Assembly: GCF_013364215.1 (NCBI RefSeq)
Contig: NZ_CP054923.1
Coordinates: 372,001-436,000, forward strand
From: Verrucosispora sp. NA02020
Lineage (GTDB): Bacteria; Actinomycetota; Actinomycetes; Mycobacteriales; Micromonosporaceae
DNA: 64,000 nucleotides
Direction: 5' to 3'
The first letter of the stretch is position 1. Every line of letters begins with the position of its first letter. Positions 1 to 64,000 of the stretch are shown here, in pieces. The translations under genes and the position numbers were made by a program. A model generated the notes under the pieces. That model was given only the letters and a program-made list of their open reading frames with translations. It did no database searches and was not told the origin of the DNA.

Positions 1-152
1 CGGGCGAGGTCGGCCGTCGTGTAGCGGCGGTGGTGTCCGGGTACGTGCTCGCTGGGCCCGAGGCCGTAGCGCTGGTGCCAGGTGCGCAGCGTGGTCACCG
101 CGACGCCGAGTCGTCGGGCGACCGCCCCCGCGCTCAGTGCCTCATCGGCCAC
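1..152 (-). CDS. MerR-family transcriptional regulator, N-terminal part (cut by window edge)
   Basis: Reading leftward from a GTG at 152, about 50 residues are visible before the window ends. They contain a MerR winged-helix recognition region: SAGAVARRLGV, then TLRTWHQRYGLGP and the wing GHHRRYTTADLAR. The gene starts inside the 3' end of idi (11-base overlap), so it is the last gene of the crtE-crtI-idi operon. In actinomycetes and Thermus such MerR proteins next to crt and photolyase genes are the LitR/CarH light regulators. Whether this one has the C-terminal cobalamin-binding photoreceptor domain lies outside the window. The DNA-binding family assignment is firm; the light-sensing role is inferred from neighbours. 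Confidence 0.8.
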   Translation of the reverse strand, partial: MADEALSAGAVARRLGVAVTTLRTWHQRYGLGPSEHVPGHHRRYTTADLA

Positions 153-720
153 CCGGCCGCTCCGGCCCGTCGCCGGCCGGGGCCGAGGGGTGGAGCAGAC
201 GGTCCACCACGCCGACCAGCCACGGCGCGTACGCGTCGGGGTCACGGTCGAGCTCGGCGGCCAGTGCCGCAGGGTCGACCCAGCGCAGCTCGGCGACCTC
301 CGCAGGCTCGGGACTCAGTGGTGTGTCCGGCGAGAACTCGCCACGCAGGACGTGGTCGTACTCGACTTCGACCCGACCCGTGGACGGGTCCTCGGCGCGG
401 TACACGTGCACGCCGACCTCGGTCAGCACCACCGGGCCGACGCCGAGTTCCTCGTGTAGCCGGCGGTTGGCGGACTCGGCCACGTCCTCACCGGGCTGCG
501 GGTGACCACAGCACGTGTTGGCCCAGCGCAGCGGGAACCGTGTCTTCGCCGCAGCCCGACGCTGGAGGAGGATCCGGCCGTCCGGCGAGACGAGCAGCAC
601 GGAGAAGGCACGGTGCAGTTGACCGGGGGTCTGGTGGGCGGCGGACACGGTGGCCGACCCGATCCGCCGGCCCGAATCGTCGACCAGCTCGACCAGGTGG
701 GCTTCCCGCGACAGTGACAT
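142..720 (-). CDS. idi: Isopentenyl-diphosphate delta-isomerase, type I
   Basis: A 192-residue Nudix-fold enzyme that interconverts IPP and DMAPP, supplying the allylic primer for the prenyl synthase encoded upstream. Seen in the sequence: FPLRWANTCCGHPQPGE (the Cys/His/Glu metal and catalytic region of type I Idi) and ANRRLHEELGVG, the Nudix-like helix, followed by VEVEYDHVLRGE. I chose the ATG at 720 because the GAAGG ribosome-binding site is about 9 bases upstream; an ATG at 729 would touch it. It lies 16 bases downstream of crtI and overlaps the merR start, which indicates one transcript. Length is normal for the family. Confidence 0.93.
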   Translation of the reverse strand: MSLSREAHLVELVDDSGRRIGSATVSAAHQTPGQLHRAFSVLLVSPDGRILLQRRAAAKTRFPLRWANTCCGHPQPGEDVAESANRRLHEELGVGPVVLTEVGVHVYRAEDPSTGRVEVEYDHVLRGEFSPDTPLSPEPAEVAELRWVDPAALAAELDRDPDAYAPWLVGVVDRLLHPSAPAGDGPERPGGR

Positions 721-736
721 CAGAGCCATCCTTCGT

Positions 737-2236
737 TCAGCGGCCACGGCCGGTGATGCGACCGGCGGCCAGCTTGCCCGAGATGAGCACCATGGGAACC
801 CCGACGCCGGGCTGCGTGCCCGAGCCGACGAACACCACGTTGGACAGCGACGGGTGCAGGTTCGACGGGCGGAACGGACCGGTCTGGAACAGGGTGTGCG
901 CGGCGGCGAACGGCGTGCCGGCGGCCATGCCCTGCTCCGCCCACTCGGCCGGGGTGACCGCCCGGAGCACCTCGATGCCGTCGCCGAAGCCGACGTAGCC
1001 GCGTTCCTCAAGGGTGGCGACGAGCTGGTCGGAGTAGCGGGCGGTGAGGTCGCCGCGCCACTCGAAGGGTGCCCGCTCCAGGTTCGGCACCGGGGCGAGC
1101 ACGTAGTAGGTGTGCCGTCCGGCAGGCGCGACCGCCGGGTCCGTCCGGCTCGGGTTGGTGACCAGCAGGGACGGGTCGCTCATCAGCTCACCGCGTCGGA
1201 TGACCTCGTCGAACGTGCCCTTCCAGGAGCGCCCGAAGTGGATGTTGTGGTGCGCGATGCGCCGGTAGCCCTGGGTCGAGCCGACGTGCAGCACGACGCA
1301 GGACGGCGAGTAGGTCAGGCGGCGTTGCCGGGTCGCCGGCAGCAGGTCGCGGTAGGCCACCGGCAGGTCGGGGTTGAGGACCACCACGTCGGCGGGGACG
1401 AACTCGCCGTCGGCGGTCAGCACGCCGGTGGCCCGGCCGTGGGCGGTCTCCACCCGGGTCACCGTGGTGCCGTACCGGATCTTGACGCCGTGCTTCTCGG
1501 CGGCGCCGGCCAGCCCGCGCGAAACCGCGTGGATGCCGCCGCGCGGGAAGAAGACCCCGGCGACCGAGTCGAGGTACGCGATGACCGCGTAGATGGCCAG
1601 CGCGTCGTGCGGGGCGAGGCCGGCGTACATCGCCTGGAAGGAGAAGATGCGCCGGGTACGCGGGTCGCGGAAGAACTGGTCGATCTTGGTCTGGAGCCGC
1701 CGGAAGGCGCCGGTGGCGACCAGCTTGAGCAGGTTGGCGGTGAGCAGGTCGGTGGGGGCGTCGAGGTTGCGCTCGATGAAGTCGGCCCGCTCCAACCGCC
1801 ACAGGTTCCGTGCGAAGTCGACGAACCGCAGGTAGCCGTCGGCCTCGCGGGGCCCGCAGACCCGGGAGATCTCCGCCGCCATCCGGGCGGTGTCGGTCAG
1901 CACGTCGAGCGTGGAGCCGTCCGGGTAGTAGGCGCGGTACGCCGGGTCGAGCGGCATCAGGTCGACCCAGTCGGACAGCTCCTCGCCCACCGCGCCGAGC
2001 GCCTCGGCGATCAGGTCGGGCATGGTGAGCACGGTGGGGCCGGTGTCGAACTCGTAGCCGTCCACGCTGAGCCGTCCGGCCCGTCCACCCGGCACCGGCT
2101 CACGTTCCAGCAGGGTCACCTGCCGCCCGCTGCCCGCCAGGTGCAGTGCGCAGGCCAGGCCGCCGAGGCCCGCTCCGACGACCACGACCTGATCCGTACG
2201 CCCGTCCACGGTTCGCACCGAGAACCTCCCCATCAT
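737..2236 (-). CDS. crtI: Phytoene desaturase (CrtI type)
   Basis: A 499-residue FAD-dependent carotene desaturase converting phytoene towards lycopene. The N terminus has the dinucleotide-binding motif VVVGAGLGGLACALHLA (residues 17-33) followed by GGRAGRL. The C terminus has the CrtI signature region VGSGTQPGVGVPMVLISGK. Full length for the family, with no break. Its start overlaps the crtE stop by four bases (ATGA), so the two are translationally coupled; two ATG codons are adjacent and the second is slightly better spaced from GGAGA. How many double bonds it introduces cannot be read from sequence. No crtY cyclase is visible in the window, so the end product in this segment would be acyclic unless a cyclase lies elsewhere. 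Confidence 0.95.
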   Translation of the reverse strand: MMGRFSVRTVDGRTDQVVVVGAGLGGLACALHLAGSGRQVTLLEREPVPGGRAGRLSVDGYEFDTGPTVLTMPDLIAEALGAVGEELSDWVDLMPLDPAYRAYYPDGSTLDVLTDTARMAAEISRVCGPREADGYLRFVDFARNLWRLERADFIERNLDAPTDLLTANLLKLVATGAFRRLQTKIDQFFRDPRTRRIFSFQAMYAGLAPHDALAIYAVIAYLDSVAGVFFPRGGIHAVSRGLAGAAEKHGVKIRYGTTVTRVETAHGRATGVLTADGEFVPADVVVLNPDLPVAYRDLLPATRQRRLTYSPSCVVLHVGSTQGYRRIAHHNIHFGRSWKGTFDEVIRRGELMSDPSLLVTNPSRTDPAVAPAGRHTYYVLAPVPNLERAPFEWRGDLTARYSDQLVATLEERGYVGFGDGIEVLRAVTPAEWAEQGMAAGTPFAAAHTLFQTGPFRPSNLHPSLSNVVFVGSGTQPGVGVPMVLISGKLAAGRITGRGR

Positions 2237-3387
2237 GCTCTCCGGTGGGTGGCCACAGTCGCGAGACCGGCCAACGCCACCCGTGCCGTCTCGTCCACGG
2301 CGACGGTGTCGAGCGCCGCCAGGGCCTGGTCGACCCGCTCGTCGATCATCCGCTCGATCCGGTCCACCGCGCCGGTGTCCACCACCACCTCAGCCAGCCG
2401 GGCGACCTGGGGGGTGCTGACCGGGTCGCCGGTGCCGTCCAGTTCCCGCAGCTGCGTCGGAGTGGCCATCTCCCGCGCCAGCACGAGCAGCGCGGTCGGC
2501 TTGCCGGTGCGCAGGTCGTCGCCGGCCGGCTTGCCGGTGGTGGCCGGGTCGCCGTAGACGCCGAGCAGGTCGTCGCGGAGCTGGAACGCCTCGCCGACGC
2601 AGAGGCCGTAGGCGGTGTACGCCGCGGTCAGGCGGCCGTCGCCGGTCACGCCGGCCAGGCTGGCGCCGAAGAGCAGCGGACGCTGGACCGTGTAGCTGGC
2701 GGTCTTGTAGCGGGCCACCCGCAGGGCCCGGTCGACCGACCAGCTCGCCGGGTCGGCCTCGCCGAGGATGTCGAGGTACTGCCCGGCGACCGTCTCCACC
2801 CGCATCCGGTCGTACCCGCGGCGGACCGCGAGCAGCCGGTCCGGGGGCAGGACGGTGCGCGAGAGCAACTGGTCGGCCCAGACCATGCAGAGGTCGCCGA
2901 TCAGCACCGCGACGGCCTCCCCGAAGCGGCCGGAGTCGCCGTTGCGGCCGGCGGCGGCGTGCTGGGCGGCGACCGCCATGTGTGCGGTGGGTCGGCCGCG
3001 ACGGGTGGCGGACGCGTCCATCACGTCGTCGTGCACCAGCGCGAAGGTGTGCAGCAGTTCCAGGGTGGCCAGTGCGGGCAGCACCGGGGCCAGCGGTTCG
3101 TCGCCGCCCACCGCGCCGCGCCATCCCCAGTAGGCGAACGTCGGTCGGACCCGCTTGCCGCCGACGAGGACGTAGTCACGTGCCGTTGCGGCGAAACCAC
3201 CCATCGCCGCGTCGATTTCGGCAAGCGCGTCGACCTCGGCGTTCAGGAAGTCGGTGAGGGTCTCATCGACGGCGGCGACGAGATCCCGGGTGTAAGCGGC
3301 CAGAACGGCCCGGATCGGATCGTCGTTCCCGACCGGCTGCTCAGGCCCCACGCGAAGCAGGTTACCGGTAAGTCGGTCGCTGGCCAT
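2233..3387 (-). CDS. crtE: Polyprenyl diphosphate synthase (geranylgeranyl diphosphate synthase)
   Basis: A 384-residue trans-prenyl synthase that should make GGPP, the substrate of the divergently encoded CrtB. The first Asp-rich motif is LVHDDVMDAS (Asp120, Asp121, Asp124) and the second is QLRDDLLGVYGD; GGKRVRP near residue 77 binds IPP diphosphate. It is the first gene of the leftward operon crtE-crtI-idi-merR. A candidate -10 on the minus strand (TAGGGT, complement of 3400-3405) lies just downstream of the direct repeats described at 3417-3438. The C20 product length is inferred from context, not measured from the chain-length region. Confidence 0.93.
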   Translation of the reverse strand: MASDRLTGNLLRVGPEQPVGNDDPIRAVLAAYTRDLVAAVDETLTDFLNAEVDALAEIDAAMGGFAATARDYVLVGGKRVRPTFAYWGWRGAVGGDEPLAPVLPALATLELLHTFALVHDDVMDASATRRGRPTAHMAVAAQHAAAGRNGDSGRFGEAVAVLIGDLCMVWADQLLSRTVLPPDRLLAVRRGYDRMRVETVAGQYLDILGEADPASWSVDRALRVARYKTASYTVQRPLLFGASLAGVTGDGRLTAAYTAYGLCVGEAFQLRDDLLGVYGDPATTGKPAGDDLRTGKPTALLVLAREMATPTQLRELDGTGDPVSTPQVARLAEVVVDTGAVDRIERMIDERVDQALAALDTVAVDETARVALAGLATVATHRRA

Positions 3388-3416
3388 GCGGCTGAGCGTA
3401 CCCTAAGGTTTCAAGT

Positions 3417-3438
3417 TGCGTCGATTGGTGCGTCGATT
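3417..3438. promoter_or_regulatory. Tandem direct repeat in the crtE-crtB divergent promoter, candidate MerR (LitR/CarH-like) operator
   Basis: The 10-mer TGCGTCGATT occurs at 3417-3426 and again at 3429-3438, a 12-base period, inside the 65-base gap between crtE and crtB. It covers the spacer and -35 position expected for a minus-strand -10 at 3400-3405 and ends just before the crtB ribosome-binding site GAGGAGGG. CarH-type MerR regulators are known to bind tandem direct repeats overlapping the -35 of crt promoters, unlike the spaced dyads of classical MerR proteins. Binding here is inferred. Confidence 0.5.
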
Positions 3439-3452
3439 TTCGAGGAGGGCTC

Positions 3453-4364
3453 GTGGAGACGGATCTCAGTGCCGCCTACGAGAGGTGCCGTGAGCTGCAC
3501 AAACGCCACGGGCGTACCTACTATCTCGCCACCCGGCTACTACCCGCATGGAAACGGCGTCATGTGCACGCCTTATATGGATTCACTCGGTACGCGGACG
3601 AGATCGTCGACCAGACAGAGGAGCTGCCACCGCCGGCGCGTGCCGCCCGGCTGGACGACTGGGGCGGCCGGTTCATCGCCGGACTGCACGGCGAGCAGGT
3701 CGACGACCCGCTGCTCCCGGCGGTGCTGCACACCATCGCCGTGTTCGACCTGGACCGGGAGGACTTCGCCGCGTTCCTCAAGAGCATGGCGATGGACCTG
3801 ACCGTGACCTCCTACCGCACCTACGCCCACCTGCTGGACTACATGGAGGGCTCGGCGGCGGTCATCGGCACCATGATGCTGCCCATCCTGGGCAGTTCCG
3901 CCCCGGCGGCGGCCCGGGAGCCGGCCCGTCAACTGGGCTTCGCGTTCCAGCTCACCAACTTCGTCCGGGACGTCGCCGAGGACCTGGACCGGGGGCGGAC
4001 GTACCTGCCGGAGGAGGACCTGGCGGCCTTCGGCCTGACCCACGAGGACCTGCTGGCCTGCCGTGCGGCGGGACGGGCCACCGAACCGGTCCGCGAGTTG
4101 ATCCGGCACGAGGTGGATCGCGCCCAGACCCACTACGCCGCCGCGGCACCCGGAGTGCTCCTGCTCGACCCCGCCTCGCAGGCGTGCATCCGCACCGCGT
4201 ACGCGCTGTACGGCGGGATCCTCGACGAGGTCGCCGCCCAGGACTACGACGTGTTCGTCCGGCGGGCCACCGTGCCCCGGCGACGCCGGATGGCGGTCGC
4301 CTCGCGTGCCCTGCTCACCCCGGCCGGCACGCCGGTCGAGCTGCCCGGGCCTCGGCTGCGGTGA
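3453..4364 (+). CDS. crtB: Phytoene synthase
   Basis: A 303-residue squalene/phytoene synthase that condenses two GGPP to phytoene. Both aspartate-rich regions are present: YADEIVDQTE near residue 48 and the family signature QLTNFVRDVAEDLDRGRTY near residue 166, with YLP immediately after. The GTG start at 3453 follows GAGGAGGG. It is divergent from crtE and its stop overlaps the start of phr, so pigment synthesis and photorepair are co-transcribed. Nothing is unusual in length or motifs. Confidence 0.95.
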   Translation: METDLSAAYERCRELHKRHGRTYYLATRLLPAWKRRHVHALYGFTRYADEIVDQTEELPPPARAARLDDWGGRFIAGLHGEQVDDPLLPAVLHTIAVFDLDREDFAAFLKSMAMDLTVTSYRTYAHLLDYMEGSAAVIGTMMLPILGSSAPAAAREPARQLGFAFQLTNFVRDVAEDLDRGRTYLPEEDLAAFGLTHEDLLACRAAGRATEPVRELIRHEVDRAQTHYAAAAPGVLLLDPASQACIRTAYALYGGILDEVAAQDYDVFVRRATVPRRRRMAVASRALLTPAGTPVELPGPRLR

Positions 4365-5683
4365 GCGTGCGTACCGCCGTCGTGCTGTTCACCCGCGACC
4401 TGCGGGTGCACGACCACCCTGCGCTGGCGACGACCTGTGCCGCCTTCGACCGGGTGGTGCCGTTGTACGTCCTGGACCCGGCGTTGGCCGGACTGTCGCC
4501 CAACCGCACCCGCTTCCTGCACCAGAGTCTCGCCGACCTGCGCGACGCGCTGCGGCGGCTCGGCGGCGACCTGGTGCTGCGGCACGGCGACCCGGTGGCC
4601 GAGACGGTCCGGCTGGCCGGGGAGGTGGGCGCCGAGGCGGTGGCGCTCTCGGCCGACGTCTCCCGGTACGCCACCCGGCGGGCCGACCGGCTGCGCGCCG
4701 AGTGCGACCGGCACCGGTTGCACCTGCGCTTCTTCCCGGGTCTGACGGTGGTGGAGCCGGGGGCCACGACGCCGAGCAGCGGCGACCACTACCGGGTGTT
4801 CAGCCCGTACCACCGGGCCTGGAGCGGGCAGCGGTGGCGCGACGAACTGGCCGCGCCGTCCCGGGTGTCGCTGCCGGGCGGGGTTTCGGTGGGCCGCCTG
4901 CCGGCGCTGCCCGACGGCGAGTCACCGGACGCGGCGGTGGGTGGCGAGACGGAGGCGCGGAGTCGCCTCGACCGGTGGATGCCGCACCTGGCCGAGTACG
5001 GCGACCGGCACGACGACATGGCCGGTGACGCGACCTCCCGGATCAGCCCCTACCTGCGGTTCGGCTGCGTGTCGCCGCTGACCGTGGCGAACCGGGCCGG
5101 CGACCCCGCGTCGCCCTTCGTCCGCCAGGTCTGTTGGCGGGACTTCTACTACCAGGTCACCGCCGCCTTTCCGGACATCTCCCGGAAGGTCTACCGGCGT
5201 GGCGCCACCGAGCAGTGGCGGTACGACGACGGCGCGGTCGCGGACTGGACGGTGGGCCGCACCGGCGTACCGATCGTGGACGCCGGGATGCGGCAGTTGC
5301 GGGCGGAGGGCTGGCTGCACAACCGGGCCCGCCTGATCACCGCCGGCTACCTGACCAAGTCGCTCGGCCTGGACTGGCGCGCCGGACTGGCGTTCTACTT
5401 CCGGTGGCTGCTCGACGGGGACGTGGCCAACAACTCGGGCAACTGGCAGTGGGTGGCCGGCACCGGCAACGACACCAGGCCGTACCGGGGGTTCAACCCG
5501 ATCCGGCAGGCCGAACGGTACGACCCGGAGGGCGCGTACGTGCGGCGCTGGGTGCCGGAACTGGCGGCGGTGTCCGGCAAGGCGGTGCACCAGCCGTGGC
5601 GGCTGCCCGAGGCGCTCCGCCGGAGCCTGGACTACCCGCCGCCCACGGCGGCGCGCGGGGTCGATCCGGTCTGGCTGCGCTGA
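4361..5683 (+). CDS. phr: Deoxyribodipyrimidine photolyase (class I CPD type)
   Basis: A 440-residue FAD flavoprotein that repairs UV cyclobutane pyrimidine dimers with visible light. The N-terminal antenna domain starts VLFTRDLRVHDHPAL; the C-terminal FAD domain carries WLHNRARLITAGYLTK, the DGDVANNSGNWQWVAG segment typical of class I enzymes, and TRPYRGFNPIRQAERYDP. The GTG start overlaps the crtB stop by four bases. Co-transcription with crtB fits a light-induced photoprotection regulon under the nearby MerR regulator. Confidence 0.93.
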   Translation: MSVRTAVVLFTRDLRVHDHPALATTCAAFDRVVPLYVLDPALAGLSPNRTRFLHQSLADLRDALRRLGGDLVLRHGDPVAETVRLAGEVGAEAVALSADVSRYATRRADRLRAECDRHRLHLRFFPGLTVVEPGATTPSSGDHYRVFSPYHRAWSGQRWRDELAAPSRVSLPGGVSVGRLPALPDGESPDAAVGGETEARSRLDRWMPHLAEYGDRHDDMAGDATSRISPYLRFGCVSPLTVANRAGDPASPFVRQVCWRDFYYQVTAAFPDISRKVYRRGATEQWRYDDGAVADWTVGRTGVPIVDAGMRQLRAEGWLHNRARLITAGYLTKSLGLDWRAGLAFYFRWLLDGDVANNSGNWQWVAGTGNDTRPYRGFNPIRQAERYDPEGAYVRRWVPELAAVSGKAVHQPWRLPEALRRSLDYPPPTAARGVDPVWLR

Positions 5684-5737
5684 GACGGTCCGCGTGGCCG
5701 GGTGGTCGGCGGGCGGACGGTGCGCGATGCTGACGGC

Positions 5738-7216
5738 ATGGCGGAGCCGGAAGTGGTGGACGTGGTCGTGCTCGGGCTCGGTGTCGGCGGCGAGGAGGTG
5801 GCCGGGCGACTCGCCGAGGCCGGTCTCACCGTGGTCGGCATCGATCGGAACCTGGTGGGTGGGGAGTGCCCGTACTGGGGCTGCATCCCGAGCAAGATGA
5901 TGATCCGGGCGGCGAACGCGCTGGCCGAGGCGCGGCGGGTCGACGGGCTGGCCGGCACCGCCGAGGTCCGGCCGGACTGGGCGCCGGTGGCGCAACGGAT
6001 CCGCCAGGAGGCCACCGACGACTGGGACGACCGGGCCGCCGTGGAGCGGTTCACCGGCAAGGGCGGACGCTTCGTCCGGGGCAGTGGCCGCCTCGACGGA
6101 CCGGGGCGGGTGCGCGTCGGCGACCAGGTCTTCCAGGCCCGGCACGGGATCGTGCTGGGCACCGGCACCGCGCCGTCGGTGCCGCCGATCGACGGGTTGG
6201 CCGGTACGCCGTACTGGACGAACCGGGAGGCCGTCGAGGTCGAGGAGCTGCCCGAGTCGGTGCTGGTGCTGGGCGGCGGGGCGATCGGCCTGGAGTTGTC
6301 CCAGGTGTTCGCCCGCTTCGGCGTACGCGTCACCGTGGTCGAGGCGTTCGACCGGGTGCTCGCGGTGGAGGAGCCGGAGGCGTCCGAGGTGGCCGCCGCC
6401 GCGCTGCGCGCCGACGGGGTCGAGATCCACACCGGGGTACGCGCGACCCGGGTCACGCACGGCCCGGACGGGTTCACCCTGCACGGCGCGGACGGCGCGG
6501 AGTTCACCGCCGAACGGCTGCTGGTGGTGACCGGCCGCCGCGCCCACCTCGACGAGTTGGGGCTGGACACGGTGGGTGTCGACGCGAGCCGGCGGTACCT
6601 GGCCGTGGACGACCGGCTGCACGTGACCGACGGGATCTGGGCGGTCGGCGACGTGACCGGCGAGGGCGCCTTCACCCACATCGCCATGTACCAGGCGTCC
6701 ATCGTGGTCGCCGACCTGCTCGACCACGTGCGGCGGACGGACGGCGGCGCGGATCCGAGTGGCACCTCCAGTGTGGTCGGTGGCGCGGTCGGCGTGGCCG
6801 GCTCGTTGGCGGCCACCGGGTCGAGCGGCGGGGCCGGGTCGGTGCCCCGCGCCGACTACCGGGCCCTGCCCCGGGTGACCTTCACCGACCCGGAGATCGG
6901 CGCGGTCGGCCTCACCGAGCAGCAGGCCCGGGAACGCGGCGTCAACGTGCAGGTCGGTTTCACCCCACTCGCCTCGTCCACCCGGGGCTGGATCCACCGC
7001 ACCGAGGGGGCCGGGTTCATCAAGGTGGTCGCCGACGCCGACCAGGGGGTGCTGGTCGGCGCCACCTCGGCCGGTCCGGCCGGCGGCGAGGTCCTCTCCG
7101 GTCTGGCGGTGGCGGTGCACGCGGCGGTGCCGGTGGCGCAGCTCCGGCACATGATCTACGCGTACCCGACCTTCCACCGTGCGGTGTCCGAGGCGTTGCG
7201 TGATCTGAGTTCGTGA
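5738..7216 (+). CDS. Pyridine nucleotide-disulfide oxidoreductase, class I (lipoamide dehydrogenase/mercuric reductase-like)
   Basis: A 492-residue flavoprotein. Visible features are the N-terminal FAD fold (VVVLGLGVGGEEVA), the redox-active disulfide GGECPYWGCIPSK (CxxxxC), an internal NAD(P)H fold VLVLGGGAIGLELS, the GDVTGEGAFTH flavin motif and a C-terminal dimerisation domain with YPTFHRAVSEAL carrying the His-Glu base pair. These show a working disulfide reductase. The substrate is unknown: it is not beside pyruvate/oxoglutarate dehydrogenase or mer genes, and an extended Gly/Ser-rich insertion (residues about 350-370) separates the NAD and interface domains. The ATG at 5738 is preferred because the fold begins right after it. 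It follows phr by 54 bases and may be in the same transcript. Confidence 0.85.
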   Translation: MAEPEVVDVVVLGLGVGGEEVAGRLAEAGLTVVGIDRNLVGGECPYWGCIPSKMMIRAANALAEARRVDGLAGTAEVRPDWAPVAQRIRQEATDDWDDRAAVERFTGKGGRFVRGSGRLDGPGRVRVGDQVFQARHGIVLGTGTAPSVPPIDGLAGTPYWTNREAVEVEELPESVLVLGGGAIGLELSQVFARFGVRVTVVEAFDRVLAVEEPEASEVAAAALRADGVEIHTGVRATRVTHGPDGFTLHGADGAEFTAERLLVVTGRRAHLDELGLDTVGVDASRRYLAVDDRLHVTDGIWAVGDVTGEGAFTHIAMYQASIVVADLLDHVRRTDGGADPSGTSSVVGGAVGVAGSLAATGSSGGAGSVPRADYRALPRVTFTDPEIGAVGLTEQQARERGVNVQVGFTPLASSTRGWIHRTEGAGFIKVVADADQGVLVGATSAGPAGGEVLSGLAVAVHAAVPVAQLRHMIYAYPTFHRAVSEALRDLSS

Positions 7217-7288
7217 TCTGACGTCACCCGTCAGTCCGCGACAAGTGGCTGTTCTGTTTTTGCAGTCTCAGGACGTAGGATTGCGGCC

Positions 7289-8290
7289 GTGACGAAACGG
7301 TTGACCGAGGTGGCCCGCAAGGCGGGCGTCAGCGAAGCCACCGTGAGTCGGGTGCTCAACGGCCGCGGTGGCGTGGCCGAGGCGACCCGGACCGCGGTGC
7401 TCACCGCCCTGGACGTGCTCGGCTACGAGCGCCCGAGCAAGCTGCGTGGCGAACGGGCCCGGCTGGTGGGCCTGGTGCTGCCCGAGTTGCAGAACCCGAT
7501 CTTCCCGGCGCTCGCCGAGGTGGTCACCGGTTCGTTGGCGCAACGCGGGTTCACCCCCGCGCTCTGTGCCCGGACGATCGGCGGGGTCTCCGAGTCGGCG
7601 TACGTGGAGATGCTCCTCGACCACCAGGTCTCCGGGGTCATCTTCGCCGGTGGCTCGTACGCGTTGGCCGACGCCTCGCACGAGCACTACCGCCGGCTGA
7701 CCGATCGGGGCCTGCCGGTGGTGCTGGTCAACGCCGGCGTCGACGAGTTGGGCTTCCCCCGCGTCTCCACCGACGACGCGGTGGCGGTGGAGCAGGCGTA
7801 CGGCCACCTGCGCTCGCTCGGGCACGAGCGGATCGGCCTGGTGCTCGGCCCGGAGGACCACGTGCCGTCGCGACGCAAGCTGGACGCCCTGGGGCGGGTC
7901 GCCGGCTGGGCCGACGACACCGAGTTCGTCGCGCGGTCCAGCTTCTCCATGGAGGGCGCCCGGGTCGCCGCGAGCAAACTGGTCGACCGTGGCGTGACCG
8001 GGGTGATCTGTGCCAGCGACGTGCTGGCCCTGGGCGCGATCCGCGCGGTCCGTCGGCTCGGCCGCTCGGTGCCGGGTGACGTCTCGGTGGTCGGCTTCGA
8101 CGACTCCGCGTTCATGACCTGCACCGACCCGCCGCTGACCACGGTGCGCCAGCCGATCGAGACCATGGGGCAGGCCGCCGTGGACCTGCTGGTGACCCAG
8201 ATCGAGGGTGGCGGCGTGTTCACCGACGAACTGCTCTTCGAGCCGGAGCTGGTGGTGCGCGGGTCGACCGCGCCCGCGCCCGGCCGCTGA
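7289..8290 (+). CDS. LacI-family transcriptional regulator
   Basis: A 333-residue repressor. The N-terminal helix-turn-helix reads LTEVARKAGVSEATVSRVL with the hinge helix region ending at RGERARLVG; the rest is a periplasmic-binding-protein-like sugar sensor domain (GLVLPELQNPIFPAL, VVGFDDSAF). It starts at GTG 7289. It stands immediately before a sugar ABC transporter and glycoside hydrolases in the same orientation, separated from them by a terminator and promoter, so it most likely represses that operon until an oligosaccharide inducer is imported. The inducer is unknown. Confidence 0.92.
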   Translation: MTKRLTEVARKAGVSEATVSRVLNGRGGVAEATRTAVLTALDVLGYERPSKLRGERARLVGLVLPELQNPIFPALAEVVTGSLAQRGFTPALCARTIGGVSESAYVEMLLDHQVSGVIFAGGSYALADASHEHYRRLTDRGLPVVLVNAGVDELGFPRVSTDDAVAVEQAYGHLRSLGHERIGLVLGPEDHVPSRRKLDALGRVAGWADDTEFVARSSFSMEGARVAASKLVDRGVTGVICASDVLALGAIRAVRRLGRSVPGDVSVVGFDDSAFMTCTDPPLTTVRQPIETMGQAAVDLLVTQIEGGGVFTDELLFEPELVVRGSTAPAPGR

Positions 8291-8366
8291 TCCCGCCCGC
8301 CGTCCCGGTTCGTCGGTCCCGGCCGACACCTGCCCTTCGCTGACCCCCATCCCGCGCGACCCGAGA

Positions 8367-8397
8367 GGCCGCCGACCGCTGCTCGCGGTCGGCGGCC
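8367..8397 (+). terminator. Hairpin terminator after the LacI gene
   Basis: Perfect 13-bp stem (GGCCGCCGACCGC at 8367-8379 pairing with 8385-8397) with a five-base loop, followed by TTCGTCGT. It isolates the regulator gene from the transporter operon. Confidence 0.75.
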
Positions 8398-8475
8398 TTC
8401 GTCGTGATCCCGAGCGAGGCCCATGTCTTTGTCTCTCGGCATAGTGTCGCTAAATTTCATCATCAGATCGAAACC

Positions 8476-8504
8476 TTGCTGAGAAGAGTCGCCCTCGCTA
8501 CAGT
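8476..8504 (+). promoter_or_regulatory. Candidate promoter of the sugar ABC transporter operon
   Basis: TTGCTG (8476-8481) and TACAGT (8499-8504) are separated by exactly 17 bases, a good sigma-70/HrdB-like match. It would give a 5' leader of about 130 bases before the binding-protein gene at 8641. A second, weaker pair (TTGTCT 8429-8434, TAAATT 8451-8456) lies upstream in an A+T-rich patch. I see no clear LacI-type palindrome over either pair, so the operator is not identified. Confidence 0.45.
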
Positions 8505-8640
8505 GACTCCACTCACACCCGGCCCCCGGTCAGTCACACGGGGTCAGGACACCGATCAGCAGCAGGCATCGCGGCGGTGGCGATCACCGCGGTTCAGCGA
8601 ACTTCACGGCGACACTTCGTTTTCCCGAAGGGATGGACAG

Positions 8641-10014
8641 ATGTCCGTACCGCAGTACCGGAAGGCTGCGGCGTTGGCGCTCGTGGCCGGGCTCAGCCTC
8701 ACGGCGTGCTCCACCAAGAGCGGCGACACCAGCGACGACGCGAGCGGCAAGGTCACCATCACCGTCGACTGCCAGCCGGTCGGCGCGCAGAAGGAGCTGC
8801 TCCAGAACTGGAACGAGGACGTCGCCGAGTTCCAGCGGCAGAACCCCGACATCGTGGTCAAGAGCGTCAGCGTCGGCGAGCAGTGCAACAACCCGCCGGA
8901 CTTCACCGCCCGCCTGGCCGGCGGCACGGTGACCGACGTGTTCTACGGGTACATGACCGATCTCCAGCAGGTGCTCGACTCCGGCCAGGCGATGGACATC
9001 ACCGAGTACGCCACCGCCGAGACGGTCCCGACCTGGGACAGCGTCGACCCGGCGCTCAAGGAGGTCTTCACCGACGGGGGGAGGCTCTACGCCGTACCGG
9101 TGAAGAACTACTCGATGGGCCTGGTCTACAACAAGGTGCTGTTCCAGCAGGCCGGGCTCGACGTGAACAACCCGCCGAAGACATGGGGCGAGGTCCGGGA
9201 GGCGGCCAGGAAGATCTCCGCGCTGGGCAGCGGGATCGCCGGCTACGCCGAGTACAGCGCCGGCAACACCGGCGGTTGGCACTTCACCGCGTTGCTCTAC
9301 TCCCAGGGCGGCCAGGTGCTGACCGAGGACGGCGGCAAGGCCGCCTTCAACAGCCCGCAGGGCCGCCAGGTCCTGCAGAACCTCAAGGACATGCGGTACG
9401 GCGACGACAGCATGGGCGACCGTCAGCTGCTCCAGTGGGGTGACCTGTTGACCAACGCCGGTGCGGGCAAGGTCGGCATGTTCGTCGGCGCACCCGACAC
9501 CACCCAGGCGATCGTCAGCCAGTTCCAGGGCAAGTTCGAGGACTGGGCGATGGCACCGCTGCCCGGCCAGGACGGCAGGGCGTCGGGCACGCTCGGCGGC
9601 GGCGAGGGTTACTTCTTCAAGAAGGACCTCACCCCGGAGCAGGTCGAAGCCGGTCTCAAGTGGATCGCTTACCAGAAGCTGACGCCGGGCAAGGGGCAGC
9701 TCGACTACGCCCGGGCCAAGCCGCAGAACTACCCGGTCGGTCTGCCGCAGCCGCTGCTGTTCAGCAACGGCAGCGACGCCCAGAAGCAGGAACTCGACCT
9801 GCGGAAGGCGAACGCGAACGTGGACACCGCGAACTTCGCCCTCTTCGAGGCGAACCCGGTCCCGATCAAGGGCGAGCCGCGCAACGCACAGGCGATCTAC
9901 GCCGTCCTGGACGCCGCGATGTCCGGGGTGCTCACCAACCGCAACGCCGACATCGACGCGCTGCTCAAGACGGCCGAGGAGAAGGTCAACCAACTCCTCG
10001 CCGCGCAGGGCTGA
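8641..10014 (+). CDS. ABC transporter sugar-binding lipoprotein
   Basis: A 457-residue extracellular solute-binding protein (family 1 type). It has a lipoprotein signal with lipobox LTAC and acylated Cys23, then a Ser/Thr/Asp-rich tether and a binding domain (VGAQKELLQNWNEDVAEFQ, GEGYFFKKDLTPEQ). Anchored to the outer face of the membrane, it would deliver an oligosaccharide to the two permeases encoded next. No ATPase gene is in this operon; as in many actinomycetes a shared MsiK-type ATPase elsewhere probably energises it. The ligand is not readable from sequence; the neighbours suggest an alpha-glucan oligosaccharide. Confidence 0.9.
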   Translation: MSVPQYRKAAALALVAGLSLTACSTKSGDTSDDASGKVTITVDCQPVGAQKELLQNWNEDVAEFQRQNPDIVVKSVSVGEQCNNPPDFTARLAGGTVTDVFYGYMTDLQQVLDSGQAMDITEYATAETVPTWDSVDPALKEVFTDGGRLYAVPVKNYSMGLVYNKVLFQQAGLDVNNPPKTWGEVREAARKISALGSGIAGYAEYSAGNTGGWHFTALLYSQGGQVLTEDGGKAAFNSPQGRQVLQNLKDMRYGDDSMGDRQLLQWGDLLTNAGAGKVGMFVGAPDTTQAIVSQFQGKFEDWAMAPLPGQDGRASGTLGGGEGYFFKKDLTPEQVEAGLKWIAYQKLTPGKGQLDYARAKPQNYPVGLPQPLLFSNGSDAQKQELDLRKANANVDTANFALFEANPVPIKGEPRNAQAIYAVLDAAMSGVLTNRNADIDALLKTAEEKVNQLLAAQG

Positions 10015-10099
10015 CCCGCACGGGTGGGGACCGGCCCGCCGGCCCCCACCCGCACCACCGCCGTACCACCCAGGTCGTCCCACCCCACCAGGAGTTGCC

Positions 10100-11056
10100 T
10101 TGGCGATCACCGCTGCCCCGGCCGCCACCCGAGCCCCGGGGCGAACCCCCTCACCGGCCCCGGCCGGGCCGCCTCGGTCCAGCCTCGGCCGCAAGGTCCG
10201 GGACAACCTCACCGGGCACGCGTTCCTGATCGGTGCGGTGCTCTGCTTCGCGGTCTTCTCCTGGTACCCGATGGTCCGGGGCGTGGTGATGAGCTTCCAG
10301 CGCACCCGGCGCGGCGAGACCACCTGGGTCGGCTGGGACAACTACCTGCGCATCCTCGACGACCCCAGCTTCGCCACGGCCTGGCAGAACACCTTCTACT
10401 TCACCGGTCTCGCGCTCGTCCTCGGGTACGCGGTGCCGTTCTTCGTGGCGATCCTGCTCAACGAGTTCCGGCACGCCCGGGGATATCTGCGGATCCTGGT
10501 CTACCTGCCGGTGATGCTGCCCCCCGCCTCGGCCCTGTTCCTGTTCAAGTTCTACGCGTACGACCCCGGCGACGCCGGTCTGTTCAACGCGATCCTCAAG
10601 GGACTGGGCCTGCCCACCTCGCAGTGGATGCAGTCCCCGGAGATGACCGTGCCGGCCATGGTCATCGCGTCGACCTGGATGAACATGGGCAGCGCGGTGC
10701 TGATCTATCTGGCCGCCCTGCAGAACATCCCCGGTGAGCTGTACGAGGCCGCCGAACTCGACGGCGCGGGGATCTGGCGACGCATCCGGCACGTCACCAT
10801 CCCGCAGACCCGGCTGATCCTCGCCCTGCTGGCGATGCTCCAGATCGTCGCCACCATGCAGCTCTTCATCGAGCCGCTGATCCTGGCCAACGGCGCGGGC
10901 GCGGAGGACTCGGCGACCTCGGTCGCGTACCTCATCTATCAGCACGGGTTCTTCCAGAACGACCTCAACGGTGCCGCCGCACTCGGCGTGATCATGCTCG
11001 TCGTGCTGGCCGGCTTCTCCGCCGTCTACCTGCGGCTGACCGCGAAACAGGACTAG
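10100..11056 (+). CDS. Sugar ABC transporter permease, MalF type
   Basis: A 318-residue inner-membrane permease with six or so hydrophobic segments (first GHAFLIGAVLCFAVF). The permease loop ELYEAAELDGAGIWRRIRHVTIP matches the EAA motif that docks the ATPase. It starts at TTG 10100, five bases after CAGGAG; no better start exists. It pairs with the permease encoded twelve bases downstream. Confidence 0.9.
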   Translation: MAITAAPAATRAPGRTPSPAPAGPPRSSLGRKVRDNLTGHAFLIGAVLCFAVFSWYPMVRGVVMSFQRTRRGETTWVGWDNYLRILDDPSFATAWQNTFYFTGLALVLGYAVPFFVAILLNEFRHARGYLRILVYLPVMLPPASALFLFKFYAYDPGDAGLFNAILKGLGLPTSQWMQSPEMTVPAMVIASTWMNMGSAVLIYLAALQNIPGELYEAAELDGAGIWRRIRHVTIPQTRLILALLAMLQIVATMQLFIEPLILANGAGAEDSATSVAYLIYQHGFFQNDLNGAAALGVIMLVVLAGFSAVYLRLTAKQD

Positions 11057-11068
11057 GACACCGACGCC

Positions 11069-11956
11069 ATGGCACAGGACTCCGGCACCCGTACCCTCAT
11101 CTCGCAGGCGCAGCTCCGGCGCGGCCCCGGCCGGGCGATCTACTGGACGTTGCTCGTCGTCGTGGTCGTCGGCTTCACGCTGGTCTTCCTCGGGCCGCTG
11201 TACTGGATGGTCACCGGTGCGCTCAAGTCCGGTCAGGAGATCGCGCAGACCCCGCCGTCGCTGTTCCCGCAGGACCCGCAGTGGCGCAACTACGTCGACG
11301 CGTGGCACCACCTGGCCCTGGCCAAGCTGCTGTTCAACACGTTCTACTACGCGGCCGGCGCGGTGCTGTTCCAGCTCGTCTTCGACACCGCCGCGGCGTA
11401 CTCGCTGTCGAAGCTGCGGCCGGTGCTCGGCTCCGCGATCCTCGGCCTGATGCTGGCCACGCTGATGATCCCGGCGATGGTCCTGATCGTCCCGCAGTAC
11501 GTGACCGTGATCGACCTGCCGATCCTGAACGTCAGCCTGCTCGACTCGCCGTTCGCGATCTGGCTGCCGCTGGTCGCCAACGCCTTCAACATCTTCCTGC
11601 TCAAGCGGTTCTTCGACTCGATCCCGGAGGACCTGATGTCGGCCGCCCTGATGGACGGGGCGACGCCGCTGCGCACCCTCTGGTCGATCGTCCTGCCGAT
11701 GTCCCGCCCGATCCTCGGCGTGGTCTCGATCTTCGCGGTGACCGCGGTCTGGAAGGACTTCCTCTGGCCGAAGCTGGTGATGCCCTCGCCGGAGACCCGG
11801 ACGGTCAGCGTCGGCATCTACGCCTTCGCCGGCGGTACGCCGATGAACGTGGTGATCGCCGCCTCGGTGATCGCCGCGATACCGACGGTGGTCATCTTCC
11901 TGATCTTCCAACGGAACATCATGTCCGGCCTGACCACCGGCGGACTCAAGGGCTAG
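11069..11956 (+). CDS. Sugar ABC transporter permease, MalG type
   Basis: A 295-residue membrane permease, the partner of the preceding MalF-type protein. The N terminus has a long hydrophobic segment YWTLLVVVVVGFTLVFLG and the EAA-type loop reads EDLMSAALMDGATPLRTLWS, in which the usual leading Glu-Ala-Ala is relaxed to MSAA. Length is typical for carbohydrate-uptake subfamily CUT1. The gene is in tight tandem with its neighbours and lies 26 bases before the GH13 gene. Confidence 0.9.
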   Translation: MAQDSGTRTLISQAQLRRGPGRAIYWTLLVVVVVGFTLVFLGPLYWMVTGALKSGQEIAQTPPSLFPQDPQWRNYVDAWHHLALAKLLFNTFYYAAGAVLFQLVFDTAAAYSLSKLRPVLGSAILGLMLATLMIPAMVLIVPQYVTVIDLPILNVSLLDSPFAIWLPLVANAFNIFLLKRFFDSIPEDLMSAALMDGATPLRTLWSIVLPMSRPILGVVSIFAVTAVWKDFLWPKLVMPSPETRTVSVGIYAFAGGTPMNVVIAASVIAAIPTVVIFLIFQRNIMSGLTTGGLKG

Positions 11957-11982
11957 CCCCCAAACGCAGAAAGCAGGTGCTC

Positions 11983-13620
11983 GTGTCCCCAGCAGACAGC
12001 GGTCCGTGGTGGCGAGGCGCGGTGATCTACCAGGTGTACCCCCGGAGCTTCGCCGACGGCAACGGTGACGGCATCGGCGACGTGGCCGGCATCCGCTCCC
12101 GGCTGGGCTACCTCGCCACGCTCGGGGTCGACGCGATCTGGTTCAGCCCCTGGTATCCCTCGCCGATGGCCGACGCCGGCTACGACGTGGCCGACTACCG
12201 CGACATCGACCCGGTCTTCGGCACGCTGGGCGAGGTGGAGGCGTTGATCGCCGAGGCGCACGCGGTCGGTATCCGGACCATCGTCGACGTGGTGCCGAAC
12301 CACTGCTCCGACGCGCATCCCTGGTTCCGGGCCGCGCTGGCCGGGGGGCCGGACGCCCCCGAGCGGGAGCTGTTCTGGTTCCGCCCGGGACGAGGCCCCG
12401 ACGGTGACCAGCGCCCCACCGACTGGGTCGGCGAGTTCGGCGGCCCCACCTGGACCCGGACCACAGACCCGGACGGTCGTCCCGGTGACTGGTACCTGCA
12501 CCTGTTCGCTCCGGAGCAGCCGGACTTCAACTGGGACCACCCCCAGGTCCGCGCCGAGTTCGAGGACGTCCTGCGCTTCTGGTTCGACCGGGGAGTGGAC
12601 GGCATCCGGATCGACTCCGCCGGACTGCTGGTCAAGGACGCCACGTTGCCCGAGGTGACGGCAGACCGGCCGCACCCGTTCCACGACCTCGACGGGGTGC
12701 ACGAGATATACCGGGACTGGCGACGGATCGCGGACGCGTACCCGGGGGAGCGGGCGTTGATCGGGGAGGTGTGGCTGCCCGACCGGCAGCGGTTCGCCGC
12801 CTACCTGCGGCCCGACGAACTGCACGCGGCCTTCAACTTCGACTTCCTCGGCTGCGCCTGGGACGCCGCCGCGCTGCGGGAGAGCATCGACGGCACGCTG
12901 CACGCCCACGCGCCGGTCGGCGCGCCGGCCACCTGGGTCCTCTCCAACCACGACGTCACCCGGCACGTCACCCGGTACGGCCGGGCGGACACCACGTTCA
13001 GCTTCGCCGCCAAACGCGAGGGCATCCCGACCGACCTGGAACTGGGCACCCGGCGGGCCCGCGCCGCCGCGCTGCTGTCCCTGTCGCTACCGGGTGCCGC
13101 CTACGTCTACCAGGGCGAGGAACTGGGTCTCTGGGAGGTCGAGGACATCCCGTACGAGCTGCGCCAGGACCCGATGTGGGAGCGGTCCGGGCGGATCGAC
13201 CCGGGTCGGGACGGGTGCCGCGTACCCCTGCCGTGGTCGGGGGAGTCGCCGCCGTTCGGCTTCGGTCCGGACGGTGCGCAGGCCACGCCGTGGCTGCCGC
13301 AACCGGCCGACTGGAAGGACCGCACCGCCGACGCGCAGGCCGGTGACGACCGGTCGATGTTGGAGCTGTACCGGGCCGCCATCGCCGTCCGCCGCGCCGA
13401 ACCGGCGCTCGGCGACGGGCCGATGGCCTGGCTGCCCGCCCCGGACGGGGTGCTGGCGTTCCGGCGGGACCCCGGTTTCGCCTGCGCGGTGAACCTCTCC
13501 ACGGTGGCGGTACCGCTACCGCCGCACACCGGTCGGCTGCTCGCCAGCGGGCCGCTCGACGACGACCTGCTGCCGCCGGACACCGCCGTCTGGCTGCGGA
13601 CCGCACCCGAATCCGCCTAG
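11983..13620 (+). CDS. GH13 alpha-glucosidase (oligo-glucosidase type), cytoplasmic
   Basis: A 545-residue glycoside hydrolase family 13 enzyme without a signal peptide, so it should cleave oligosaccharides after import. The (beta/alpha)8 barrel begins WWRGAVIYQVYPRSFADGNG and the four conserved regions are present: DVVPNHCSDAHPWF, GIRIDSA with nucleophile Asp211, GEVW with acid/base Glu262, and SNHD with Asp324. GTG 11983 is chosen because it is spaced 5 bases from AGCAGG; GTG 11977 would overlap it. It ends the transporter operon. Close homologues hydrolyse alpha-1,4, alpha-1,6 or alpha-1,3 glucosides; the following GH87 genes make nigero-oligosaccharides a plausible substrate. Confidence 0.9.
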   Translation: MSPADSGPWWRGAVIYQVYPRSFADGNGDGIGDVAGIRSRLGYLATLGVDAIWFSPWYPSPMADAGYDVADYRDIDPVFGTLGEVEALIAEAHAVGIRTIVDVVPNHCSDAHPWFRAALAGGPDAPERELFWFRPGRGPDGDQRPTDWVGEFGGPTWTRTTDPDGRPGDWYLHLFAPEQPDFNWDHPQVRAEFEDVLRFWFDRGVDGIRIDSAGLLVKDATLPEVTADRPHPFHDLDGVHEIYRDWRRIADAYPGERALIGEVWLPDRQRFAAYLRPDELHAAFNFDFLGCAWDAAALRESIDGTLHAHAPVGAPATWVLSNHDVTRHVTRYGRADTTFSFAAKREGIPTDLELGTRRARAAALLSLSLPGAAYVYQGEELGLWEVEDIPYELRQDPMWERSGRIDPGRDGCRVPLPWSGESPPFGFGPDGAQATPWLPQPADWKDRTADAQAGDDRSMLELYRAAIAVRRAEPALGDGPMAWLPAPDGVLAFRRDPGFACAVNLSTVAVPLPPHTGRLLASGPLDDDLLPPDTAVWLRTAPESA

Positions 13621-13623
13621 TTC

Positions 13624-13669
13624 CGCGCCCGGTGTCGGCGGCTCCGTCCCGCCGCCGGCACCGGGCGCG
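13624..13669 (+). terminator. Long hairpin terminator after the GH13 gene
   Basis: A 19-bp stem (13624-13642 with 13651-13669) containing a single G-T pair and an eight-base loop, two bases after the GH13 stop. There is no U-run, as is common in high-G+C actinomycetes. It suggests that the glucanase gene at 13755 is at least partly transcribed on its own. Confidence 0.7.
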
Positions 13670-13754
13670 TCCGGAACCGACGAGGAGGTGACGGCAGCAC
13701 CGGCACCATCACCACGGGGGACCTGGCCACCTGAGGAAAGGGAGAGCGCCGCTC

Positions 13755-16631
13755 ATGGCCGACCACACCGTCTCGCACCACCCCCATCCACCCGGCCACC
13801 GGCTCCGCACCACGCTGGCCGCCCTCACCGGCACCGCCCTCGCCGCCGCCTCGATCTCGGTCGTCACCCTCGCCGGGACCGCGACCCCGGCACGCGCCGC
13901 CGGGCTCAGCCCGTTCGACATCGTCGGTCGGGGCGCCACCGTCGCGTTCGTCGAGCTCGAGGCCGAGTACGCCGCGCACACCGGCACCCGGATCGGCCCG
14001 GACCGCCGTTACGGCACCTTGCCGTCGGAGGCCAGCGGCCGGGAGGCGGTCACCCTCGACGCGGTCGGGGAGTACGTCGAGTTCACTCTCACCGCACCCG
14101 CGAACGCGGTGACGTTCCGCTACAGCCTCCCCGACAACGCCGCCGGCACCGGCCGGGACGCCACGATCGACCTGCGGGCCAACGGCAGCCTGGTCAAACC
14201 GGTGCCGGTGACCTCGAAGTACGGCTGGTACTACGGCGGTTACCCGTTCAACAACAACCCCGGTGACGTCAACCCGCACCACTTCTACGACGAGGCGCGG
14301 ACGCTCTTCGGCACCACCTACCCGACCGGTACGAAGATCAGGCTCCAGGTCTCGTCGACCGCGCAGTCCCCGACGTTCACCATCGACCTGGCCGACTTCG
14401 AGCTGGTCGCCGCGCCGATCACCAAGCCGGCGAACGTGCTCGACGTGGTCACCGACTTCGGTGCCGACCCGACCGGCGCGACCGACTCCACCGCCCGCTT
14501 CCAGGCCGCCGTCGACGCCGGGAAGGCCCAGGGGCGTACGGTCTGGATCCCGCCGGGCACCTTCACGCTCTGGGACCACGTGGTGGTCGACGGGGTGACC
14601 CTGCGCGGGGCGGGGCCGTGGCACTCGGTGCTCGGCGGCCGACACCCCACCGACCGGAAGCGGGCCGCCGGCGTCTACGGCAAGTACGTCTCCGGCGGCG
14701 GATACCGGGGCGAGATCCGGCCGCACGAGGCGGGCGGGCCCAGCCGCAACGTGGAGCTGCGCGACTTCGCCATCATCGGTGACATCCGGGAACGCGTCGA
14801 CGACGACCAGGTCAACGCCATCGGTGGGGCGATGTCGGACTCGGTGGTGGACAACCTGTGGCTCCAGCACACCAAGGTCGGCGCGTGGATGGACGGGCCG
14901 ATGGACAACTTCACCCTCCGCAACAGCCGGATCCTGGACCAGACCGCCGACGGGGTGAACTTCCACTGGGGAGTCACCAACTCGACGGTCACCAACACGT
15001 TCGTCCGCAACACCGGTGACGACGCGCTGGCGATGTGGGCGGACACCGTGCCGAACGTGGGCAACTCCTTCACCCGCAACACCATCGGCGTGACCGTTCT
15101 CGCCAACCACCTGGTCACGTACGGCGGTCGGGACATCCGCATAACCGACAACGTCACCGCCGACTCGGTCACCAACGGTGGTGGCATCCACGTGGCGAAC
15201 CGGTACACCGGAGTGCAGGGTGCGACCGCGGTGGCCGGCACGATCACCGTGGCGCGCAACACGCTGATCCGGAACGGCAACTCCGACTACAACTGGCGGT
15301 TCGGGGTCGGCGCGATCTGGTTCTCCGCGTTGAACGAGCCGCTCCAGGGCGCGTCGATCCAGGTCAGCGACACCGACATCCTGGACAGCTCGTATGCGGC
15401 GCTGCACTGGATCGAGGGCGTCAGCAGCGGCATCAGCTTCACCAACGTCCGCATCGACGGCACCGGCACGTACGCGCTCCAGGTGCAGGCGCCCAGCCAG
15501 GTCTCCTTCACCAACGTACGGGCCACCGGCATCGCCCAGCCCAACCCGATCCACAACTGTGTGGGCAGCGGCTTCCAGATCAGCCAGGGTGCCGGCAACT
15601 CCGGCTGGTACACCGCCAACCCGTACTGCGGTCCGTGGCCGGAACCGCAGTGGGGCGGCGGCCCGACGAGCCCGCCACCGACCACCCCACCGCCGACCAC
15701 CCCACCGCCGACCACCCCACCTCCCACCACGCCGCCCCCGACCACGCCGCCGCCGGGCGGGAACCTGGCCCAGGGACGGCCGGTCGTCGCGTCCAGCCAC
15801 AATCAGACCTACCAGGCGGGCAACGCGGTCGACGGCAACGCGGGCACGTACTGGGAGAGCGGCGGCACCGCGTTCCCGCAGACGCTCACCGTCGATCTCG
15901 GCGCGGCCCGTGCCGTCGACCGGGTCGTGCTCAGGCTGCCGGCCGGCTGGGAGCGGCGGACGCAGGCGCTGTCGGTGTCGGGCTCGATCGACGGCAGCTC
16001 GTGGACCACGCTCGCCGCCTCGGCGGGACGGGTCTTCGACCCGGCCACCGGCAACAACGTGTCGATCGGTCTGCCTTCCGGTGACCGCCGGTTCGTCCGG
16101 CTGAGCATCACCGGCAACACCGGCTGGCCGGCGGCGCAGATCGCCGAGTTCGAGGTGTACGGCGGCAGCACCCCGCCGCCGACCACCCCACCGCCCACCA
16201 CCGCGCCACCGACCGGCAACCTGGCCCAGGGACGGCCGGTAGTGGCGACCAGCCACGTCGACGTGTACGCGGCGGGTAACGCGGTCGACGGCAACGCGGG
16301 CACGTACTGGGAGAGCGCCAACAACGCGTTCCCGCAGACGCTCACCGTCGACCTCGGCACCGCCCGTCCGGTGGGTCGGGTGGTGCTCAGGCTGCCACCG
16401 TCACCGGCCTGGCAGACGCGTACCCAGACGGTGTCGGTGCTCGGTTCCACCGACGGCACCACCTGGACCACGCTCGCCGCCTCGGCGGGCCGCACCTTCG
16501 ACCCGGCCACCGGCAACAGCGTGTCGATCAGCCTCACCACCGGTGACCGCCGGTTCGTCCGGCTCAGCGTCACCGGCAACACCGGCTGGCCGGCGGCGCA
16601 GATCGCCGAGTTCGAGGTCCACGCCACCTGA
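13755..16631 (+). CDS. Secreted GH87-type alpha-1,3-glucanase (mycodextranase) with two C-terminal discoidin domains
   Basis: A 958-residue exported enzyme expected to hydrolyse alpha-1,3-glucan outside the cell. Order: signal peptide (about 1-48, ending TPARA), a beta-sandwich carbohydrate-binding domain (about 62-220, starting TVAFVELEAEY), a right-handed beta-helix catalytic domain (about 228-630) with DGVNFHWG (Asp399) and NTGDDALAMW (Asp422, Asp423), a Pro-Thr linker (about 637-670), an F5/8 type C/discoidin domain, a shorter PPTT linker and a second, similar discoidin domain. The clustered aspartates resemble the acid cluster known in GH87 enzymes. Family assignment rests on recalled similarity to streptomycete mycodextranases; a GH28-like or pectate-lyase-like activity is the main alternative. 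Confidence 0.72.
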   Translation: MADHTVSHHPHPPGHRLRTTLAALTGTALAAASISVVTLAGTATPARAAGLSPFDIVGRGATVAFVELEAEYAAHTGTRIGPDRRYGTLPSEASGREAVTLDAVGEYVEFTLTAPANAVTFRYSLPDNAAGTGRDATIDLRANGSLVKPVPVTSKYGWYYGGYPFNNNPGDVNPHHFYDEARTLFGTTYPTGTKIRLQVSSTAQSPTFTIDLADFELVAAPITKPANVLDVVTDFGADPTGATDSTARFQAAVDAGKAQGRTVWIPPGTFTLWDHVVVDGVTLRGAGPWHSVLGGRHPTDRKRAAGVYGKYVSGGGYRGEIRPHEAGGPSRNVELRDFAIIGDIRERVDDDQVNAIGGAMSDSVVDNLWLQHTKVGAWMDGPMDNFTLRNSRILDQTADGVNFHWGVTNSTVTNTFVRNTGDDALAMWADTVPNVGNSFTRNTIGVTVLANHLVTYGGRDIRITDNVTADSVTNGGGIHVANRYTGVQGATAVAGTITVARNTLIRNGNSDYNWRFGVGAIWFSALNEPLQGASIQVSDTDILDSSYAALHWIEGVSSGISFTNVRIDGTGTYALQVQAPSQVSFTNVRATGIAQPNPIHNCVGSGFQISQGAGNSGWYTANPYCGPWPEPQWGGGPTSPPPTTPPPTTPPPTTPPPTTPPPTTPPPGGNLAQGRPVVASSHNQTYQAGNAVDGNAGTYWESGGTAFPQTLTVDLGAARAVDRVVLRLPAGWERRTQALSVSGSIDGSSWTTLAASAGRVFDPATGNNVSIGLPSGDRRFVRLSITGNTGWPAAQIAEFEVYGGSTPPPTTPPPTTAPPTGNLAQGRPVVATSHVDVYAAGNAVDGNAGTYWESANNAFPQTLTVDLGTARPVGRVVLRLPPSPAWQTRTQTVSVLGSTDGTTWTTLAASAGRTFDPATGNSVSISLTTGDRRFVRLSVTGNTGWPAAQIAEFEVHAT
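15673..15753 (+). repeat. Short tandem repeat encoding a Pro-Thr linker
   Basis: About five imperfect copies of a 15-base unit (CCGCCGACCACCCCA and variants) encode repeated PPPTT between the catalytic and discoidin domains of the glucanase. It is an interdomain linker typical of secreted actinomycete glycanases, and its length may vary between strains. Confidence 0.8.
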
Positions 16632-16633
16632 CC

Positions 16634-16673
16634 CGTGGGTGGGCCCCGCACGCCGAGGCGGGGCCCACCCACG
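16634..16673 (+). terminator. Hairpin terminator between the two glucanase genes
   Basis: Perfect 16-bp stem (CGTGGGTGGGCCCCGC at 16634-16649 with its complement at 16658-16673) and an eight-base loop, directly after the first glucanase stop. The second glucanase therefore probably has its own promoter in the short space before 16734, although I see no convincing one. Confidence 0.75.
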
Positions 16674-16733
16674 CCGTAAGAGCGCCACCCGGTAACGCCT
16701 CTCCACATCCCCGGAAGAAGGTGTCGATCCCCC

Positions 16734-19700
16734 ATGTCCAGACTCCGTACCCGGCTGTCCGCCGTGCTCGTCGCGGTCGGCCTCGTCCTCACCGCGGCCC
16801 CCGCACCGCCGGCCGCCGCAGCCGGTGGGCCCAACCTGGCCGCCGGCCGTCCGGCCACCGCCAGCAGCGTCAACGGCTCGTTCGTCGCGGCCAACGTCAC
16901 CGACGGCAACGCCGGCACCTACTGGGAGAGCGGTGGTGCCCTCCCGCAGTGGGTGCAGGTCGACCTGGGCTCCGCCCACTCCGTCGACCAGGTCAAACTG
17001 AAACTGCCGGCCGGCTGGGAGTCCCGCACCCAGACGCTGTCGGTGCAGGGCAGCACCACCGGCAGCGCCTTCGCCACGATCGCCGGTTCGGCCGGCCGCA
17101 CCTTCAGCCCGGCCGGTGGCAACACGGTCACCCTCGACTTCCCGGCCACCACCACCCGGTACGTGCGGATCGCGATCACCGCGAACACCGGCTGGTCCGC
17201 CGCGCAACTCGCCGAGTTGGAGGTGTACGGCGCAGTGGCCTCGTCGGCCAACCTGGCGGCCGGTCGGAGCATGTCCGCCAGCGGCCACGCCGACGTCTAC
17301 GTCGCCGGCAACGCCAACGACGGCAACCAGAGCAGCTACTGGGAGAGCCCGAACAACGCCCTCCCGCAGTGGATCCAGGTGGACCTGGGCGCCACGGTCA
17401 CCGTCGACCGGCTGGTGCTCAAACTGCCCGCCGGGTGGGGCGCGCGCACTCAGACGGCGACCGTGCAGGGCAGCACCACCGGTACGAACTTCACCACCCT
17501 GGTCGCCTCCACCGGGTACGCCTTCAACCCGGCCAGCGGCAACACGGTGAGCATCACCGTCGGCTCGGCCGCCACCCGCTACGTCCGGTTGCTGGTCACC
17601 GCGAACACCGGCTGGTCGGCGGGGCAACTGGCCGAGATCGAGGTGTACGGCCCGGCCACCGGTGACACCCAGCCGCCGTCCGCGCCGACGAACCTGGCGT
17701 TCACCGAGCCGGGCAGTGGGCAGGTGCGGTTGACGTGGTCGGCGTCGACGGACAACGTCGGGGTGACCGGGTACGACGTGTATGCCAACGGTGCGTTGCG
17801 GGCGAGTGTGTCGGGTACGACGTTGGCGTTCTCGGACACGCAGCCGGCGAGTGCCACGGTGTCGTACGTGGTACGGGCCAGGGACGCGGCGGGCAACGTC
17901 TCGGCGAACAGCAACACCGTCACCCGTACCGGCAGTTCCGGCGACACCCAGGCACCCACCGCGCCGACGAACCTGGCGTTCACCGAGCCGGGCAGTGGGC
18001 AGGTGCGGTTGACGTGGTCGGCGTCGACGGACAACGTCGGGGTGACCGGGTACGACGTGTATGCCAACGGTGCGTTGCGGGCGAGTGTGTCGGGTACGAC
18101 GTTGGCGTTCTCGGACACGCAGCCGGCGAGTGCCACGGTGTCGTACGTGGTACGGGCCAGGGACGCGGCGGGCAACATCTCCGCGAACAGCAACACCGTC
18201 ACCCGTACCGGCAGCACGCCCGGCGGCACCGACCTGGCCGCCGGCAAGCCGGCCACCGCCTCGTCGATGGTGCACGTCTTCGCCGCGGCCAACGCCGTCG
18301 ACGGCGACGTCACCACCTACTGGGAGGGGGCACCGGGCGCGTACCCGGGCACGTTGACGGTCGCGCTCGGCGCCAACGCCAGCGTCAGCGCGATCGTGGT
18401 GAAGCTGAACCCGGACCCGGCGTGGGGTCCGCGCACCCAGACCTTCTCGGTGCTCGGCCGGGAGCAGTCCGCCTCCGGCTTCAGCACGCTGGTCGGCTCG
18501 GCGACCTACTCGTTCAGCCCGGCGGGCAGCAACACGGTCACCATCCCGGTCTCGGCGACCGCCGCCGACGTGCGACTCTCCTTCACCGCCAACACCGGGT
18601 CGTCGAACGGGCAGGTCGCCGAACTCCAGGTGATCGGCACCCCGGCACCGAACCCGGACCTCACCGTCACCACGGTGACCTCCGCCCCGGCCAACCCGGT
18701 GGAGACCGATCAGCTCACGCTCACCGCCACCGTCCGCAACGCGGGCACCCTGGCCGCCGGCGCGACCACGGTCGACTTCGCCCTGGACGGGACGAAGGTG
18801 GGCCAGGCGGCCGTCGGCGCGCTCGCCGCCGGTGCGTCGACGAGCGTGTCGACCACCGTCTCGGCCCGGAACGCGGGCAGTTACCAGCTCAGCGCCACGG
18901 TCGACCCGGCGAACACGATCATCGAGCAGAACGAGGGCAACAACGCGTACACGAACCCGACCCGGCTGACGGTCGGCCCGGTGGCCAGCTCCGACCTGGT
19001 CGCCTCGGCGGTCACCTGGTCACCGGGTACACCCGGCGCGGGTGCCACCGTCCGCTTCTCGGTGACCCTGCGCAACCAGGGCACCGTCGCCTCGGCGAGC
19101 GGGTCGCACGGCATCACGCTGACCGTGCTGAACGACGCCGGCACGGCGGTGCGGACGCTCACCGGATCGACGGGCGGCGGCATCGGCGCGGGTGTCACGG
19201 CGAGCCCGGTCGACCTGGGCACCTGGACGGCGGCCAACGGCCGGTACACCGTCCGGGTGGTGATCGCCGCCGACGCCAACGAACTGCCGGTGAAGCGGGC
19301 CAACAACACCAGCGAACGTCCGCTGTTCGTGGGACGCGGCGCCAACCTGCCGTACGACCACTACGAGGCCGAGGAGGGCTCGGTCGGCGGCGGAGCCCAG
19401 GTGATCGGGCCGAACCGGACCATCGGCGACCTGGCCGGAGAGGCGTCCGGCCGGCGGGCGGTGACCCTCAACACCACCGGCGCGTACGTCGAGTGGACCA
19501 CCAAGGCGCCGGCCAACGCCCTGGTCACCCGCTTCTCCATCCCGGACGCCCCGAACGGAGGCGGGATCACCTCGACGTTGAACATCTATGTCAACGGGGT
19601 GCTGCACAAGCCGATCAGCCTCACCTCGAAGCACATCTGGCTGTACGGCGCCGAGGCCAGCCCGAGCGACTCGCCGAGCGCGGGCCCGCCCCGGCACCTC

Positions 19701-21020
19701 TACGACGAGGCGAACGTGCTGCTCAACTCCACCATCCCGGCCGGCAGCCGGATCCGGTTGCAGAAGGACCCGGCGAACACCACCACGTACGCCGTCGACT
19801 TCGTCGACCTGGAGCAGGTGACTCCCCGGGAGAACCCGGACCCGGCGCGGTACCGGGTGCCGAACGGGTTCAGCCACGCCGACGTGCAGAGCGCGTTGGA
19901 CGCGGTCCGGATGGACACCACCGGCAACCTGGTCGGTGTCTACCTGCCCGCCGGCACGTACGAGACCGCCCAGAAGTTCCAGGTGTACGGCAAGGCGGTG
20001 AAGGTGGTCGGCGCCGGCATGTGGTTCACCCGGTTCCAGACGCCGTCGTCGCAGCAGAACACCGACGCCGGGTTCCGGGTGGAGCCGAGCGCCAGCGGGT
20101 CGACCTTCTCCCACCTGGCGTTCTTCGGCAACTACACGGTCCGGCAGGACGGGCCCGGCAAGGTCTGGGGTGAACTCAAGGACGTCGACGACCTCACCCT
20201 GGACAACGTCTGGGTCGAGCACACGGTCTGCGCGTACTGGGGGGTGAGCGTCAGCGGCCTGAAGATCACCGACAGCCGCTTCCGGAACACCTTCGCCGAC
20301 GCGGTGAACCTGACCAACGGCAGCACCGACAACCTGGTCAGCAACTCGGAGGGCAGGTCCAACGGCGACGACGCCTTCGCGCTCTTCTCCGCGACCGACC
20401 AGGGCGCGTCGACCGGCAACCACGGCAACGTGTTCGAGAACCTGACCGCCACGTTGACCTGGCGGGCGGCCGGGATCGCCGTGTACGGCGGCTACGACAA
20501 CGTGTTCCGCAACCTCTACATCGCGGACATGCTGACGTACTCGGGCATCACCATCAGTTCACTGGACTTCGGATATCCGTTCGTCGGATTCGGGTCCAGC
20601 CCACCGACCCGTTTCGAGAACATCTCGTTGGTCCGGGCCGGTGGTCATTTCTGGGGTGCGCAGACCTTCCCGGCGATCTGGGTGTTCTCCGCGTCCAAGG
20701 AGTTCCGGGGCATCCGCGTCAGCGACGTGGACATCGTCGACCCGACCTACTCCGGCATCATGTTCCAGACCAAGTACACCGGCAGTCAACCGGAGAACCC
20801 GATCACCGACACGGTCTTCACCAACGTGTCGATCAGCGGTGCCCGGCGCAGCGGTGACGCCTTCGACGCCAAGTCGGGCTTCGGGATCTGGGTCAACGAG
20901 ATGCCCGAGGCGGGTCAGGGCCCGGCAGTCGGCTCGGTCACCTTCACCAACCTGCGGTTGAGCGACAACTGGCAGGACATCCGCAACACCACGTCCACCT
21001 TCACCATCAACCGCAACTGA
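16734..21020 (+). CDS. Very large secreted GH87-type alpha-1,3-glucanase with discoidin, FN3 and CARDB modules
   Basis: A 1428-residue exported multimodular enzyme. Order: signal peptide (1 to about 30, ending PPAAAA), two discoidin domains (about 33-308), two nearly identical FN3 domains (317-401 and 410-494), a third discoidin domain (about 500-638), two CARDB-like beta-sandwiches (about 642-865), a carbohydrate-binding domain starting near 872 (YDHYEAEEGSVGG) and a C-terminal beta-helix with FADAVNLTNG and SNGDDAFALF (Asp pair near 1211) in the positions of the acidic cluster of the neighbouring enzyme. Here the catalytic part is C-terminal, whereas in the gene before it the binding modules follow the catalytic part. 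The two would attack the same insoluble glucan with different targeting. The role is inferred from family resemblance. Confidence 0.7.
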   Translation: MSRLRTRLSAVLVAVGLVLTAAPAPPAAAAGGPNLAAGRPATASSVNGSFVAANVTDGNAGTYWESGGALPQWVQVDLGSAHSVDQVKLKLPAGWESRTQTLSVQGSTTGSAFATIAGSAGRTFSPAGGNTVTLDFPATTTRYVRIAITANTGWSAAQLAELEVYGAVASSANLAAGRSMSASGHADVYVAGNANDGNQSSYWESPNNALPQWIQVDLGATVTVDRLVLKLPAGWGARTQTATVQGSTTGTNFTTLVASTGYAFNPASGNTVSITVGSAATRYVRLLVTANTGWSAGQLAEIEVYGPATGDTQPPSAPTNLAFTEPGSGQVRLTWSASTDNVGVTGYDVYANGALRASVSGTTLAFSDTQPASATVSYVVRARDAAGNVSANSNTVTRTGSSGDTQAPTAPTNLAFTEPGSGQVRLTWSASTDNVGVTGYDVYANGALRASVSGTTLAFSDTQPASATVSYVVRARDAAGNISANSNTVTRTGSTPGGTDLAAGKPATASSMVHVFAAANAVDGDVTTYWEGAPGAYPGTLTVALGANASVSAIVVKLNPDPAWGPRTQTFSVLGREQSASGFSTLVGSATYSFSPAGSNTVTIPVSATAADVRLSFTANTGSSNGQVAELQVIGTPAPNPDLTVTTVTSAPANPVETDQLTLTATVRNAGTLAAGATTVDFALDGTKVGQAAVGALAAGASTSVSTTVSARNAGSYQLSATVDPANTIIEQNEGNNAYTNPTRLTVGPVASSDLVASAVTWSPGTPGAGATVRFSVTLRNQGTVASASGSHGITLTVLNDAGTAVRTLTGSTGGGIGAGVTASPVDLGTWTAANGRYTVRVVIAADANELPVKRANNTSERPLFVGRGANLPYDHYEAEEGSVGGGAQVIGPNRTIGDLAGEASGRRAVTLNTTGAYVEWTTKAPANALVTRFSIPDAPNGGGITSTLNIYVNGVLHKPISLTSKHIWLYGAEASPSDSPSAGPPRHLYDEANVLLNSTIPAGSRIRLQKDPANTTTYAVDFVDLEQVTPRENPDPARYRVPNGFSHADVQSALDAVRMDTTGNLVGVYLPAGTYETAQKFQVYGKAVKVVGAGMWFTRFQTPSSQQNTDAGFRVEPSASGSTFSHLAFFGNYTVRQDGPGKVWGELKDVDDLTLDNVWVEHTVCAYWGVSVSGLKITDSRFRNTFADAVNLTNGSTDNLVSNSEGRSNGDDAFALFSATDQGASTGNHGNVFENLTATLTWRAAGIAVYGGYDNVFRNLYIADMLTYSGITISSLDFGYPFVGFGSSPPTRFENISLVRAGGHFWGAQTFPAIWVFSASKEFRGIRVSDVDIVDPTYSGIMFQTKYTGSQPENPITDTVFTNVSISGARRSGDAFDAKSGFGIWVNEMPEAGQGPAVGSVTFTNLRLSDNWQDIRNTTSTFTINRN
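17682..18214 (+). repeat. Two nearly identical FN3-coding units in tandem
   Basis: The 254 bases at 17682-17935 recur at 17961-18214 (period 279 bases, 93 codons). I find only two differences, at the codons giving NVSAN versus NISAN. The unit uses many G-ending codons (TTG, ACG, GTG, TCG), unlike the C-ending style around it. This indicates a recent duplication or gene conversion of an FN3 module. Confidence 0.9.
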
Positions 21021-21060
21021 CCCACACTCCGCCCTCACGTCGATAGCCGGCCCTGACGTC

Positions 21061-21128
21061 GATCATGGAGTTGTGGCACTCCCGATAGCCCACAAGAAGG
21101 GCAAAGAGTCCGCCACAACTCTTTGATC
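21061..21128. repeat. Imperfect long inverted repeat, possible REP-like palindromic element
   Basis: The arm at 21061-21077 (GATCATGGAGTTGTGGC) pairs with 21112-21128 at 15 of 17 positions, enclosing 34 bases. It lies in the 200-base gap between the glucanase and the Rieske gene and has no coding capacity. It could fold as a terminator for the glucanase, but its mixed base composition and ATGGAGTTGTGG core look like a dispersed intergenic palindrome of the kind found in Micromonosporaceae genomes. Copy number elsewhere cannot be seen. Confidence 0.55.
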
Positions 21129-21220
21129 GCGGGGGTCCGTCGGAGACGGCGTGACACGGTCGCCGACGGTTCGTCCCCGACGACCGGTTTGCGCCCGCGT
21201 ACGGCGGGAAGTCGGTACGG

Positions 21221-22072
21221 GTGCGAGCGTTGTTGACGAAGATCGAGCAAGCGTCCGGGCTGGACCGGTTCGGTGACCGGTTGCAGCGAGCGGTGCAGGG
21301 CACCCTGCGCGGGCAGCGGGTCCGGGACCTGCTGCACGGTGTCTGGCTGGGTCATCCGCTGCACCCGGCGATGGTGCAGGTGCCGGTGGGCTCGTGGGTC
21401 AGTGCGGCGATCCTGGACCTGATGCCGGGCCAGCGTCGAGCCGCCACCACGCTCACCACCATCGGCACGGTGAGCGCGTTGCCGGCGGCCGTCGCCGGGC
21501 TCAACGACTGGGCCGCGCTCTCCCGTGACCAGCGTCGGGTCGGCCTGGTGCACGCCGCCTCGAACACCGTCGCGCTGGTCCTCTACTCCGGCTCGGTGGC
21601 CGCGCGGTTCTCCGGCCGCCACCAACTCGGCCGGACCCTCGGCTGGCTCGGGCTCGGTGCCGCCGGTGCCGGCGCGTACCTGGGGGGACACCTGGCGTAC
21701 AAGCAGGGTGCCCAGGTCAACGTGAGCGTCTCCGACCTGCACCTGATCAGCGACGGTTGGCACTCGGTCGCCGAGATGGCCACGCTGCCGCAGCGGCAAC
21801 TGGTGACCCGCAAGGTGGACGACGTCTCGGTGATCCTCTATCGGCACGGCGACGACGTCACGGTGATGCTCGAACGCTGCCCGCACCAGAGCGGCCCGCT
21901 CGGCGAGGGCGAGGTCACCGAGATCGACGGCCACGCCTGCGTGGTGTGTCCGTGGCACGGCAGCACCTTCCGCCTCAACGGCGGCGAGGTGGTGCACGGC
22001 CCGTCCGGCAACGACCAGCAGACCCTGCCGACCCGGGTGGTCGCGGGCCGGGTGGAGGCCCGGCTGCCGTGA
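21221..22072 (+). CDS. DUF2231-like membrane protein fused to a Rieske [2Fe-2S] domain
   Basis: A 283-residue protein. The first half has hydrophobic segments with the GVWLGHPLHPAMVQVPVGSW motif typical of DUF2231 membrane proteins. The second half is a Rieske ferredoxin domain with CPHQSGPL and CVVCPWHGSTF, supplying the two Cys and two His ligands of the cluster. It is probably a membrane-anchored electron-transfer protein; donor and acceptor are unknown. The start GTG 21221 is weakly supported by an upstream GGGAAG. It is convergent with the LysM gene, with only 14 bases between the stops. Confidence 0.82.
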   Translation: MRALLTKIEQASGLDRFGDRLQRAVQGTLRGQRVRDLLHGVWLGHPLHPAMVQVPVGSWVSAAILDLMPGQRRAATTLTTIGTVSALPAAVAGLNDWAALSRDQRRVGLVHAASNTVALVLYSGSVAARFSGRHQLGRTLGWLGLGAAGAGAYLGGHLAYKQGAQVNVSVSDLHLISDGWHSVAEMATLPQRQLVTRKVDDVSVILYRHGDDVTVMLERCPHQSGPLGEGEVTEIDGHACVVCPWHGSTFRLNGGEVVHGPSGNDQQTLPTRVVAGRVEARLP

Positions 22073-22086
22073 GGCGACGGCCCCGG

Positions 22087-23190
22087 TCAGTCCTTGCGGT
22101 GACGGCCGACCGGCAGTTCGGCGGGCGGACCGCTCCGGACCGGCTGCCGGGTGGCGGCCACCGGCACCGGGCGACGCCGTAGGCCGAGCACCGCACCGAT
22201 CTGGGCCCCCACGATGCTGGCCACGGCGAGCACCGCCGAGATGGCGAGCGGACGGTTCACCCGGTCCGGTTCACCGGCCCGTGCCGCGCCCACCGTCACC
22301 ACCGGCGGATGCCCCTCCGGTGCCTCGTCGTGCGGTGCCGGCCGTCCCTGCGGCGTGGCGGCGGGAGAGGGCGGCGTGGGCGCGGCGGACTCCGGCTGCT
22401 CCACATCCGGCTTCGACGGCGTCGGCCTCGACGGCGTCGGACGCGACTGCTCGGGAGCGGGACGGGCCTGCGCACCGACCAGCCGGCCGGTCGCGTGCGG
22501 CCGGGCACCCTGGTCGTCCGCGTTGGCCGGCAGCGTGATCAGTTGGCCGGGGCGGATCCGGTCCGGGTCCCGCAGCTTGTTGAGCGCGGCCAACTCCCGG
22601 TAGTCCTCGAAGTCGTCCAGGTAACGGTCGGCGACCTTGCCGAGGTAGTCGCCCTTCGCCACCTTGTATACCGGCGCGTCGGCGGTCGCGCGTTCCGTCC
22701 CCGAGGACACCGGCTCGTACGCCGTGGGCGGCCCGGCGAGCGTCGCGGTGGCCGCCGCCGGCGCCGAGTAGGCGGGGGCGGTGTAGGCCGTGGTGGCGGC
22801 CGTGGCCGCCGGGCTGGCGGCGATGATCAACGCGACCGAGCCGACCAGGGCCGCCGCCGCCCGCTGCTGCCGACCCATCCCGGGCAGCCGGGGCGCCGGG
22901 CGGCGCAGCGACTGCGCGCCCAACTCCACGAGCACCGACAGCGCGAAGCTGGCCCAGCCGAACCAGCCGACGATCGCCAACGCCCGCAGGAAGAGTTGCC
23001 CGTCGTCCCGGCTGGTCAGCGTGGTGCCGATCTCCGCGAGTGTGGGCACGTGGTCCGGCAGAGGGTTGCCGGCGAACGCCACCAACGCGATCGGACCGCC
23101 GACCAGCAGACCGATCAGCACCACCAGTGCGCCGAATCCGGTCAGCACCCGACCGACCCGCCGTACGGCGGTGCCACCCGATGCGGCCAT
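22087..23190 (-). CDS. LysM-domain membrane protein at the end of the tad locus
   Basis: A 367-residue protein. It has an N-terminal transmembrane segment (FGALVVLIGLLVGGPIALVAF), one or two further hydrophobic segments before residue 140, a LysM peptidoglycan-binding domain (VYKVAKGDYLGKVADRYL through RPGQLITLP), a Pro/Ser-rich stretch and a C-terminal membrane segment (AISAVLAVASIVGAQIGAVLG). In related actinobacteria the tad locus often includes a longer protein with this layout plus a BTAD regulatory domain; here that domain is absent. It would anchor or guide the pilus machine at the cell wall. The start has GGAAGG five bases upstream. Confidence 0.8.
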   Translation of the reverse strand: MAASGGTAVRRVGRVLTGFGALVVLIGLLVGGPIALVAFAGNPLPDHVPTLAEIGTTLTSRDDGQLFLRALAIVGWFGWASFALSVLVELGAQSLRRPAPRLPGMGRQQRAAAALVGSVALIIAASPAATAATTAYTAPAYSAPAAATATLAGPPTAYEPVSSGTERATADAPVYKVAKGDYLGKVADRYLDDFEDYRELAALNKLRDPDRIRPGQLITLPANADDQGARPHATGRLVGAQARPAPEQSRPTPSRPTPSKPDVEQPESAAPTPPSPAATPQGRPAPHDEAPEGHPPVVTVGAARAGEPDRVNRPLAISAVLAVASIVGAQIGAVLGLRRRPVPVAATRQPVRSGPPAELPVGRHRKD

Positions 23191-23205
23191 GGCTACCTTC
23201 CTTCC

Positions 23206-23631
23206 CTAGGGAGCCCCGGTCAGCGCCCGCGCGGTCGCCTCACCGGAGACGGTGACGGTGTTGGAGAAGCCGAAGAGGCCGAGCATCGCCCGGCGGTAGG
23301 TGACGGACACCCGTACCCGGATGACGGTCTCGCCGTCGACCACCGGGAAGGTCACGTCGTGGCCGGTGGCCCCGGCGGCGGCGAGGTAGTCCGCGACGGC
23401 CGCGCGGGCCTCGGTCTGGTCGATGCGCTTCGGGCCGCCCTCGATGGCGGTCGCCCGGTCGATGGCCTGGCCACCGGTCCGGGCCGCCTCGGCGGCCAGG
23501 TTCTCGGCGCGTTGCAGTGTGCGGAGCTGACCGGCGCCGTCGAACGCCATGCCGATGATGCCGAGCACGCCGATCATCGCCACGGCGAGGAAGATGCTCA
23601 CCCGCCCGGCGTCCCCGCGCCCGGCCGTCAT
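23206..23631 (-). CDS. TadE/TadG-like pseudopilin, C-terminal gene of the pseudopilin trio
   Basis: A 141-residue protein with a short basic leader (MTAGRGDAGR), one hydrophobic helix (VSIFLAVAMIGVLGIIGMAF) and a soluble part (ENLAAEAARTGGQAIDRA), the pattern of TadE/TadG minor pseudopilins. ATG 23631 is preferred because it overlaps the previous stop (ATGA); an upstream in-frame extension lacks the pattern. It likely sits in the membrane as part of the Flp-pilus assembly. Confidence 0.78.
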   Translation of the reverse strand: MTAGRGDAGRVSIFLAVAMIGVLGIIGMAFDGAGQLRTLQRAENLAAEAARTGGQAIDRATAIEGGPKRIDQTEARAAVADYLAAAGATGHDVTFPVVDGETVIRVRVSVTYRRAMLGLFGFSNTVTVSGEATARALTGAP

Positions 23632-24080
23632 CCCCGGCTCCGGTAACGGTCCAACGGCGAGGTGAACGAGGCGGTGACCCGGTTTCCGCTCGGCATCCTC
23701 AGGACGGAGATCCTGATGTCCTGGTAGGAGACGGTACAAGCGATCTGCACGGTGACCGTGGCGTCCTGCCCGACGGAGCTGCTGAAGGCTTGACCGAAGG
23801 TGGTGGACCGTCCGTCGACCGATCCGCTGAAGGTCACCTGCGGCTCGCCGGAGCAGGCCAACCCCCTCCAGTCGAGCTGGCTGCGGACCGCGTCGAGGGC
23901 CTCGGTGCGGGCGGTGCGGGCGTCGCGGGAGATGGAGGCCGCGCGGGCGGCGTCGTGTGCCGCCGCCTCCAGTGCCTCGCTGGCCACCGCGGTACGCCCG
24001 GCGACTCCGGCCAGCACCATCATGGCCAGGAACGCGGGTGCCAGGACGGCCACCTCGATCGAGACCGAGCCCCGGCTCAT
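23628..24080 (-). CDS. TadE-like pseudopilin
   Basis: A 150-residue protein starting MSRGSVSIEVAVLAPAFLAMMV: a short leader ending in Gly, then Ser-Val-Ser-Ile-Glu and a hydrophobic helix, the TadE-family prepilin layout with the Glu five residues after the Gly. Its start overlaps the upstream stop (ATGA); an alternative in-frame ATG at 24092 adds four residues and has a GGCGGA behind it. It is likely processed by the prepilin peptidase encoded at 31669. Confidence 0.82.
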   Translation of the reverse strand: MSRGSVSIEVAVLAPAFLAMMVLAGVAGRTAVASEALEAAAHDAARAASISRDARTARTEALDAVRSQLDWRGLACSGEPQVTFSGSVDGRSTTFGQAFSSSVGQDATVTVQIACTVSYQDIRISVLRMPSGNRVTASFTSPLDRYRSRG

Positions 24081-24523
24081 GGTGCGGTCCATCGTTCCGC
24101 CGTCCCGTGTGCGGTCTCTTCGATGGAGAAGCTGACTCCCGGCACCACCGACAGAGAGCGGCCGGTCACCGTGCACGTCACGTCGGTGGCCGAGGTGACG
24201 CAGCTCGGCCCTGGTTCGTCCCAGTCGACCAGCCAGCCACCGGCCTGGGTGAGGAAGCGCGCGGCGCGTTCCTCGCCGGCCCCGGCCGGAGCCTGGTGAA
24301 GCCGCTGTGCGTTGACTCCGCTCTGTGCCGCGTTGAGCGCGGTGGACCTGGCGACAAAGACGGCGGCCACCTGGATCGAGCCGAACAGCAGGATCAGGAT
24401 CGCCGGTAGCGCCACCGCCAACTCCACCGGGTTGCCGCCGCGTTCGCCGTCACCGGGCAGCCGAGGGTGCCGGATGGCCGTGACCATCCGGCACCCGGCG
24501 TAGCGGCGGCGGCGCATCGTCAC
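24077..24523 (-). CDS. TadE-like pseudopilin
   Basis: A 148-residue protein (GTG start 24523, GTGA overlap with the small upstream gene) with a long basic leader, then GDGERGGNPVELAVALPAIL: Gly followed by Asn-Pro-Val-Glu and a hydrophobic helix, again the TadE prepilin site with the Glu at +5. The rest contains two Cys in a soluble domain (GPSCVTSATDVTCTVTG) that could form a disulfide outside the cell. Confidence 0.82.
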   Translation of the reverse strand: MTMRRRRYAGCRMVTAIRHPRLPGDGERGGNPVELAVALPAILILLFGSIQVAAVFVARSTALNAAQSGVNAQRLHQAPAGAGEERAARFLTQAGGWLVDWDEPGPSCVTSATDVTCTVTGRSLSVVPGVSFSIEETAHGTAERWTAP

Positions 24524-24747
24524 GGTGCCGGCGGCCCGGGGATGCGGCCCATCCAGTTGTTGGCGGCGGTCAGGGCCGCTGCCGTGACCGCCAACGCCAC
24601 CGTCACCAGGCCGAAGATGATCACGGCGGTCGGTACGGGGCTGTCGCCACGGTCCCCCCGCAGGTACACAAGCCGCGCCCGCAGCGCGGTCTGTACGTGG
24701 GTCAGCCGCACGCCCAGCGCGGCGTTCAGTTCGGTGAGGACGGACAT
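24520..24747 (-). CDS. Small single-helix protein in the Flp pilin position
   Basis: A 75-residue protein with one hydrophobic helix (TAVIIFGLVTVALAVTAAALTAA) after a basic stretch ending RGDRGDSPVPTAV. Its place between TadC and the TadE-like genes, and its size, match the major Flp pilin of tad loci. The usual Glu at +5 of mature pilin is missing (the residues after Gly are Asp-Ser-Pro-Val-Pro), so it is either an atypical pilin or an accessory membrane peptide. A good ribosome-binding site (GAAGGAG) precedes it. Confidence 0.6.
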   Translation of the reverse strand: MSVLTELNAALGVRLTHVQTALRARLVYLRGDRGDSPVPTAVIIFGLVTVALAVTAAALTAANNWMGRIPGPPAP

Positions 24748-24775
24748 CGGGGGCTCCTTCGGTTGAGGTCGAGTG

Positions 24776-25639
24776 CTAAAGGCGGGCGAGGAAGGGATAG
24801 ATGGCGAAGCCGAGCAGGACGAAGACCAGCAGCGCGCCGGGAATGTCGAGCCGGCTGGTCACTCCCTCGGCCCGGGCCAGGTTGTCGGTGCGGATCTGGT
24901 CGCGCAGCGAGTCGGCGCGGCTGCGCAGGGTCTCGTGCACCTGGGCGCCCTCGCTGCCGGACGAGCGCATGATCGCGCCGACGTCGCCCAGCTCGGGGAT
25001 GCCGATCCGGTCGGAGAGGCCGCGGAGTTCGTCCCAGGGCGAGTGCATCTGCATCTGGGCCATGCGCAGTGCCTCGGAGATCCGGTCGAAGACCCAGCCC
25101 TCACAGATGGCGGCGGCCCGCTCCAACGACTGCACCGGGCCGTGCGCGGCGGAGAGCTGCAACGCGACCAGATCCAGGTAGGTACAGACCGCCTGCCGGA
25201 ACTCGTCCCGGGCCGCCTCCGCGCGGGCGATCATCGACCGGTGCGCGACCAGCGCGCAGAGCACTGCCAGACCGAGGCTGCCCAGCACCGGTACGGTCAG
25301 CGGCAGCGAGACGCCCACGGCCAACAGCGTGAAGCCGAGCAGGGCCGGTGCGGCGAGCCCGATCAACGCGGACAGCAGCATGGAGAGGGCGTACTGCTCG
25401 GGGGTGCGGTCGAGCAGGGCCAGTTGCCGGTGCGGCGGGCGCAGCCAGCGGGCCAGCCCGGTCAGCCAGTCCAGCCGGCGGTCGGCCGGACCGAGCCGGG
25501 TCGCGCCCGGCGGCTGGTGCAGTCGCCGCAGAGCCGGACCGAGCGCCGGGGTCGCCGGCACCAGCTCGCGCACGATCAGGTACACGCCCAGCCCGACCAC
25601 GGCACCGCTGAGCACCGCGATGGTGAGGTGCAGGTTCAC
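24776..25639 (-). CDS. tadC: Tad pilus inner-membrane platform protein TadC
   Basis: A 287-residue type II secretion F domain protein with N-terminal hydrophobic segment (LTIAVLSGAVVGLGVYLIV), a central membrane pair and a C-terminal segment ending VFVLLGFAIYPFL. The cytoplasmic region GSEGAQVHETLRSRADSLR is characteristic of TadB/TadC proteins. It forms the membrane platform together with TadB. The GTG start overlaps the tadB stop (GTGA). Confidence 0.87.
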   Translation of the reverse strand: MNLHLTIAVLSGAVVGLGVYLIVRELVPATPALGPALRRLHQPPGATRLGPADRRLDWLTGLARWLRPPHRQLALLDRTPEQYALSMLLSALIGLAAPALLGFTLLAVGVSLPLTVPVLGSLGLAVLCALVAHRSMIARAEAARDEFRQAVCTYLDLVALQLSAAHGPVQSLERAAAICEGWVFDRISEALRMAQMQMHSPWDELRGLSDRIGIPELGDVGAIMRSSGSEGAQVHETLRSRADSLRDQIRTDNLARAEGVTSRLDIPGALLVFVLLGFAIYPFLARL

Positions 25640-26538
25640 GCCACCACCTCCCGGGGATCGGGGGCGGGCAGGAAGCGGGCCGGTCGCGGCGGCTGACTCA
25701 TCGAGCGCACCCAGGCCAGCAGGCCGACGAAGGCAGCGCCGAGCACCGCCATCACCACCTGGCCGAACGGCGTGTCGTACGGCTGCACGTATTCGCGGTT
25801 GAGCAGCCCGTACCCGATGGTGGCCAGGGTCATCCCGGTCAGGAAGCGGACCGCGAACCGGGGTTGGGTGCGCTTGGCCTCGATCTCGCGTCTGGTGGCG
25901 ACCTCGGCGGACGCCGCCGCGGCGATCGAGCCGAGGACGTCGCCGAGGCGTTCGCCCCGGTCGGTGAGGTGCAGGATGAGCGCCGCCACCACCTGGTCGC
26001 AGACCGGGTCGCCGATGTCGTCGGCGAACGCCAGCAGGGCGGAGCGGGCCAGCCACCCGGCCTGGAGCCGGGCGGCGAGCAGGCGTATCTCCTCCTGGAT
26101 CTCCTCCGGTGCGGTGCCGACGGTGCCGATGATCGCCTGCTGGAGACCCTGCCCGGTGGAGGAGACGTCCTTGAGGCGGCGGGTCCACTCGCCGACCGCC
26201 TCGATCCGCGCGATCGCCCGCCGTTCCGCCCGGCCGACCGAGAAGAGCCACGGCGTACCGGGCACCGCCACGGCGACCAGCAGCCCGACCACCGGTAGCC
26301 CGGTCACCAGGAAGGCCAGCGCGCCCGCGACCACCGCGCCGATCAGCAACGCCTGATGGGTCTGCTGTTCGCGCAGCGTGGTGCCGGAGCCACGCCACAG
26401 CCGGCTGAGTCCCGGGCCCGCGCCGGGTGCCGGGCCGGGCGGGCGACGCGTGCCGACCAGCGCGACGACCGTGAGCACCAGCCCGGCCACACAGGCCGCC
26501 CCGGAGACCACCGCGATGAGTTGGATGTTGTCGAGCAC
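25636..26538 (-). CDS. tadB: Tad pilus inner-membrane platform protein TadB
   Basis: A 300-residue type II secretion F domain protein. Membrane segments occur near the N terminus (LIAVVSGAACVAGLVLTVVAL), around residues 66-95 and at the C terminus (VVMAVLGAAFVGLLAWV); the cytoplasmic T2SSF core contains GEWTRRLKDVSSTGQGLQQA and LTDRGERLGDVLGSI. It starts at GTG and lies three bases from the cpaF stop. It partners TadC and the CpaF ATPase. Confidence 0.87.
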   Translation of the reverse strand: MLDNIQLIAVVSGAACVAGLVLTVVALVGTRRPPGPAPGAGPGLSRLWRGSGTTLREQQTHQALLIGAVVAGALAFLVTGLPVVGLLVAVAVPGTPWLFSVGRAERRAIARIEAVGEWTRRLKDVSSTGQGLQQAIIGTVGTAPEEIQEEIRLLAARLQAGWLARSALLAFADDIGDPVCDQVVAALILHLTDRGERLGDVLGSIAAAASAEVATRREIEAKRTQPRFAVRFLTGMTLATIGYGLLNREYVQPYDTPFGQVVMAVLGAAFVGLLAWVRSMSQPPRPARFLPAPDPREVVA

Positions 26539-26541
26539 GGG

Positions 26542-28071
26542 TCACCGCCGCCCGAGTCGGGTCTGCTTGGGGCGTCGCCACGCGCCCTGGCCGGCCTCGA
26601 TCCAGCGGCTGAGCAGCCGGGCGTCGTAGCCCACCCGCAGCAGTTGGCCGCGGACCCGTTCCGGCAGGTGCCGGGGGACGGCCCGGCCGTCCGGGCCCGG
26701 TCCGAACACCTGGGTGGTGGTGATGCGGCTGCTCTCGCCGACGCCGAGCACCTCCTCGACGTGCGACACGAACCGGTGCTTGCGGCCACCGATCCCGGTC
26801 TCGTCCTCCACGTTGACATAGACGATGAGGTCGAGGGCGTTGCCGGCCATCCGGCGGGCCTGGTCGACGGTCATCTCGCGGCCGTGCGCCAGCGCCAACT
26901 CGATGATCCGCTCGCTCACCCCAGCGGGGGTACGCGCGTGGATCGTGCACATCGACCCCCGGCTGGTGGTCATCGCCTGGAGCATCGGCACGATCTCCCG
27001 GGACCGCACCTCGCCGACGATGATCCGCAGCACACCCATCCGGAGCGAGACCGGGATCAGGTCGGCGATGCTCACCTCGCCCGCCGGGCGGCCGTCCGGC
27101 CCGCGTTCGCCGTGCCCCTCCCGCGCCTCGAAGCTCATCACCGCACGGTGCCGCTGACCGCGCCGGGCCGGTAGCAACTCCCGGCTCTCCTCCAGCAGCA
27201 CGTACGGCTCGTCCTGCGGGATCTCGCTCATCAGCGCCCGGATGACCGTGGTCTTACCGGCACCGGCCAGCCCGGCGACCATGATGTTCAGTCCGGCGCG
27301 CATGGACGCGCGGAGGAAGTCCCGCAGCAGCGGGTCGACCATCTCGTCCAGGTCACCCCGCGCCCCGGTCAGGTCGTCCAGGGTCACGTCGAGCGTGTTG
27401 TGCTTGCGGATGACCGCGTACGGGCGGTGGCTGACCAGGAACACGGCGGCCAACCGGCTGCCGTCGGGCAGTTGAAGGTCCAGGGTGGGCTTCGAGGTGG
27501 AGAGCGAACGCTCGGTGGCACCGGCCCGGCGGGCGGCCGCCTGGAGGATCTCCACCAGCTCGTCGTCGCTGTCCGCGATCGGGTCGGTCCAGTCCACGCC
27601 GCCGCCGTGCCGGGTGACGCGCACCTGGTCGCAGCCGAGGATGTGGACCTCCTCGATGCTGTCGTCGACGAGCAGCGTCTGGAGCCGACCGAGCCCGGCC
27701 AGCTCGGCGGTGACCTGGTCGAGCAGCAGCCGCTCCTCGCCCGCGGCCATCGGCGTACCGGCCCGGCGCACCGAGTCGGCGTACTCGGCGACCAGTTCGA
27801 CCGCGAGCCGGGCCCGCTCGGTGTCCTCCTCGTCGACGCTGAACTCCCGGCCGCGCTGCCAGCGGGTGAGCCGCTCGCTCAGCTCCCGGCGCAACTCGCG
27901 GACGACCTGGAAGTCCACCCGGGGCCGGGGCGGTGGCTCGGGTGCCGTCGGCGCGACGGGCGGCGGCGTCGGCGGATGCTGCCGCCCGTTGACCGGCGGC
28001 AGCGGGGGCGCGATCGAGGTGGCGCCGGGTGGTAACCGGCGGGGGTCCGACGAGACCGGCTCAAATCGCAT
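26542..28071 (-). CDS. cpaF: Tad pilus assembly ATPase, CpaF/TadA family
   Basis: A 509-residue secretion ATPase that powers pilus assembly. A Pro-rich N terminus (about 1-50) precedes the domain; Walker A is GLAGAGKTT (267-275), the Asp box region contains LLEESRELL, and Walker B is LRIIVGEVRSRE, followed by TIHARTP, the His box. ATG 28071 has GGGGGTG upstream and overlaps the cpaE-like gene by 11 bases. It is complete, so the machine is probably functional. Confidence 0.92.
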   Translation of the reverse strand: MRFEPVSSDPRRLPPGATSIAPPLPPVNGRQHPPTPPPVAPTAPEPPPRPRVDFQVVRELRRELSERLTRWQRGREFSVDEEDTERARLAVELVAEYADSVRRAGTPMAAGEERLLLDQVTAELAGLGRLQTLLVDDSIEEVHILGCDQVRVTRHGGGVDWTDPIADSDDELVEILQAAARRAGATERSLSTSKPTLDLQLPDGSRLAAVFLVSHRPYAVIRKHNTLDVTLDDLTGARGDLDEMVDPLLRDFLRASMRAGLNIMVAGLAGAGKTTVIRALMSEIPQDEPYVLLEESRELLPARRGQRHRAVMSFEAREGHGERGPDGRPAGEVSIADLIPVSLRMGVLRIIVGEVRSREIVPMLQAMTTSRGSMCTIHARTPAGVSERIIELALAHGREMTVDQARRMAGNALDLIVYVNVEDETGIGGRKHRFVSHVEEVLGVGESSRITTTQVFGPGPDGRAVPRHLPERVRGQLLRVGYDARLLSRWIEAGQGAWRRPKQTRLGRR

Positions 28072-28861
28072 CCGGCACCCCCTGGGGCACCGGCCACGCC
28101 AATCGGGCCCGTCGCCGCTCCAGCAGCGCGCCGACCGGCACCTCGAGGCCCCGGGCCGCGCGCAGCAGCGGCCGGGACGCCCGGACGGTGCCGCCCAGGC
28201 TGAGCACCTCGGCGGTACGCGGATCGTGCGGCAACCGGGCGATGACCGGTGTGTGCAACGCCTTGCTGACCTCGGTCTTGCCGTGGCCACCCCCGACCAG
28301 CAGCAGCCGGAGCGTGCCGGGCTGCACCCGGTGTTCGGCGAAGTCCCGTTCGATGGTCTGGAGCATCGCGCGGGTGCCGGAGAGGTCGGGCAGTTGTGCC
28401 CGGCTCACCACCAGCACCACCGACGCGGCACGCAGCAGCGGCCACGGGGTGCCGACCACGTGCAGCCGGCCACAGTCGACAAGCACGTCGTACGGCGGGT
28501 CGCCGTGCTCCAGCCCGCCGAAGTAGTCGGCGAACCGCTGCCAGAGCGGGATGACGCTGCCGGCCTGGGCCGGGTCGACGACGCCGGGCAGCAGCAGCCG
28601 CTCGCGTCGGGGTGCGTCCAGGTCGACGAGTTGCGACCAGAACGTCGACTCCAGGCTGCCGTCGCGCAGCTCACCGACGGCCAGTTCGCCGATGCCCCGG
28701 GGGCCGTCGAGCGCACCGCCGAGGTAGCCGGCGAGCACCGAGCCGCCGGCCGGGTCGCACTCGGCCAGCACCAGCCGTCGATGCCAGCTCAACGCGCAGG
28801 CCAACGCGGTGGTGGTCACCCCCGGCGAGCCCTTGGCCGAGACCAGCGCGATGATCGCCAT
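28061..28861 (-). CDS. MinD/ParA-like ATPase (CpaE/TadZ-like)
   Basis: A 266-residue P-loop protein with the deviant Walker A SAKGSPGVTTTALA at its N terminus and VLVDCGRL as the second aspartate region. It lacks the N-terminal receiver-like domain of classical CpaE. In tad loci such proteins localise the pilus apparatus. The gene sits between the SAF protein and the ATPase, with two bases to the former. Confidence 0.82.
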   Translation of the reverse strand: MAIIALVSAKGSPGVTTTALACALSWHRRLVLAECDPAGGSVLAGYLGGALDGPRGIGELAVGELRDGSLESTFWSQLVDLDAPRRERLLLPGVVDPAQAGSVIPLWQRFADYFGGLEHGDPPYDVLVDCGRLHVVGTPWPLLRAASVVLVVSRAQLPDLSGTRAMLQTIERDFAEHRVQPGTLRLLLVGGGHGKTEVSKALHTPVIARLPHDPRTAEVLSLGGTVRASRPLLRAARGLEVPVGALLERRRARLAWPVPQGVPDAI

Positions 28862-28863
28862 GC

Positions 28864-29532
28864 TCAGGCCGCCTTGGTCAGCACGACCGCGATCCGATCC
28901 TGGGCGGCCAGCGCCACCACCGCCGGTACGTCCCGAACGGCGAGTGCCAGATAGACCACGACCTCGTCCCGGCCCTCGGTGCTGACCGCGTCGGTGACGG
29001 TGGCGGTGAACCGGGTGGCGCTCGACGACGAGCCGCCGCTGCTGTTGCCGTCGTTGTTCGGGGTGCTCACCAGCAGGACCTGATCGCCGGGGCGGAGCTT
29101 CGGCGCGGGGACCTGGGCCGCGCGCAGCCCGAGGGCGAGCTGCTGCTGCCCGGGGCCGAGCAGCGGGTCGTCGGTGAGCTGGGCCATGGTCAGCAGCGTC
29201 CCCGGGGCGAGCGAGACGGCGGCCCGCATCCCGATCACCTCGGCGAGCCGGCCGGACGGCACCGGGTCGAGCCCCTGTCCACCGGCCACCTGCACGGCCA
29301 CCAGGTCGTCCGCGCCGATCACGCTGCCCACCTCGACGGTCTGCGCCACGGCCAGGTAACTGCCCGTGGCGCGGACCGAGGTGATCGCGAAGGCCGAACC
29401 CAGCCCGCCGAGGGCGATCAGCAGGACGGCCAGGCCGAGCAGGCCGGGGCGTACCCGGCGCTGCCGGACCACCCGGGGTGGGGCGACCGGCGCGTCCACC
29501 GAAGGGTTGCCGTTGCGGGTCGCCACGCTCAT
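28864..29532 (-). CDS. SAF-domain protein (CpaB/RcpC-like)
   Basis: A 222-residue protein: short cytoplasmic N terminus, membrane segment (LLGLAVLLIALGGLGSAFAI), then a SAF domain (VGSVIGADDLVAVQV through GMRAAVSLAPGTLLT) and a C-terminal beta-rich part with a Gly/Ser linker. CpaB/RcpC proteins belong to the outer part of tad machines; in Gram-positives the role is less clear. The start overlaps the upstream stop (ATGA). Confidence 0.82.
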   Translation of the reverse strand: MSVATRNGNPSVDAPVAPPRVVRQRRVRPGLLGLAVLLIALGGLGSAFAITSVRATGSYLAVAQTVEVGSVIGADDLVAVQVAGGQGLDPVPSGRLAEVIGMRAAVSLAPGTLLTMAQLTDDPLLGPGQQQLALGLRAAQVPAPKLRPGDQVLLVSTPNNDGNSSGGSSSSATRFTATVTDAVSTEGRDEVVVYLALAVRDVPAVVALAAQDRIAVVLTKAA

Positions 29533-30503
29533 CGGGTCACCACCTGAAGCTCGTTGATCTGGATCTCGACCACACCGGTGGTGCGGGTGACGCCGGGGAT
29601 GGTGCCGCTCCGGTCGCCGCCTTGCCACGTGACGTTCCAGTGCGTCGTCGCCTGCACCTCGTACGTGTCGGCTATCGGGTAGCCGCTGTGGTAGCCGCAG
29701 TCCGGGGACTTCTGGCCGGCGTGCCGACCATCCCGGTCGTACGCGGTGCCCGGGCCGTCGCAGGTGATCTTGACGTCGTTGCCCATGTCCCAGACGACCT
29801 CTTTGACCACGGCGCGGATACTGACCGTCAGGCCCCGGTCCGAGGCGGAGGCGGTCAGCGGGCCGAACTGGTTGGGCCCGCGTTCCGCCCACATCCAGAC
29901 CGGCAGGCCGACCAGGCCGGGCCCGATGCTCTTCCGGGGGGCGACCCTGGCCCGGGGAGCGACGAGGCTGATCGAGGCGAACGCCCGGCGGGCCAACTCC
30001 TCCGGGTCCGGCGGGGCCCCGAAGCCGGGTGGCGCCTCCGGCAGTTGGACGGTCACCACCGAGCCGAGGTCACCGCCGTTGCAGGCGCGGGTGTACCACA
30101 GGTACCCCTCGTCGGCCTCCGGCTGCGGCTCCGCGAGCTTGTAGTAGCAACCGTCGTTGCTGTTGAACCAGCCCAGATCGTCGTCGTAGCAGGGGATGGT
30201 GCGTCCGTTCCACTGGCAGACGCCACTGCCACCGCCCCCGTTGTTACCGCCGTTGTTGCCGCCGCCGCCGTTGTTGCCACCGTTGCCGGGGGTGCCCCGG
30301 TCGTCGTCCCAGACGTTGCAGTTCGGCTGGGCGGGCGGGCACTCGGCACCGGGGTCGGCGTGCGCCGGCACCCCCGGCCCGGTGGTCAGCAGCAGGGCCA
30401 GGGCGCTGCCGAGCAGCGCGCGGCGGACCAGCCGACCAGGGGACTGCGTAAGCCCGACGGACTTCCGGGTTCGGCGGCTCCTGCCGACTCGCGCGGTCAG
30501 CAC
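29529..30503 (-). CDS. Exported Asn/Gly-rich protein of the tad locus, function unknown
   Basis: A 324-residue protein with a signal peptide (LLGSALALLLTTGPGVPAHA, end near residue 49), a low-complexity stretch of Asn-Gly repeats (about residues 73-93), four or more cysteines in the first third (CPPAQPNC, CQWNGRTIPC) and a soluble domain. Streptomycete tad loci carry similarly placed proteins of unknown function. It is exported and may be a surface or scaffold component. GTG start overlapping the upstream gene by seven bases. Confidence 0.7.
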   Translation of the reverse strand: MLTARVGRSRRTRKSVGLTQSPGRLVRRALLGSALALLLTTGPGVPAHADPGAECPPAQPNCNVWDDDRGTPGNGGNNGGGGNNGGNNGGGGSGVCQWNGRTIPCYDDDLGWFNSNDGCYYKLAEPQPEADEGYLWYTRACNGGDLGSVVTVQLPEAPPGFGAPPDPEELARRAFASISLVAPRARVAPRKSIGPGLVGLPVWMWAERGPNQFGPLTASASDRGLTVSIRAVVKEVVWDMGNDVKITCDGPGTAYDRDGRHAGQKSPDCGYHSGYPIADTYEVQATTHWNVTWQGGDRSGTIPGVTRTTGVVEIQINELQVVTR

Positions 30504-31069
30504 GGCTGGTCCCGGTGGGCGGCACCGGCGCTGATCAGCCAGCGACCGTCGGGGTAGCGCATCGCGGTGGCGGTGGCCAGGTGCCGGGAGCCCCGGGTCC
30601 CGGGCACCGTCTTCTTCCCGTCGGAGCGGTAGACCAGCCGGTAGCCGGTCGCGTCGAGGCAGTCCTGAATCTCCACGGTGGGTGGTGCGGCGTCCAGGTT
30701 GACCGAGATCACCGTGGGATCGGAGCGGATCGTGCCGACGCTGACCGCATCGTTGTCGCGGGCCTTGCGCAGACTCAGCCGGACCCGGGTCAGCAGCGGG
30801 TCACCGAGGAAACGGGTCAACTCCGGGTGCTGCGGGTCGCTGTGCCGGCTCGCCGTACGGGAGGCGGTGAGATAGCCGGTGTAGGCCGCCAGCGCAGCCT
30901 TCTCGGCGGCCTTCTCCTCGGCCACCCGTTGCGCGTCGGTCGGTGTCCCGCGTCGCTCGGACGCTGTCGCGGTGGTCGCTTCCTGAGCGCCACCGCAGGC
31001 GGTGGTCGTGCCGACTGCCGCCACCGCGACCAGACCGGCCGTCCAGCGACTGAGCTGCCGTGCTCGCAC
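30497..31069 (-). CDS. Lipoprotein, first gene of the tad operon
   Basis: A 190-residue protein beginning MRARQLSRWTAGLVAVAAVG with lipobox TTAC and predicted acylated Cys25. A charged Ala/Glu helix (RVAEEKAAEKAALAAYTGYL) leads into a small alpha/beta domain ending GRWLISAGAAHRDQPC, similar in style to cell-surface proteins of the nuclear transport factor 2-like group, though I cannot confirm that. GTG 31069 is chosen because GAGGAGGG lies upstream and the signal sequence starts there. Confidence 0.72.
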   Translation of the reverse strand: MRARQLSRWTAGLVAVAAVGTTTACGGAQEATTATASERRGTPTDAQRVAEEKAAEKAALAAYTGYLTASRTASRHSDPQHPELTRFLGDPLLTRVRLSLRKARDNDAVSVGTIRSDPTVISVNLDAAPPTVEIQDCLDATGYRLVYRSDGKKTVPGTRGSRHLATATAMRYPDGRWLISAGAAHRDQPC

Positions 31070-31668
31070 CTTCGTGCCCTCCTCGGTGCTGATCCGGCGA
31101 CCGCCGTCGCCGGCGTTTCCCAGGCGTGCGGTAGTGCGACCGGAGGGGCGTTCCCCGGTCCTGCCCGAATCGCAGCCGCATTTACCTGTTTGGATCTCTA
31201 GAAATGCACTGCCTGGCTGGTGATGCCCCCGTGGACATGGGTTGCGCCGCGTCCAAGGGGCGAGCATAAGCTGATGCCGGCCGATGCGACAGAGGCAATT
31301 CAACCGAACACGCTGAGTCATGGATGGTGGTGGTGTCGGGTGGTTACCGGTAGGTTGCGGGCGTCGGTCGCGACGCGCGGAGCGTCGGCCGGGCGCGGGC
31401 GATCGGCCACGCCCTTCCGTCGTTCGTGGAGCGGTCGATCAGCCGTTCGTCATGTGGCGGGAAATGGCATGTGGTCCGATCTGTCCCCGGTCATATCGGA
31501 CCCGGGTTCGCGCCAATTGCATTCCATGGGAATTGCATCAGTCTCTCCGGCGCGTTTCGGCCGACACTCCGCGAGAGGCGGAGGAGTCCCGGCCCGACAT
31601 TCGTGCCACCACCCGATCCGAGTGGACACACTACGGTCCGTGGTGGGCTCGACCGGGCAGTCTGCCGC
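31070..31668. other. 600-base divergent intergenic region between the tad operon and the prepilin peptidase
   Basis: No convincing gene. It contains relatively A+T-rich patches near 31180-31210 and 31440-31545. Visible signals are a GCATTT/AAATGC inverted repeat (31178-31183 and 31202-31207), a GGTCCGAT/ATCGGACC inverted repeat (31473-31480 and 31495-31502) and a direct repeat AATTGCAT (31515-31522 and 31531-31538) flanking TCCATGGG. These could be regulator sites for the two divergent transcripts; I see no clear -35/-10 pair. Confidence 0.4.
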
Positions 31669-32478
31669 ATGAGCCGGCACGACCCGAGCCCACCGGTCCG
31701 CGACCGGGCACCGGCCGACCACCGGCCACCGTCGGACGCCTCCACCACCCGCCGGCCGGGCCCGCGCCTCCTGGCCGCGCTGGCGATCACCCCACTGATG
31801 CGGTACGCGATCGCGCGCTTCGCCGTACCCGCCGAGGTCGGTAGCCGGGCCGGCTGCGACGCCTGCGGCGCCTCGATCAGCCTTGCCCGGCCGTGGCCTG
31901 CGCTCGGGCCGACCGCCCGCTGCGCCGGATGCCGCGTGCGGGTCGGCGCGCCACCGGGCACCGTCGAGCTGGCCGCCGTGGGCGTCCTCGCCCTGCTGCT
32001 GCTGACCCGCCCGCCGGTCGCCGAACTGGCTGCCGCCGCGTGGTGGCTCGCCTTCGCGATCCCCCTGGTCTTCGTCGACCTCGCGGTGCACCGGCTGCCG
32101 GACCGGCTCACCTGGCCGGCCGCCGCCGGCACCTGGCTGCTGCTCGGCGTCGCCGCGCTGACCGGTGCCGGGGTCGCGCCCTGGTGGCGTGCCACCGCCG
32201 CCGGGCTCGGGCTGGCCCTCTTCTTCGCGGCCACCACGCTGCTGCTCGGTGCACGCGGATTCGGCATCGGCGACGCCAAGCTGGCGCTCGGCGCGGGCGC
32301 GTTGCTCGGCTGGTACGGCTGGAGCCTGCTCGTGACGGGACTGCTGCTCGCGCTGGTCCTCTCCGGCCTGGTGGCCTTGGTCCTGCTGGTCAGCGGCCGG
32401 GCCCGCTGGTCGAGCCACCTGCCGTTCGGGCCGTACCTGGTGCTCGGCACCCTGGGGGCGCTGCTGCTGGTGTGGTGA
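31669..32478 (+). CDS. Prepilin peptidase, A24 family (CpaA/TadV-like)
   Basis: A 269-residue membrane aspartic protease. It has a cytoplasmic zinc-type module CDACGASISLARP and CAGCRVRVG, then several membrane helices, with the catalytic aspartates in FVDLAVHRLPD and GFGIGDAKLALG. It should cleave the leaders of the pilin-like proteins encoded divergently. The Cys-rich loop is typical of bifunctional PilD-type peptidases, but an N-methylase activity is not assured. Start ATG 31669 gives a short disordered N terminus; an upstream extension is not needed. Confidence 0.9.
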   Translation: MSRHDPSPPVRDRAPADHRPPSDASTTRRPGPRLLAALAITPLMRYAIARFAVPAEVGSRAGCDACGASISLARPWPALGPTARCAGCRVRVGAPPGTVELAAVGVLALLLLTRPPVAELAAAAWWLAFAIPLVFVDLAVHRLPDRLTWPAAAGTWLLLGVAALTGAGVAPWWRATAAGLGLALFFAATTLLLGARGFGIGDAKLALGAGALLGWYGWSLLVTGLLLALVLSGLVALVLLVSGRARWSSHLPFGPYLVLGTLGALLLVW

Positions 32479-32560
32479 GTGGGCCGGCTCCTGGTGTGGT
32501 GCGGGGGCCGGCGGGGAAATGACGGTCCGCAGGGCTCGTCGTCGCACCCCAGGAGGCGCT

Positions 32561-34945
32561 GTGCAGAGCACCCCCGACCGGCCGTCATCGGCACCGGACG
32601 GCCGGTGGCGGATCGTCCGTACCCAGGACGACCTCGACCGGCTCGGCGAGACCGAATCGATCTTCGCGTTGAGCAACGGCTGGGTCGGCTGGCGCGGGAC
32701 CCTGGACGAGGGCGACCCCTGCGAGATGCCGGGCAGCTACCTCAACGGGTTCCACGAGCGGCGGGCGCTCGACTACCCCGAGGACGGGTACGCCTTTCCG
32801 CAGCTCAGCGACACGCTGGTCAGCGTGCCGAACGCCACTCTCGTCCGGCTCTGGGTCGGCGGTGAACCGCTGGACGTCCGCACCGGCACGCTGCGCTCCC
32901 ACGAGCAGGTGCTCGACCTGCGGGCCGGGGTGGTGGAGCGGGTCACCGAGTGGACCTCGCCCGCCGGGCACGGGGTGCGGGTCCGCAGCACCCGGCTGGT
33001 GTCGCTGCCACGTCGCCGGGTGGCCGCCCTCGACTGGACGGTGGAACCTCTGGACGAGGCGGTCGAACTGCGGATCTGCGCGGACCTGCTGGCCAACGAG
33101 CGGGTTCCGGAACGCGACGACGACCCCCGGGCCGCGGCGACCATCCACGACCCGCTGGTCGCCGAGCATCACCACGCCGACGGCACCGACGGCGTCCTGG
33201 TGCACCGCACCGAGCACAGTGACCAGCGGATCGCCGTCGCCGTGGCACACCGGTTGTCAGCCCCCGACGAGATCGCCACCAGCACCGACGTCACCGAGGA
33301 CCGGGTCCGGCTCACCCTCACCGGGACGGTCGCGCCCGGTCGGCGGGTACGCCTCACCAAGTACGCGGCGTACGAGTGGGTGCCGGTCGACGGCACCGAC
33401 GCCGAGGAACTCGCCGACCAGGTGACCGCCGAGGCGGACGCCGCCCGTGCGGCGGGCTTCGACAGCCTGCTCGCCGACCAGCGGGCCGCCCTCGACACCG
33501 CGTGGCAGACCGCCGACGTGGTGCTCGACGGCGACGAGGAACTGCAACAGGCCATCCGGTTCGCCATGTTCCACCTGATCCAGGCGGGCCGGCCGGACGG
33601 TGCGTTGAGCATCCCGGCCAAGGGGCTGACCGGCAACGGATACGACGGACACGTGCTCTGGGACACCGAGCAGTACGTGCTGCCGGTGCTGACGTACGTC
33701 GCCCCCGGGGTGGCCCGCTCGGCCCTGCTCTGGCGGTACGCGCACCTGCCCCAGGCACGGGAACGCGCGGCGGAGCTGCGGCTGACCGGCGCCACCTTCC
33801 CGTGGCGGACCATCGGCGGTGAGGAGTGCTCCGGCTACTGGCCGGCCGGCACCGCCGGGCTGCACGTCAACGCCGACATCGCCGACGCGGTGCTGCGTCA
33901 CGCCGCTGCCACCGGCGACGAGGAGTTCCGGGCCGGAGCCGGGCTGGAACTGCTGGTGGAGAGCGCCCGGCTGTGGCAGGGTTTCGGACACTTCACCGAC
34001 GACGGCGGCTTCCACGTCTACGGCGTCACCGGCCCGGACGAGTACGCCGCACTCGTCGACGACAACGCCTTCACCAACCTGATGGCCCGGCGGAACATGC
34101 GCGGTGCGGCGGACGCCGTCGAGCGCTATCCGGAGGCGGCCGATCGGCTGGGGGTGGACCCGTCCGAGGTGGCTGCTTGGCGGGCGGCGGCCGACGCGAT
34201 GGTGCTGCCGTACGACGCCAAGCGCGGGGTGCACCAGCAGGCCGCCGGCTTCACCACCCAACCGGAGTGGAACTTCGACGACACCGGCGACGACGACTAT
34301 CCGCTGCTGCTGAGCTTCCCCTACCTGGAGCTGTACCGCCGCCAGGTGGTCAAGCAGGCCGACCTGGTGCTGGCGATGCTGCGCTGCCCCGGGGAGTTCA
34401 CCGCCGAGGAGAAGGCGGCCAACTTCGCCTACTACGAGGCGCGTACGGTCCGGGACTCGTCGCTGTCCGCCGCGCCGCAGGCGGTGCTCGCCGCCGAACT
34501 GGGTCACCTCGACCTGGCGTACGACCTGTTCGCCGAGTCGGTGTTGCAGGACCTGTTGGACATCGGCGACAAGACGGGTGACGGATTGCACCTGGCGTCG
34601 CTGGGCGGCTCGTGGCTGGCCCTGGTGCAGGGCTTCGGCGGCATGCGCGACGACCGCGAGCTGCTCTCGTTCGACCCCCGGCTGCCGGACCGGATCGACC
34701 GGCTCGCGTTCAGCCTCTGCTGGCACGGGCACCGGCTGCTGGTCACCCTCACCGCCGACGAGGCCCGCTACGAGTTGCCCGACGCTCCCGCCGACGCCGC
34801 CGTCGAGCTGTGGCACCACGGCGAGCAGGTGCGGGTGGTCGCCGGTTCCCCGGCCCGCCGGCCGATGCCGACGGTGCCCGACTTCGGCGACGAGCCGACC
34901 GCACCTCCGGGCCGCCGACCCGCCCGCCGCGCCGCCGCCGACTGA
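32561..34945 (+). CDS. GH65 family disaccharide phosphorylase
   Basis: A 794-residue cytoplasmic glycoside phosphorylase. It has the N-terminal beta-sandwich (FALSNGWVGWRGTLDEG), the (alpha/alpha)6 barrel with GHVLWDTEQYVLPVL, and the catalytic acid Glu494 in GVTGPDEYA; HLASLGGSW is the phosphate-binding region. GTG 32561 follows CAGGAGG. GH65 members phosphorolyse maltose, trehalose, kojibiose or nigerose to beta-glucose-1-phosphate and glucose; I cannot tell which. It has no local sugar gene partner, but the alpha-1,3-glucan locus 11 kb away makes nigerose worth testing. No beta-phosphoglucomutase gene is adjacent. Confidence 0.85.
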   Translation: MQSTPDRPSSAPDGRWRIVRTQDDLDRLGETESIFALSNGWVGWRGTLDEGDPCEMPGSYLNGFHERRALDYPEDGYAFPQLSDTLVSVPNATLVRLWVGGEPLDVRTGTLRSHEQVLDLRAGVVERVTEWTSPAGHGVRVRSTRLVSLPRRRVAALDWTVEPLDEAVELRICADLLANERVPERDDDPRAAATIHDPLVAEHHHADGTDGVLVHRTEHSDQRIAVAVAHRLSAPDEIATSTDVTEDRVRLTLTGTVAPGRRVRLTKYAAYEWVPVDGTDAEELADQVTAEADAARAAGFDSLLADQRAALDTAWQTADVVLDGDEELQQAIRFAMFHLIQAGRPDGALSIPAKGLTGNGYDGHVLWDTEQYVLPVLTYVAPGVARSALLWRYAHLPQARERAAELRLTGATFPWRTIGGEECSGYWPAGTAGLHVNADIADAVLRHAAATGDEEFRAGAGLELLVESARLWQGFGHFTDDGGFHVYGVTGPDEYAALVDDNAFTNLMARRNMRGAADAVERYPEAADRLGVDPSEVAAWRAAADAMVLPYDAKRGVHQQAAGFTTQPEWNFDDTGDDDYPLLLSFPYLELYRRQVVKQADLVLAMLRCPGEFTAEEKAANFAYYEARTVRDSSLSAAPQAVLAAELGHLDLAYDLFAESVLQDLLDIGDKTGDGLHLASLGGSWLALVQGFGGMRDDRELLSFDPRLPDRIDRLAFSLCWHGHRLLVTLTADEARYELPDAPADAAVELWHHGEQVRVVAGSPARRPMPTVPDFGDEPTAPPGRRPARRAAAD

Positions 34946-34954
34946 CGCGCACCG

Positions 34955-35012
34955 AGGTAAGGAGGGGTCCCCTGCTATGCACGAGGCGTTAGCAGGGGAC
35001 CCCTCCTTACCT
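34955..35012. repeat. Perfect 22-bp inverted repeat acting as bidirectional terminator, likely a dispersed palindromic element
   Basis: The arm at 34955-34976 (beginning AGGTAAGGAGGGG) is the exact complement of 34991-35012, with a 14-base loop. It lies between the convergent GH65 gene and the small gene at 35007, whose stop is inside the right arm. The AAGGAGGGG/CCCCTCCTT core is of the type repeated across Micromonosporaceae intergenic regions (recollection, not checked). Confidence 0.75.
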
Positions 35013-35459
35013 GCCGGTCATGCGCTGCCGTACGGCGGCCAGCTCGTCGAAGGCGTACGCCCAGTTGTGGCACTTGAAGCTGCGTAGTCCGTCGATCGGC
35101 GAGCGGCAGTCGGTGCAGCGGACGCCGGCGATGGCGGCGGGCAGGCCGGTGTTGACGTACCGGCGGTCGCCGAGGATCACGGTGGCGATCATCGCCGGAT
35201 CGTGGACGCCCTTCAGCGCCGAGGCGACGATGTCGTACCAGGTGATCCGGCGACCGCAGGTGGGACAGTCCGGGTGGTCGCCGCTGACCCAGAGCGGTGC
35301 GCCGATGGTGCGCGGCGGCATACCGAGCAGCTTCTCGATCCGCCGGACGTCGGCTTCCGGGGTGGTCCACCGGTGCCGGCCGGGCAGCGACGCGGGTGAG
35401 TCGTAGACGGCCTGGAACAACGTGGGGTCGACCTCCACGGTCTCGCGTTCACTGGTCAT
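35007..35459 (-). CDS. Conserved-looking protein of unknown function with two CxxC pairs
   Basis: A 150-residue soluble protein. Two cysteine pairs, CPTCGRRITWYD and CTDCRSPIDG, could hold a zinc ion; a further Cys-His occurs in FKCHNWAYAFDEL. No transmembrane helix or signal. ATG 35459 is preceded by GGAAGGGA. I do not recognise the family. It stands alone, convergent with the GH65 gene and divergent from the TetR remnant. Confidence 0.65.
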   Translation of the reverse strand: MTSERETVEVDPTLFQAVYDSPASLPGRHRWTTPEADVRRIEKLLGMPPRTIGAPLWVSGDHPDCPTCGRRITWYDIVASALKGVHDPAMIATVILGDRRYVNTGLPAAIAGVRCTDCRSPIDGLRSFKCHNWAYAFDELAAVRQRMTGR

Positions 35460-35587
35460 CGGCGTCCCTTCCGGTCGTCGGCGCCCCCACCGTGGTGGCC
35501 GGCGGGCGGCGGGCACAACCGGATCAACGACACGGCGGCCCGGCCGGTCCGCGCATCGGCGCGCCGCCGGCCGGACGTCTGCGGACG

Positions 35588-35780
35588 ATGCGTCGCCTGG
35601 CCGCCCGCGCGGTGATGCTGCGCCACCCGTGGGCGCCCGGCCTGCTCGGCTCCCGCCCGACCGTGCCGTCCGGGGTGTACGCCTACTACGACCAGATCAT
35701 CGCGACGTTGCGCGACGGCGGATTCTCGTACCGCATCGCCCATGCACGCGTTCGGCAGTCTCGCGCGGTCAGAGCGGTAG
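35588..35780 (+). pseudogene. Remnant of a TetR-family regulator C-terminal domain, frameshifted
   Basis: One frame from 35588 reads MRRLAARAVMLRHPWAPGLL and on through VYAYYDQIIATLRDGGFSYRIAH, the familiar start of a TetR_C effector domain. At about 35741 the similarity jumps to another frame, continuing MHAFGSLARSE up to a TAG at 35778. The DNA-binding half is missing and the end runs into the convergent gene at 35769. It looks like a decayed fragment, not an expressed gene. Confidence 0.6.
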
Positions 35781-36527
35781 CAGGCCCTCGGCCAGGCTCC
35801 GCTTCACCTGCCACTCGCCCTCCGACCCGGTGGGCCAGGGAAAGCCGCCGCTGCCGAAGACCTGGTTCAGGTAGGCGACGAACGAGGTGGTCGTCTCCCC
35901 GACGAACAACCCGTCCACGCACCCGTCGGGCAGTACGAAGCCGTACGGCCCGCCACCGCTGGTGTTCTCCTTGTGCAGCCGGTCCGGCGCGACCGGGAGC
36001 ACGAACACCCCCGGGTCCTCGTCGGTCGCCTGCTCCTCCTGCCAGTCGGCCCATTCCTCGTCGTAGTAGTCGCGCAGGGACGGTCCGTCCGGGTGGCGGG
36101 ATCCCTCCAGCTCGATCACCAGCGGGTCGGCCGACGCCGAGGTGGGCCACTCCGGATGCGTGCCGACCAGCCAGACGTCGCCCACCAGCCGCACCCAGGA
36201 GCAGAGCGTCATCGGCACCGCGCCGAACCGGTCCCGCAGCCAGCCGGCGTACGCGTCGGCCTGCGCGGTCGGCGGGGCGTACGGGCACGACACCGGCGTC
36301 TCCTCGTCGTCGTTCTCGTGGAACCGGTAGCCGTCGGCGGTCAGCCGCGCCACCACGACCTCGACGTTCTGCCGGGCCCGACGGGCCATCTCGTCACAGA
36401 CCGACTGCGCCTCCTCGACCAGCTCGGGGTGGAGCCGGATCGCGCTGCCCCACTGGTGCAGCTCGTGCCAGACCTGTTCCCGTTGGCCCCTGCGGTAGCG
36501 GCTGAGCCACTGCGGCGACGAGTTCAT
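35769..36527 (-). CDS. Uncharacterised soluble protein
   Basis: A 252-residue protein with no signal peptide or membrane helix, rich in Asp, Glu and Trp. Visible blocks are VWHELHQWGSAIRLHPELVEEAQ, CPYAPPTAQADAYAGWL, TLCSWVRLVGDVWLVG and EWADWQEEQATDEDPGVFVL. ATG 36527 is taken because translation upstream of it is low-complexity. I do not recognise the family; such single-copy actinomycete proteins with Trp/Asp patterns are sometimes immunity-like. Its stop overlaps the tail of the TetR remnant. Confidence 0.6.
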   Translation of the reverse strand: MNSSPQWLSRYRRGQREQVWHELHQWGSAIRLHPELVEEAQSVCDEMARRARQNVEVVVARLTADGYRFHENDDEETPVSCPYAPPTAQADAYAGWLRDRFGAVPMTLCSWVRLVGDVWLVGTHPEWPTSASADPLVIELEGSRHPDGPSLRDYYDEEWADWQEEQATDEDPGVFVLPVAPDRLHKENTSGGGPYGFVLPDGCVDGLFVGETTTSFVAYLNQVFGSGGFPWPTGSEGEWQVKRSLAEGLLPL

Positions 36528-36885
36528 GGCCGCAGCATGGCGTACGCCTGCGACAGTCCGTCGGCTCGGCGCGCCGTGTGGCGGAACTCGCCGTCCACAA
36601 GGGACGAAAAGCGGTGCGCCGCCGGGATCGTCGGGCATCCGGCTCCCCCTTTCGGTCAATCAATGTTCACCGTTCGACGAAGGCCGATCATCAATTTGAT
36701 CGATCACTTCTCGGGTCGCACGCATCGGTTTCCGAATATCTGCCGACCGGTCGGTCCAAAACGGTCTTATCGTCGCTGAGTTCGGCGTTCGGGAATCCGC
36801 TTTCCGGCCAGCCGTCCGCAGTGGTTCGTCGCGGCGGGGTGGTCGACGGGCGCGCGGCATCGGTGACGGTGGGCCCGCATCTTGC

Positions 36886-36914
36886 TTGCTGTGACCCATC
36901 TCTCCTGTTAGAGT
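36886..36914 (+). promoter_or_regulatory. Promoter of the two-component system
   Basis: TTGCTG (36886-36891) and TAGAGT (36909-36914), spaced by 17 bases. It is the same -35 hexamer and spacing as the sugar-operon promoter at 8476. Transcription would start near 36921, directly at the palindrome at 36923-36936, leaving a leader of about 100 bases. The remaining gap 36528-36885 holds only small palindromes (CCGACCGGTCGG at 36743-36754) and no gene. Confidence 0.55.
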
Positions 36915-36922
36915 GATCGCCT

Positions 36923-36936
36923 CGGGAGCGCTCCCA
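36923..36936. promoter_or_regulatory. CebR/CelR-type LacI-family operator
   Basis: CGGGAGCGCTCCCA matches 13 of 14 bases of the operator TGGGAGCGCTCCCA recognised by the cellobiose-responsive repressors CebR (Streptomyces) and CelR (Thermobifida). It lies at the predicted transcription start of the sensor-kinase/regulator operon, an ideal repressor position. The binding protein is not encoded in this window unless it is the LacI protein at 7289, whose own operon lacks this box. Confidence 0.65.
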
Positions 36937-37025
36937 CGAAACACGCCGGTAATCGGATCCACCGCGGGGACACGTAACAGGAATATTTGTGGGCCTAATT
37001 AGTGGAATCGAATACAGGGAAGCAC

Positions 37026-38111
37026 GTGGGTGATCAGAAAAGTACGCACGACGGGCTGGCCGACGAGATCTTTCGGGAGCATCACCGGCGTCTGGAGTCG
37101 GCCTCGATCGCGCTGACCCGTAATGCGCCGGTCCTCGGTCAGTTGCGGCGCAACGTCCACGCGATCGTCACCGACGTGGCGGAGCAATTCGACCTGCCGG
37201 CGTCGGCGTTCGACCCGTCCGCCGACGTCGACGGGATCGACGAAGTGGTCGACCACGCGCTGCTGCCCACCGAGATCGGCGTGGACCGGGCGCTGCGCAA
37301 CATCCACCCGATCGAGTCGCTACGGGCCGCCGCGCTGCTCTTCGAGGTAGCGCTGCCGATCATCCTGCGCCGGTACGTCGTCACCGATCCGGCCCGGGTC
37401 GCGGCCATCGCCCTCGCCCTGCACGACGCCATCTCCCGGCGGGTGTCGCTCTCCTCGCTGGCCTACGTGAACTACCTGATCGAGAAGTTGCAGGCCTCGC
37501 GCCGCGAGGAGCGTCGCCGGATCGCCCGCGACCTGCACGACCGGCTCGGTCACTCGATCGGCCTCGCCCTGCAGAACCTCGACCTGTCCCGCCACTACGG
37601 CACCCACGACCGGCCCCGGGCCGACGCCAAGGTCGGCGCGGCGATGCACGAGATGAGGGAGGCCCTGCAGACCGTGCAGGAGCTGACCGCCGAACTGCGC
37701 CGCTCGTTCGGCGCGGACGGCATCGAGCCGGCCCTGCGCGGTTACCTCTCGGCCAGCGTGCCGGCCACCATCTCGACCGGGCTGACCGTCACCGGCGACG
37801 TCAAGGTCATGCCCCGCGAGGTCGGTGAGGAGCTGTACCTCATCCTGCGCGAGGCCGCCCGCAACGCGGTGCGGCACGGCGAGGCCACCGAGCTGCGCAT
37901 CACGATCGTCGCCACGGAGGACGCGATCAACGCCGAGGTGATCGACGACGGTCGTGGCTTCGACCTGATCGACGCCCAGACCGCCGGTTTCGGGCTCCGG
38001 TCCATGGCCGAGCGCGCCGACCTGCTCAACGGCAGGTTCACCATCACCTCCGCACCCGGCAGCGGCACCGTTGTCGCGGTCGAGGTGCCGCTCTACGGCC
38101 CGGAAGGATGA
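37026..38111 (+). CDS. Cytoplasmic sensor histidine kinase, NarL/HPK7 type
   Basis: A 361-residue kinase without membrane segments. An N-terminal all-helical input region (about 1-150) precedes the HisKA_3 box EERRRIARDLHDRLGH with phospho-acceptor His171, and a HATPase_c domain with REAARNAVRHG (N box), VIDDGRGFDL and GFGLRSMAERADLL (G boxes). GTG 37026 is preferred because AGGGAAG lies upstream; an in-frame GTG at 37002 lacks one. The signal sensed is unknown and must be intracellular. It overlaps the response-regulator gene (ATGA). Confidence 0.9.
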   Translation: MGDQKSTHDGLADEIFREHHRRLESASIALTRNAPVLGQLRRNVHAIVTDVAEQFDLPASAFDPSADVDGIDEVVDHALLPTEIGVDRALRNIHPIESLRAAALLFEVALPIILRRYVVTDPARVAAIALALHDAISRRVSLSSLAYVNYLIEKLQASRREERRRIARDLHDRLGHSIGLALQNLDLSRHYGTHDRPRADAKVGAAMHEMREALQTVQELTAELRRSFGADGIEPALRGYLSASVPATISTGLTVTGDVKVMPREVGEELYLILREAARNAVRHGEATELRITIVATEDAINAEVIDDGRGFDLIDAQTAGFGLRSMAERADLLNGRFTITSAPGSGTVVAVEVPLYGPEG

Positions 38112-38782
38112 ACACCCCGGACACCATCCGCGTGGCGGTGGTGGACGACCACAACCTGTTCCGTGAGGGCCTCAAGGAGGTGCTCGGCACGGACCCGACC
38201 ATCCGGATCGTCGGTGAGGGCGGCAGTGGCCCGGAGGCGGTCGAGCTGGTCGTCGCCCACCAGCCGGACGTGTTGCTGCTGGACGTGGAGATGCCCGGGG
38301 CGGGGGTCACGGAGACCATCCGGCAGGTGCTGCACCAGCGCCGGGAGGTGCAGATCATCGTGCTCACCATGCACGACGACGCCGAGTTGGTCCGTGAGGT
38401 GCTGGAGGCGGGCGCCAGCGCGTACATGTTGAAGACGATCCTGCGCGACGAGTTGCTGGCGGCGGTCCGGTCGGTGCGCCGCCCGTCGGCGAACGTCCTG
38501 CTGGCGGTCTCGCGCGGCACGGTCGAGCAACTGGACCGCCGCCCGCCCGGCTCGGGCGGACCGGGCACGGCGCTGACCCAGCGCGAGCGGGAGGTCCTGG
38601 TCCTCGCCGCGAGCGCGCTGAGCAACCAGCAGATCGCCTCCCGGCTGCGTATCACCGAGGCCACCGTGAAGCGGCACCTGACCAACGCGTACGCCAAGCT
38701 CAACGCCGTGTCCCGGGTGGACGCCATCCGCAAGGCGGTCGCCCGCCGGATCATCTCCGACGGGCAACGGCTCTCCCGCTGA
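38108..38782 (+). CDS. Response regulator, NarL/LuxR type
   Basis: A 224-residue partner of the kinase. Receiver: VAVVDDHNLFREGL acidic pocket, phospho-acceptor Asp59 in LLLDVEMPG, conserved Lys in AYMLKTI. The C-terminal LuxR helix-turn-helix reads LTQREREVLVLAASALSNQQ and TEATVKRHL. All key residues are present. Targets are unknown; the ubiA gene next door and the biosynthetic operon beyond are candidates. Confidence 0.92.
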   Translation: MNTPDTIRVAVVDDHNLFREGLKEVLGTDPTIRIVGEGGSGPEAVELVVAHQPDVLLLDVEMPGAGVTETIRQVLHQRREVQIIVLTMHDDAELVREVLEAGASAYMLKTILRDELLAAVRSVRRPSANVLLAVSRGTVEQLDRRPPGSGGPGTALTQREREVLVLAASALSNQQIASRLRITEATVKRHLTNAYAKLNAVSRVDAIRKAVARRIISDGQRLSR

Positions 38783-38819
38783 ACGGGCGGGACCGGCGAC
38801 GGAACCGGCGGGCGGTCGC

Positions 38820-39731
38820 TCAGCTCGCGAGGCACTGGGCGATCACCGTCAGGTGCACGGCGTACTGGGTGACCATGAAGGCCCGGTAGGGGCGGCGTCG
38901 GCGGTTCCGGTCGCCGTGGCTGGTCCGGGTCAGCACGCAGACGCCCAGCACCACCGCACCGGCCAGCAACAGCCCGGCCGGCGGCACCAGGGTCGGCTCG
39001 GCGACGGCGACCGCAGCCAGTCCCGCCGCGACGAGCAGCGCGCCGGTCGCGAGCAGCCGGCGTGCGACGCGTTCGGGCAGCACGATCGGCAGGGTGTGTC
39101 GACCGGCCAGCCGGTCGCCGGCCACGTCCGGCAGGTCCTTCGTCATCCCCACCAGGCCCATCCAGAACGACAGGGCCACGGCCACCGCCACCGCCCGTGG
39201 GTCCGGTACGCCGCCACCGGCCGCGTACCAGCCGGCCAGGTAGGTGACCAGGCCGCCGGCCACCACCACGCCGACGAAGCCGGGCAGGTTGGACTTCTGC
39301 GGTCGGGGCGCCGCCGAGTAGAGCCAGCCGAGCGCCAACATGGCCGCCACCAGGACGGCGAAGCCGGGGGAGACCAGCAGGCCGAGGGCCATCGCGAGCA
39401 GGCTGAGGGCGGCCGCCGCCCCACCGGCGGAGGCGGCGGACAGCGCACCGGTGGCGAGCGGTCGGCCCGAGCCGTTGTGCCGGTCCTCGGTGCGGTCGCA
39501 GAGGCCGTTGAGCAGATACACCTGCCAGGTGGCGCAGAGCCAGGCCAGCGCGCCGATAGTCAGGTCCCGTACCGCGGTCGGATGAAATGGCGGTGCGGCC
39601 AGCAGCGCGCCCGTCAGGAAGCGGAGCTGGAAGACGGCCTGCACCACCGGCCGGCTCTCCGAGAATGAGAGGCCGACGACGCGGGACAGTGAACCGCCCG
39701 ACAGCGGATCCGCAATCGACTGAACAGACAT
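38820..39731 (-). CDS. UbiA-family prenyltransferase
   Basis: A 303-residue integral membrane prenyltransferase. The two Asp-rich motifs that bind prenyl diphosphate through Mg are NGLCDRTED (NxxxDxxxD) near residue 75 and KDLPDVAGDRLAGRHTLP near residue 203; about eight hydrophobic helices are visible. The acceptor is unknown (quinone, heme or a secondary metabolite). It is not beside menaquinone or heme genes; it lies between a two-component system and the biosynthetic operon, so a specialised role is possible. AGGGG precedes ATG 39731. Confidence 0.85.
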   Translation of the reverse strand: MSVQSIADPLSGGSLSRVVGLSFSESRPVVQAVFQLRFLTGALLAAPPFHPTAVRDLTIGALAWLCATWQVYLLNGLCDRTEDRHNGSGRPLATGALSAASAGGAAAALSLLAMALGLLVSPGFAVLVAAMLALGWLYSAAPRPQKSNLPGFVGVVVAGGLVTYLAGWYAAGGGVPDPRAVAVAVALSFWMGLVGMTKDLPDVAGDRLAGRHTLPIVLPERVARRLLATGALLVAAGLAAVAVAEPTLVPPAGLLLAGAVVLGVCVLTRTSHGDRNRRRRPYRAFMVTQYAVHLTVIAQCLAS

Positions 39732-39752
39732 CGGCGCCCCTCGAATAGCGAA

Positions 39753-39781
39753 AAATTATCGATGCGTCTATTCTCGGTCAG
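39753..39781 (-). promoter_or_regulatory. Candidate promoter of the ubiA-family gene
   Basis: On the minus strand CTGACC (complement of 39776-39781) and TAATTT (complement of 39753-39758) are spaced by 17 bases, 22 bases upstream of the ATG at 39731. The patch is clearly A+T-rich against its surroundings. The rest of the divergent gap up to 39960 holds no gene. Confidence 0.4.
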
Positions 39782-39960
39782 TCGGGTGGTAATTCGGCTC
39801 CGCCAACGACGGCAGTTACGTCTACTACTTTGGTCGTAGGTCGTCTGCCCCCTTCGCGCGGTGCGTGCACCACCTCCGTAGCTACCACTACTGCGGCCCA
39901 TCCCGAATGTTTATGGTGGCCCTGCGACGCTATTTCGACGAGCGGAAGCGAACGGGGGAA

Positions 39961-40626
39961 ATGGTGCAGCAGATGATCTGGCCGGTTATGTCCGCCGAAT
40001 ACCGGCCGGCAGTGCCGGCCGACGCCCTGACGATCGCCGTGGTGGTCGACAACGAGGTGACCCGGCGCGGGGTGGCAGCCGTCGTGCAGCAGGTGCCGGA
40101 GGTGCGGTTACGGGCCGGTCCGGACGGGGCGGACGTGGTCATCGCCTCGCCCCGGGCGCTGAGTCGCGCCGACTCGCTGCTGGGGCACGACGACGGGCGG
40201 CAGCACAAGCTCCTCGTGCTGCTCGACGAGCCGGACCAGGTGGACATCGTGCGCTGGCTGACGCCGGACGGCTACCTCCTGGCCACGGACCTCACCCCGG
40301 AGTCCCTGCACCTGGCGTTGACGCAGGTGGCCGACGGCCAGTTGGTGGTGCCCACCGAGTTGAGCCGGCACCTGCTCAGGTTGGCGACCGGCCGGACGAG
40401 ACGGGACCGCGTCCGGGCACCGGTGCTCACCGCTCGCGAGCGGGAGACGCTGGCGCTGCTCGCCGAAGGGCTGAGCAACCGGCAGATCGGCCGTCGGCTC
40501 GGTGTCTCCGAACACGGCGCCAAAAGGCTGGTGGGCAACATCATGACCAAACTGGACTCACCGAACCGCACGCTCGCGGTGGCGATCGCCCTGCGGGAAC
40601 GGCTGATCCAGGCCGAACCGGCGTAA
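39961..40626 (+). CDS. LuxR-family regulator with a degenerate receiver domain
   Basis: About 221 residues from ATG 39961 (GGGGGAA just upstream; ATG 39907 and 39988 are alternatives). The C-terminal LuxR helix-turn-helix is intact (LTARERETLALLAEGLSNRQ, GVSEHGAKRLVGN). The N-terminal domain has the receiver fold, but the acidic pair is reduced to VVVDN and the phospho-acceptor position holds Ser63 in ADVVIASP, so ordinary phosphorylation is unlikely. Atypical receivers of this kind are known in antibiotic cluster regulators. It faces the biosynthetic operon and overlaps its last gene antisense by 69 bases. Confidence 0.82.
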   Translation: MVQQMIWPVMSAEYRPAVPADALTIAVVVDNEVTRRGVAAVVQQVPEVRLRAGPDGADVVIASPRALSRADSLLGHDDGRQHKLLVLLDEPDQVDIVRWLTPDGYLLATDLTPESLHLALTQVADGQLVVPTELSRHLLRLATGRTRRDRVRAPVLTARERETLALLAEGLSNRQIGRRLGVSEHGAKRLVGNIMTKLDSPNRTLAVAIALRERLIQAEPA

Positions 40627-41337
40627 CCCCGGCCAGGTCCGCACCACCACCCGGTAGTCGGCGGTCCCGGTCAACGCGACCGACGCCAGGTGCCCGTCGC
40701 CGAGCGTGAGATCCCGCACCACCCACGGACCGGGCAGACCCGTCCCACCCCGGCACCGCAGGCCGCGACCGTACGGTTGCGATCCGGCGACCCGTACCCG
40801 GAGTCCCTGCACCAGCCGCCCACCGCTGGCCTTCACGCAGGCCTCCTTGCGGGTCCAGTAGCGGAGGTACCACCAGTCCTGGGCCGGACCGCGAGCGCGG
40901 CCGACCCGGGACGCCTCGCCCGGCGGGTAGAACCGCGTCGCCAGCCGACCCACCGGTGACGGCGTGCCGTCCAGGTCCGGCCGGGCGAGACGCTCCACGT
41001 CGACCCCGACCTCCCGGCCGGTGGTGACCGCCAGCAGGGCCAGGTCGGCCGAGTGCGTCAGGTTGACCTTCGTCTCCGGCTGTCCGAGCAGCGCCGGCTT
41101 ACCGTGCCGCCCCCGGTGCCAGACCACCCCCTCCGGAGGTACGCCGAGATACCCGCCGAGGATCAACCGGCTGGTGGCGTGGGCGTGGACGTAGCGGCGG
41201 CGCACCCGGGCGTCGCCGAGCCGGTCGGCCCGGCGACGCTCGTGCGGGTCCAGCAGGTCAGCCGGATCCGGATCACCGGCGAGTGGACGGCCCAGCGGAA
41301 TCCGCCAGACGTGGACGACGCCGTCGAGCCGCATCAC
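40558..41337 (-). CDS. 4'-phosphopantetheinyl transferase, Sfp type
   Basis: A 259-residue transferase that installs the phosphopantetheine arm on carrier proteins. The motifs GVDVERL (Mg-binding Asp113 and Glu115) and WTRKEACVKASG (residues 161-172) are present, and NLTHSADLA is the CoA-binding His region. It is the last gene of the operon and overlaps the condensation-domain gene at its start (GTGATG). It most likely activates the two ACPs of this cluster. The C-terminal 23 codons are antisense to the end of the luxR gene. Confidence 0.92.
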   Translation of the reverse strand: MMRLDGVVHVWRIPLGRPLAGDPDPADLLDPHERRRADRLGDARVRRRYVHAHATSRLILGGYLGVPPEGVVWHRGRHGKPALLGQPETKVNLTHSADLALLAVTTGREVGVDVERLARPDLDGTPSPVGRLATRFYPPGEASRVGRARGPAQDWWYLRYWTRKEACVKASGGRLVQGLRVRVAGSQPYGRGLRCRGGTGLPGPWVVRDLTLGDGHLASVALTGTADYRVVVRTWPGLRRFGLDQPFPQGDRHRERAVR

Positions 41338-42689
41338 GGTGCTCCGGTGGCCGCCAGGACCCGTTCCTGCGCCGCCACCGTCACCAGCAACTCCTCGATC
41401 TCCCGCAGGATCCCGGCGGCGTCGTCGCGGCTGAGCCGGGCGGTGTCGGCCCGTACGGTCAGCTCCAGCCGGTCCGGCCCGTCCTCGATGACCTTGAGGA
41501 AGAAGGTCAGCTCGTCCACCTCGTACCCGGTGCCGAAGGTGAGTCGGCCGGTCGCCTGCGCGGCACGCAGCCGCTCGGCGGTCACCTCCTCGATCGGGCC
41601 CGTGTCCGGCCCGGCCTGTCGCAGGTCGTTGAAGTAGCAGGACGGGTCGGCGGTGGCGGCCAGCGTGCCGCGCAACGCGCTGATCGCCTGCCGGTCACTG
41701 ATGCCGCTGCGGTACGCCTTCATGGCCGTACCCCAGCAGCTCTTGACCAGCACGGCGAAGTCCTCGGCGGAGACGTCGATCGTGGCCGGCACGTCCTGCA
41801 CCAGGTTGCCGACGTAGCCCCGCAGCTCCGCCCGGTGCCGGTTGCCGGCGATCAGGGTCATCGGCACCCGGTCGTGGCCGGTACGCCGGCCGAGGACCTT
41901 CGCGGTGGCCGTGAGCAGCACGACGGAGCTGCCCGTGGCGTACCGGGTGGCGATGGCGTCCAGGGCCAGCTTGACCGCGCTGGTGCTGAGCGTCGCGACG
42001 GCGTACCGGGGGGACTCCGGCTCCCGAGGGGTGAAGATCGCCGGTGGGGCGGTCGCCAGTTGCTCCCGCCAGTGGGCCAACGATCGTTCCTGGACCCGGC
42101 GCCCCGGTTCGCTCTGCTCGAACTCGGCCAACTCGACCGGCTGCATCGCGGGCGGCGGCAGTTCCTCGCCGGCCAGCAGCCGGGCCAGTTCGGCACCGAT
42201 CACCCGGGTGCCCAGGTAGTCGGTGGCCGCGTGGGACACACAGGTGATCACCACTCGGGGTGCGCCGTCCAGCACACCGACGGCGGGCCGGATCGGCCAC
42301 TGGGTCGTGTGGTCGAACCGGTGCCCCCGGACCTGTGCCTCCAGGTCGTCGACGAGCGCCCGTGGATCGGGATCCTCGGCGGTGGCCTCGCAGATCTCCA
42401 CCGGCAGTTCCCCGGCGGCCATCACCTGCTGCATCAGGTCCCCGGCCGGATCGCGGTGGAAGAGGGTGCGCAGCGCCTCGTGCCGGCGGACCAGGGCGCC
42501 CAGCGCGGCGAGCACGCCCGGCAGGTCCACCCCCTCGGGCACCGGGGTGAAGACCGTCGAGTTGTAGAAGGAGGTGTCCGGCATCTGCCGGTCGATGTCC
42601 ACCCAGATGCTGCGCTGTCCCAGGGTGGCGGGGGCGAGTACGCCCCGCTCGCCGTCGATGCGTACCGCCTGCCGGGTCATTCGCGCCAT
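41334..42689 (-). CDS. Stand-alone condensation-domain protein (NRPS C-domain family)
   Basis: A 451-residue protein of the chloramphenicol-acetyltransferase-like C-domain fold. The active-site motif HHxxxDG appears as SHAATDY, keeping the catalytic His153 and structural Asp157; LGQRSIWVDIDRQMPDTSF and the late FGTGYEVDELTFFLKV segment match the fold. As a free-standing enzyme it could join a carrier-bound acyl chain to an amine such as the decarboxylated amino acid on the second ACP, or form an ester. ATG 42689 has GGAGG seven bases upstream and overlaps the MATE gene stop. Confidence 0.83.
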   Translation of the reverse strand: MARMTRQAVRIDGERGVLAPATLGQRSIWVDIDRQMPDTSFYNSTVFTPVPEGVDLPGVLAALGALVRRHEALRTLFHRDPAGDLMQQVMAAGELPVEICEATAEDPDPRALVDDLEAQVRGHRFDHTTQWPIRPAVGVLDGAPRVVITCVSHAATDYLGTRVIGAELARLLAGEELPPPAMQPVELAEFEQSEPGRRVQERSLAHWREQLATAPPAIFTPREPESPRYAVATLSTSAVKLALDAIATRYATGSSVVLLTATAKVLGRRTGHDRVPMTLIAGNRHRAELRGYVGNLVQDVPATIDVSAEDFAVLVKSCWGTAMKAYRSGISDRQAISALRGTLAATADPSCYFNDLRQAGPDTGPIEEVTAERLRAAQATGRLTFGTGYEVDELTFFLKVIEDGPDRLELTVRADTARLSRDDAAGILREIEELLVTVAAQERVLAATGAP

Positions 42690-44035
42690 GCCGCCGCCTC
42701 CTTCTCGTCCTGGTCGTGGTCGGTGGTCTCCGGGGTCGGGGTGCCCGCTCGTCGGCGGACGAAGAGGACGGTGGCGAACACGGCGGCGATGCCGAACAGG
42801 TTGGCGATCGCGATCGTCCAGTACAGCGGCTCCGGCCCACCGGCGGACCGGGCCAGGTAGCCGCCGACCGCCACGATGCCGCCGAAGTAGACGACGTTCA
42901 GGGCGATCGCGAGTGGCCCGCCGCCGACCTGCTCCAGCACGGTGAGCGCGGCGAGGACCAGGCCCATCAGCACGAAGGTGGGTGCGACGATGCCGAGGTA
43001 GCGGGACGCCTCGGCGGCCACCGCCGGGTCGGCCGCCGTCACCCGGGCCAGCCAGTCCCGGCCGGTCCACACCACCAGCGCGCAGACCACGTAGAACGCG
43101 GCGGTCACCTGGAGGCCGGCGCGCAGCACGCCCGGCATCCGGTGGCTCTCCCCGGCGCCCCGGTACTGGTTGGCGACGATCGCGGTGGCCGCGCCGATCG
43201 CCACACCGGCGACGATCACCACGCTCTGCACCACGTACGCCACCGCGAAGCCGGACACCACGGTCGCGCCGAAGGCGCTCACCACCCAGGTCAGCGCGAA
43301 GTTGCTGGCGAAGATCGCCACGTACGACGCGAAGACCGGCAGACCCACGCCGGCCAGCAGGCCGAACAGGTCGGGTCGCCAGGCCAGCGACGTGCCGGGC
43401 TGCCACACGCCGGTACGCCACAGCAGGTAGCCACCGAGCGCGCTGCCGACCACGCCGGACGCGGCGATGGCGATCGGCACCGACCAGAGGCCCAGGCCCA
43501 GACCGCCGGGCAGGCCGAGCGCGGCCACGCCGACGATCTCCACGGCGGCGGCGGCGAGGAGTACCGCCGCTCCCTCCCGGGGGCGTCCCGCGCCCCGCAG
43601 GGTGGCTCCGCAGAGCACCGACCCGAGCCCGAGCAGCGCGGCCAGGCAGACCCACCGGACGAACCACACGAAGTCGCTCTGCGCCCCCGGGTCGACCCCG
43701 AACAACTGACCCATCCCGGGTGCGGCGAGTCCGAGCAGCAGCAGCACCACGACCGACGCCACGGCGCCGATCCGGGCGAACCCGGCCAGCGCCCGGATGC
43801 GGCTCCCGGCGTCGTCGCCGCTGAGCGCCGACGCGACCTGGTTCGGTACGGCGAGCCCGGCGTGCAGGGCGATGATCACGAACATGATCGGGGTGAACAG
43901 CGAGCGGATGTAGAGCGAGTCGTCGCCCATCCGGCTCATCAGGGCGACCACCACGAGTGGGACCAGGACGCCCACCAGGTCGCCGAGAACCATCGGCGAG
44001 GCCTGGCGCAGCACCTGGCGGCGGTACTCAGTCAT
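42677..44035 (-). CDS. MATE-family efflux transporter
   Basis: A 452-residue membrane protein with twelve hydrophobic helices arranged as two similar halves (first half QASPMVLGDLVGVLVPLVVVAL; second half starting FASYVAIFASNFALTWVV). MATE proteins export drugs and natural products by Na+ or H+ antiport. Embedded in the operon with overlaps at both ends, it is the likely exporter or self-resistance protein for the product. Confidence 0.87.
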   Translation of the reverse strand: MTEYRRQVLRQASPMVLGDLVGVLVPLVVVALMSRMGDDSLYIRSLFTPIMFVIIALHAGLAVPNQVASALSGDDAGSRIRALAGFARIGAVASVVVLLLLGLAAPGMGQLFGVDPGAQSDFVWFVRWVCLAALLGLGSVLCGATLRGAGRPREGAAVLLAAAAVEIVGVAALGLPGGLGLGLWSVPIAIAASGVVGSALGGYLLWRTGVWQPGTSLAWRPDLFGLLAGVGLPVFASYVAIFASNFALTWVVSAFGATVVSGFAVAYVVQSVVIVAGVAIGAATAIVANQYRGAGESHRMPGVLRAGLQVTAAFYVVCALVVWTGRDWLARVTAADPAVAAEASRYLGIVAPTFVLMGLVLAALTVLEQVGGGPLAIALNVVYFGGIVAVGGYLARSAGGPEPLYWTIAIANLFGIAAVFATVLFVRRRAGTPTPETTDHDQDEKEAAAWRE

Positions 44036-45179
44036 CGTCGAACCTGCCCTTGGTCAGTGCGTGACAGACGGTGAGCCGCTGCACGTTGCGGGTGCCCTCC
44101 ATGAACTCGACCCCCCGGGCGTCGCGGGCCAGCTTGTCCAGCCAGGGATGCGCGAACCGGGACCCCGGGCCGAGGATCCGCAACGCCTGCTGGGTGGCCT
44201 CCTCGGCGAGCTGGGCGGCCTGCGCCTTCGCGGCCGAGGCGTAGTAGCCGTTGCGGGCGTCCCGGTCCACCTCGTGAGCGGCGCGCAGGATCAGTTGGCG
44301 TGTGGTGTGTACCCGATGACCCAGCCGGTCCAGCTCGTCGCGACCCCGTCCGGACTGCGATCGAGCATACTCGATGGCGGCCCGCGCGATCCCCAACGCG
44401 ATGGCGGCCACCCCGGGGCGCAGCAGGTTGAACGTCCGCAACGCACTCCACATGCCGCGTGCCGAGGCCGGCAGATGGGCGCCGAGGATCCGGCCGGGCG
44501 CCACCGGTACGCCGTCGAGGCGGATCGCGCTGATCTGCGCGCCCCGCAGGCCGACGGTGTCCAGCGCCTGGGCGTGGTAGCCGGGAGCCGACGTCTCCAC
44601 CAGCACCGCGACCACCCCGAGCGGCCCCGAGCCGGTACGCGCGAAGACCGTGCCCACCTCGGCACGGGTGGCGTTGCCGACGTACCGCTTCTCGCCGTGC
44701 AGGGTCGCCGACCCGTCCGGCGCCTTGCGGAGCTGCGTGCTCAGCGACATCGCGTCGGAGCCGCGTGCCGGCTCGGTCAGGGCGAAGAACGTCCAGGTGG
44801 GACGCGACCGCACCCGCCCGAAATACCACTCCTGCTGGGCCTCGTCGCCGAGCATCCCGACCAGCACGCCGGAGAGCGAGGCACCCGGTGAGGCCAGGAA
44901 CATCCCCGCGTCGCCGAAGGCGATCTCCTCGGCGGCGACCACCCGCTCCACGGCGGTGCTGCCGTAGTACGTGTACCTGCCGATCCGCATCGGGTCCGGT
45001 TGCAGGTGCGCCGGGATCATCGTCTTCCCGACGTAGTCGATCGCGGGCAGGTCCAGGTGCCGATAGACGGTGTCCGGGTCGCGCTCCAGGTCGAAGGCGT
45101 ACGGCCGCAGCTCCGCCGCCCACTCCCGGGCGTGCTCGCGCAGTACCCGCAGCCGGTCATCCGGCTCGATGATCGCCAT
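44028..45179 (-). CDS. Acyl-CoA dehydrogenase family protein
   Basis: A 383-residue flavoenzyme of the ACAD fold, normal length. Visible: FFALTEPARGSDAMSLSTQ (FAD/substrate loop), a beta-domain with GEKRYVGNATRAEVGTVFAR, and the C-terminal helical bundle ending ARDARGVEFMEGTRNVQRLTV, where the EGTRNVQR segment is the FAD/adenine region. In this cluster the acyl group is probably on an ACP instead of CoA, as with other secondary-metabolite ACADs. ATG 45179 is six bases after GGAG and overlaps the small gene upstream by 23 bases. Confidence 0.85.
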   Translation of the reverse strand: MAIIEPDDRLRVLREHAREWAAELRPYAFDLERDPDTVYRHLDLPAIDYVGKTMIPAHLQPDPMRIGRYTYYGSTAVERVVAAEEIAFGDAGMFLASPGASLSGVLVGMLGDEAQQEWYFGRVRSRPTWTFFALTEPARGSDAMSLSTQLRKAPDGSATLHGEKRYVGNATRAEVGTVFARTGSGPLGVVAVLVETSAPGYHAQALDTVGLRGAQISAIRLDGVPVAPGRILGAHLPASARGMWSALRTFNLLRPGVAAIALGIARAAIEYARSQSGRGRDELDRLGHRVHTTRQLILRAAHEVDRDARNGYYASAAKAQAAQLAEEATQQALRILGPGSRFAHPWLDKLARDARGVEFMEGTRNVQRLTVCHALTKGRFDDD

Positions 45180-45723
45180 GGTCAACTCCGTCGAGGTACG
45201 CGTCGGCGAGCAGTTCGGACAGGTGCGCGATCCCGCCCGGCCCGTCGGTCAGGAAGCCGCCGGCACCGAGCAGCCGCAACGACGCGCGGTCGGCGTCGGT
45301 GAGCTGGCGGTGCAGGTAGGCGGCGAGGGAGGGGTCCGGGTCGTGCTCCAGTGCGTCGAGGACCGCGGCGACGCCCTGCTGCTCGGTGACGATCTCGGCG
45401 AGGCTGCCCTGGACCAGTTGCTGCTGGATCAGCGGCACCCCACCGGTCGTCCGGCCGGTCAGGTACTCCCTGGCCTGGTCGAGCAGCCACTGCGAGACGC
45501 CGAGCCGCATCCAGGTCAGGCCGAGCACCCACCCGGCGGGCCGGTCGTCCGTCCCACCGGAGAGGTGCTGCCACCCCGGCGGGCGCAGCCCGTGTCCGCG
45601 CGGCCCGTGCACCGTCTCCGGTGCGCCGGTCGCGGTCAGCAACGCCGTCCAGCCCGCCACCAGGCCGTCCCGGCGGGCCACCGTCCGACAGTGGGCCAGC
45701 GTGACCACCGCCTGCGCGGTCAC
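45157..45723 (-). CDS. Small protein resembling the C-terminal helical part of acyl-CoA dehydrogenases
   Basis: A 188-residue protein without the FAD-loop motifs of full ACADs. It has GLTWMRLGVSQWLLDQAREYL and LIQQQLVQGSLAEIVTEQQG, which follow the helical bundle of the ACAD C-terminal domain, and ends with SLRLLGAGGFLTDGPGGIAH. It cannot hold FAD alone and might form a heterodimer with one of the three ACADs of this operon. The GTG start overlaps the upstream stop (GTGA). Family placement is tentative. Confidence 0.55.
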   Translation of the reverse strand: MTAQAVVTLAHCRTVARRDGLVAGWTALLTATGAPETVHGPRGHGLRPPGWQHLSGGTDDRPAGWVLGLTWMRLGVSQWLLDQAREYLTGRTTGGVPLIQQQLVQGSLAEIVTEQQGVAAVLDALEHDPDPSLAAYLHRQLTDADRASLRLLGAGGFLTDGPGGIAHLSELLADAYLDGVDHGDHRAG

Positions 45724-46592
45724 CACGTCGGGTCCCAGGCGAGCACGGTGAGGTAGCGCAGCACCGGGTCGTACTCGGCCAGCACGGTCCGGCCGGTGAG
45801 CTGCCGGGCGGTGGTCCAGATCCCGGTGCAGAGCGTGCCCCGCCCCACCCGGTGCACCCGCTCGGCCCGCAGCGCGACCTCGGCGGTGACCGGCACGTCG
45901 TAGCCGGCCACCAGCGCGAACGGCCGACCGTCGCGGGCCGAGATCTCGTCCAGGACGTCGACCAGCAGCGCCGCTGCCGCCGCCGGGTCGACCTCGGTGC
46001 GCTGACCGAGCAGCACGCCGGTCTCGCCGGGCGCGGTCGGTCGGAAGGCGTACGCCACCGCGACGTCCTCGGCCGGCACCCGCTCGGTCGCGTCCACCTC
46101 CCAGGGCAGGTTGCGCTGGTCGAGGACGACAAGGGCGGTACGCGCGTCGGCTGCCGCGTCGCGCAGGTGGTCGGCGGCCAGCCGCAGCGCGGTGAACGGC
46201 GCGGTGACGCCCTGGTCGCTGACGCAGAACACGGTCGGGCGACCGGGTGCCGCCTCGACCAGGTAGCACCCGGCCGAGGCCCGGGAGTCGATGTCCGGGG
46301 TGGCGAACGCGAGGACGATCCGGCGCAGCGTGTCCACGCCCGGGGTCAGCTCGGCCACCACCGTCGACGCCATCGTCGTGTACGAGGTGACCTGGGCCTT
46401 GGCGAGGAACTCCGGGTCGTAGGAGCGGCCGTAGGCGCCCACCATGTCGGCGAGGTAGCGGTCCAGGCCGTCGTCCTCGATCGGCCCGTTGCCGCGGAAG
46501 GTGCGGGCGGCGGACGCCGCCGGCCGGACCGGCAGCTCCCGAAGGAGGCCGGTCCGGTCGGCGGCGAGCCGTGGTGCGACTGTGGTGAACAC
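45720..46592 (-). CDS. Degenerate KAS III-like (thiolase-fold) protein
   Basis: A 290-residue protein whose middle and end look like KAS III (SAGCYLVEAAPGRPTVFCVS, then PFTALRLAADHLR where FabH has its nucleophile helix). The active-site Cys is absent: the segment reads SDQGVTAPF. The later PHxxN and GN motifs are also missing. It could be a non-catalytic partner of the intact KAS III encoded at 49595, comparable in concept to PqsB beside PqsC. It starts at GTG two bases after the ACP stop. Confidence 0.6.
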   Translation of the reverse strand: MFTTVAPRLAADRTGLLRELPVRPAASAARTFRGNGPIEDDGLDRYLADMVGAYGRSYDPEFLAKAQVTSYTTMASTVVAELTPGVDTLRRIVLAFATPDIDSRASAGCYLVEAAPGRPTVFCVSDQGVTAPFTALRLAADHLRDAAADARTALVVLDQRNLPWEVDATERVPAEDVAVAYAFRPTAPGETGVLLGQRTEVDPAAAAALLVDVLDEISARDGRPFALVAGYDVPVTAEVALRAERVHRVGRGTLCTGIWTTARQLTGRTVLAEYDPVLRYLTVLAWDPTW

Positions 46593-46594
46593 GG

Positions 46595-46885
46595 TCAGCG
46601 GCTCACGTGCTCGTTGACGTACTCGGAGAGGGTGGTGACGGTCTCGAAGTGCCGCTGCTCCAGGTCGTCCGGGTCGAACTCGGCACCGAGCTCGTTCTCC
46701 AGTTCGAGCAGCAACTCCAGCACGCTGGTCGAGTCGAGCCCGAGGTCGTCGAAGAGCCGGGTGTCCGGGGTGATGGTGGCGACGTCCCGCTTGAGGACGG
46801 CGGCGAGTGCGGTGCGGACGCTGGCCACCACGGCCTCGTCCACCACCGGCGCCGGGGGCTGACCCTGCACAATCGTCTCGGTCAT
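46595..46885 (-). CDS. Acyl carrier protein (first of two in the operon)
   Basis: A 96-residue carrier protein with the phosphopantetheine attachment site Ser52 in DDLGLDSTSVLELL and acidic helix II (LLLELENELGAEFDPDD). ATGA overlap ties its translation to the upstream PLP decarboxylase, and the ATP-grasp ligase lies just before that, suggesting it carries the amino acid they load and decarboxylate. A Pro-rich N-terminal extension (about 15 residues) is present. Confidence 0.9.
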   Translation of the reverse strand: MTETIVQGQPPAPVVDEAVVASVRTALAAVLKRDVATITPDTRLFDDLGLDSTSVLELLLELENELGAEFDPDDLEQRHFETVTTLSEYVNEHVSR

Positions 46886-48219
46886 GACACGCGAATCCTT
46901 TCGTTCGAGGGGTGTCCGTTGCTGGTGACGGTCGACACGAGTCGGGCCGGTGCGGCCAGCTCGTCGTGCGTCGGCTGTCGGCTGAGCAGGTCCTCCGGGT
47001 CGTCCCGGTGCCGGACCAGGTAGGCGTGTCCCTCGTGGACCAGCACCTCGGCCGGGTAGCCGTGGCTGAGGAAGTGCACGGGGGAGGCGGTCGGCCCGTA
47101 CGCCCCGGAGCGCAGCACCCCGATGAGGTCGCCGGGACGGACCGTCGGCAGCGGCACGTTCTTGCCGATGGTGTCGTTGGGCGTACAGAGCGGGCCGGTG
47201 ACCTGCCACTCCGCCACGGCCGGCTCGGCCGGACGGTTGAGCAGGACCATCGGGTAGTTGCGCTTGACGAAGGAGCCGGTCCCGACGGCCGCCATGTGGT
47301 GGTTGGTGCCACCGTCGGCGACGGCGAAGCGCTGGCCCATCGACTCCTTGACGTAGCGGACGCCCACCACGTACACACCGGAGGGCGCGGTCAGGTACCG
47401 ACCCAGCTCCATGATCACGCGGGTGTCCGGGTGCCGGTCGCGGAACGCCTCCACCACCGGGTTCACCCGCTCGGCCACCAGGGCCGGGTCGAGGTCGGTC
47501 TCGCCCTCGAAGTACGCCACGCCCAGCCCGCCGCCGATGTCGACCATCTCCAGCGGGAAGCCGTGCCGCAGCGCCAGCCGCTCGGCGAGCTCCAGGATCC
47601 GCGCGGTGTTCTCGGCGATGACCTCTTCGCTGAGGATGCGGGTGCCCAGGTAGGCGTGCACGCCCATCACCCGGATGTGGGGGTACGCGCCCAGGTCGGG
47701 CGCGGCGAGGAGCTGCGCCTCGTCGATGCCGAACTGGCGCGGCTTGCCGCCCATGGTCAGCCCGCCGCCCTTGACCGCGAACTCCGGGTTGACCCGGAGC
47801 GCGACCGGCGCGACGACGTCGTGCTCGGCGGCCACCTCGTTGAGCAGTTCCAGCTCGCCGAAGGACTCGACGACCACCGCGTACACCTGCTCGCGCAGGC
47901 AGGCGGCCAACTCGTCGCGGCTCTTGCCGGGTCCGAGGAAGATGATGTCCCGGGGTGCCACCCCGGCCCGCCGCGCGGTGATCAGCTCGGTCAGCGACGA
48001 CACCTCCGCGCAGGCGCCGTAGCCGTGCAGCACCGCGCAGACCGACAGGTTGGGATTGGCCTTCAGCGAGAAGAACATGTCCACGGCGGGGTGCAGGCGC
48101 TCCCGCAGGCCCTGGTACTGCCGCCGCAGCTGCTCGCCGTCGTAGACGAACATCGGCGTGCCGAATCGCTCGGCCAACTCGGTGATGCCGATGCCCTGCA
48201 CCTCGTGCTCGGCGGTCAT
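46882..48219 (-). CDS. Fold-III PLP-dependent decarboxylase (DAP/Orn decarboxylase-like; BtrK-like by context)
   Basis: A 445-residue alanine-racemase-fold enzyme. The PLP Lys53 lies in MFFSLKANPN; GGGLGVAYFEG is the phosphate-binding glycine loop and GPLCTPNDTIGKN carries the Cys of the second active-site region. Meso-DAP decarboxylase belongs to this family, but the position between an ATP-grasp ligase and an ACP matches BtrK, which decarboxylates glutamyl-ACP in butirosin synthesis. A role in primary lysine synthesis is less likely because no lys genes adjoin. The substrate amino acid is unknown. Confidence 0.85.
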   Translation of the reverse strand: MTAEHEVQGIGITELAERFGTPMFVYDGEQLRRQYQGLRERLHPAVDMFFSLKANPNLSVCAVLHGYGACAEVSSLTELITARRAGVAPRDIIFLGPGKSRDELAACLREQVYAVVVESFGELELLNEVAAEHDVVAPVALRVNPEFAVKGGGLTMGGKPRQFGIDEAQLLAAPDLGAYPHIRVMGVHAYLGTRILSEEVIAENTARILELAERLALRHGFPLEMVDIGGGLGVAYFEGETDLDPALVAERVNPVVEAFRDRHPDTRVIMELGRYLTAPSGVYVVGVRYVKESMGQRFAVADGGTNHHMAAVGTGSFVKRNYPMVLLNRPAEPAVAEWQVTGPLCTPNDTIGKNVPLPTVRPGDLIGVLRSGAYGPTASPVHFLSHGYPAEVLVHEGHAYLVRHRDDPEDLLSRQPTHDELAAPARLVSTVTSNGHPSNERIRVS

Positions 48220-49586
48220 GATCCGGTCCTTTCGGTCAGGCCGGCGACCACGCCGGCCACGTGTTCGTCGAGCTGGCGCACCCGCTCCTCGGTCGGCGCG
48301 ACGACCAGCGCGTAGAGCCGGCCGTCGAAGTCGCCGTCGCCACCGGCGGCGGCGTTGACCGTGGCGAAGTTGTTCACCAGGACGCCCTCCTCACCGGCCC
48401 GGGTGAGCAGGACGTCGCCGAGCGCCCCGTGCAGCCGCTTGAACGGCAGCGGCTCGGGCAGTCGCAGCGGGTACTGCCGGGCCAGCGCCACCCAGCCGGC
48501 GGGGACGAAGCGCTCCTGCAACGGGAGCTGGTAGGTGGACATGTTGTTGCGGGCGTTGATCTCGGTGACCGGGAAGAGGCGCTCGTCGTCGCCGACCATC
48601 GCGTCGACGCCGACCACTCCGACGTATCCGTCGGCGTGCAGCCGCTCGCCGAGCAGTCGGGCCGCGTCCCGGATCTCCGCCTCCTGGCGGTCGTCGAGCC
48701 GGGCCGGGATGCGGTGTCCCTTGTGCACGCCGGACTCGGTGATCGCCTCCTTGACGAAGTCGAACCGGACGTCGCCGTCGCGCCCCACGGTCATCTGGTA
48801 GTTGAGGTCGGCCCGCTTGGCCACGAACTCCTCCACCACCAGGGCGACCCGGTCGGAGCCGGTGGTGCGGGCCTTGCGGCTCACCATCCGGTCCATCTGG
48901 TCCAGCCGGCGCGGGTCGTCGACCACGACGATCCCCTTGCCGGAGACCCCGTACGCGTCCTTCACCACCACCCGGCGGCCGTCCGAGAGGATCTCCTTGG
49001 CCCAGGCGACCGCCGCCGACCACTCGGCGATCGTGACGCAACCCCGACCGGCCGGCTGCCGCAGGCCCACCTCGTCGGCGACCTGCCGGCTGTAGACCTT
49101 GCTGTTGACGGCCTTGCAGGTCTGTGCGGAGCTGCCGGCGATCCGGATGCCGGTGCGGGCGGCGATCTCCTCCTCCAGCACCGAGACGCCGTGCACCGAC
49201 AGGTGCGCGCCCTGCTCCGCCCACTGGGCCATCCGGCGCAGCAGCTCGGAGTCGGCGAGTACGTCCTGGCTGACGGTGTGCTGCGGGTTCTGCGCCGACA
49301 CGGTGTGGATCTCCGGCAGCTCGACGCCCAGGCCGGTCAGGAAGGCCAGGTAGTCGGGGTCGGGGGCGGCCTTGAGCAGCACCCGGTCACCCGCCCCGGC
49401 CAACAGCAGCGCGAACTCGTCCATCCGGTTCACCACCGCGCTGCCGGAGCCGAACGCCATCCGGGGCAGGCCCGGCTCGTCCTCGCCCCACACGTCCTCC
49501 ACCTCGAAGTTGCCGAGGAAGACGAAACGCGCCTCCGGGTCGCCGGTCACCGCGGTCTTGAGCCGGGGTATGAACGGTGCGGTCAT
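48216..49586 (-). CDS. ATP-grasp ligase, probable amino acid:ACP ligase
   Basis: A 456-residue protein with an ATP-grasp core: VVVKDAYGVSGKGIVVV (ATP-binding Lys and glycine loop), ALVVEEFVAKRADLNYQ, and the Mg-binding segment FPVTEINARNNMSTYQLP. The N-terminal quarter (NFEVEDVWGEDEPG onward) resembles pre-ATP-grasp domains. It overlaps the decarboxylase start (ATGA). BtrJ of butirosin, also ATP-grasp, ligates glutamate to an ACP; the local order suggests the same here. The second of two adjacent ATGs (49586) is best spaced from AGGAGG. Confidence 0.82.
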   Translation of the reverse strand: MTAPFIPRLKTAVTGDPEARFVFLGNFEVEDVWGEDEPGLPRMAFGSGSAVVNRMDEFALLLAGAGDRVLLKAAPDPDYLAFLTGLGVELPEIHTVSAQNPQHTVSQDVLADSELLRRMAQWAEQGAHLSVHGVSVLEEEIAARTGIRIAGSSAQTCKAVNSKVYSRQVADEVGLRQPAGRGCVTIAEWSAAVAWAKEILSDGRRVVVKDAYGVSGKGIVVVDDPRRLDQMDRMVSRKARTTGSDRVALVVEEFVAKRADLNYQMTVGRDGDVRFDFVKEAITESGVHKGHRIPARLDDRQEAEIRDAARLLGERLHADGYVGVVGVDAMVGDDERLFPVTEINARNNMSTYQLPLQERFVPAGWVALARQYPLRLPEPLPFKRLHGALGDVLLTRAGEEGVLVNNFATVNAAAGGDGDFDGRLYALVVAPTEERVRQLDEHVAGVVAGLTERTGS

Positions 49587-49594
49587 CATGCCTC

Positions 49595-50527
49595 CTAGTG
49601 CTCGAAGACCATGGCGGAGAAGGTCGCGCCGAGCCCGACGGCGACCATCAGGTAGCGGTCGCCCGGCGCGAGCCGCTCCAGTTCCAGGGCCGTCTGGTAG
49701 TTGATGAAGGAGTCGGCGCAGAAGCAGTGGCCGGTCGACGCGACGTTGTCCAGCAGCACCCGGTCCACCGGGTAACCGAGCTGCTTGCACAGCCGCACCC
49801 AGGAGAGCCGGTTCACGTTGTGCGGCAGGATCAGGTCCACGTCGGAGAGCGCGACACCGGCCTGCGCCACCGCCGCCATGACCACCTCGGCCAGACCGTC
49901 CTGATAGATCGCCTCGAACTCGGCGGCCCGCGCGGCGTCCATTCGCAGACCGGCGTTGAACTGCCCGTACGTCCGGGTGGCGTAGCCCAGCAGCCGGTCG
50001 TGGTCGCCGCTGAGCCCGACCAGGACGGCGGCCGAGCCCTCGCCCATGAAGGTGGTGTTCGGGATGAGCTGCGCGGTGGGGGTGAACGCCTTCTCCCCGG
50101 CGAAGACCAGGGCCAACGCGTCCGGGTCCCCGTCGGCGGCCAGCAGCTCACCGGCGAGGTGCACGGCGAGCAGCCCCGACGCGCAGGCGTGCTGGGTGAC
50201 CGCGAACGAGACCGCGTGCTCCAGGCCGAGCGCGGTGCGGACCTGGTGCAGCGGGTTCTCCGGGTACGGCGCCACGGTCTGCAACGTGCGGGCCTGGAGC
50301 ACGTACCGGACCTGGCTCTCGCGTCCGGTCAGCGCGGTCAGCTTGCCGGCCGCGTTGATCATCATCTGGGTCAGGTCGCCGTCCGGGTCGTAGCGCACCT
50401 CGGACAGGCCGTAGAAGCGGCGGAACGTCGCCACCTGCTTCGGGTCCATCGCCAGTCGGGCACCGATCTCCTCGATCGGTACGACCGCCGACGGAAGATA
50501 GGCGGAGACCGCCTCGATGGACGTCAC
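49595..50527 (-). CDS. KAS III-family condensing enzyme with a Cys-His-His active site
   Basis: A 310-residue FabH-like enzyme. The nucleophile is Cys115 in TQHACASGLLAV; His236 lies in LPHNVNRLSW, equivalent to the PHQAN motif of FabH; the usual Asn of the GN motif is replaced by His267 (NVASTGHCFCADSF). The substitution suggests acyl transfer or an unusual condensation in place of the standard malonyl-ACP reaction. It overlaps the preceding ACP gene (GTGA), which probably supplies its acyl substrate. Confidence 0.85.
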   Translation of the reverse strand: MTSIEAVSAYLPSAVVPIEEIGARLAMDPKQVATFRRFYGLSEVRYDPDGDLTQMMINAAGKLTALTGRESQVRYVLQARTLQTVAPYPENPLHQVRTALGLEHAVSFAVTQHACASGLLAVHLAGELLAADGDPDALALVFAGEKAFTPTAQLIPNTTFMGEGSAAVLVGLSGDHDRLLGYATRTYGQFNAGLRMDAARAAEFEAIYQDGLAEVVMAAVAQAGVALSDVDLILPHNVNRLSWVRLCKQLGYPVDRVLLDNVASTGHCFCADSFINYQTALELERLAPGDRYLMVAVGLGATFSAMVFEH

Positions 50528-50802
50528 CGGGCACCCGCGGGTTGTTGTCCGGCGATCAGTTCGGTCAGGTGCGCGGTCAGCTCGTCGATGGTCGGGTGGT
50601 CCCAGACCAGGGTCTCGCTGAGCCGCATGTCCAGGTGCGTCTCGATGTCGCCGCAGAGAGCGAGCGCATAGACCGAGTCCAGGCCGTACTCGGCGAGGCG
50701 GACGGTGGGGTCGATCTCGTCCTCGGGCCGGCGCAGGTACTCCGCGACGCAGCGGGTCAACCAGGAACGCAGGTCGCCCGCGCCCTCGGCGGTGGATGCC
50801 AT
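50524..50802 (-). CDS. Acyl carrier protein (second of two)
   Basis: A 92-residue carrier protein with attachment Ser43 in YGLDSVYALAL and the PCP/ACP-like LVWDHPTIDELTAHL. It differs clearly from the ACP at 46595, so the two carry different substrates; proximity to the KAS III, ACAD and FAAL genes suggests this one takes the fatty acyl chain. ATG 50802 has GAAGG upstream; the gap to the previous gene (47 bases) is the largest inside the operon. Confidence 0.9.
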   Translation of the reverse strand: MASTAEGAGDLRSWLTRCVAEYLRRPEDEIDPTVRLAEYGLDSVYALALCGDIETHLDMRLSETLVWDHPTIDELTAHLTELIAGQQPAGAR

Positions 50803-50849
50803 GTGGGTTTCCTTCCTCGGATGGTTGGCGGTGCGGACTGGCCTCCGGG

Positions 50850-52538
50850 TCATCCCGGCAGCGGTCGGCGGGACAGGTCGAAGCTGCGTCGCTCCGCGTG
50901 CCGGGCGGCCAGTTCCTGATAGAGCGGCTCGCGGTGGTCGCCGGCGCGGTCGTCGCCCGGACGGCCGAGGCTGCGGGCCAGCCGGTCCAGTGCCCCGGTG
51001 ACCCAGGCCGGGTCGTCGTCCCGGGCCAGCCAGACGTTCAGGCAGGCCGAGGCGGCGAGCACGGTGGCGTACCGGGCGGGCAGGTCGAGCACCTCGACGC
51101 GGGCGTCCACGCCCAGGTCGGAGGGGTGCAGCGCGGCCCCCGCCTCGGCGAGGTCGCCGAGTTCGGCCGTGAACTGCCCGGCCAGCCGGCGGAGTCGCTG
51201 CTGCTCCGGCTCGTCGCCGGTGAGCCGGTCCACGGCCGCGCCCAGCGATCCGGCCAGGCCGTCCAGCCCGCCGGCGGAGACCCTTAGCCGCGCGAACGGC
51301 AGCTCGGGCAGTTCCTCGCCGATCCGGAACAGCGCCGGGTCGGCCGGCTCCGGATGCACCCAGCCGCGCCGCGCCAGCAGCGGCACCTGGGGAAGCATGG
51401 TGCCCAGGCAGGCGACACGGGCGGCGTGCCCGAACCCGGCCGGGGCCAGGTCGCGCAGCAGCTTCTGGAAGATCGCGTACCGGCCCTCGCGCAGGTAGAA
51501 GTGCGCCCCGAGCACCAGGGAGAGCTGGTGCATCGCGTCCATCAGCCGCTTGCCCACCAGGTACTTCACGGCGGAGGCGTACATGCTGGTCTGGCCGGGC
51601 AGCAGGTGCAGCGCGCGGGCCGCGACCAGGCCGAGGCTGTCGCAGATCAGCAGATCCAGGTACGCGTCGACGAGCAGCCGCCGGACCTCGGGCTGGTCGG
51701 CGACGCGGTGGCCGTAGAGACGCCGGTCGGCGGCGAAGTCCATGGTCGACCGCAGACCCGAGTCGAGGACACCGGCGAGCATGCTGGGGATCGCGGTGCG
51801 GGTGAGCTGGAACGAGCGCAGCGCGGTCTCGATGCCCTGACCGGGCCGACCCACCACCGCCTCGTCGTCCACCGGGCAGTCGGTGAACTCGATGCCGCCC
51901 AACTGCACGCCGCGCATGCCCACGCTCGGGTAGCGGGCCAGGTCACGCATCACGCCGTCCGGCAGCGTCTGCTTGTCGACCAGGATCTGCGAGTGGCTGC
52001 GGCTGCCCGGCCGCTCGTCGGTGCGGGCCAGCAGCACCAGCCCCCGTGCCCGCGTGACGTTGGTGACCACCTCCTTGCGTCCGGTCAGCCGCCACCCGCC
52101 GGTCGTGCCCGGCCGGGCCGCGAACTCGGCGCGGGAGAAGTCGTTGCCGTGCGCCAGTTCGTGGTAGGCCGAGGCGATCTTCTGGTTGGAGAGCAGCGTG
52201 TCGGCCACCCATCGGGTCTGCGTCGGTGAGCCGGCGGCCCAGACGTTGACCGACGAGATGAACGAGCTGACGCCGTAGCCGAGCCCCAGCGACGGGTCCC
52301 GCCGGAACACCGTCCGCAGCACCTGGATCAGGTCGTCGGCCCCGGCCAGCCGCCCGCCGTGGCGGCGTGGCACGAACTCGGCGTTGAGGCAGTACGCGTC
52401 GAGGGCGCGCTCGGCGGCGCCGAACACCTCGTCCTTCTCGTCGGCCACCAGCGCGGCCGTGCCGCCGAGCGGGTTGCCGTCGTCGGACGGGTCGCCGAGC
52501 AGGTGTTCCAGCTCGTCCAGCCGGGCGGGGGCCGTCAT
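50850..52538 (-). CDS. Long acyl-CoA dehydrogenase-like flavoenzyme
   Basis: A 562-residue ACAD homologue, about 170 residues longer than usual, with a C-terminal helical extension (from about residue 400, including GLDGLAGSLGAAVDRLTGDE). ACAD-type features: AYHELAHGNDFSRAEFAARP in the flavin loop region, a beta-domain with LTGRKEVVTNVTRARGLVLLAR, and the helical region AIPSMLAGVLDSGLRSTMDFA. Extended ACADs of this kind act on ACP-bound chains in some lipid-tail pathways. ATGA overlap with the next ACAD suggests the two are made in equal amounts and perhaps form a heteromer. Confidence 0.8.
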   Translation of the reverse strand: MTAPARLDELEHLLGDPSDDGNPLGGTAALVADEKDEVFGAAERALDAYCLNAEFVPRRHGGRLAGADDLIQVLRTVFRRDPSLGLGYGVSSFISSVNVWAAGSPTQTRWVADTLLSNQKIASAYHELAHGNDFSRAEFAARPGTTGGWRLTGRKEVVTNVTRARGLVLLARTDERPGSRSHSQILVDKQTLPDGVMRDLARYPSVGMRGVQLGGIEFTDCPVDDEAVVGRPGQGIETALRSFQLTRTAIPSMLAGVLDSGLRSTMDFAADRRLYGHRVADQPEVRRLLVDAYLDLLICDSLGLVAARALHLLPGQTSMYASAVKYLVGKRLMDAMHQLSLVLGAHFYLREGRYAIFQKLLRDLAPAGFGHAARVACLGTMLPQVPLLARRGWVHPEPADPALFRIGEELPELPFARLRVSAGGLDGLAGSLGAAVDRLTGDEPEQQRLRRLAGQFTAELGDLAEAGAALHPSDLGVDARVEVLDLPARYATVLAASACLNVWLARDDDPAWVTGALDRLARSLGRPGDDRAGDHREPLYQELAARHAERRSFDLSRRPLPG

Positions 52539-54169
52539 GACAGCTCCTTGAGGTCGTCGGTGAGCCGGTCGAAGGCGGCGGGGTCGGGCCGGTGACCGCC
52601 GATCCGGTCGACGATCAGGGCCAGCGTGGCGGCCAGTTCCGGCCGGGCCGGCTCGGCGGACCACCGGTGCAGCACGGCGGCGGCGGCCAGGCACCACTCG
52701 TACCGTCGGGCCAGGTCGAACGCCTCGACGCCGGCCGTCACGCCCTGCGGCGGCAGGGCGGCCATCTCGTCGTGCAGCCGCTCGGCGGAGTCCAGGACGT
52801 ACGCGGCGAGCCGCACCACGCTCTCCGGCGCCGTCGTGCGGACCTGCTCCACCAGGAAGGGCAGGCTCTGCACCAGGCTGCATCCGGTGCGGGAGAACAG
52901 CTCCAGGCGACCCGGGTCGGTGGGTGCGCCGACCTCGACGCCGTGCAGCCCTGCGCCGACCTCGACGCCCCGCAGCCCGGCGACGTCCCGGACCCGTTGC
53001 CGCCAGCCGGCCACCAGACGCGGGAACTGGGTGATCAGCGAGTGCCGGTTGACGAAGGTGTTGCCGTCGAAGATGCCCACGATGCGGTGGTCCCGCTCCA
53101 GCTTCTGGAACGCGCCGTCGGCGTACACGGTGGTCAGGAACGCGCGGGCGCCGAGCAGCTCGCCGCACCGCGCGATCGCCTCGTCGACCAGGGTCGGCGC
53201 CAGCGCCTTCGCCACCGCCGAGTAGACGCTCATCTCGCCGGTCAGCGCGCCGGCCGCCCGCCCGGCGAACAGCACCACCGACTCCGCCACCAGCGCGGCG
53301 GCGGAGATCTCCCCGAAGCTGCGCCGCACGTGCGGCAACTCGATCAGCCGACGACCGTAGAGCTCCCGCTCCCGCACGAACCGCAGGGTCAGCTCCCGGG
53401 CGTGGTCGACGGCGCCGAGCGAGAGCCCGGCCGCCATCACCCGGGTCAACTGGAGCGCCTTGAGCACGATCTCCAGGCCCGCACCGGGCCGCCCGACCAG
53501 CGCCTCGGGCGGCACCACCGCACCGTCGAAGGCGAGGCCGCTGATGTCCGCGCCCCGGATGCCGTGCGTACGCGCCTTCGGCAACGTCCGGTAGCTGCCC
53601 GGGGCGAGCCGGTCCTTGTCGACCAGGAACAGGCTGTGGCCGCGTGCCCCGGCGTCGGCCGAGGTGCGGGCGAGCACGCAGACCGTCCCGGCCCGGGTGG
53701 CGTTGTTGATCGGCCACTTCTCGCCGTCCAGGCGGTACCCGTCCGGGCACTCGGTGGCGGTCAGCTCGCCGGCCACCAGGTCGCTGCCGTGCCCGCGCTC
53801 GGTCAGCGCCCAGGAGACCACCGCACCGGCCCGGATCCGCGCCCCGAGCCGCTCGGCCCGTTCCGGGTCACCGGCCACCCAGACGCAGACCGCGCCCAGG
53901 TAGGTCTTGGCGTGCGCGATCGCGGCGGTCAGGTCGTGCCGGGCGATCGTCCGGACCACCTCGACGAGCTGCGTGTGATCGGTCGACGCGCCGCCGAAGC
54001 GCGCCGGCACGTACCAGTCGGGAACCCCCAGCTCGTCCAGCAGACGTACGGCGTCGGTGGGGAACGTCTCGGTCCGGTCCAGCTCGGCGACCCGGTCCGG
54101 GCGGAACGGCTCGGCCGTGGCCAGGGCGGCGTCCAGCAGGCCCGGCGAGATGGTGGTGACGGCGCTCAT
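52535..54169 (-). CDS. Long acyl-CoA dehydrogenase-like flavoenzyme, partner of the preceding one
   Basis: A 544-residue ACAD. The FAD/substrate loop VVSWALTERGHGSDLVAGEL, the beta-domain DGEKWPINNATRAGTVCVLART and the helical region RVMAAGLSLGAVDHARELTL are intact, and FDGNTFVNRHSLI follows where the GTxxxQ segment usually lies. Like its partner it has a C-terminal extension of about 150 residues, with a short internal repeat (GLRGVEVGAGLHGVEVGAP). It is the more canonical of the pair and may be the catalytic subunit. Confidence 0.83.
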   Translation of the reverse strand: MSAVTTISPGLLDAALATAEPFRPDRVAELDRTETFPTDAVRLLDELGVPDWYVPARFGGASTDHTQLVEVVRTIARHDLTAAIAHAKTYLGAVCVWVAGDPERAERLGARIRAGAVVSWALTERGHGSDLVAGELTATECPDGYRLDGEKWPINNATRAGTVCVLARTSADAGARGHSLFLVDKDRLAPGSYRTLPKARTHGIRGADISGLAFDGAVVPPEALVGRPGAGLEIVLKALQLTRVMAAGLSLGAVDHARELTLRFVRERELYGRRLIELPHVRRSFGEISAAALVAESVVLFAGRAAGALTGEMSVYSAVAKALAPTLVDEAIARCGELLGARAFLTTVYADGAFQKLERDHRIVGIFDGNTFVNRHSLITQFPRLVAGWRQRVRDVAGLRGVEVGAGLHGVEVGAPTDPGRLELFSRTGCSLVQSLPFLVEQVRTTAPESVVRLAAYVLDSAERLHDEMAALPPQGVTAGVEAFDLARRYEWCLAAAAVLHRWSAEPARPELAATLALIVDRIGGHRPDPAAFDRLTDDLKELS

Positions 54170-55938
54170 CGGGCCACCCCGGCCAGCTCACGATCCCGGT
54201 CGGTGGCGTCCAGGTGGGAGCGGACCTCCGGGGTGAGGTCGGCGTACGTGCCGGTGAGCGAGCCCTCCTGGAAGGCGCGACGGACCGCGACCCGCTGGAT
54301 CTTGCCGCTGGTGGTCCGGGACACCCCGCCCGGGCGGACCAGCAGCACGCTCGCCTCCACGCCGAACTCGCGGGACAACCGGTGCCGCACCGCCGCCGAG
54401 ATCCGGGCCAGCTCCTCCGGCGTCGCCCGGCCGGCCCGTACCTCGTGCACCAGGACCACCTGCTCCTCGGGCACCGGCACGCTGAACGCGGCTCCGACAC
54501 CGAGCGCCAGCGCGGGATGCACGGTGCGCGCCTCGGCCTCCAGGTCCTGCGGATACAGGTTGCGGCCCCGGATGATCAGCAGCTCCTTGATCCGCCCGGA
54601 GATGTACAGCTCGTCGTCGAGGCGTACCCCGAGGTCGCCGGTGCGCAGGAAACCGCGCTCGCCACAGGCGGTCTCCGCGTCGAAGACGGCGGCCGTGGCC
54701 TCGGGGTTCTCCCAGTACCCGCGCGCGACGCTCGGTCCGCGCAGCCAGATCTCGCCCACCTCACCGTCGGGGAGCAGCACGTGGCGCTCCGGGTCGACGA
54801 TGCGGATGTCCATCTCGGACGTCGCGCCGCAGCCGACCAGGTCACGGGTGGCCTCGTCGGTGTCCGGCCCGACCGGTCGGGCCTGCCCCCGGCTTAGGTG
54901 CGCGGCGTCGACCCGGGTGATGCGGGGAAGCCGGTACTGCCCGACGCAGGAGACCGCAAGCGTCGCCTCGGCCAGCCCATAGCCGGGGCCGACCGCCTCC
55001 GGCCGCAGGCCGTAGGGCGCGAACCGGTCGCGGAAGCGGGCCAGCGTGCTCGCCTGGACCGGCTCGGCGCCGTTGACCGCGACCCGCCAACGGGACAGGT
55101 CCAGGCCGGCGAGCCTCTCCTCGGCGATCCGGTTCAGGCACATCTCGTAGGCGAAGTTGGGTGCCGGGGAGATCTGCACGTCGAAGCGGTCCACCAGGAA
55201 CAACCAGCTCTGCGGGTGCCGCAGGAACACCGAGGCGGGCATGTGCACGGTGGTGCTGCCGACGTACAGCGGGGAGAGGAAGAGCCCGATCAGGCCGAAG
55301 TCGTGGTGCATCGGCAGCCAGCCGCCGTGCCGGGCGTCCGACGGCGCGCCGAGGATGCGCTGGTAGACCCCGGCGTTGTCGGCCAGGTTGCCGTGCGTCA
55401 CCACGACGCCCCGGGGCTGGCTGGTGGACCCGGAGGTGTACTGGAGGAAGGCGATCCGGTCCGGGTCGTCGGGCAGGGCACGGAACTGTCCGACGTCGGG
55501 CAGCGCGGTCGCGTCGGTCACCAGACGCGGCAGGTCGCCCACCCCGGCCGCCTCCGCCCAGGTGGCCACGTCACCGGCCACCCGCTCCTCGGTGAGCAGG
55601 GCGGCGGCCCGCGCGTTGCGGACGATCGCGGTGAGCCGCTGGCTGCGGTGCTGCTGCCCGTCCGGCACCGGCACCACGATCGGGATCACGCCGGAGTACA
55701 GGCAGCCGAGGACGGCGAGGGCCAACTGCGGGCCCGGCGGATAGAGCAGCATCGCCCGGTCGCCGGCGGCCAGCCGGTCCTGGAACAGCGCGCCGACCCG
55801 GCGGGCCGCGTCGTGGATCTGGGCGTACGAGTAGCTGATCGGGGCGTCGTCACGCATCGGGTCGGCCACGTAGGTGAACGCGGTCCGCTCGCCGAACTGC
55901 GCGACGTTGACCTCCATCCGGGCACTGAAGCTGGTCAC
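54166..55938 (-). CDS. Fatty acyl-AMP ligase (FAAL)
   Basis: A 590-residue adenylate-forming enzyme. The ATP loop is QYTSGSTSQPRGVVVTH (about 166-182); GGWLPMHHDFGLIGLFLSPL is diagnostic for FAALs compared with acyl-CoA ligases; ISGRIKELLIIRGRNLYPQD is the hinge/A8 motif and SGKIQR holds the catalytic Lys. It should activate a free fatty acid and transfer it to an ACP, probably the one at 50524. GTG start overlapping the ferredoxin gene. Confidence 0.9.
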   Translation of the reverse strand: MTSFSARMEVNVAQFGERTAFTYVADPMRDDAPISYSYAQIHDAARRVGALFQDRLAAGDRAMLLYPPGPQLALAVLGCLYSGVIPIVVPVPDGQQHRSQRLTAIVRNARAAALLTEERVAGDVATWAEAAGVGDLPRLVTDATALPDVGQFRALPDDPDRIAFLQYTSGSTSQPRGVVVTHGNLADNAGVYQRILGAPSDARHGGWLPMHHDFGLIGLFLSPLYVGSTTVHMPASVFLRHPQSWLFLVDRFDVQISPAPNFAYEMCLNRIAEERLAGLDLSRWRVAVNGAEPVQASTLARFRDRFAPYGLRPEAVGPGYGLAEATLAVSCVGQYRLPRITRVDAAHLSRGQARPVGPDTDEATRDLVGCGATSEMDIRIVDPERHVLLPDGEVGEIWLRGPSVARGYWENPEATAAVFDAETACGERGFLRTGDLGVRLDDELYISGRIKELLIIRGRNLYPQDLEAEARTVHPALALGVGAAFSVPVPEEQVVLVHEVRAGRATPEELARISAAVRHRLSREFGVEASVLLVRPGGVSRTTSGKIQRVAVRRAFQEGSLTGTYADLTPEVRSHLDATDRDRELAGVAR

Positions 55939-56153
55939 CGTTCACGCTCCTGCTGAGTCGTCTGAATCGAGATCGCTCGGTTGGGGCACAGGTGTGCGGC
56001 CTCCCGCACGGCCGGGACCCGGTCCGGCTCCGGCTCGGCCACCAGCAGCACGACCGTCCCGTGGTCGTCCTCGTCGAACACCTCCGGCGCGAGCCGGACG
56101 CAGTGCCCGGCGCCGAGACAGCGCTCCGCCGCGACGGTGAGCAGGACCGTCAT
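55935..56153 (-). CDS. Ferredoxin, single-cluster (3Fe-4S type), P450 partner
   Basis: A 72-residue ferredoxin with CLGAGHC, then HLCPNRAI: three cysteines in the pattern of the [3Fe-4S] ferredoxins that pair with actinomycete P450s. It lies four bases downstream of the P450 stop and overlaps the FAAL start, so it is the dedicated electron donor. No ferredoxin reductase is in the window. Confidence 0.92.
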   Translation of the reverse strand: MTVLLTVAAERCLGAGHCVRLAPEVFDEDDHGTVVLLVAEPEPDRVPAVREAAHLCPNRAISIQTTQQERER

Positions 56154-56157
56154 CGGG

Positions 56158-57351
56158 TCACCACCGCACCGGCAGCCGGCCGAGCCCGAACACCACGCCC
56201 TGCTTGACCGGGACCTGCTCGACCGGTACGGCCAGGTGCAGCCCCGGGATCCGGGTGAACAGCGCCCGCAGCGCGATCAGCAGCTCCAGCCGTCCCAGGT
56301 GCTGGCCGACGCACTGGTGGATGCCGAAGCCGAAGGTCAGGTGACCGCGTGCCGCCCGCCGTACGTCCAGCACGTCGGGGTCCGCGAACCGTTCCGCATC
56401 CCGGTTGGCCCCGGGGAGCAGCAGCACGATGCCCTCCCCGGCCCGGATCAGCTCGCCGTCCACCTCCAGGTCGGCGGTGGCGACGCGGACCGTGGCACCG
56501 GTGAGCGACAGGTACCGCAGCAGCTCCTCGACCGCGTCCGGCCACCGCTCCGGCTCGGCCCGCAACAGGTCGAGCTGGGTACGCTCGGTGAGCAGAGTGA
56601 GCACGCTCATGCCCAGCGTGTTGACGGTGATGTCCTGTCCGGCGAGCACGATGGCGATGCCGAGGCCGGTCGCCTCCTCGACGGTCAGCTCGCCCTCGTC
56701 GATCCGCTCGACCAGATCCCGCAACTGGCCGTCCCGCAGCGTGTCCCGACCCTCGGTGAGCAGGTGGGTCAGGTAGCCGGTCATCGACCGGACCGGATTG
56801 AACCGCTTGTAGGTCACCGTCTGGAAGTGCGCGACGTCCGCCTCCGGCACCCCGAGCAGCCGACCCAGGACCTCCGCGACCAGCGGCTTGGCGAACACGT
56901 CGAGCAGGTCCACCGGCGGCGACTCGGCCAGCATCCGGTCCAGGTAGGCGTCGGTGTACCGGACGATCTCCGGTTCCCAGGCGCTGATCCGCTTGTAGGT
57001 CAGGCTGGGCAGCACCGCCCGCCGCTGCCGCGAGTGCGCCGGCGGATCGGTCCGCAGCAACGCCTCGATGGTCGCCGAACCGCTCTGCCGCAGCCCCGCC
57101 ATGCCGGGCACCGGCACCGGCATGGCCGGCTGCCGGACGTCCACACTGGTGTCCGGGCTGGCCAGGATCGCCCGGGTCGCCGCGTACCCGGTGACGACCC
57201 AGACCGGACGGCCGTCGAACAGCCGCGCCCGGGTGACCGTCCCGCGCTCCCGCAGCTCCCGGTATTCCTCCGGCGGCTGGTACGGGCACTGACGCTTCAG
57301 GGGCAGCTCGGGTAGCTGCGTGATGTCTTCCGTGGCCACGGCTCTGCTCAC
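56158..57351 (-). CDS. Cytochrome P450, first gene of the biosynthetic operon
   Basis: A 397-residue soluble P450. The I-helix oxygen-activation motif is VLAGQDITV (237-242, with Asp in place of the usual Glu-Thr pair but a Thr retained), the K-helix ExxR is in VEELLRY, and the heme loop FGFGIHQCVGQHLGRLEL has ligand Cys347. GTG 57351 gives the usual length and has AGAGGGG upstream; ATGs at 57384 and 57426 would add low-complexity residues. Bacterial class I type with the ferredoxin encoded next. Substrate unknown, probably the acyl chain or final scaffold. Confidence 0.92.
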   Translation of the reverse strand: MSRAVATEDITQLPELPLKRQCPYQPPEEYRELRERGTVTRARLFDGRPVWVVTGYAATRAILASPDTSVDVRQPAMPVPVPGMAGLRQSGSATIEALLRTDPPAHSRQRRAVLPSLTYKRISAWEPEIVRYTDAYLDRMLAESPPVDLLDVFAKPLVAEVLGRLLGVPEADVAHFQTVTYKRFNPVRSMTGYLTHLLTEGRDTLRDGQLRDLVERIDEGELTVEEATGLGIAIVLAGQDITVNTLGMSVLTLLTERTQLDLLRAEPERWPDAVEELLRYLSLTGATVRVATADLEVDGELIRAGEGIVLLLPGANRDAERFADPDVLDVRRAARGHLTFGFGIHQCVGQHLGRLELLIALRALFTRIPGLHLAVPVEQVPVKQGVVFGLGRLPVRW

Positions 57352-57379
57352 CGATACCGCCCCTCTCTCCCCCGCTTGT

Positions 57380-57422
57380 CTCATCGAAGACGAGTCTGCG
57401 GAGGTGAGAGAGTTTCGATAAG
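57380..57422. promoter_or_regulatory. Possible regulator site upstream of the biosynthetic operon
   Basis: CTCATCGAA (57380-57388) and TTCGATAAG (57414-57422) form an inverted repeat with eight of nine pairs and 25 bases between, in the leader of the P450 gene. It lies between the terminators after the Ig-repeat gene and the operon start. Regulatory role is only inferred. Confidence 0.3.
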
Positions 57423-57450
57423 ACACCGCCGGGCGGCGGAAAGAGCGCCC

Positions 57451-57510
57451 GGCCGGGCATACCCGATCGGGTATGCCCGGCCGGTCAGGGTGGGTCGGCT
57501 CGGCCGACCC
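57451..57510 (-). terminator. Tandem terminators: 8-bp hairpin and a perfect 32-bp palindrome
   Basis: After the stop of the leftward Ig-repeat gene, the first hairpin is GGGTCGGC (57492-57499) with its complement at 57503-57510. Then 57451-57482 is a gapless palindrome whose left half begins GGCCGGGCATACCCGA. The minus-strand sequence continues with CTCTTTCC. It insulates the biosynthetic operon from read-through; an operator function for the palindrome is possible. Confidence 0.65.
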
Positions 57511-57538
57511 CGCTACCTAGGGCGCGGGAGCCACTGGT

Positions 57539-60502
57539 TCAGCGGCGTACGGTCACCGCCTTGCTGGTCGACCTGCCGTCCACGTACCCCGCCTTGCGGG
57601 CGATCACCACGACGGTCAGCTTCTTGTTGCGCATCGAGGACTTGAGCTTCAGCGTCTTCCCCGTCGCGCCCTTGATCACTTTGCCGTTGAGCCGCCACTC
57701 GTAACGGTAGGAGTCGACCTTCGGCGACCAGGTGCCGACCAGTGCCTTCACCGTCCGGCCCACCTTCGGGGTACCGCTGACCGACGGCTTCTTCGTCGCC
57801 TTCGACGCCTTACCCTTGGCGACCACGGCCGATGCGGGTGAGGTGGCCACACCGGACGGATGGCCGGTACGCCTCGCGGTCACCGTGACGGTGAGCCGCT
57901 TGCCCACCACCGACGGCGTGACCTTCAGGGACGCACCGGTCGCGCTCTTGATCGCGGTGCCGTTGGCCGACCACTGATAGGCGTACGAGGTGGGGGCCGG
58001 GCTCCACGTGCCGGGTGCCGCCTTCACCGTCGAGCCGACCGCGAGGGTGCCCGAGATCGACGGCTTCTTCGTCGCCGTCGGCGGTGCGGGAGCCGGAGGC
58101 GGCGGGGGCGGCGGCGGGGCGAGTCGTGGGCCGGCGACGGTCAGGGCGGGACCCACGCCGTCAGCGGGCTGGGCGGTCAACGTCCACGCGAAGGCACCGT
58201 CGGCCAGCGGCCTACCGGCGGAGTCCCGGCCGTCCCAGGCCACCCGCAGCAGGCCCCGGACCGACGAGCCGGACAGCGTACGCAGGGCGGTGCCCGCCGC
58301 GTCACGGACGACGAACTGCCAGGAGGCGGCGGGCTTCGACAGCCACCACTGACCGGACCAGGCATCGGTCTCGTCGGACACGGTCGAGTCGATCACGCTC
58401 AACGCCGATGCCGGGATGCCGGTCGGCACGATGTGGACCTGCTGCCGCCGGTCGGCGTACGCGACCGCGCCGCCGAACCGGTCCACGGTCCAGGCGGTAC
58501 GCGGTGCGGCACCCGGACCGAGGTCGTCCGCGTCCACCAGCGTCCGGGCCGGGCGCTGGCCGTTCAGGTCGACCAGCCGGAGCCCGCCGTTCACCTGCTC
58601 GACCAGGTAGCCGTCGCCGAGCAGCACGTCACGTGCCGGGGCGGGCAGGTGGCGCTTGGCCACCCGGTCCCAGACACCCGAGCCCCGCTCGCTGTACGTG
58701 TAGTCCACGCACGCCCAGTACACCCAGCGCCCCACGGCCTGCAGCCGGGTGGCCGAGCATCCGTTGCTGGTGGTGAAACTCTCCAGGACGGTGCCGGTGG
58801 GAAGCTGGGTGGCGGTCACCACACCGGAGGCGGCCGAGCCGCTCCACAGCGTCGAACCCCAGACGGCGGCCCCGACGAATGACCGGTTCTGGAGCACGAC
58901 ACCCGCCGCCCCGGGCCGGAACTCGCCGATGTACTGGGTGCTGTACGTGCCACCGTCGATCACCGCGTACCGACCGGAGAGGTCGATGAGCCTCGGGGCG
59001 AAGTGCTTCGTCTCGATGCTCGGGCCCGACGCGGCGGACCCGTTCGCGTACAACATCGTCACGTCGCGGTAGGTCGCATTGGCGCGACCGTGATGGCCGG
59101 TGCCGTCGGCGAACATCGTGATGCAGCGGGGGTTGTCGGACGTGCCGCAGGAGCCGTCGCGGCCACCGACCAGCGCGTCCCGGGTGGCGCGCTCGACGGC
59201 CGGTACGCCCCCGCCGGTCGGCGTGGTCAACCAGGTGCTGCGGTAGGTGCCGAGGAAGTCGCTGGGACTGTAGATGGTGCTGTTGTCGGCCGTGCTGAGG
59301 ATGCCGCTGCCGAGCGCGAGCCCGTGGATCTGCGCCGGCACCGGCTGCACCGACGTGATCCGGTGCCGGGTGACCGAGCCGTCCGGGGTCGGCGAGATCC
59401 GCCAGATCCCCCAGTCCAGGTCGCCCTCCTCGACGTACTCCCGCGCACCCGCCACCAGGGCGGACCCGTCCGGTGCCTGGACGATCTGGTGCGCGGCCGG
59501 GTTCATGACCGTGGCCGGGCGTCGCGTTCCGTCGACGCGCTCGGCCCAGAGCCGCTGCCCACGATAGATGTTGTTGCCCGTGGCGATCGGATCGACCGAG
59601 AGCAGGCTCGCACCGACCAGCCCGTGCGCGGCCTGGTAGTTGAGGTGGCCCGTGGTGACCGTGTGGGTCGGTGCCGAGAAGTCCTCCCGGTCCAGGACGT
59701 CCAGTAGGGAACGCCCGCTGCGCAGCCTCAGGATCGACTCGGTGGCGAGCCGGAAGCCGCTCACCTCCCAAGCGTCGAACGGGTCGAGCCGGTCCGGAAG
59801 CCGGGTGAAGACACCGCTGGCGACGTCGATCAGGCCCCACTTGCGCCACTCGTCGACCGGATCGGCGAGCCGGTAGCGAACGATGACGGAACGGGCGTCG
59901 GCGTCCTCGACCGCAGCCTCCGTCACACCATCGGGAAAGCCGGAGACCGGCCTCTCGACGCCGTCCCGGAGCAGGTGGTACGCCAGGTCGTCGGTGCGGG
60001 TCAGAATGGTGTCACCGAAGGTGCCCTGGTAGGACCGTCCCTCGGGCAACGTCACCGTGCGGCCGTTCGAGGCACCCCGCAGCAGCGTCACCCGTGGCGA
60101 CGGCTCGGCCGAATAGACGGCCACCGTGTCCGAACCCGCCCCGTACCAACCAGGGTGGAACGAGGGGGCCGACGGCCACCAGCCTCGGAAGTCGTACTGC
60201 ACCGGTGCGGGCAGCCGCTGGTCGAGCGCGGTGGTCGTGCCGTTTGCGTACACCGTCCACAACAGACGGTCGTCACCCTCCTGTGCCCACAGGAATCCGG
60301 TGTCGCCGGCGTTGAGGATCCGGGTGGCGCGCGGGATGGCCCGCGCCTCGGCGGGCAGCACCAACTCCGCAGTCGGCTCGGGGGAGGCGGCGATCGCCGT
60401 GCCGGGCACTGCGGCGAGCGTGCCGACGAGGCACATCGTCAAGGTCAGAACAGTCGAGATCCGCGCCGTACGCACGGCCGGCAGTTGCCCGGTCAGGGCC
60501 AC
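57539..60502 (-). CDS. Large secreted protein with FlgD-like and tandem Ig-like domains
   Basis: A 987-residue exported protein. GTG 60502 (GGAGG five bases upstream) gives a signal peptide ending GTAIAASPEP. A long region (about 60-700) of beta-propeller-like character (repeated Trp/Gly strands such as SFHPGWYGAGSDTVAVYS) follows; then a FlgD-type Ig fold (LLRVAWDGRDSAGRPLADGAF), a Pro-rich linker (AGPRLAPPPPPPPPAPAPP) and two similar 80-residue repeats, each ending in a basic strand (TVTVTARRTGHPSG and TVVVIARKAGYVDG). Catalytic residues are not evident. It is probably an adhesin-like or cell-surface protein, unrelated to the adjacent operon. Downstream it ends in two terminators. Confidence 0.75.
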   Translation of the reverse strand: MALTGQLPAVRTARISTVLTLTMCLVGTLAAVPGTAIAASPEPTAELVLPAEARAIPRATRILNAGDTGFLWAQEGDDRLLWTVYANGTTTALDQRLPAPVQYDFRGWWPSAPSFHPGWYGAGSDTVAVYSAEPSPRVTLLRGASNGRTVTLPEGRSYQGTFGDTILTRTDDLAYHLLRDGVERPVSGFPDGVTEAAVEDADARSVIVRYRLADPVDEWRKWGLIDVASGVFTRLPDRLDPFDAWEVSGFRLATESILRLRSGRSLLDVLDREDFSAPTHTVTTGHLNYQAAHGLVGASLLSVDPIATGNNIYRGQRLWAERVDGTRRPATVMNPAAHQIVQAPDGSALVAGAREYVEEGDLDWGIWRISPTPDGSVTRHRITSVQPVPAQIHGLALGSGILSTADNSTIYSPSDFLGTYRSTWLTTPTGGGVPAVERATRDALVGGRDGSCGTSDNPRCITMFADGTGHHGRANATYRDVTMLYANGSAASGPSIETKHFAPRLIDLSGRYAVIDGGTYSTQYIGEFRPGAAGVVLQNRSFVGAAVWGSTLWSGSAASGVVTATQLPTGTVLESFTTSNGCSATRLQAVGRWVYWACVDYTYSERGSGVWDRVAKRHLPAPARDVLLGDGYLVEQVNGGLRLVDLNGQRPARTLVDADDLGPGAAPRTAWTVDRFGGAVAYADRRQQVHIVPTGIPASALSVIDSTVSDETDAWSGQWWLSKPAASWQFVVRDAAGTALRTLSGSSVRGLLRVAWDGRDSAGRPLADGAFAWTLTAQPADGVGPALTVAGPRLAPPPPPPPPAPAPPTATKKPSISGTLAVGSTVKAAPGTWSPAPTSYAYQWSANGTAIKSATGASLKVTPSVVGKRLTVTVTARRTGHPSGVATSPASAVVAKGKASKATKKPSVSGTPKVGRTVKALVGTWSPKVDSYRYEWRLNGKVIKGATGKTLKLKSSMRNKKLTVVVIARKAGYVDGRSTSKAVTVRR

Positions 60503-60722
60503 CGTCTCCTCCTCGGAAACCACAAGAAAAGTGGTGCGGAGAAAGGACACCATCGGATCGGCAGACGTGCTGCCCGGTGTCCCCACGCATCTGAGGGCGG
60601 CAGCATAGCAAGAAGCCGATCTTGGTGGTGCCCCGTTGCCGCTGGTTAGCCGGCTCTCCGCGTGGCGCGGGACGGCACGGACGGGCCGAGAGGATGTCGG
60701 TCGTCGTGGTTAGGGTGCTGCC

Positions 60723-61247
60723 GTGGAAGAGAGCCGTCGTAGCCTGCCCGCAGCGCTGGCCGAAGCGCACGCGGGGGAATTCGACTACCGCGACGGAGCC
60801 GGCGTCGACTTCGAGCCGTACCCGCAGTTCCTGGACCCGGACGAGACCGCCGACTGGTGGCGCTCCTGGACCGGCAACCCCGAGCTGGACGGGGCCGAGT
60901 ACCGCGTCTTCGGGCAGGACGGCACCGGTGGCTACGCCGCGTTCTGGCTGGTCCGCGCCGGTGAGCCGATCGAACGACAGCCGGTGGTGTTCCTCGGATC
61001 GGAGGGCGAGACCGGGGTCGTGGCGCCGGACCTGGGGAGCTACCTGTGGCTGCTGGCGGACGGATTCGGTCCGTGGGAGGCGGCGCAGTACCCGGAGCAC
61101 GAGCACGAGCCGCAGCCGGACGCGCGCCTCACCGAGATAGCACAGCGCTTCGCGCCGGATCGCCGTCGATCGGCGGACGAGGTGGTCGCGGCGGCGCGGG
61201 CGGAGTTCCCCGACTTCGACACGCAGATCGACGCCCTCTGCCGTTAG
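60723..61247 (+). CDS. SMI1/KNR4 (SUKH)-like protein
   Basis: A 174-residue acidic soluble protein starting at GTG 60723. The core PVVFLGSEGETGVVAPDLG followed by SYLWLLADGFGP resembles SUKH-superfamily domains, many of which are immunity proteins against polymorphic toxins. No cognate toxin gene is next to it, so it may be an orphan immunity or a housekeeping member. No obvious ribosome-binding site; the preceding 220-base gap has nothing else. Confidence 0.6.
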   Translation: MEESRRSLPAALAEAHAGEFDYRDGAGVDFEPYPQFLDPDETADWWRSWTGNPELDGAEYRVFGQDGTGGYAAFWLVRAGEPIERQPVVFLGSEGETGVVAPDLGSYLWLLADGFGPWEAAQYPEHEHEPQPDARLTEIAQRFAPDRRRSADEVVAAARAEFPDFDTQIDALCR

Positions 61248-61911
61248 CGCGTGTGAACAGGCCATAGTGTCGCTTGACTATGGGAGTAGCGCGGCGTAAC
61301 GGTCGGTCAACTCTCGCTCGGTCGTGTCGCCCTGCTCAAGGTCCGCGAACGTTTGGCGAAGCGCTGTATCAGGTGATCACCAATCGTCGTGAGCATGGCA
61401 GCCTCCCACGAGAACCGACTAAGCCCGAACCAGCCGACCGTCCGACGAGCCACCGCTCCGGACGGTACCCGCATCGAGCCGAGGACGAGGACGCCAAAGC
61501 TCTGGCAGGTGCCCCAGCCGGGTCTGTCTCCGCTGTTAGCACCGAGAAACTCTGCGTACCCCAGGAGGGTTGCCCGGTGTCAGTTTGTGGGAACCTCCGC
61601 CGACGAGTAGGTGCTTGCCAGGCCCCGGTATCGGGGCTGGTCCTGCATCGCGGCCTGAAACCTCCTACAAAAACTCTGCACCGCTCGGGCACCTGCACTG
61701 TCTGACCGCCTCGTTTGCCGTCTCGTCTCCCAGCGGGACCCACCAAGAGGTCGCAACCTACGGCAAATCGTGGTACCACACGTAAGCCGTGAGCAGTCGT
61801 ATGATTACGTCTGGTCGAACTGGTGATCGAAAGATCACAGATGAGTGTCACACCTGAGGACTGCGGCCAGGGTGCCGATAGGCTGCAGTAGTGATGGGCG
61901 AGGAGGGAAGC
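61248..61911. other. Gene-poor 660-base junction before the methyltransferase
   Basis: I see no supported gene and no tRNA. Base composition drops relative to the rest of the window. A weak stem-loop (CCATAGT/ACTATGG, 61261-61267 with 61276-61282) follows the SUKH gene and may terminate it. A GCCCCG/CGGGGC hairpin is at 61622-61637, and GGTGATCACC at 61372-61381 is a perfect palindrome. The end contains the 16-bp palindrome listed separately. It probably marks the edge of the acquired segment that follows. Confidence 0.4.
61823..61838. promoter_or_regulatory. Hyphenated palindrome upstream of the DNA methyltransferase
   Basis: GTGATC at 61823-61828 and GATCAC at 61833-61838, separated by GAAA, 74 bases before the methyltransferase start. 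Many restriction-modification genes are controlled by small dimeric regulators or by the methyltransferase binding such sites. No C-protein gene is visible, so the binder is unknown. Confidence 0.4.
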
Positions 61912-63042
61912 ATGGAGAGCGCGCCCATCCGGGCAGCGGAGTTCTTTGCCGGGATCGGTCTCGTCCGAACCGCCCTTGAGCGGGTGAAAGGCGCTCAGGT
62001 GCAAGTGGTGTGGGCAAACGACATTAAGCAGGCCAAGCGCGATGCCTATGCCGCCAACTTTCCAGATGCCGAAGAGCACTTCGTCGTTCGTGATATACGC
62101 GAGGTTGAGGCTTCGGACCTGCCAGCGGGGATCGAACTGGCAACGAGCAGCTTCCCGTGCATTGACCTCTCGCTGGCTGGCAATAGGCGTGGCCTGTCTG
62201 GTGAGCAGTCGGGGATGTTCTGGGAGTTTACAAAGGTCATGAAGGGTTTGTCGCCCCGGCCGCCGGTGATTCTCCTTGAAAATGTCTATGGGTTTGCTAC
62301 CAGTCGTGGCGGCGCGGACCTCGCGGCCGCATTGGAAAGCTTATCGAAGCTCGACTATTCACTGGACGTGATTGCGATCGACGCCCGGCACTTCGTGCCG
62401 CAGTCTCGACCGAGGATGTTTATTGTCGGCATTCAGAAAAACATGCTGCCGAGTCGAGTAAGGAAAGGACTTCCGGCGGTCACCGACTCGCGTCCCGCCT
62501 GGGTACAGGCCATTCACGGCAAGCACCGTCAGGCGTTAGATATGCACTACATGGACCTCCCGCCCTTGCCCGAGGGGCCGCAGGACCTGGATGGCTTCGT
62601 TGAGGTGGATGTCGCAGCGAGCCTTTGGTGGGGTGAGGATCGAGTGGACGCTTTCGTCAGGTCTCTTAGCGACGTTCAGAGAGCCCGATTCGAGACTCTT
62701 CTCGCGGGGGATGCGACCAGTTATCGAACTGCCTACCGCCGCACTAGGCGGGGGGTGGCGATGTGGGAACTGCGTAAGGACGGCATCGCGGGGTGCCTCC
62801 GGACCACCGGAGGTGGATCAAGCAAGCAGGCGCTAGTCCAACTGGGCAAAGGTCAAATATCGATTCGGTGGATGACTCCACGGGAGTACGCCAATCTCAT
62901 GGGTGCCCATGAGTATAAACTCCTTGCCGGAACGCCGAATCAGCAACTCTTCGGTTTTGGTGACGCTGTCGTGGTTGACGTTATTGAGTGGATTGGCAAC
63001 AATTACCTTCTGCCGATCCTGCGTCCGACCTGTGTGGAGTGA
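61912..63042 (+). CDS. DNA (cytosine-5-)-methyltransferase
   Basis: A 376-residue C5 methyltransferase that flips out and methylates a cytosine using SAM. Motif I is AAEFFAGIGLVRT, motif IV holds the catalytic Cys83 in SSFPCIDLSLAGNRRG, motif VI is LLENVYGFA, motif VIII QSRPRMFIVG and motif X GFGDAVVVDVIEWI. The target-recognition region lies between about residues 190 and 310. ATG 61912 follows GAGGAGGG. G+C and codon use are lower than the neighbouring chromosome, a sign of horizontal transfer. The recognition site is unknown; the adjacent Vsr gene suggests a T-G-mismatch-prone 5-methylcytosine site. Confidence 0.93.
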   Translation: MESAPIRAAEFFAGIGLVRTALERVKGAQVQVVWANDIKQAKRDAYAANFPDAEEHFVVRDIREVEASDLPAGIELATSSFPCIDLSLAGNRRGLSGEQSGMFWEFTKVMKGLSPRPPVILLENVYGFATSRGGADLAAALESLSKLDYSLDVIAIDARHFVPQSRPRMFIVGIQKNMLPSRVRKGLPAVTDSRPAWVQAIHGKHRQALDMHYMDLPPLPEGPQDLDGFVEVDVAASLWWGEDRVDAFVRSLSDVQRARFETLLAGDATSYRTAYRRTRRGVAMWELRKDGIAGCLRTTGGGSSKQALVQLGKGQISIRWMTPREYANLMGAHEYKLLAGTPNQQLFGFGDAVVVDVIEWIGNNYLLPILRPTCVE

Positions 63043-63067
63043 CGCTAGCTCACTTAAAAGAAAAACG

Positions 63068-63496
63068 ATGACAATGCCTCCCACGCCACCACCGTCATCA
63101 GCTTCGCGCGCTATGAGGTCAAATAGGAGCGCTAATACAAAGCCTGAGCTAGCCCTCCGGCAAGAACTCTTCCGCCGAGGGCTTCGTTACCGAGTCGGCT
63201 ATCGAATCTCACTTCTAGAACGCGCGGTCCGGCCAGATATCGTCTTCACGCGACGCAAAGTGGCAGTTTTTGTAGACGGTTGCTTCTGGCACGGATGCCC
63301 GATCCATTGCCGGATGCCGTCCGATCCGAGTGGATATTGGCACCAGAAGATTGATCGCAACCGAAAGCGTGACTTGGCAGTTGATGAGATGCTGCGCGCT
63401 GCGGGCTGGACCATATTCCGGGTCTGGGAACACGAGCCCGCGAACGAAGCGGCGGGAGCCATCCATGCTGCACTAAATCAAGAGGTAAGCACGTAG
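63068..63496 (+). CDS. vsr: Very-short-patch repair (Vsr) DNA mismatch endonuclease
   Basis: A 142-residue nuclease of the Vsr family. The metal-binding and catalytic region is KVAVFVDGCFWHGCPIHC (conserved Asp and His); RSANTKPELALRQELFRRGLRYR is the N-terminal signature and FRVWEHE the C-terminal one. Vsr nicks at T-G mismatches left by deamination of 5-methylcytosine, so it protects the methylation sites of the preceding enzyme. It starts 25 bases after the methyltransferase stop with a weak ribosome-binding site, likely by coupling. Confidence 0.92.
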   Translation: MTMPPTPPPSSASRAMRSNRSANTKPELALRQELFRRGLRYRVGYRISLLERAVRPDIVFTRRKVAVFVDGCFWHGCPIHCRMPSDPSGYWHQKIDRNRKRDLAVDEMLRAAGWTIFRVWEHEPANEAAGAIHAALNQEVST

Positions 63497-63735
63497 GCGT
63501 CATCGATCACCTTTGCCAGCGGTGCCCGATGGCGAATCTGTGCGAGGCACACGAGGCGTTAGGCCAGGTCGGATTGCCGACACTCGGCTACGGCCCATAG
63601 CTCCTACCTGGGCTTCCGCTGCCAAGATGCGGCTCCGCAGGCTCGCCGTACCGTGCCCGACCCTCACTATCAGCAAGCCTAGCCTTTAGACTCCTGCTCC
63701 CGATCATGGTGACAGAAGAGGTAGAGGGGTGCCCA

Positions 63736-64000
63736 GTGGCTAGTCGTGGCGTCGCGTCATACAACGAGCCGGATCACAACCCGCCGTCGAAGGCCTCGCT
63801 GCCGACTGAGTTCGTCCAGGGCTTCAGACGGTTACTGAAGGACGCGATGGGGTCTGTGGACACCGCGAGCGGCAAGGCGCTCGGCAACTGCATCGGCGTC
63901 TACGCCTTCTACGATTACGATGCCGAGCCGATCTACGTCGGGCAGACGTGGTTGAAGTTCAGAGATCGCATCGGCCGGCACTTGACCGGCCAGCGAAGCG
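63736..64000 (+). CDS. GIY-YIG nuclease, N-terminal part (cut by window end)
   Basis: The visible 88 codons read from GTG 63736, with GAGGGG six bases upstream. They contain a GIY-YIG-type core: GVYAFYDYDAEPIYVGQT followed by RDRIGRHLTGQR, giving the Tyr, Arg and the strand arrangement of the family. GIY-YIG domains occur in restriction enzymes, repair and homing nucleases; beside a C5 methyltransferase and Vsr it is a good candidate for the cognate restriction endonuclease. The rest lies beyond the window. A possible -10 (TAGACT, 63687-63692) precedes it. Confidence 0.75.
   Translation, partial: MASRGVASYNEPDHNPPSKASLPTEFVQGFRRLLKDAMGSVDTASGKALGNCIGVYAFYDYDAEPIYVGQTWLKFRDRIGRHLTGQRS

Follow-up and report, generated by a model that had tools for sequence, protein, structure and literature searches.

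Which product would come from an operon that carries a fatty acyl branch and an amino-acid branch, each with its own ACP, in a window that has no NRPS? The window is a stretch of 64,000 nucleotides from Verrucosispora sp. NA02020 (contig NZ_CP054923.1), and its reading frames reveal sixteen minus-strand genes, mostly overlapping, at positions 40558–57426 (Table 1). The operon seems likely to make an N-acyl-dehydro-beta-alanyl lipid without an NRPS, and this soil-bacterium operon may thereby yield a novel type of lipid amide.

Gene content and conservation of the operon

Thirteen of the 15 gene junctions overlap, or 12 if ACP1 begins at its second ATG. A Pfam scan covered 15 of the 16 operon genes, with ACP2 left out, and the scanned frames named here each gave a family match, except for 45720–46598, which matched neither a Pfam nor an NCBIfam model. 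All sixteen genes are present in the same order in Micromonospora phaseoli (L001), with 77–91% identity, and in a second locus, G035, with 91–98% identity. The conservation of every gene and of their order in both loci indicates that the grouping is not due to chance, and the original prediction of sixteen leftward, mostly overlapping genes is borne out by the frames, the Pfam matches and this conservation. The sixteen frames, open and kept at these identities, also argue against a decayed or silent operon, a reading to which we give hardly any weight. Next to the P450, the gene at 57539–60586 has a match in L001 and none in the stretch of G035 that was read. At the PPTase end, the genes for LuxR, UbiA and a response regulator are kept in both loci. 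Same-cluster LuxR genes also adjoin the conserved cassette described below in four other loci (L008, L019, L026 and L050), so the convergent LuxR gene may be part of the operon or its regulator.

Table 1. Genes of the operon and the convergent regulator, in window coordinates
Feature	Position	Strand	Basis of assignment
LuxR-type regulator, convergent	39865..40626	+	Pfam GerE; L001 73%, G035 89%
4'-Phosphopantetheinyl transferase (PPTase) for the ACPs	40558..41337	-	Pfam ACPS
Free-standing condensation enzyme, 451 aa	41334..42689	-	Pfam Condensation, PDB matches, motif
MATE transporter	42677..44035	-	Pfam MatE
ACAD3, proposed N-acyl-beta-alanyl-ACP desaturase (to Dba)	44028..45185	-	Family scans, EGT motif
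C-terminal-only ACAD-like subunit (ACAD-C)	45157..45726	-	Pfam PF00441
Degenerate KAS III-fold protein, proposed partner of 49595–50527	45720..46598	-	Fold
ACP2, proposed Asp/beta-Ala/Dba carrier	46595..46885	-	Frame, DSL motif, homologues
PLP decarboxylase, BtrK type	46882..48219	-	PDB matches
ATP-grasp ligase	48216..49589	-	Pfam PreAtp-grasp and ATP-grasp
KAS III-like acyltransferase	49595..50527	-	Family scan, residue alignment
ACP1, fatty acyl carrier	50524..50853	-	Pfam PP-binding; start possibly a later ATG
ACAD2, ACAD1 paralogue	50850..52538	-	Family scans, motif comparison
ACAD1, acyl-ACP dehydrogenase of the lipid cassette	52535..54169	-	Family scans, PMC9113097
Fatty acyl-AMP ligase (FAAL), proposed ACP1 loader	54166..55938	-	Pfam AMP-binding
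Single-cluster ferredoxin	55935..56153	-	Pfam Fer4_15/Fer4_13
Cytochrome P450, tailoring	56158..57426	-	Pfam PF00067

The operon is composed of two portable cassettes, FAAL-ACAD-ACAD-ACP and a seven-gene block of the dehydro-beta-alanine (Dba) type; the remainder comprises the free-standing condensation enzyme, the MATE exporter, the PPTase and the P450/ferredoxin pair. In a whole-genome scan, the window contained no NRPS module with an A domain, and the FAAL was the sole AMP-binding match there. The enzyme families, BtrK kinship, residue patterns and cassette conservation reported here are read from sequence comparison. Compared with the earlier gene list, 45720–46598 is now assigned as a degenerate KAS III fold and 55935–56153 as a ferredoxin.

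Two carrier-bound branches

The FAAL matches NCBIfam FAAL models, with scores under their cut-offs, and its 13 PDB matches include FadD23, FadD32 and other FAAL-type chains. Both this kinship and the gene order place it in a lipid-initiation cassette, as the same FAAL-ACAD-ACAD-ACP order is described for rotihibin RthH-I-J-K (PMC8552735) and for taromycin and malacidin lipid initiation (PMC9113097). In those systems, the acyl-ACP supplies the starter condensation domain of an NRPS, whereas the window has no NRPS. ACAD1 has DGN at the position of the EGT motif in ACAD3, and its paralogue ACAD2 lacks the EGT glutamate; from its sequence, ACAD2 is proposed to be a partner of ACAD1 or a second desaturase. 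The FAAL would adenylate a fatty acid and transfer it to ACP1, where ACAD1 and ACAD2 would desaturate it, by analogy to a 2-enoyl or 2,4-dienoyl chain.

The second branch would begin with the ATP-grasp ligase, whose top PDB match, a weak one, is an amino-acid ligase. By analogy, it is proposed to couple L-aspartate to ACP2 through the beta-carboxyl. The ligase can also serve another purpose, as the decarboxylase is missing from nine Amycolatopsis loci that carry the ATP-grasp gene. Among solved structures, the decarboxylase scores 319 bits against BtrK (7ru7/2j66) and 176 bits against the next, DAP decarboxylase, and is thus nearer to BtrK; its best NCBIfam matches, TIGR03099 and lysA, are both under cut-off. 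Its gene adjoins that of ACP2, and its proposed substrate is a carrier-bound amino acid, from which it would strip the alpha-carboxyl group to give beta-alanyl-ACP2. The earlier proposal that a desaturated chain loaded by the FAAL and an amino acid that is decarboxylated while bound to an ACP form two separate branches is thus supported, in agreement with this best score against BtrK.

To place the amino-acid branch in context, 50 loci were gathered with the ATP-grasp query, and relatives of ACP2 were called in 38 of them. The seven-gene block consists of the KAS III and its degenerate KAS III-fold partner, the ATP-grasp ligase, the BtrK-type decarboxylase, an ACP, ACAD-C and an ACAD, and all seven families occur together in 30 of the 50 loci, in varied contexts. 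Since ACAD3 and ACAD-C travel with the amino-acid branch in these 30 loci, the amino-acid half is probably Dba, an identity that the original prediction missed. The window holds in one locus the loader, free ACP, BtrK-like decarboxylase, KAS III and ACAD of a Dba module, with the ATP-grasp ligase standing in for a VinN-like loader. The catalytic EGT glutamate of ACAD3 is kept in 35 of 35 sequences. The model of ACAD-C (AF2 pLDDT 88.8) matches acyl-CoA dehydrogenase-superfamily chains in Foldseek; ACAD-C is proposed to partner ACAD3. Three full-length acyl-CoA dehydrogenases are present, as noted earlier, but this fourth, C-terminal-only member had been overlooked and was recognized by its fold. 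Together, ACAD3 and ACAD-C would convert N-acyl-beta-alanyl-ACP2 to N-acyl-Dba-ACP2.

In the bolagladin system, deletion of bolQ gives a product with beta-alanine in place of Dba, and deletion of bolN is not rescued by feeding beta-alanine (PMC7756342). AfcQ, AfcK and AfcP produce beta-alanine from aspartate on a carrier in vitro (PMC12186527). Solanimycin was set aside, as it concerns dehydro-alpha-alanine (PMC10204066).

The amino-acid half could instead be 4-aminobutyryl, derived from glutamate as in butirosin, or an unsaturated form of it, given that the nearest solved decarboxylase, BtrK, is the L-glutamyl-[BtrI] decarboxylase. In 6 of the 50 loci, the cassette has neighbours of the methylaspartate-mutase family (one of the six was tested and matched Pfam Met_asp_mut_E), and these neighbours fit with an aspartate-type substrate. 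Moreover, the published Dba systems use aspartate, and BolN, a proposed aspartate enzyme, is also similar to BtrK (PMC7756342), so a glutamate-derived unit appears quite unlikely.

Amide formation, release and tailoring

In an alignment of 41 KAS III sequences, the cysteine is present in 40 of the 40 that cover the site, and the histidine of the PH motif in all 41. The column of the FabH asparagine is a histidine in 40 of 40 sequences, with an aspartate five residues further in 40 of 40, so that the Cys-His-Asn triad of C-C bond-forming KAS III enzymes (FabH) is absent, as it is from the KAS III-like pair as a whole. CerJ and ChlB3 are KAS III-like acyltransferases with a Cys-His-Asp triad. 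The same triad is reported for the KAS III-like acyltransferase AfcL (PMC12186527). A KAS III fold with an active cysteine could also suit condensation of an aminoacyl with a malonyl unit, leading to a cyclic imine or dione and not to Dba. The histidine in the FabH asparagine column argues against this, and none of the scanned operon genes was identified as a malonyl transferase, ketoreductase or dehydratase; we regard such C-C condensation as very improbable.

The partner protein at 45720–46598 is linked to KAS III by its predicted fold only, since hhalign of the two families gives a probability of 1% and the profiles show no link. A cysteine occupies the presumed nucleophile position in 6 of 27 partner sequences, and a PH dipeptide occurs past residue 150 in 3 of 27, so the degeneracy is not uniform. 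The KAS III-like pair, and not the condensation enzyme, probably forms the amide: the two proteins would transfer the ACP1-bound acyl chain to the amino group of beta-alanyl-ACP2, with an amide bond and no C-C bond as the result.

The condensation enzyme is a single domain encoded by its own gene. Its HHxxxDG motif reads SHAATDY, with the second, catalytic histidine retained, and 4znm is among its 15 PDB matches. VibH and SgcC5 are likewise free-standing condensation enzymes. The enzyme is found in 11 of the 11 type-A clusters compared, flanks included; the idea that it is optional in these clusters was rejected, as L019 and L048 carry it upstream, in their flanks. In a tree of 12 free enzymes and 24 NRPS domains, one branch with a support of 0.99 splits free from NRPS; the tree carries no information on donor or acceptor.

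This constant presence and the retained histidine would suit a condensation enzyme that joins acyl-ACP1 to the amino acid on ACP2, as first predicted, with the KAS III-like enzyme acting later in storage and release. AfcL offers a precedent, as in vitro it accepts beta-alanyl chains in thioester linkage and delivers them to a Lys thioester (PMC12186527). Against this order, KAS III accompanies the cassette in NRPS loci, for example L009, L028 and L033, in which no free condensation enzyme was called within ~10 kb on each side. Published proposals also assign N-acylation to KAS III homologues: BolM/BolP (PMC7756342) and AutS/OleH, for which a role in ACP-bound acyl attachment is proposed (PMC11204786). 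The AFC-BC11 system reverses the present assignment: amine acylation falls to the FAAL itself, and chain release to a KAS III-like enzyme (PMC12186527). Although labour is divided otherwise in that system, the condensation domain was probably misassigned as the joiner, and we consider the order first predicted unlikely.

With the amide assigned to the KAS III-like pair, the condensation enzyme probably carries out chain release, and the acceptor is probably an amine; the N-acyl-Dba chain would be released onto a soluble nucleophile. Amine-making genes are present in 6 of the 11 type-A clusters compared, where they encode an aminotransferase, a Gfo/Idh dehydrogenase and inositol-phosphatase-like proteins; the window lacks them. 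The P450 scores 169.9 bits against the NCBIfam pentalenolactone synthase-like model, with a cut-off of 700, and occurs in 3 of the 11 clusters. The ferredoxin is its probable partner, and the MATE transporter is, judged by sequence, the probable exporter of the product; we infer roles in the operon for P450 and MATE in which P450/ferredoxin would hydroxylate the product and MATE would export it. We likewise infer aspartate as the substrate, which steps fall to KAS III and which to the condensation enzyme, the nature of the acceptor, where the P450 acts and the product structure.

As a tentative extension, which may well prove wrong, a portable actinobacterial Dba cassette would synthesize amides through a KAS III/pseudo-KAS III heterodimer, and the type-A condensation enzyme would conjugate N-(2,4-dienoyl)-dehydro-beta-alanyl chains to amines other than amino acids, which in six clusters would resemble aminocyclitols or aminosugars, giving undescribed NRPS-free enamide lipids. 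If true, a single gene block predicts the same reactive unit, an N-acyl enamide, for many clusters of actinomycetes, and the cassette can guide sequence searches for compounds of this type. The window, as a compact NRPS-free version, is a good test case for amide bond formation by the KAS III-like pair and for acceptor choice by the condensation enzyme.

Comparison with known systems

The novelty of the operon is a new combination of known modules. No description of the sixteen-gene set was found in searches of the open-licence literature, among them the consulted passages of PMC9113097, PMC8552735, PMC2922099, PMC7756342 and PMC12186527. The original prediction did not recognize the set, but half of it is accounted for by published Dba pathways (PMC7756342, PMC12186527).

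The cassette is also present in the genome of the streptoaminal producer S. nigrescens HEK616 (L028). A link to streptoaminal/5aTHQ was rejected, as the nine-gene stm cluster is described as containing an aminotransferase besides two KS/CLF sets and does not match.

In butirosin, BtrJ, BtrI and BtrK achieve ATP-grasp loading and the conversion of Glu to GABA, which is passed to the aminoglycoside. The window decarboxylase is akin to BtrK, and decarboxylation of a carrier-bound amino acid would be common to both, but the butirosin system is not known to include an ACAD, FAAL or KAS III.

By gene context, the seven-gene block can also be linked to the enamidonins, the only other Dba compounds named in 2020 (PMC7756342). 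Of the 30 complete loci, 11 have SbnA/SbnB (diaminopropionate) gene calls next to the cassette; of one each tested, SbnA (L049) and SbnB (L046, where the full cassette is absent) are above the NCBIfam cut-offs. Compared by description, these genes match the Dpr residues of enamidonin, autucedine and olenamidonin, compounds that also have an acyl-Dba starter, and enamidonins contain Phe-Dpr-Dpr-Gly; these compounds differ from the window in being cyclic lipopeptides (PMC11204786). Specificity codes recovered for 18 A domains of the NRPS loci, partly gapped, were not assignable, diaminopropionate loci included.

The block fits the published chemistry of the bolagladin and AFC-BC11 Dba units, by analogy. 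The bol pathway of Burkholderia gladioli is proposed, as in the window, to load Asp on a free ACP via the beta-carboxyl and to reach Dba through the BtrK-like BolN, a KAS III pair whose Cys is replaced by Ser and Thr, and the ACAD BolQ (PMC7756342). It differs in its VinN-like adenylation loader, citrate-primed fatty acid and tetramodular NRPS (PMC7756342). The afc cluster of the Burkholderia cepacia complex resembles the window in its FAAL, carrier, decarboxylase AfcP and several KAS III-like enzymes, and AFC-BC11 contains Dba residues without a condensation-domain NRPS (PMC12186527). That system differs in making a Dba trimer with the A-domain loader AfcQ and one carrier, with direct amine acylation by the FAAL and release to Lys (PMC12186527), whereas two ACPs are encoded in the window, together with desaturases of the ACAD type, a free-standing condensation enzyme and a P450.

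Organization and conservation of the operon

The original prediction of sixteen leftward genes was borne out, and 13 of the 15 junctions between them overlap. From the 5' end, the genes encode a P450, a ferredoxin, a fatty acyl-AMP ligase (FAAL), two acyl-CoA dehydrogenase-type proteins (ACAD1 and ACAD2), ACP1, a KAS III, an ATP-grasp protein, a PLP decarboxylase, ACP2, a KAS III-fold protein, a C-terminal-only ACAD (ACAD-C), ACAD3, a MATE protein, a condensation enzyme, and a PPTase. All sixteen are present in identical order in Micromonospora phaseoli (locus L001; 77–91% identity by tblastn) and in the same-genus genome G035 (91–98% identity). The FAAL is the sole AMP-binding match inside the window, so no NRPS module is present there; the operon is real, conserved, and NRPS-free. 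Its product is very probably an N-acyl-dehydro-beta-alanyl lipid amide, and the overall biosynthetic scheme is reasonably likely to be correct. Each part of the operon is already known; no description of their combination was found in the open-licence papers searched.

The window lies entirely inside a 149-kb near-identical direct tandem duplication, and therefore the operon occurs twice in the assembly. The copies show 7 mismatches in aligned blocks and offset shifts of about 60 and 280 bases, and the duplication is either a recent amplification or an assembly artefact. G035 has a single ACAD2 match.

Coordinates of features in the window and in contig 1 of the same genome (G000:C1)
Feature	Reference	Coordinates
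Solute-binding protein gene, upstream of the alpha-1,3-glucanase-domain pair	Window	8404–10014
Two neighbouring genes, alpha-1,3-glucanase catalytic and F5/8 type C domains	Window	13755–21020
Sixteen-gene operon	Window	40558–57426
Tandem duplication, one copy	G000:C1	167679–317074
Tandem duplication, other copy	G000:C1	317073–466687
Whole duplicated region	G000:C1	167679–466687
Third, diverged Dba-type cassette	G000:C1	2869563–2876446
Locus of the diverged cassette (L091/L092)	G000:C1	2869563–2882339

The probable dehydro-beta-alanine cassette

The seven genes from KAS III to ACAD3 fit the published logic for dehydro-beta-alanine (Dba). In the bolagladin proposal, a loader puts Asp on a free ACP, BtrK-like BolN decarboxylates it, the KAS III BolM or BolP performs N-acylation, and the ACAD BolQ desaturates; deletion of bolQ yields beta-alanine analogues (PMC7756342). 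For AFC-BC11, AfcQ, AfcK, and AfcP convert Asp to beta-Ala on a carrier in vitro (PMC12186527). Among solved structures, BtrK gives the top score for the window decarboxylase. The EGT glutamate of ACAD3 is kept in 35/35. The model of ACAD-C (189 residues; pLDDT 88.8) matches acyl-CoA dehydrogenase-superfamily chains in all of the best 50 of 380 matches (TM by query about 0.4–0.5). At this length ACAD-C has no room for the remaining ACAD domains and therefore probably serves as a partner subunit.

Searching GTDB species genomes for relatives of the window ATP-grasp protein yielded 50 loci, 30 of which hold all seven families by gene calls and clustering. In most of these 30 the genes are adjacent and in the window's order (rearranged in L011, L016, and L039). 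The surroundings vary, comprising type A clusters (with FAAL) and SbnA/SbnB, methylaspartate-mutase-family, and nucleotide-sugar-like loci. SbnA or SbnB (diaminopropionate) genes occur in 22 of the 50 loci and in 11 of the 30 complete cassettes. Methylaspartate-mutase-family genes adjoin six of the 50 (L031, L032, L034, L038, L041, and L042), and most of these six also have an AsnA-like gene or domain (family scans covered one or two members); these cassettes may produce an alpha-methyl-Dba unit. Nucleotide-sugar-type genes, a dehydrogenase and an epimerase judged by eye, lie near cassette genes in L003, L026, and L050, making glyco-conjugates possible.

Nine Amycolatopsis loci (L004, L005, L007, L012, L022, L024, L025, L030, and L046) have the ATP-grasp gene without decarboxylase and KAS III; the amino acid loaded by this ligase may escape decarboxylation. 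Their neighbours include type II KS/CLF-like genes, KR, ACP, SbnA, SbnB, and NRPS. Outside Actinobacteria, Cohnella laeviribosi (L043) carries a relative with KAS III, ATP-grasp, decarboxylase, ACP, and ACADs; tblastn found no KAS III-fold partner there.

The own genome contains a third, diverged cassette (ATP-grasp 46%). ABC genes and a 580-residue free condensation enzyme lie beside it (by BLAST), as does a carbamoyltransferase-like gene (judged by eye); the locus also holds a short AcpS-like PPTase. No FAAL was seen in the 40 kb read.

Type A clusters and the acceptor

Eleven type A clusters were compared (window, G035, L001, L002, L008, L019, L020, L044, L048, G044, and G137). FAAL and the condensation enzyme occur in all eleven, MATE in ten (exception G044, flank read too short), PPTase in ten (exception L002, contig end), ACAD1, ACAD2, and ACP1 in nine, and P450 with ferredoxin in three. 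The condensation enzyme carries SHAATDY in place of HHxxxDG and matches the free-standing enzyme SgcC5 (PDB 4znm).

Class III aminotransferase-like, Gfo/Idh dehydrogenase-like, and inositol-monophosphatase-like genes adjoin six of the eleven (L002, L019, L020, L048, G044, and G137; stretches L075, L077, L079, L080, and L106–L109), the L048 set being scanned for families and the others assigned by BLAST. A NodB-type deacetylase is added in L002, L020, and L048. Such a set is expected for an amino-cyclitol or amino-sugar and thus suggests an amine acceptor in these six; no genes of this set were seen beside the window's operon. The six also share conserved proteins of the protein clusters c39 and u61, with no Pfam match in the one member of each scanned.

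The lipid cassette

ACAD2 matches at E<=1e-60 were found in 15 of 160 same-genus genomes, ten of them at least 48% identical, own genome included. The ACAD1/ACAD2 pair is portable, like the Dba-type cassette. In G067, G133, and G121 it lies in PKS or NRPS surroundings, and the Dba cassette is absent from the stretches read. At the position of the ACAD3 EGT, ACAD1 has DGN or DGS and ACAD2 has lost the motif (six pairs compared), so one of the pair may be a partner subunit. By analogy, the pair would introduce one or two double bonds; a review considers it likely that the two taromycin/malacidin ACADs introduce those at positions 2 and 4 (PMC9113097). The order FAAL-ACAD-ACAD-ACP is common to the window, rotihibin (RthH-I-J-K; PMC8552735), taromycin, and malacidin (PMC9113097).
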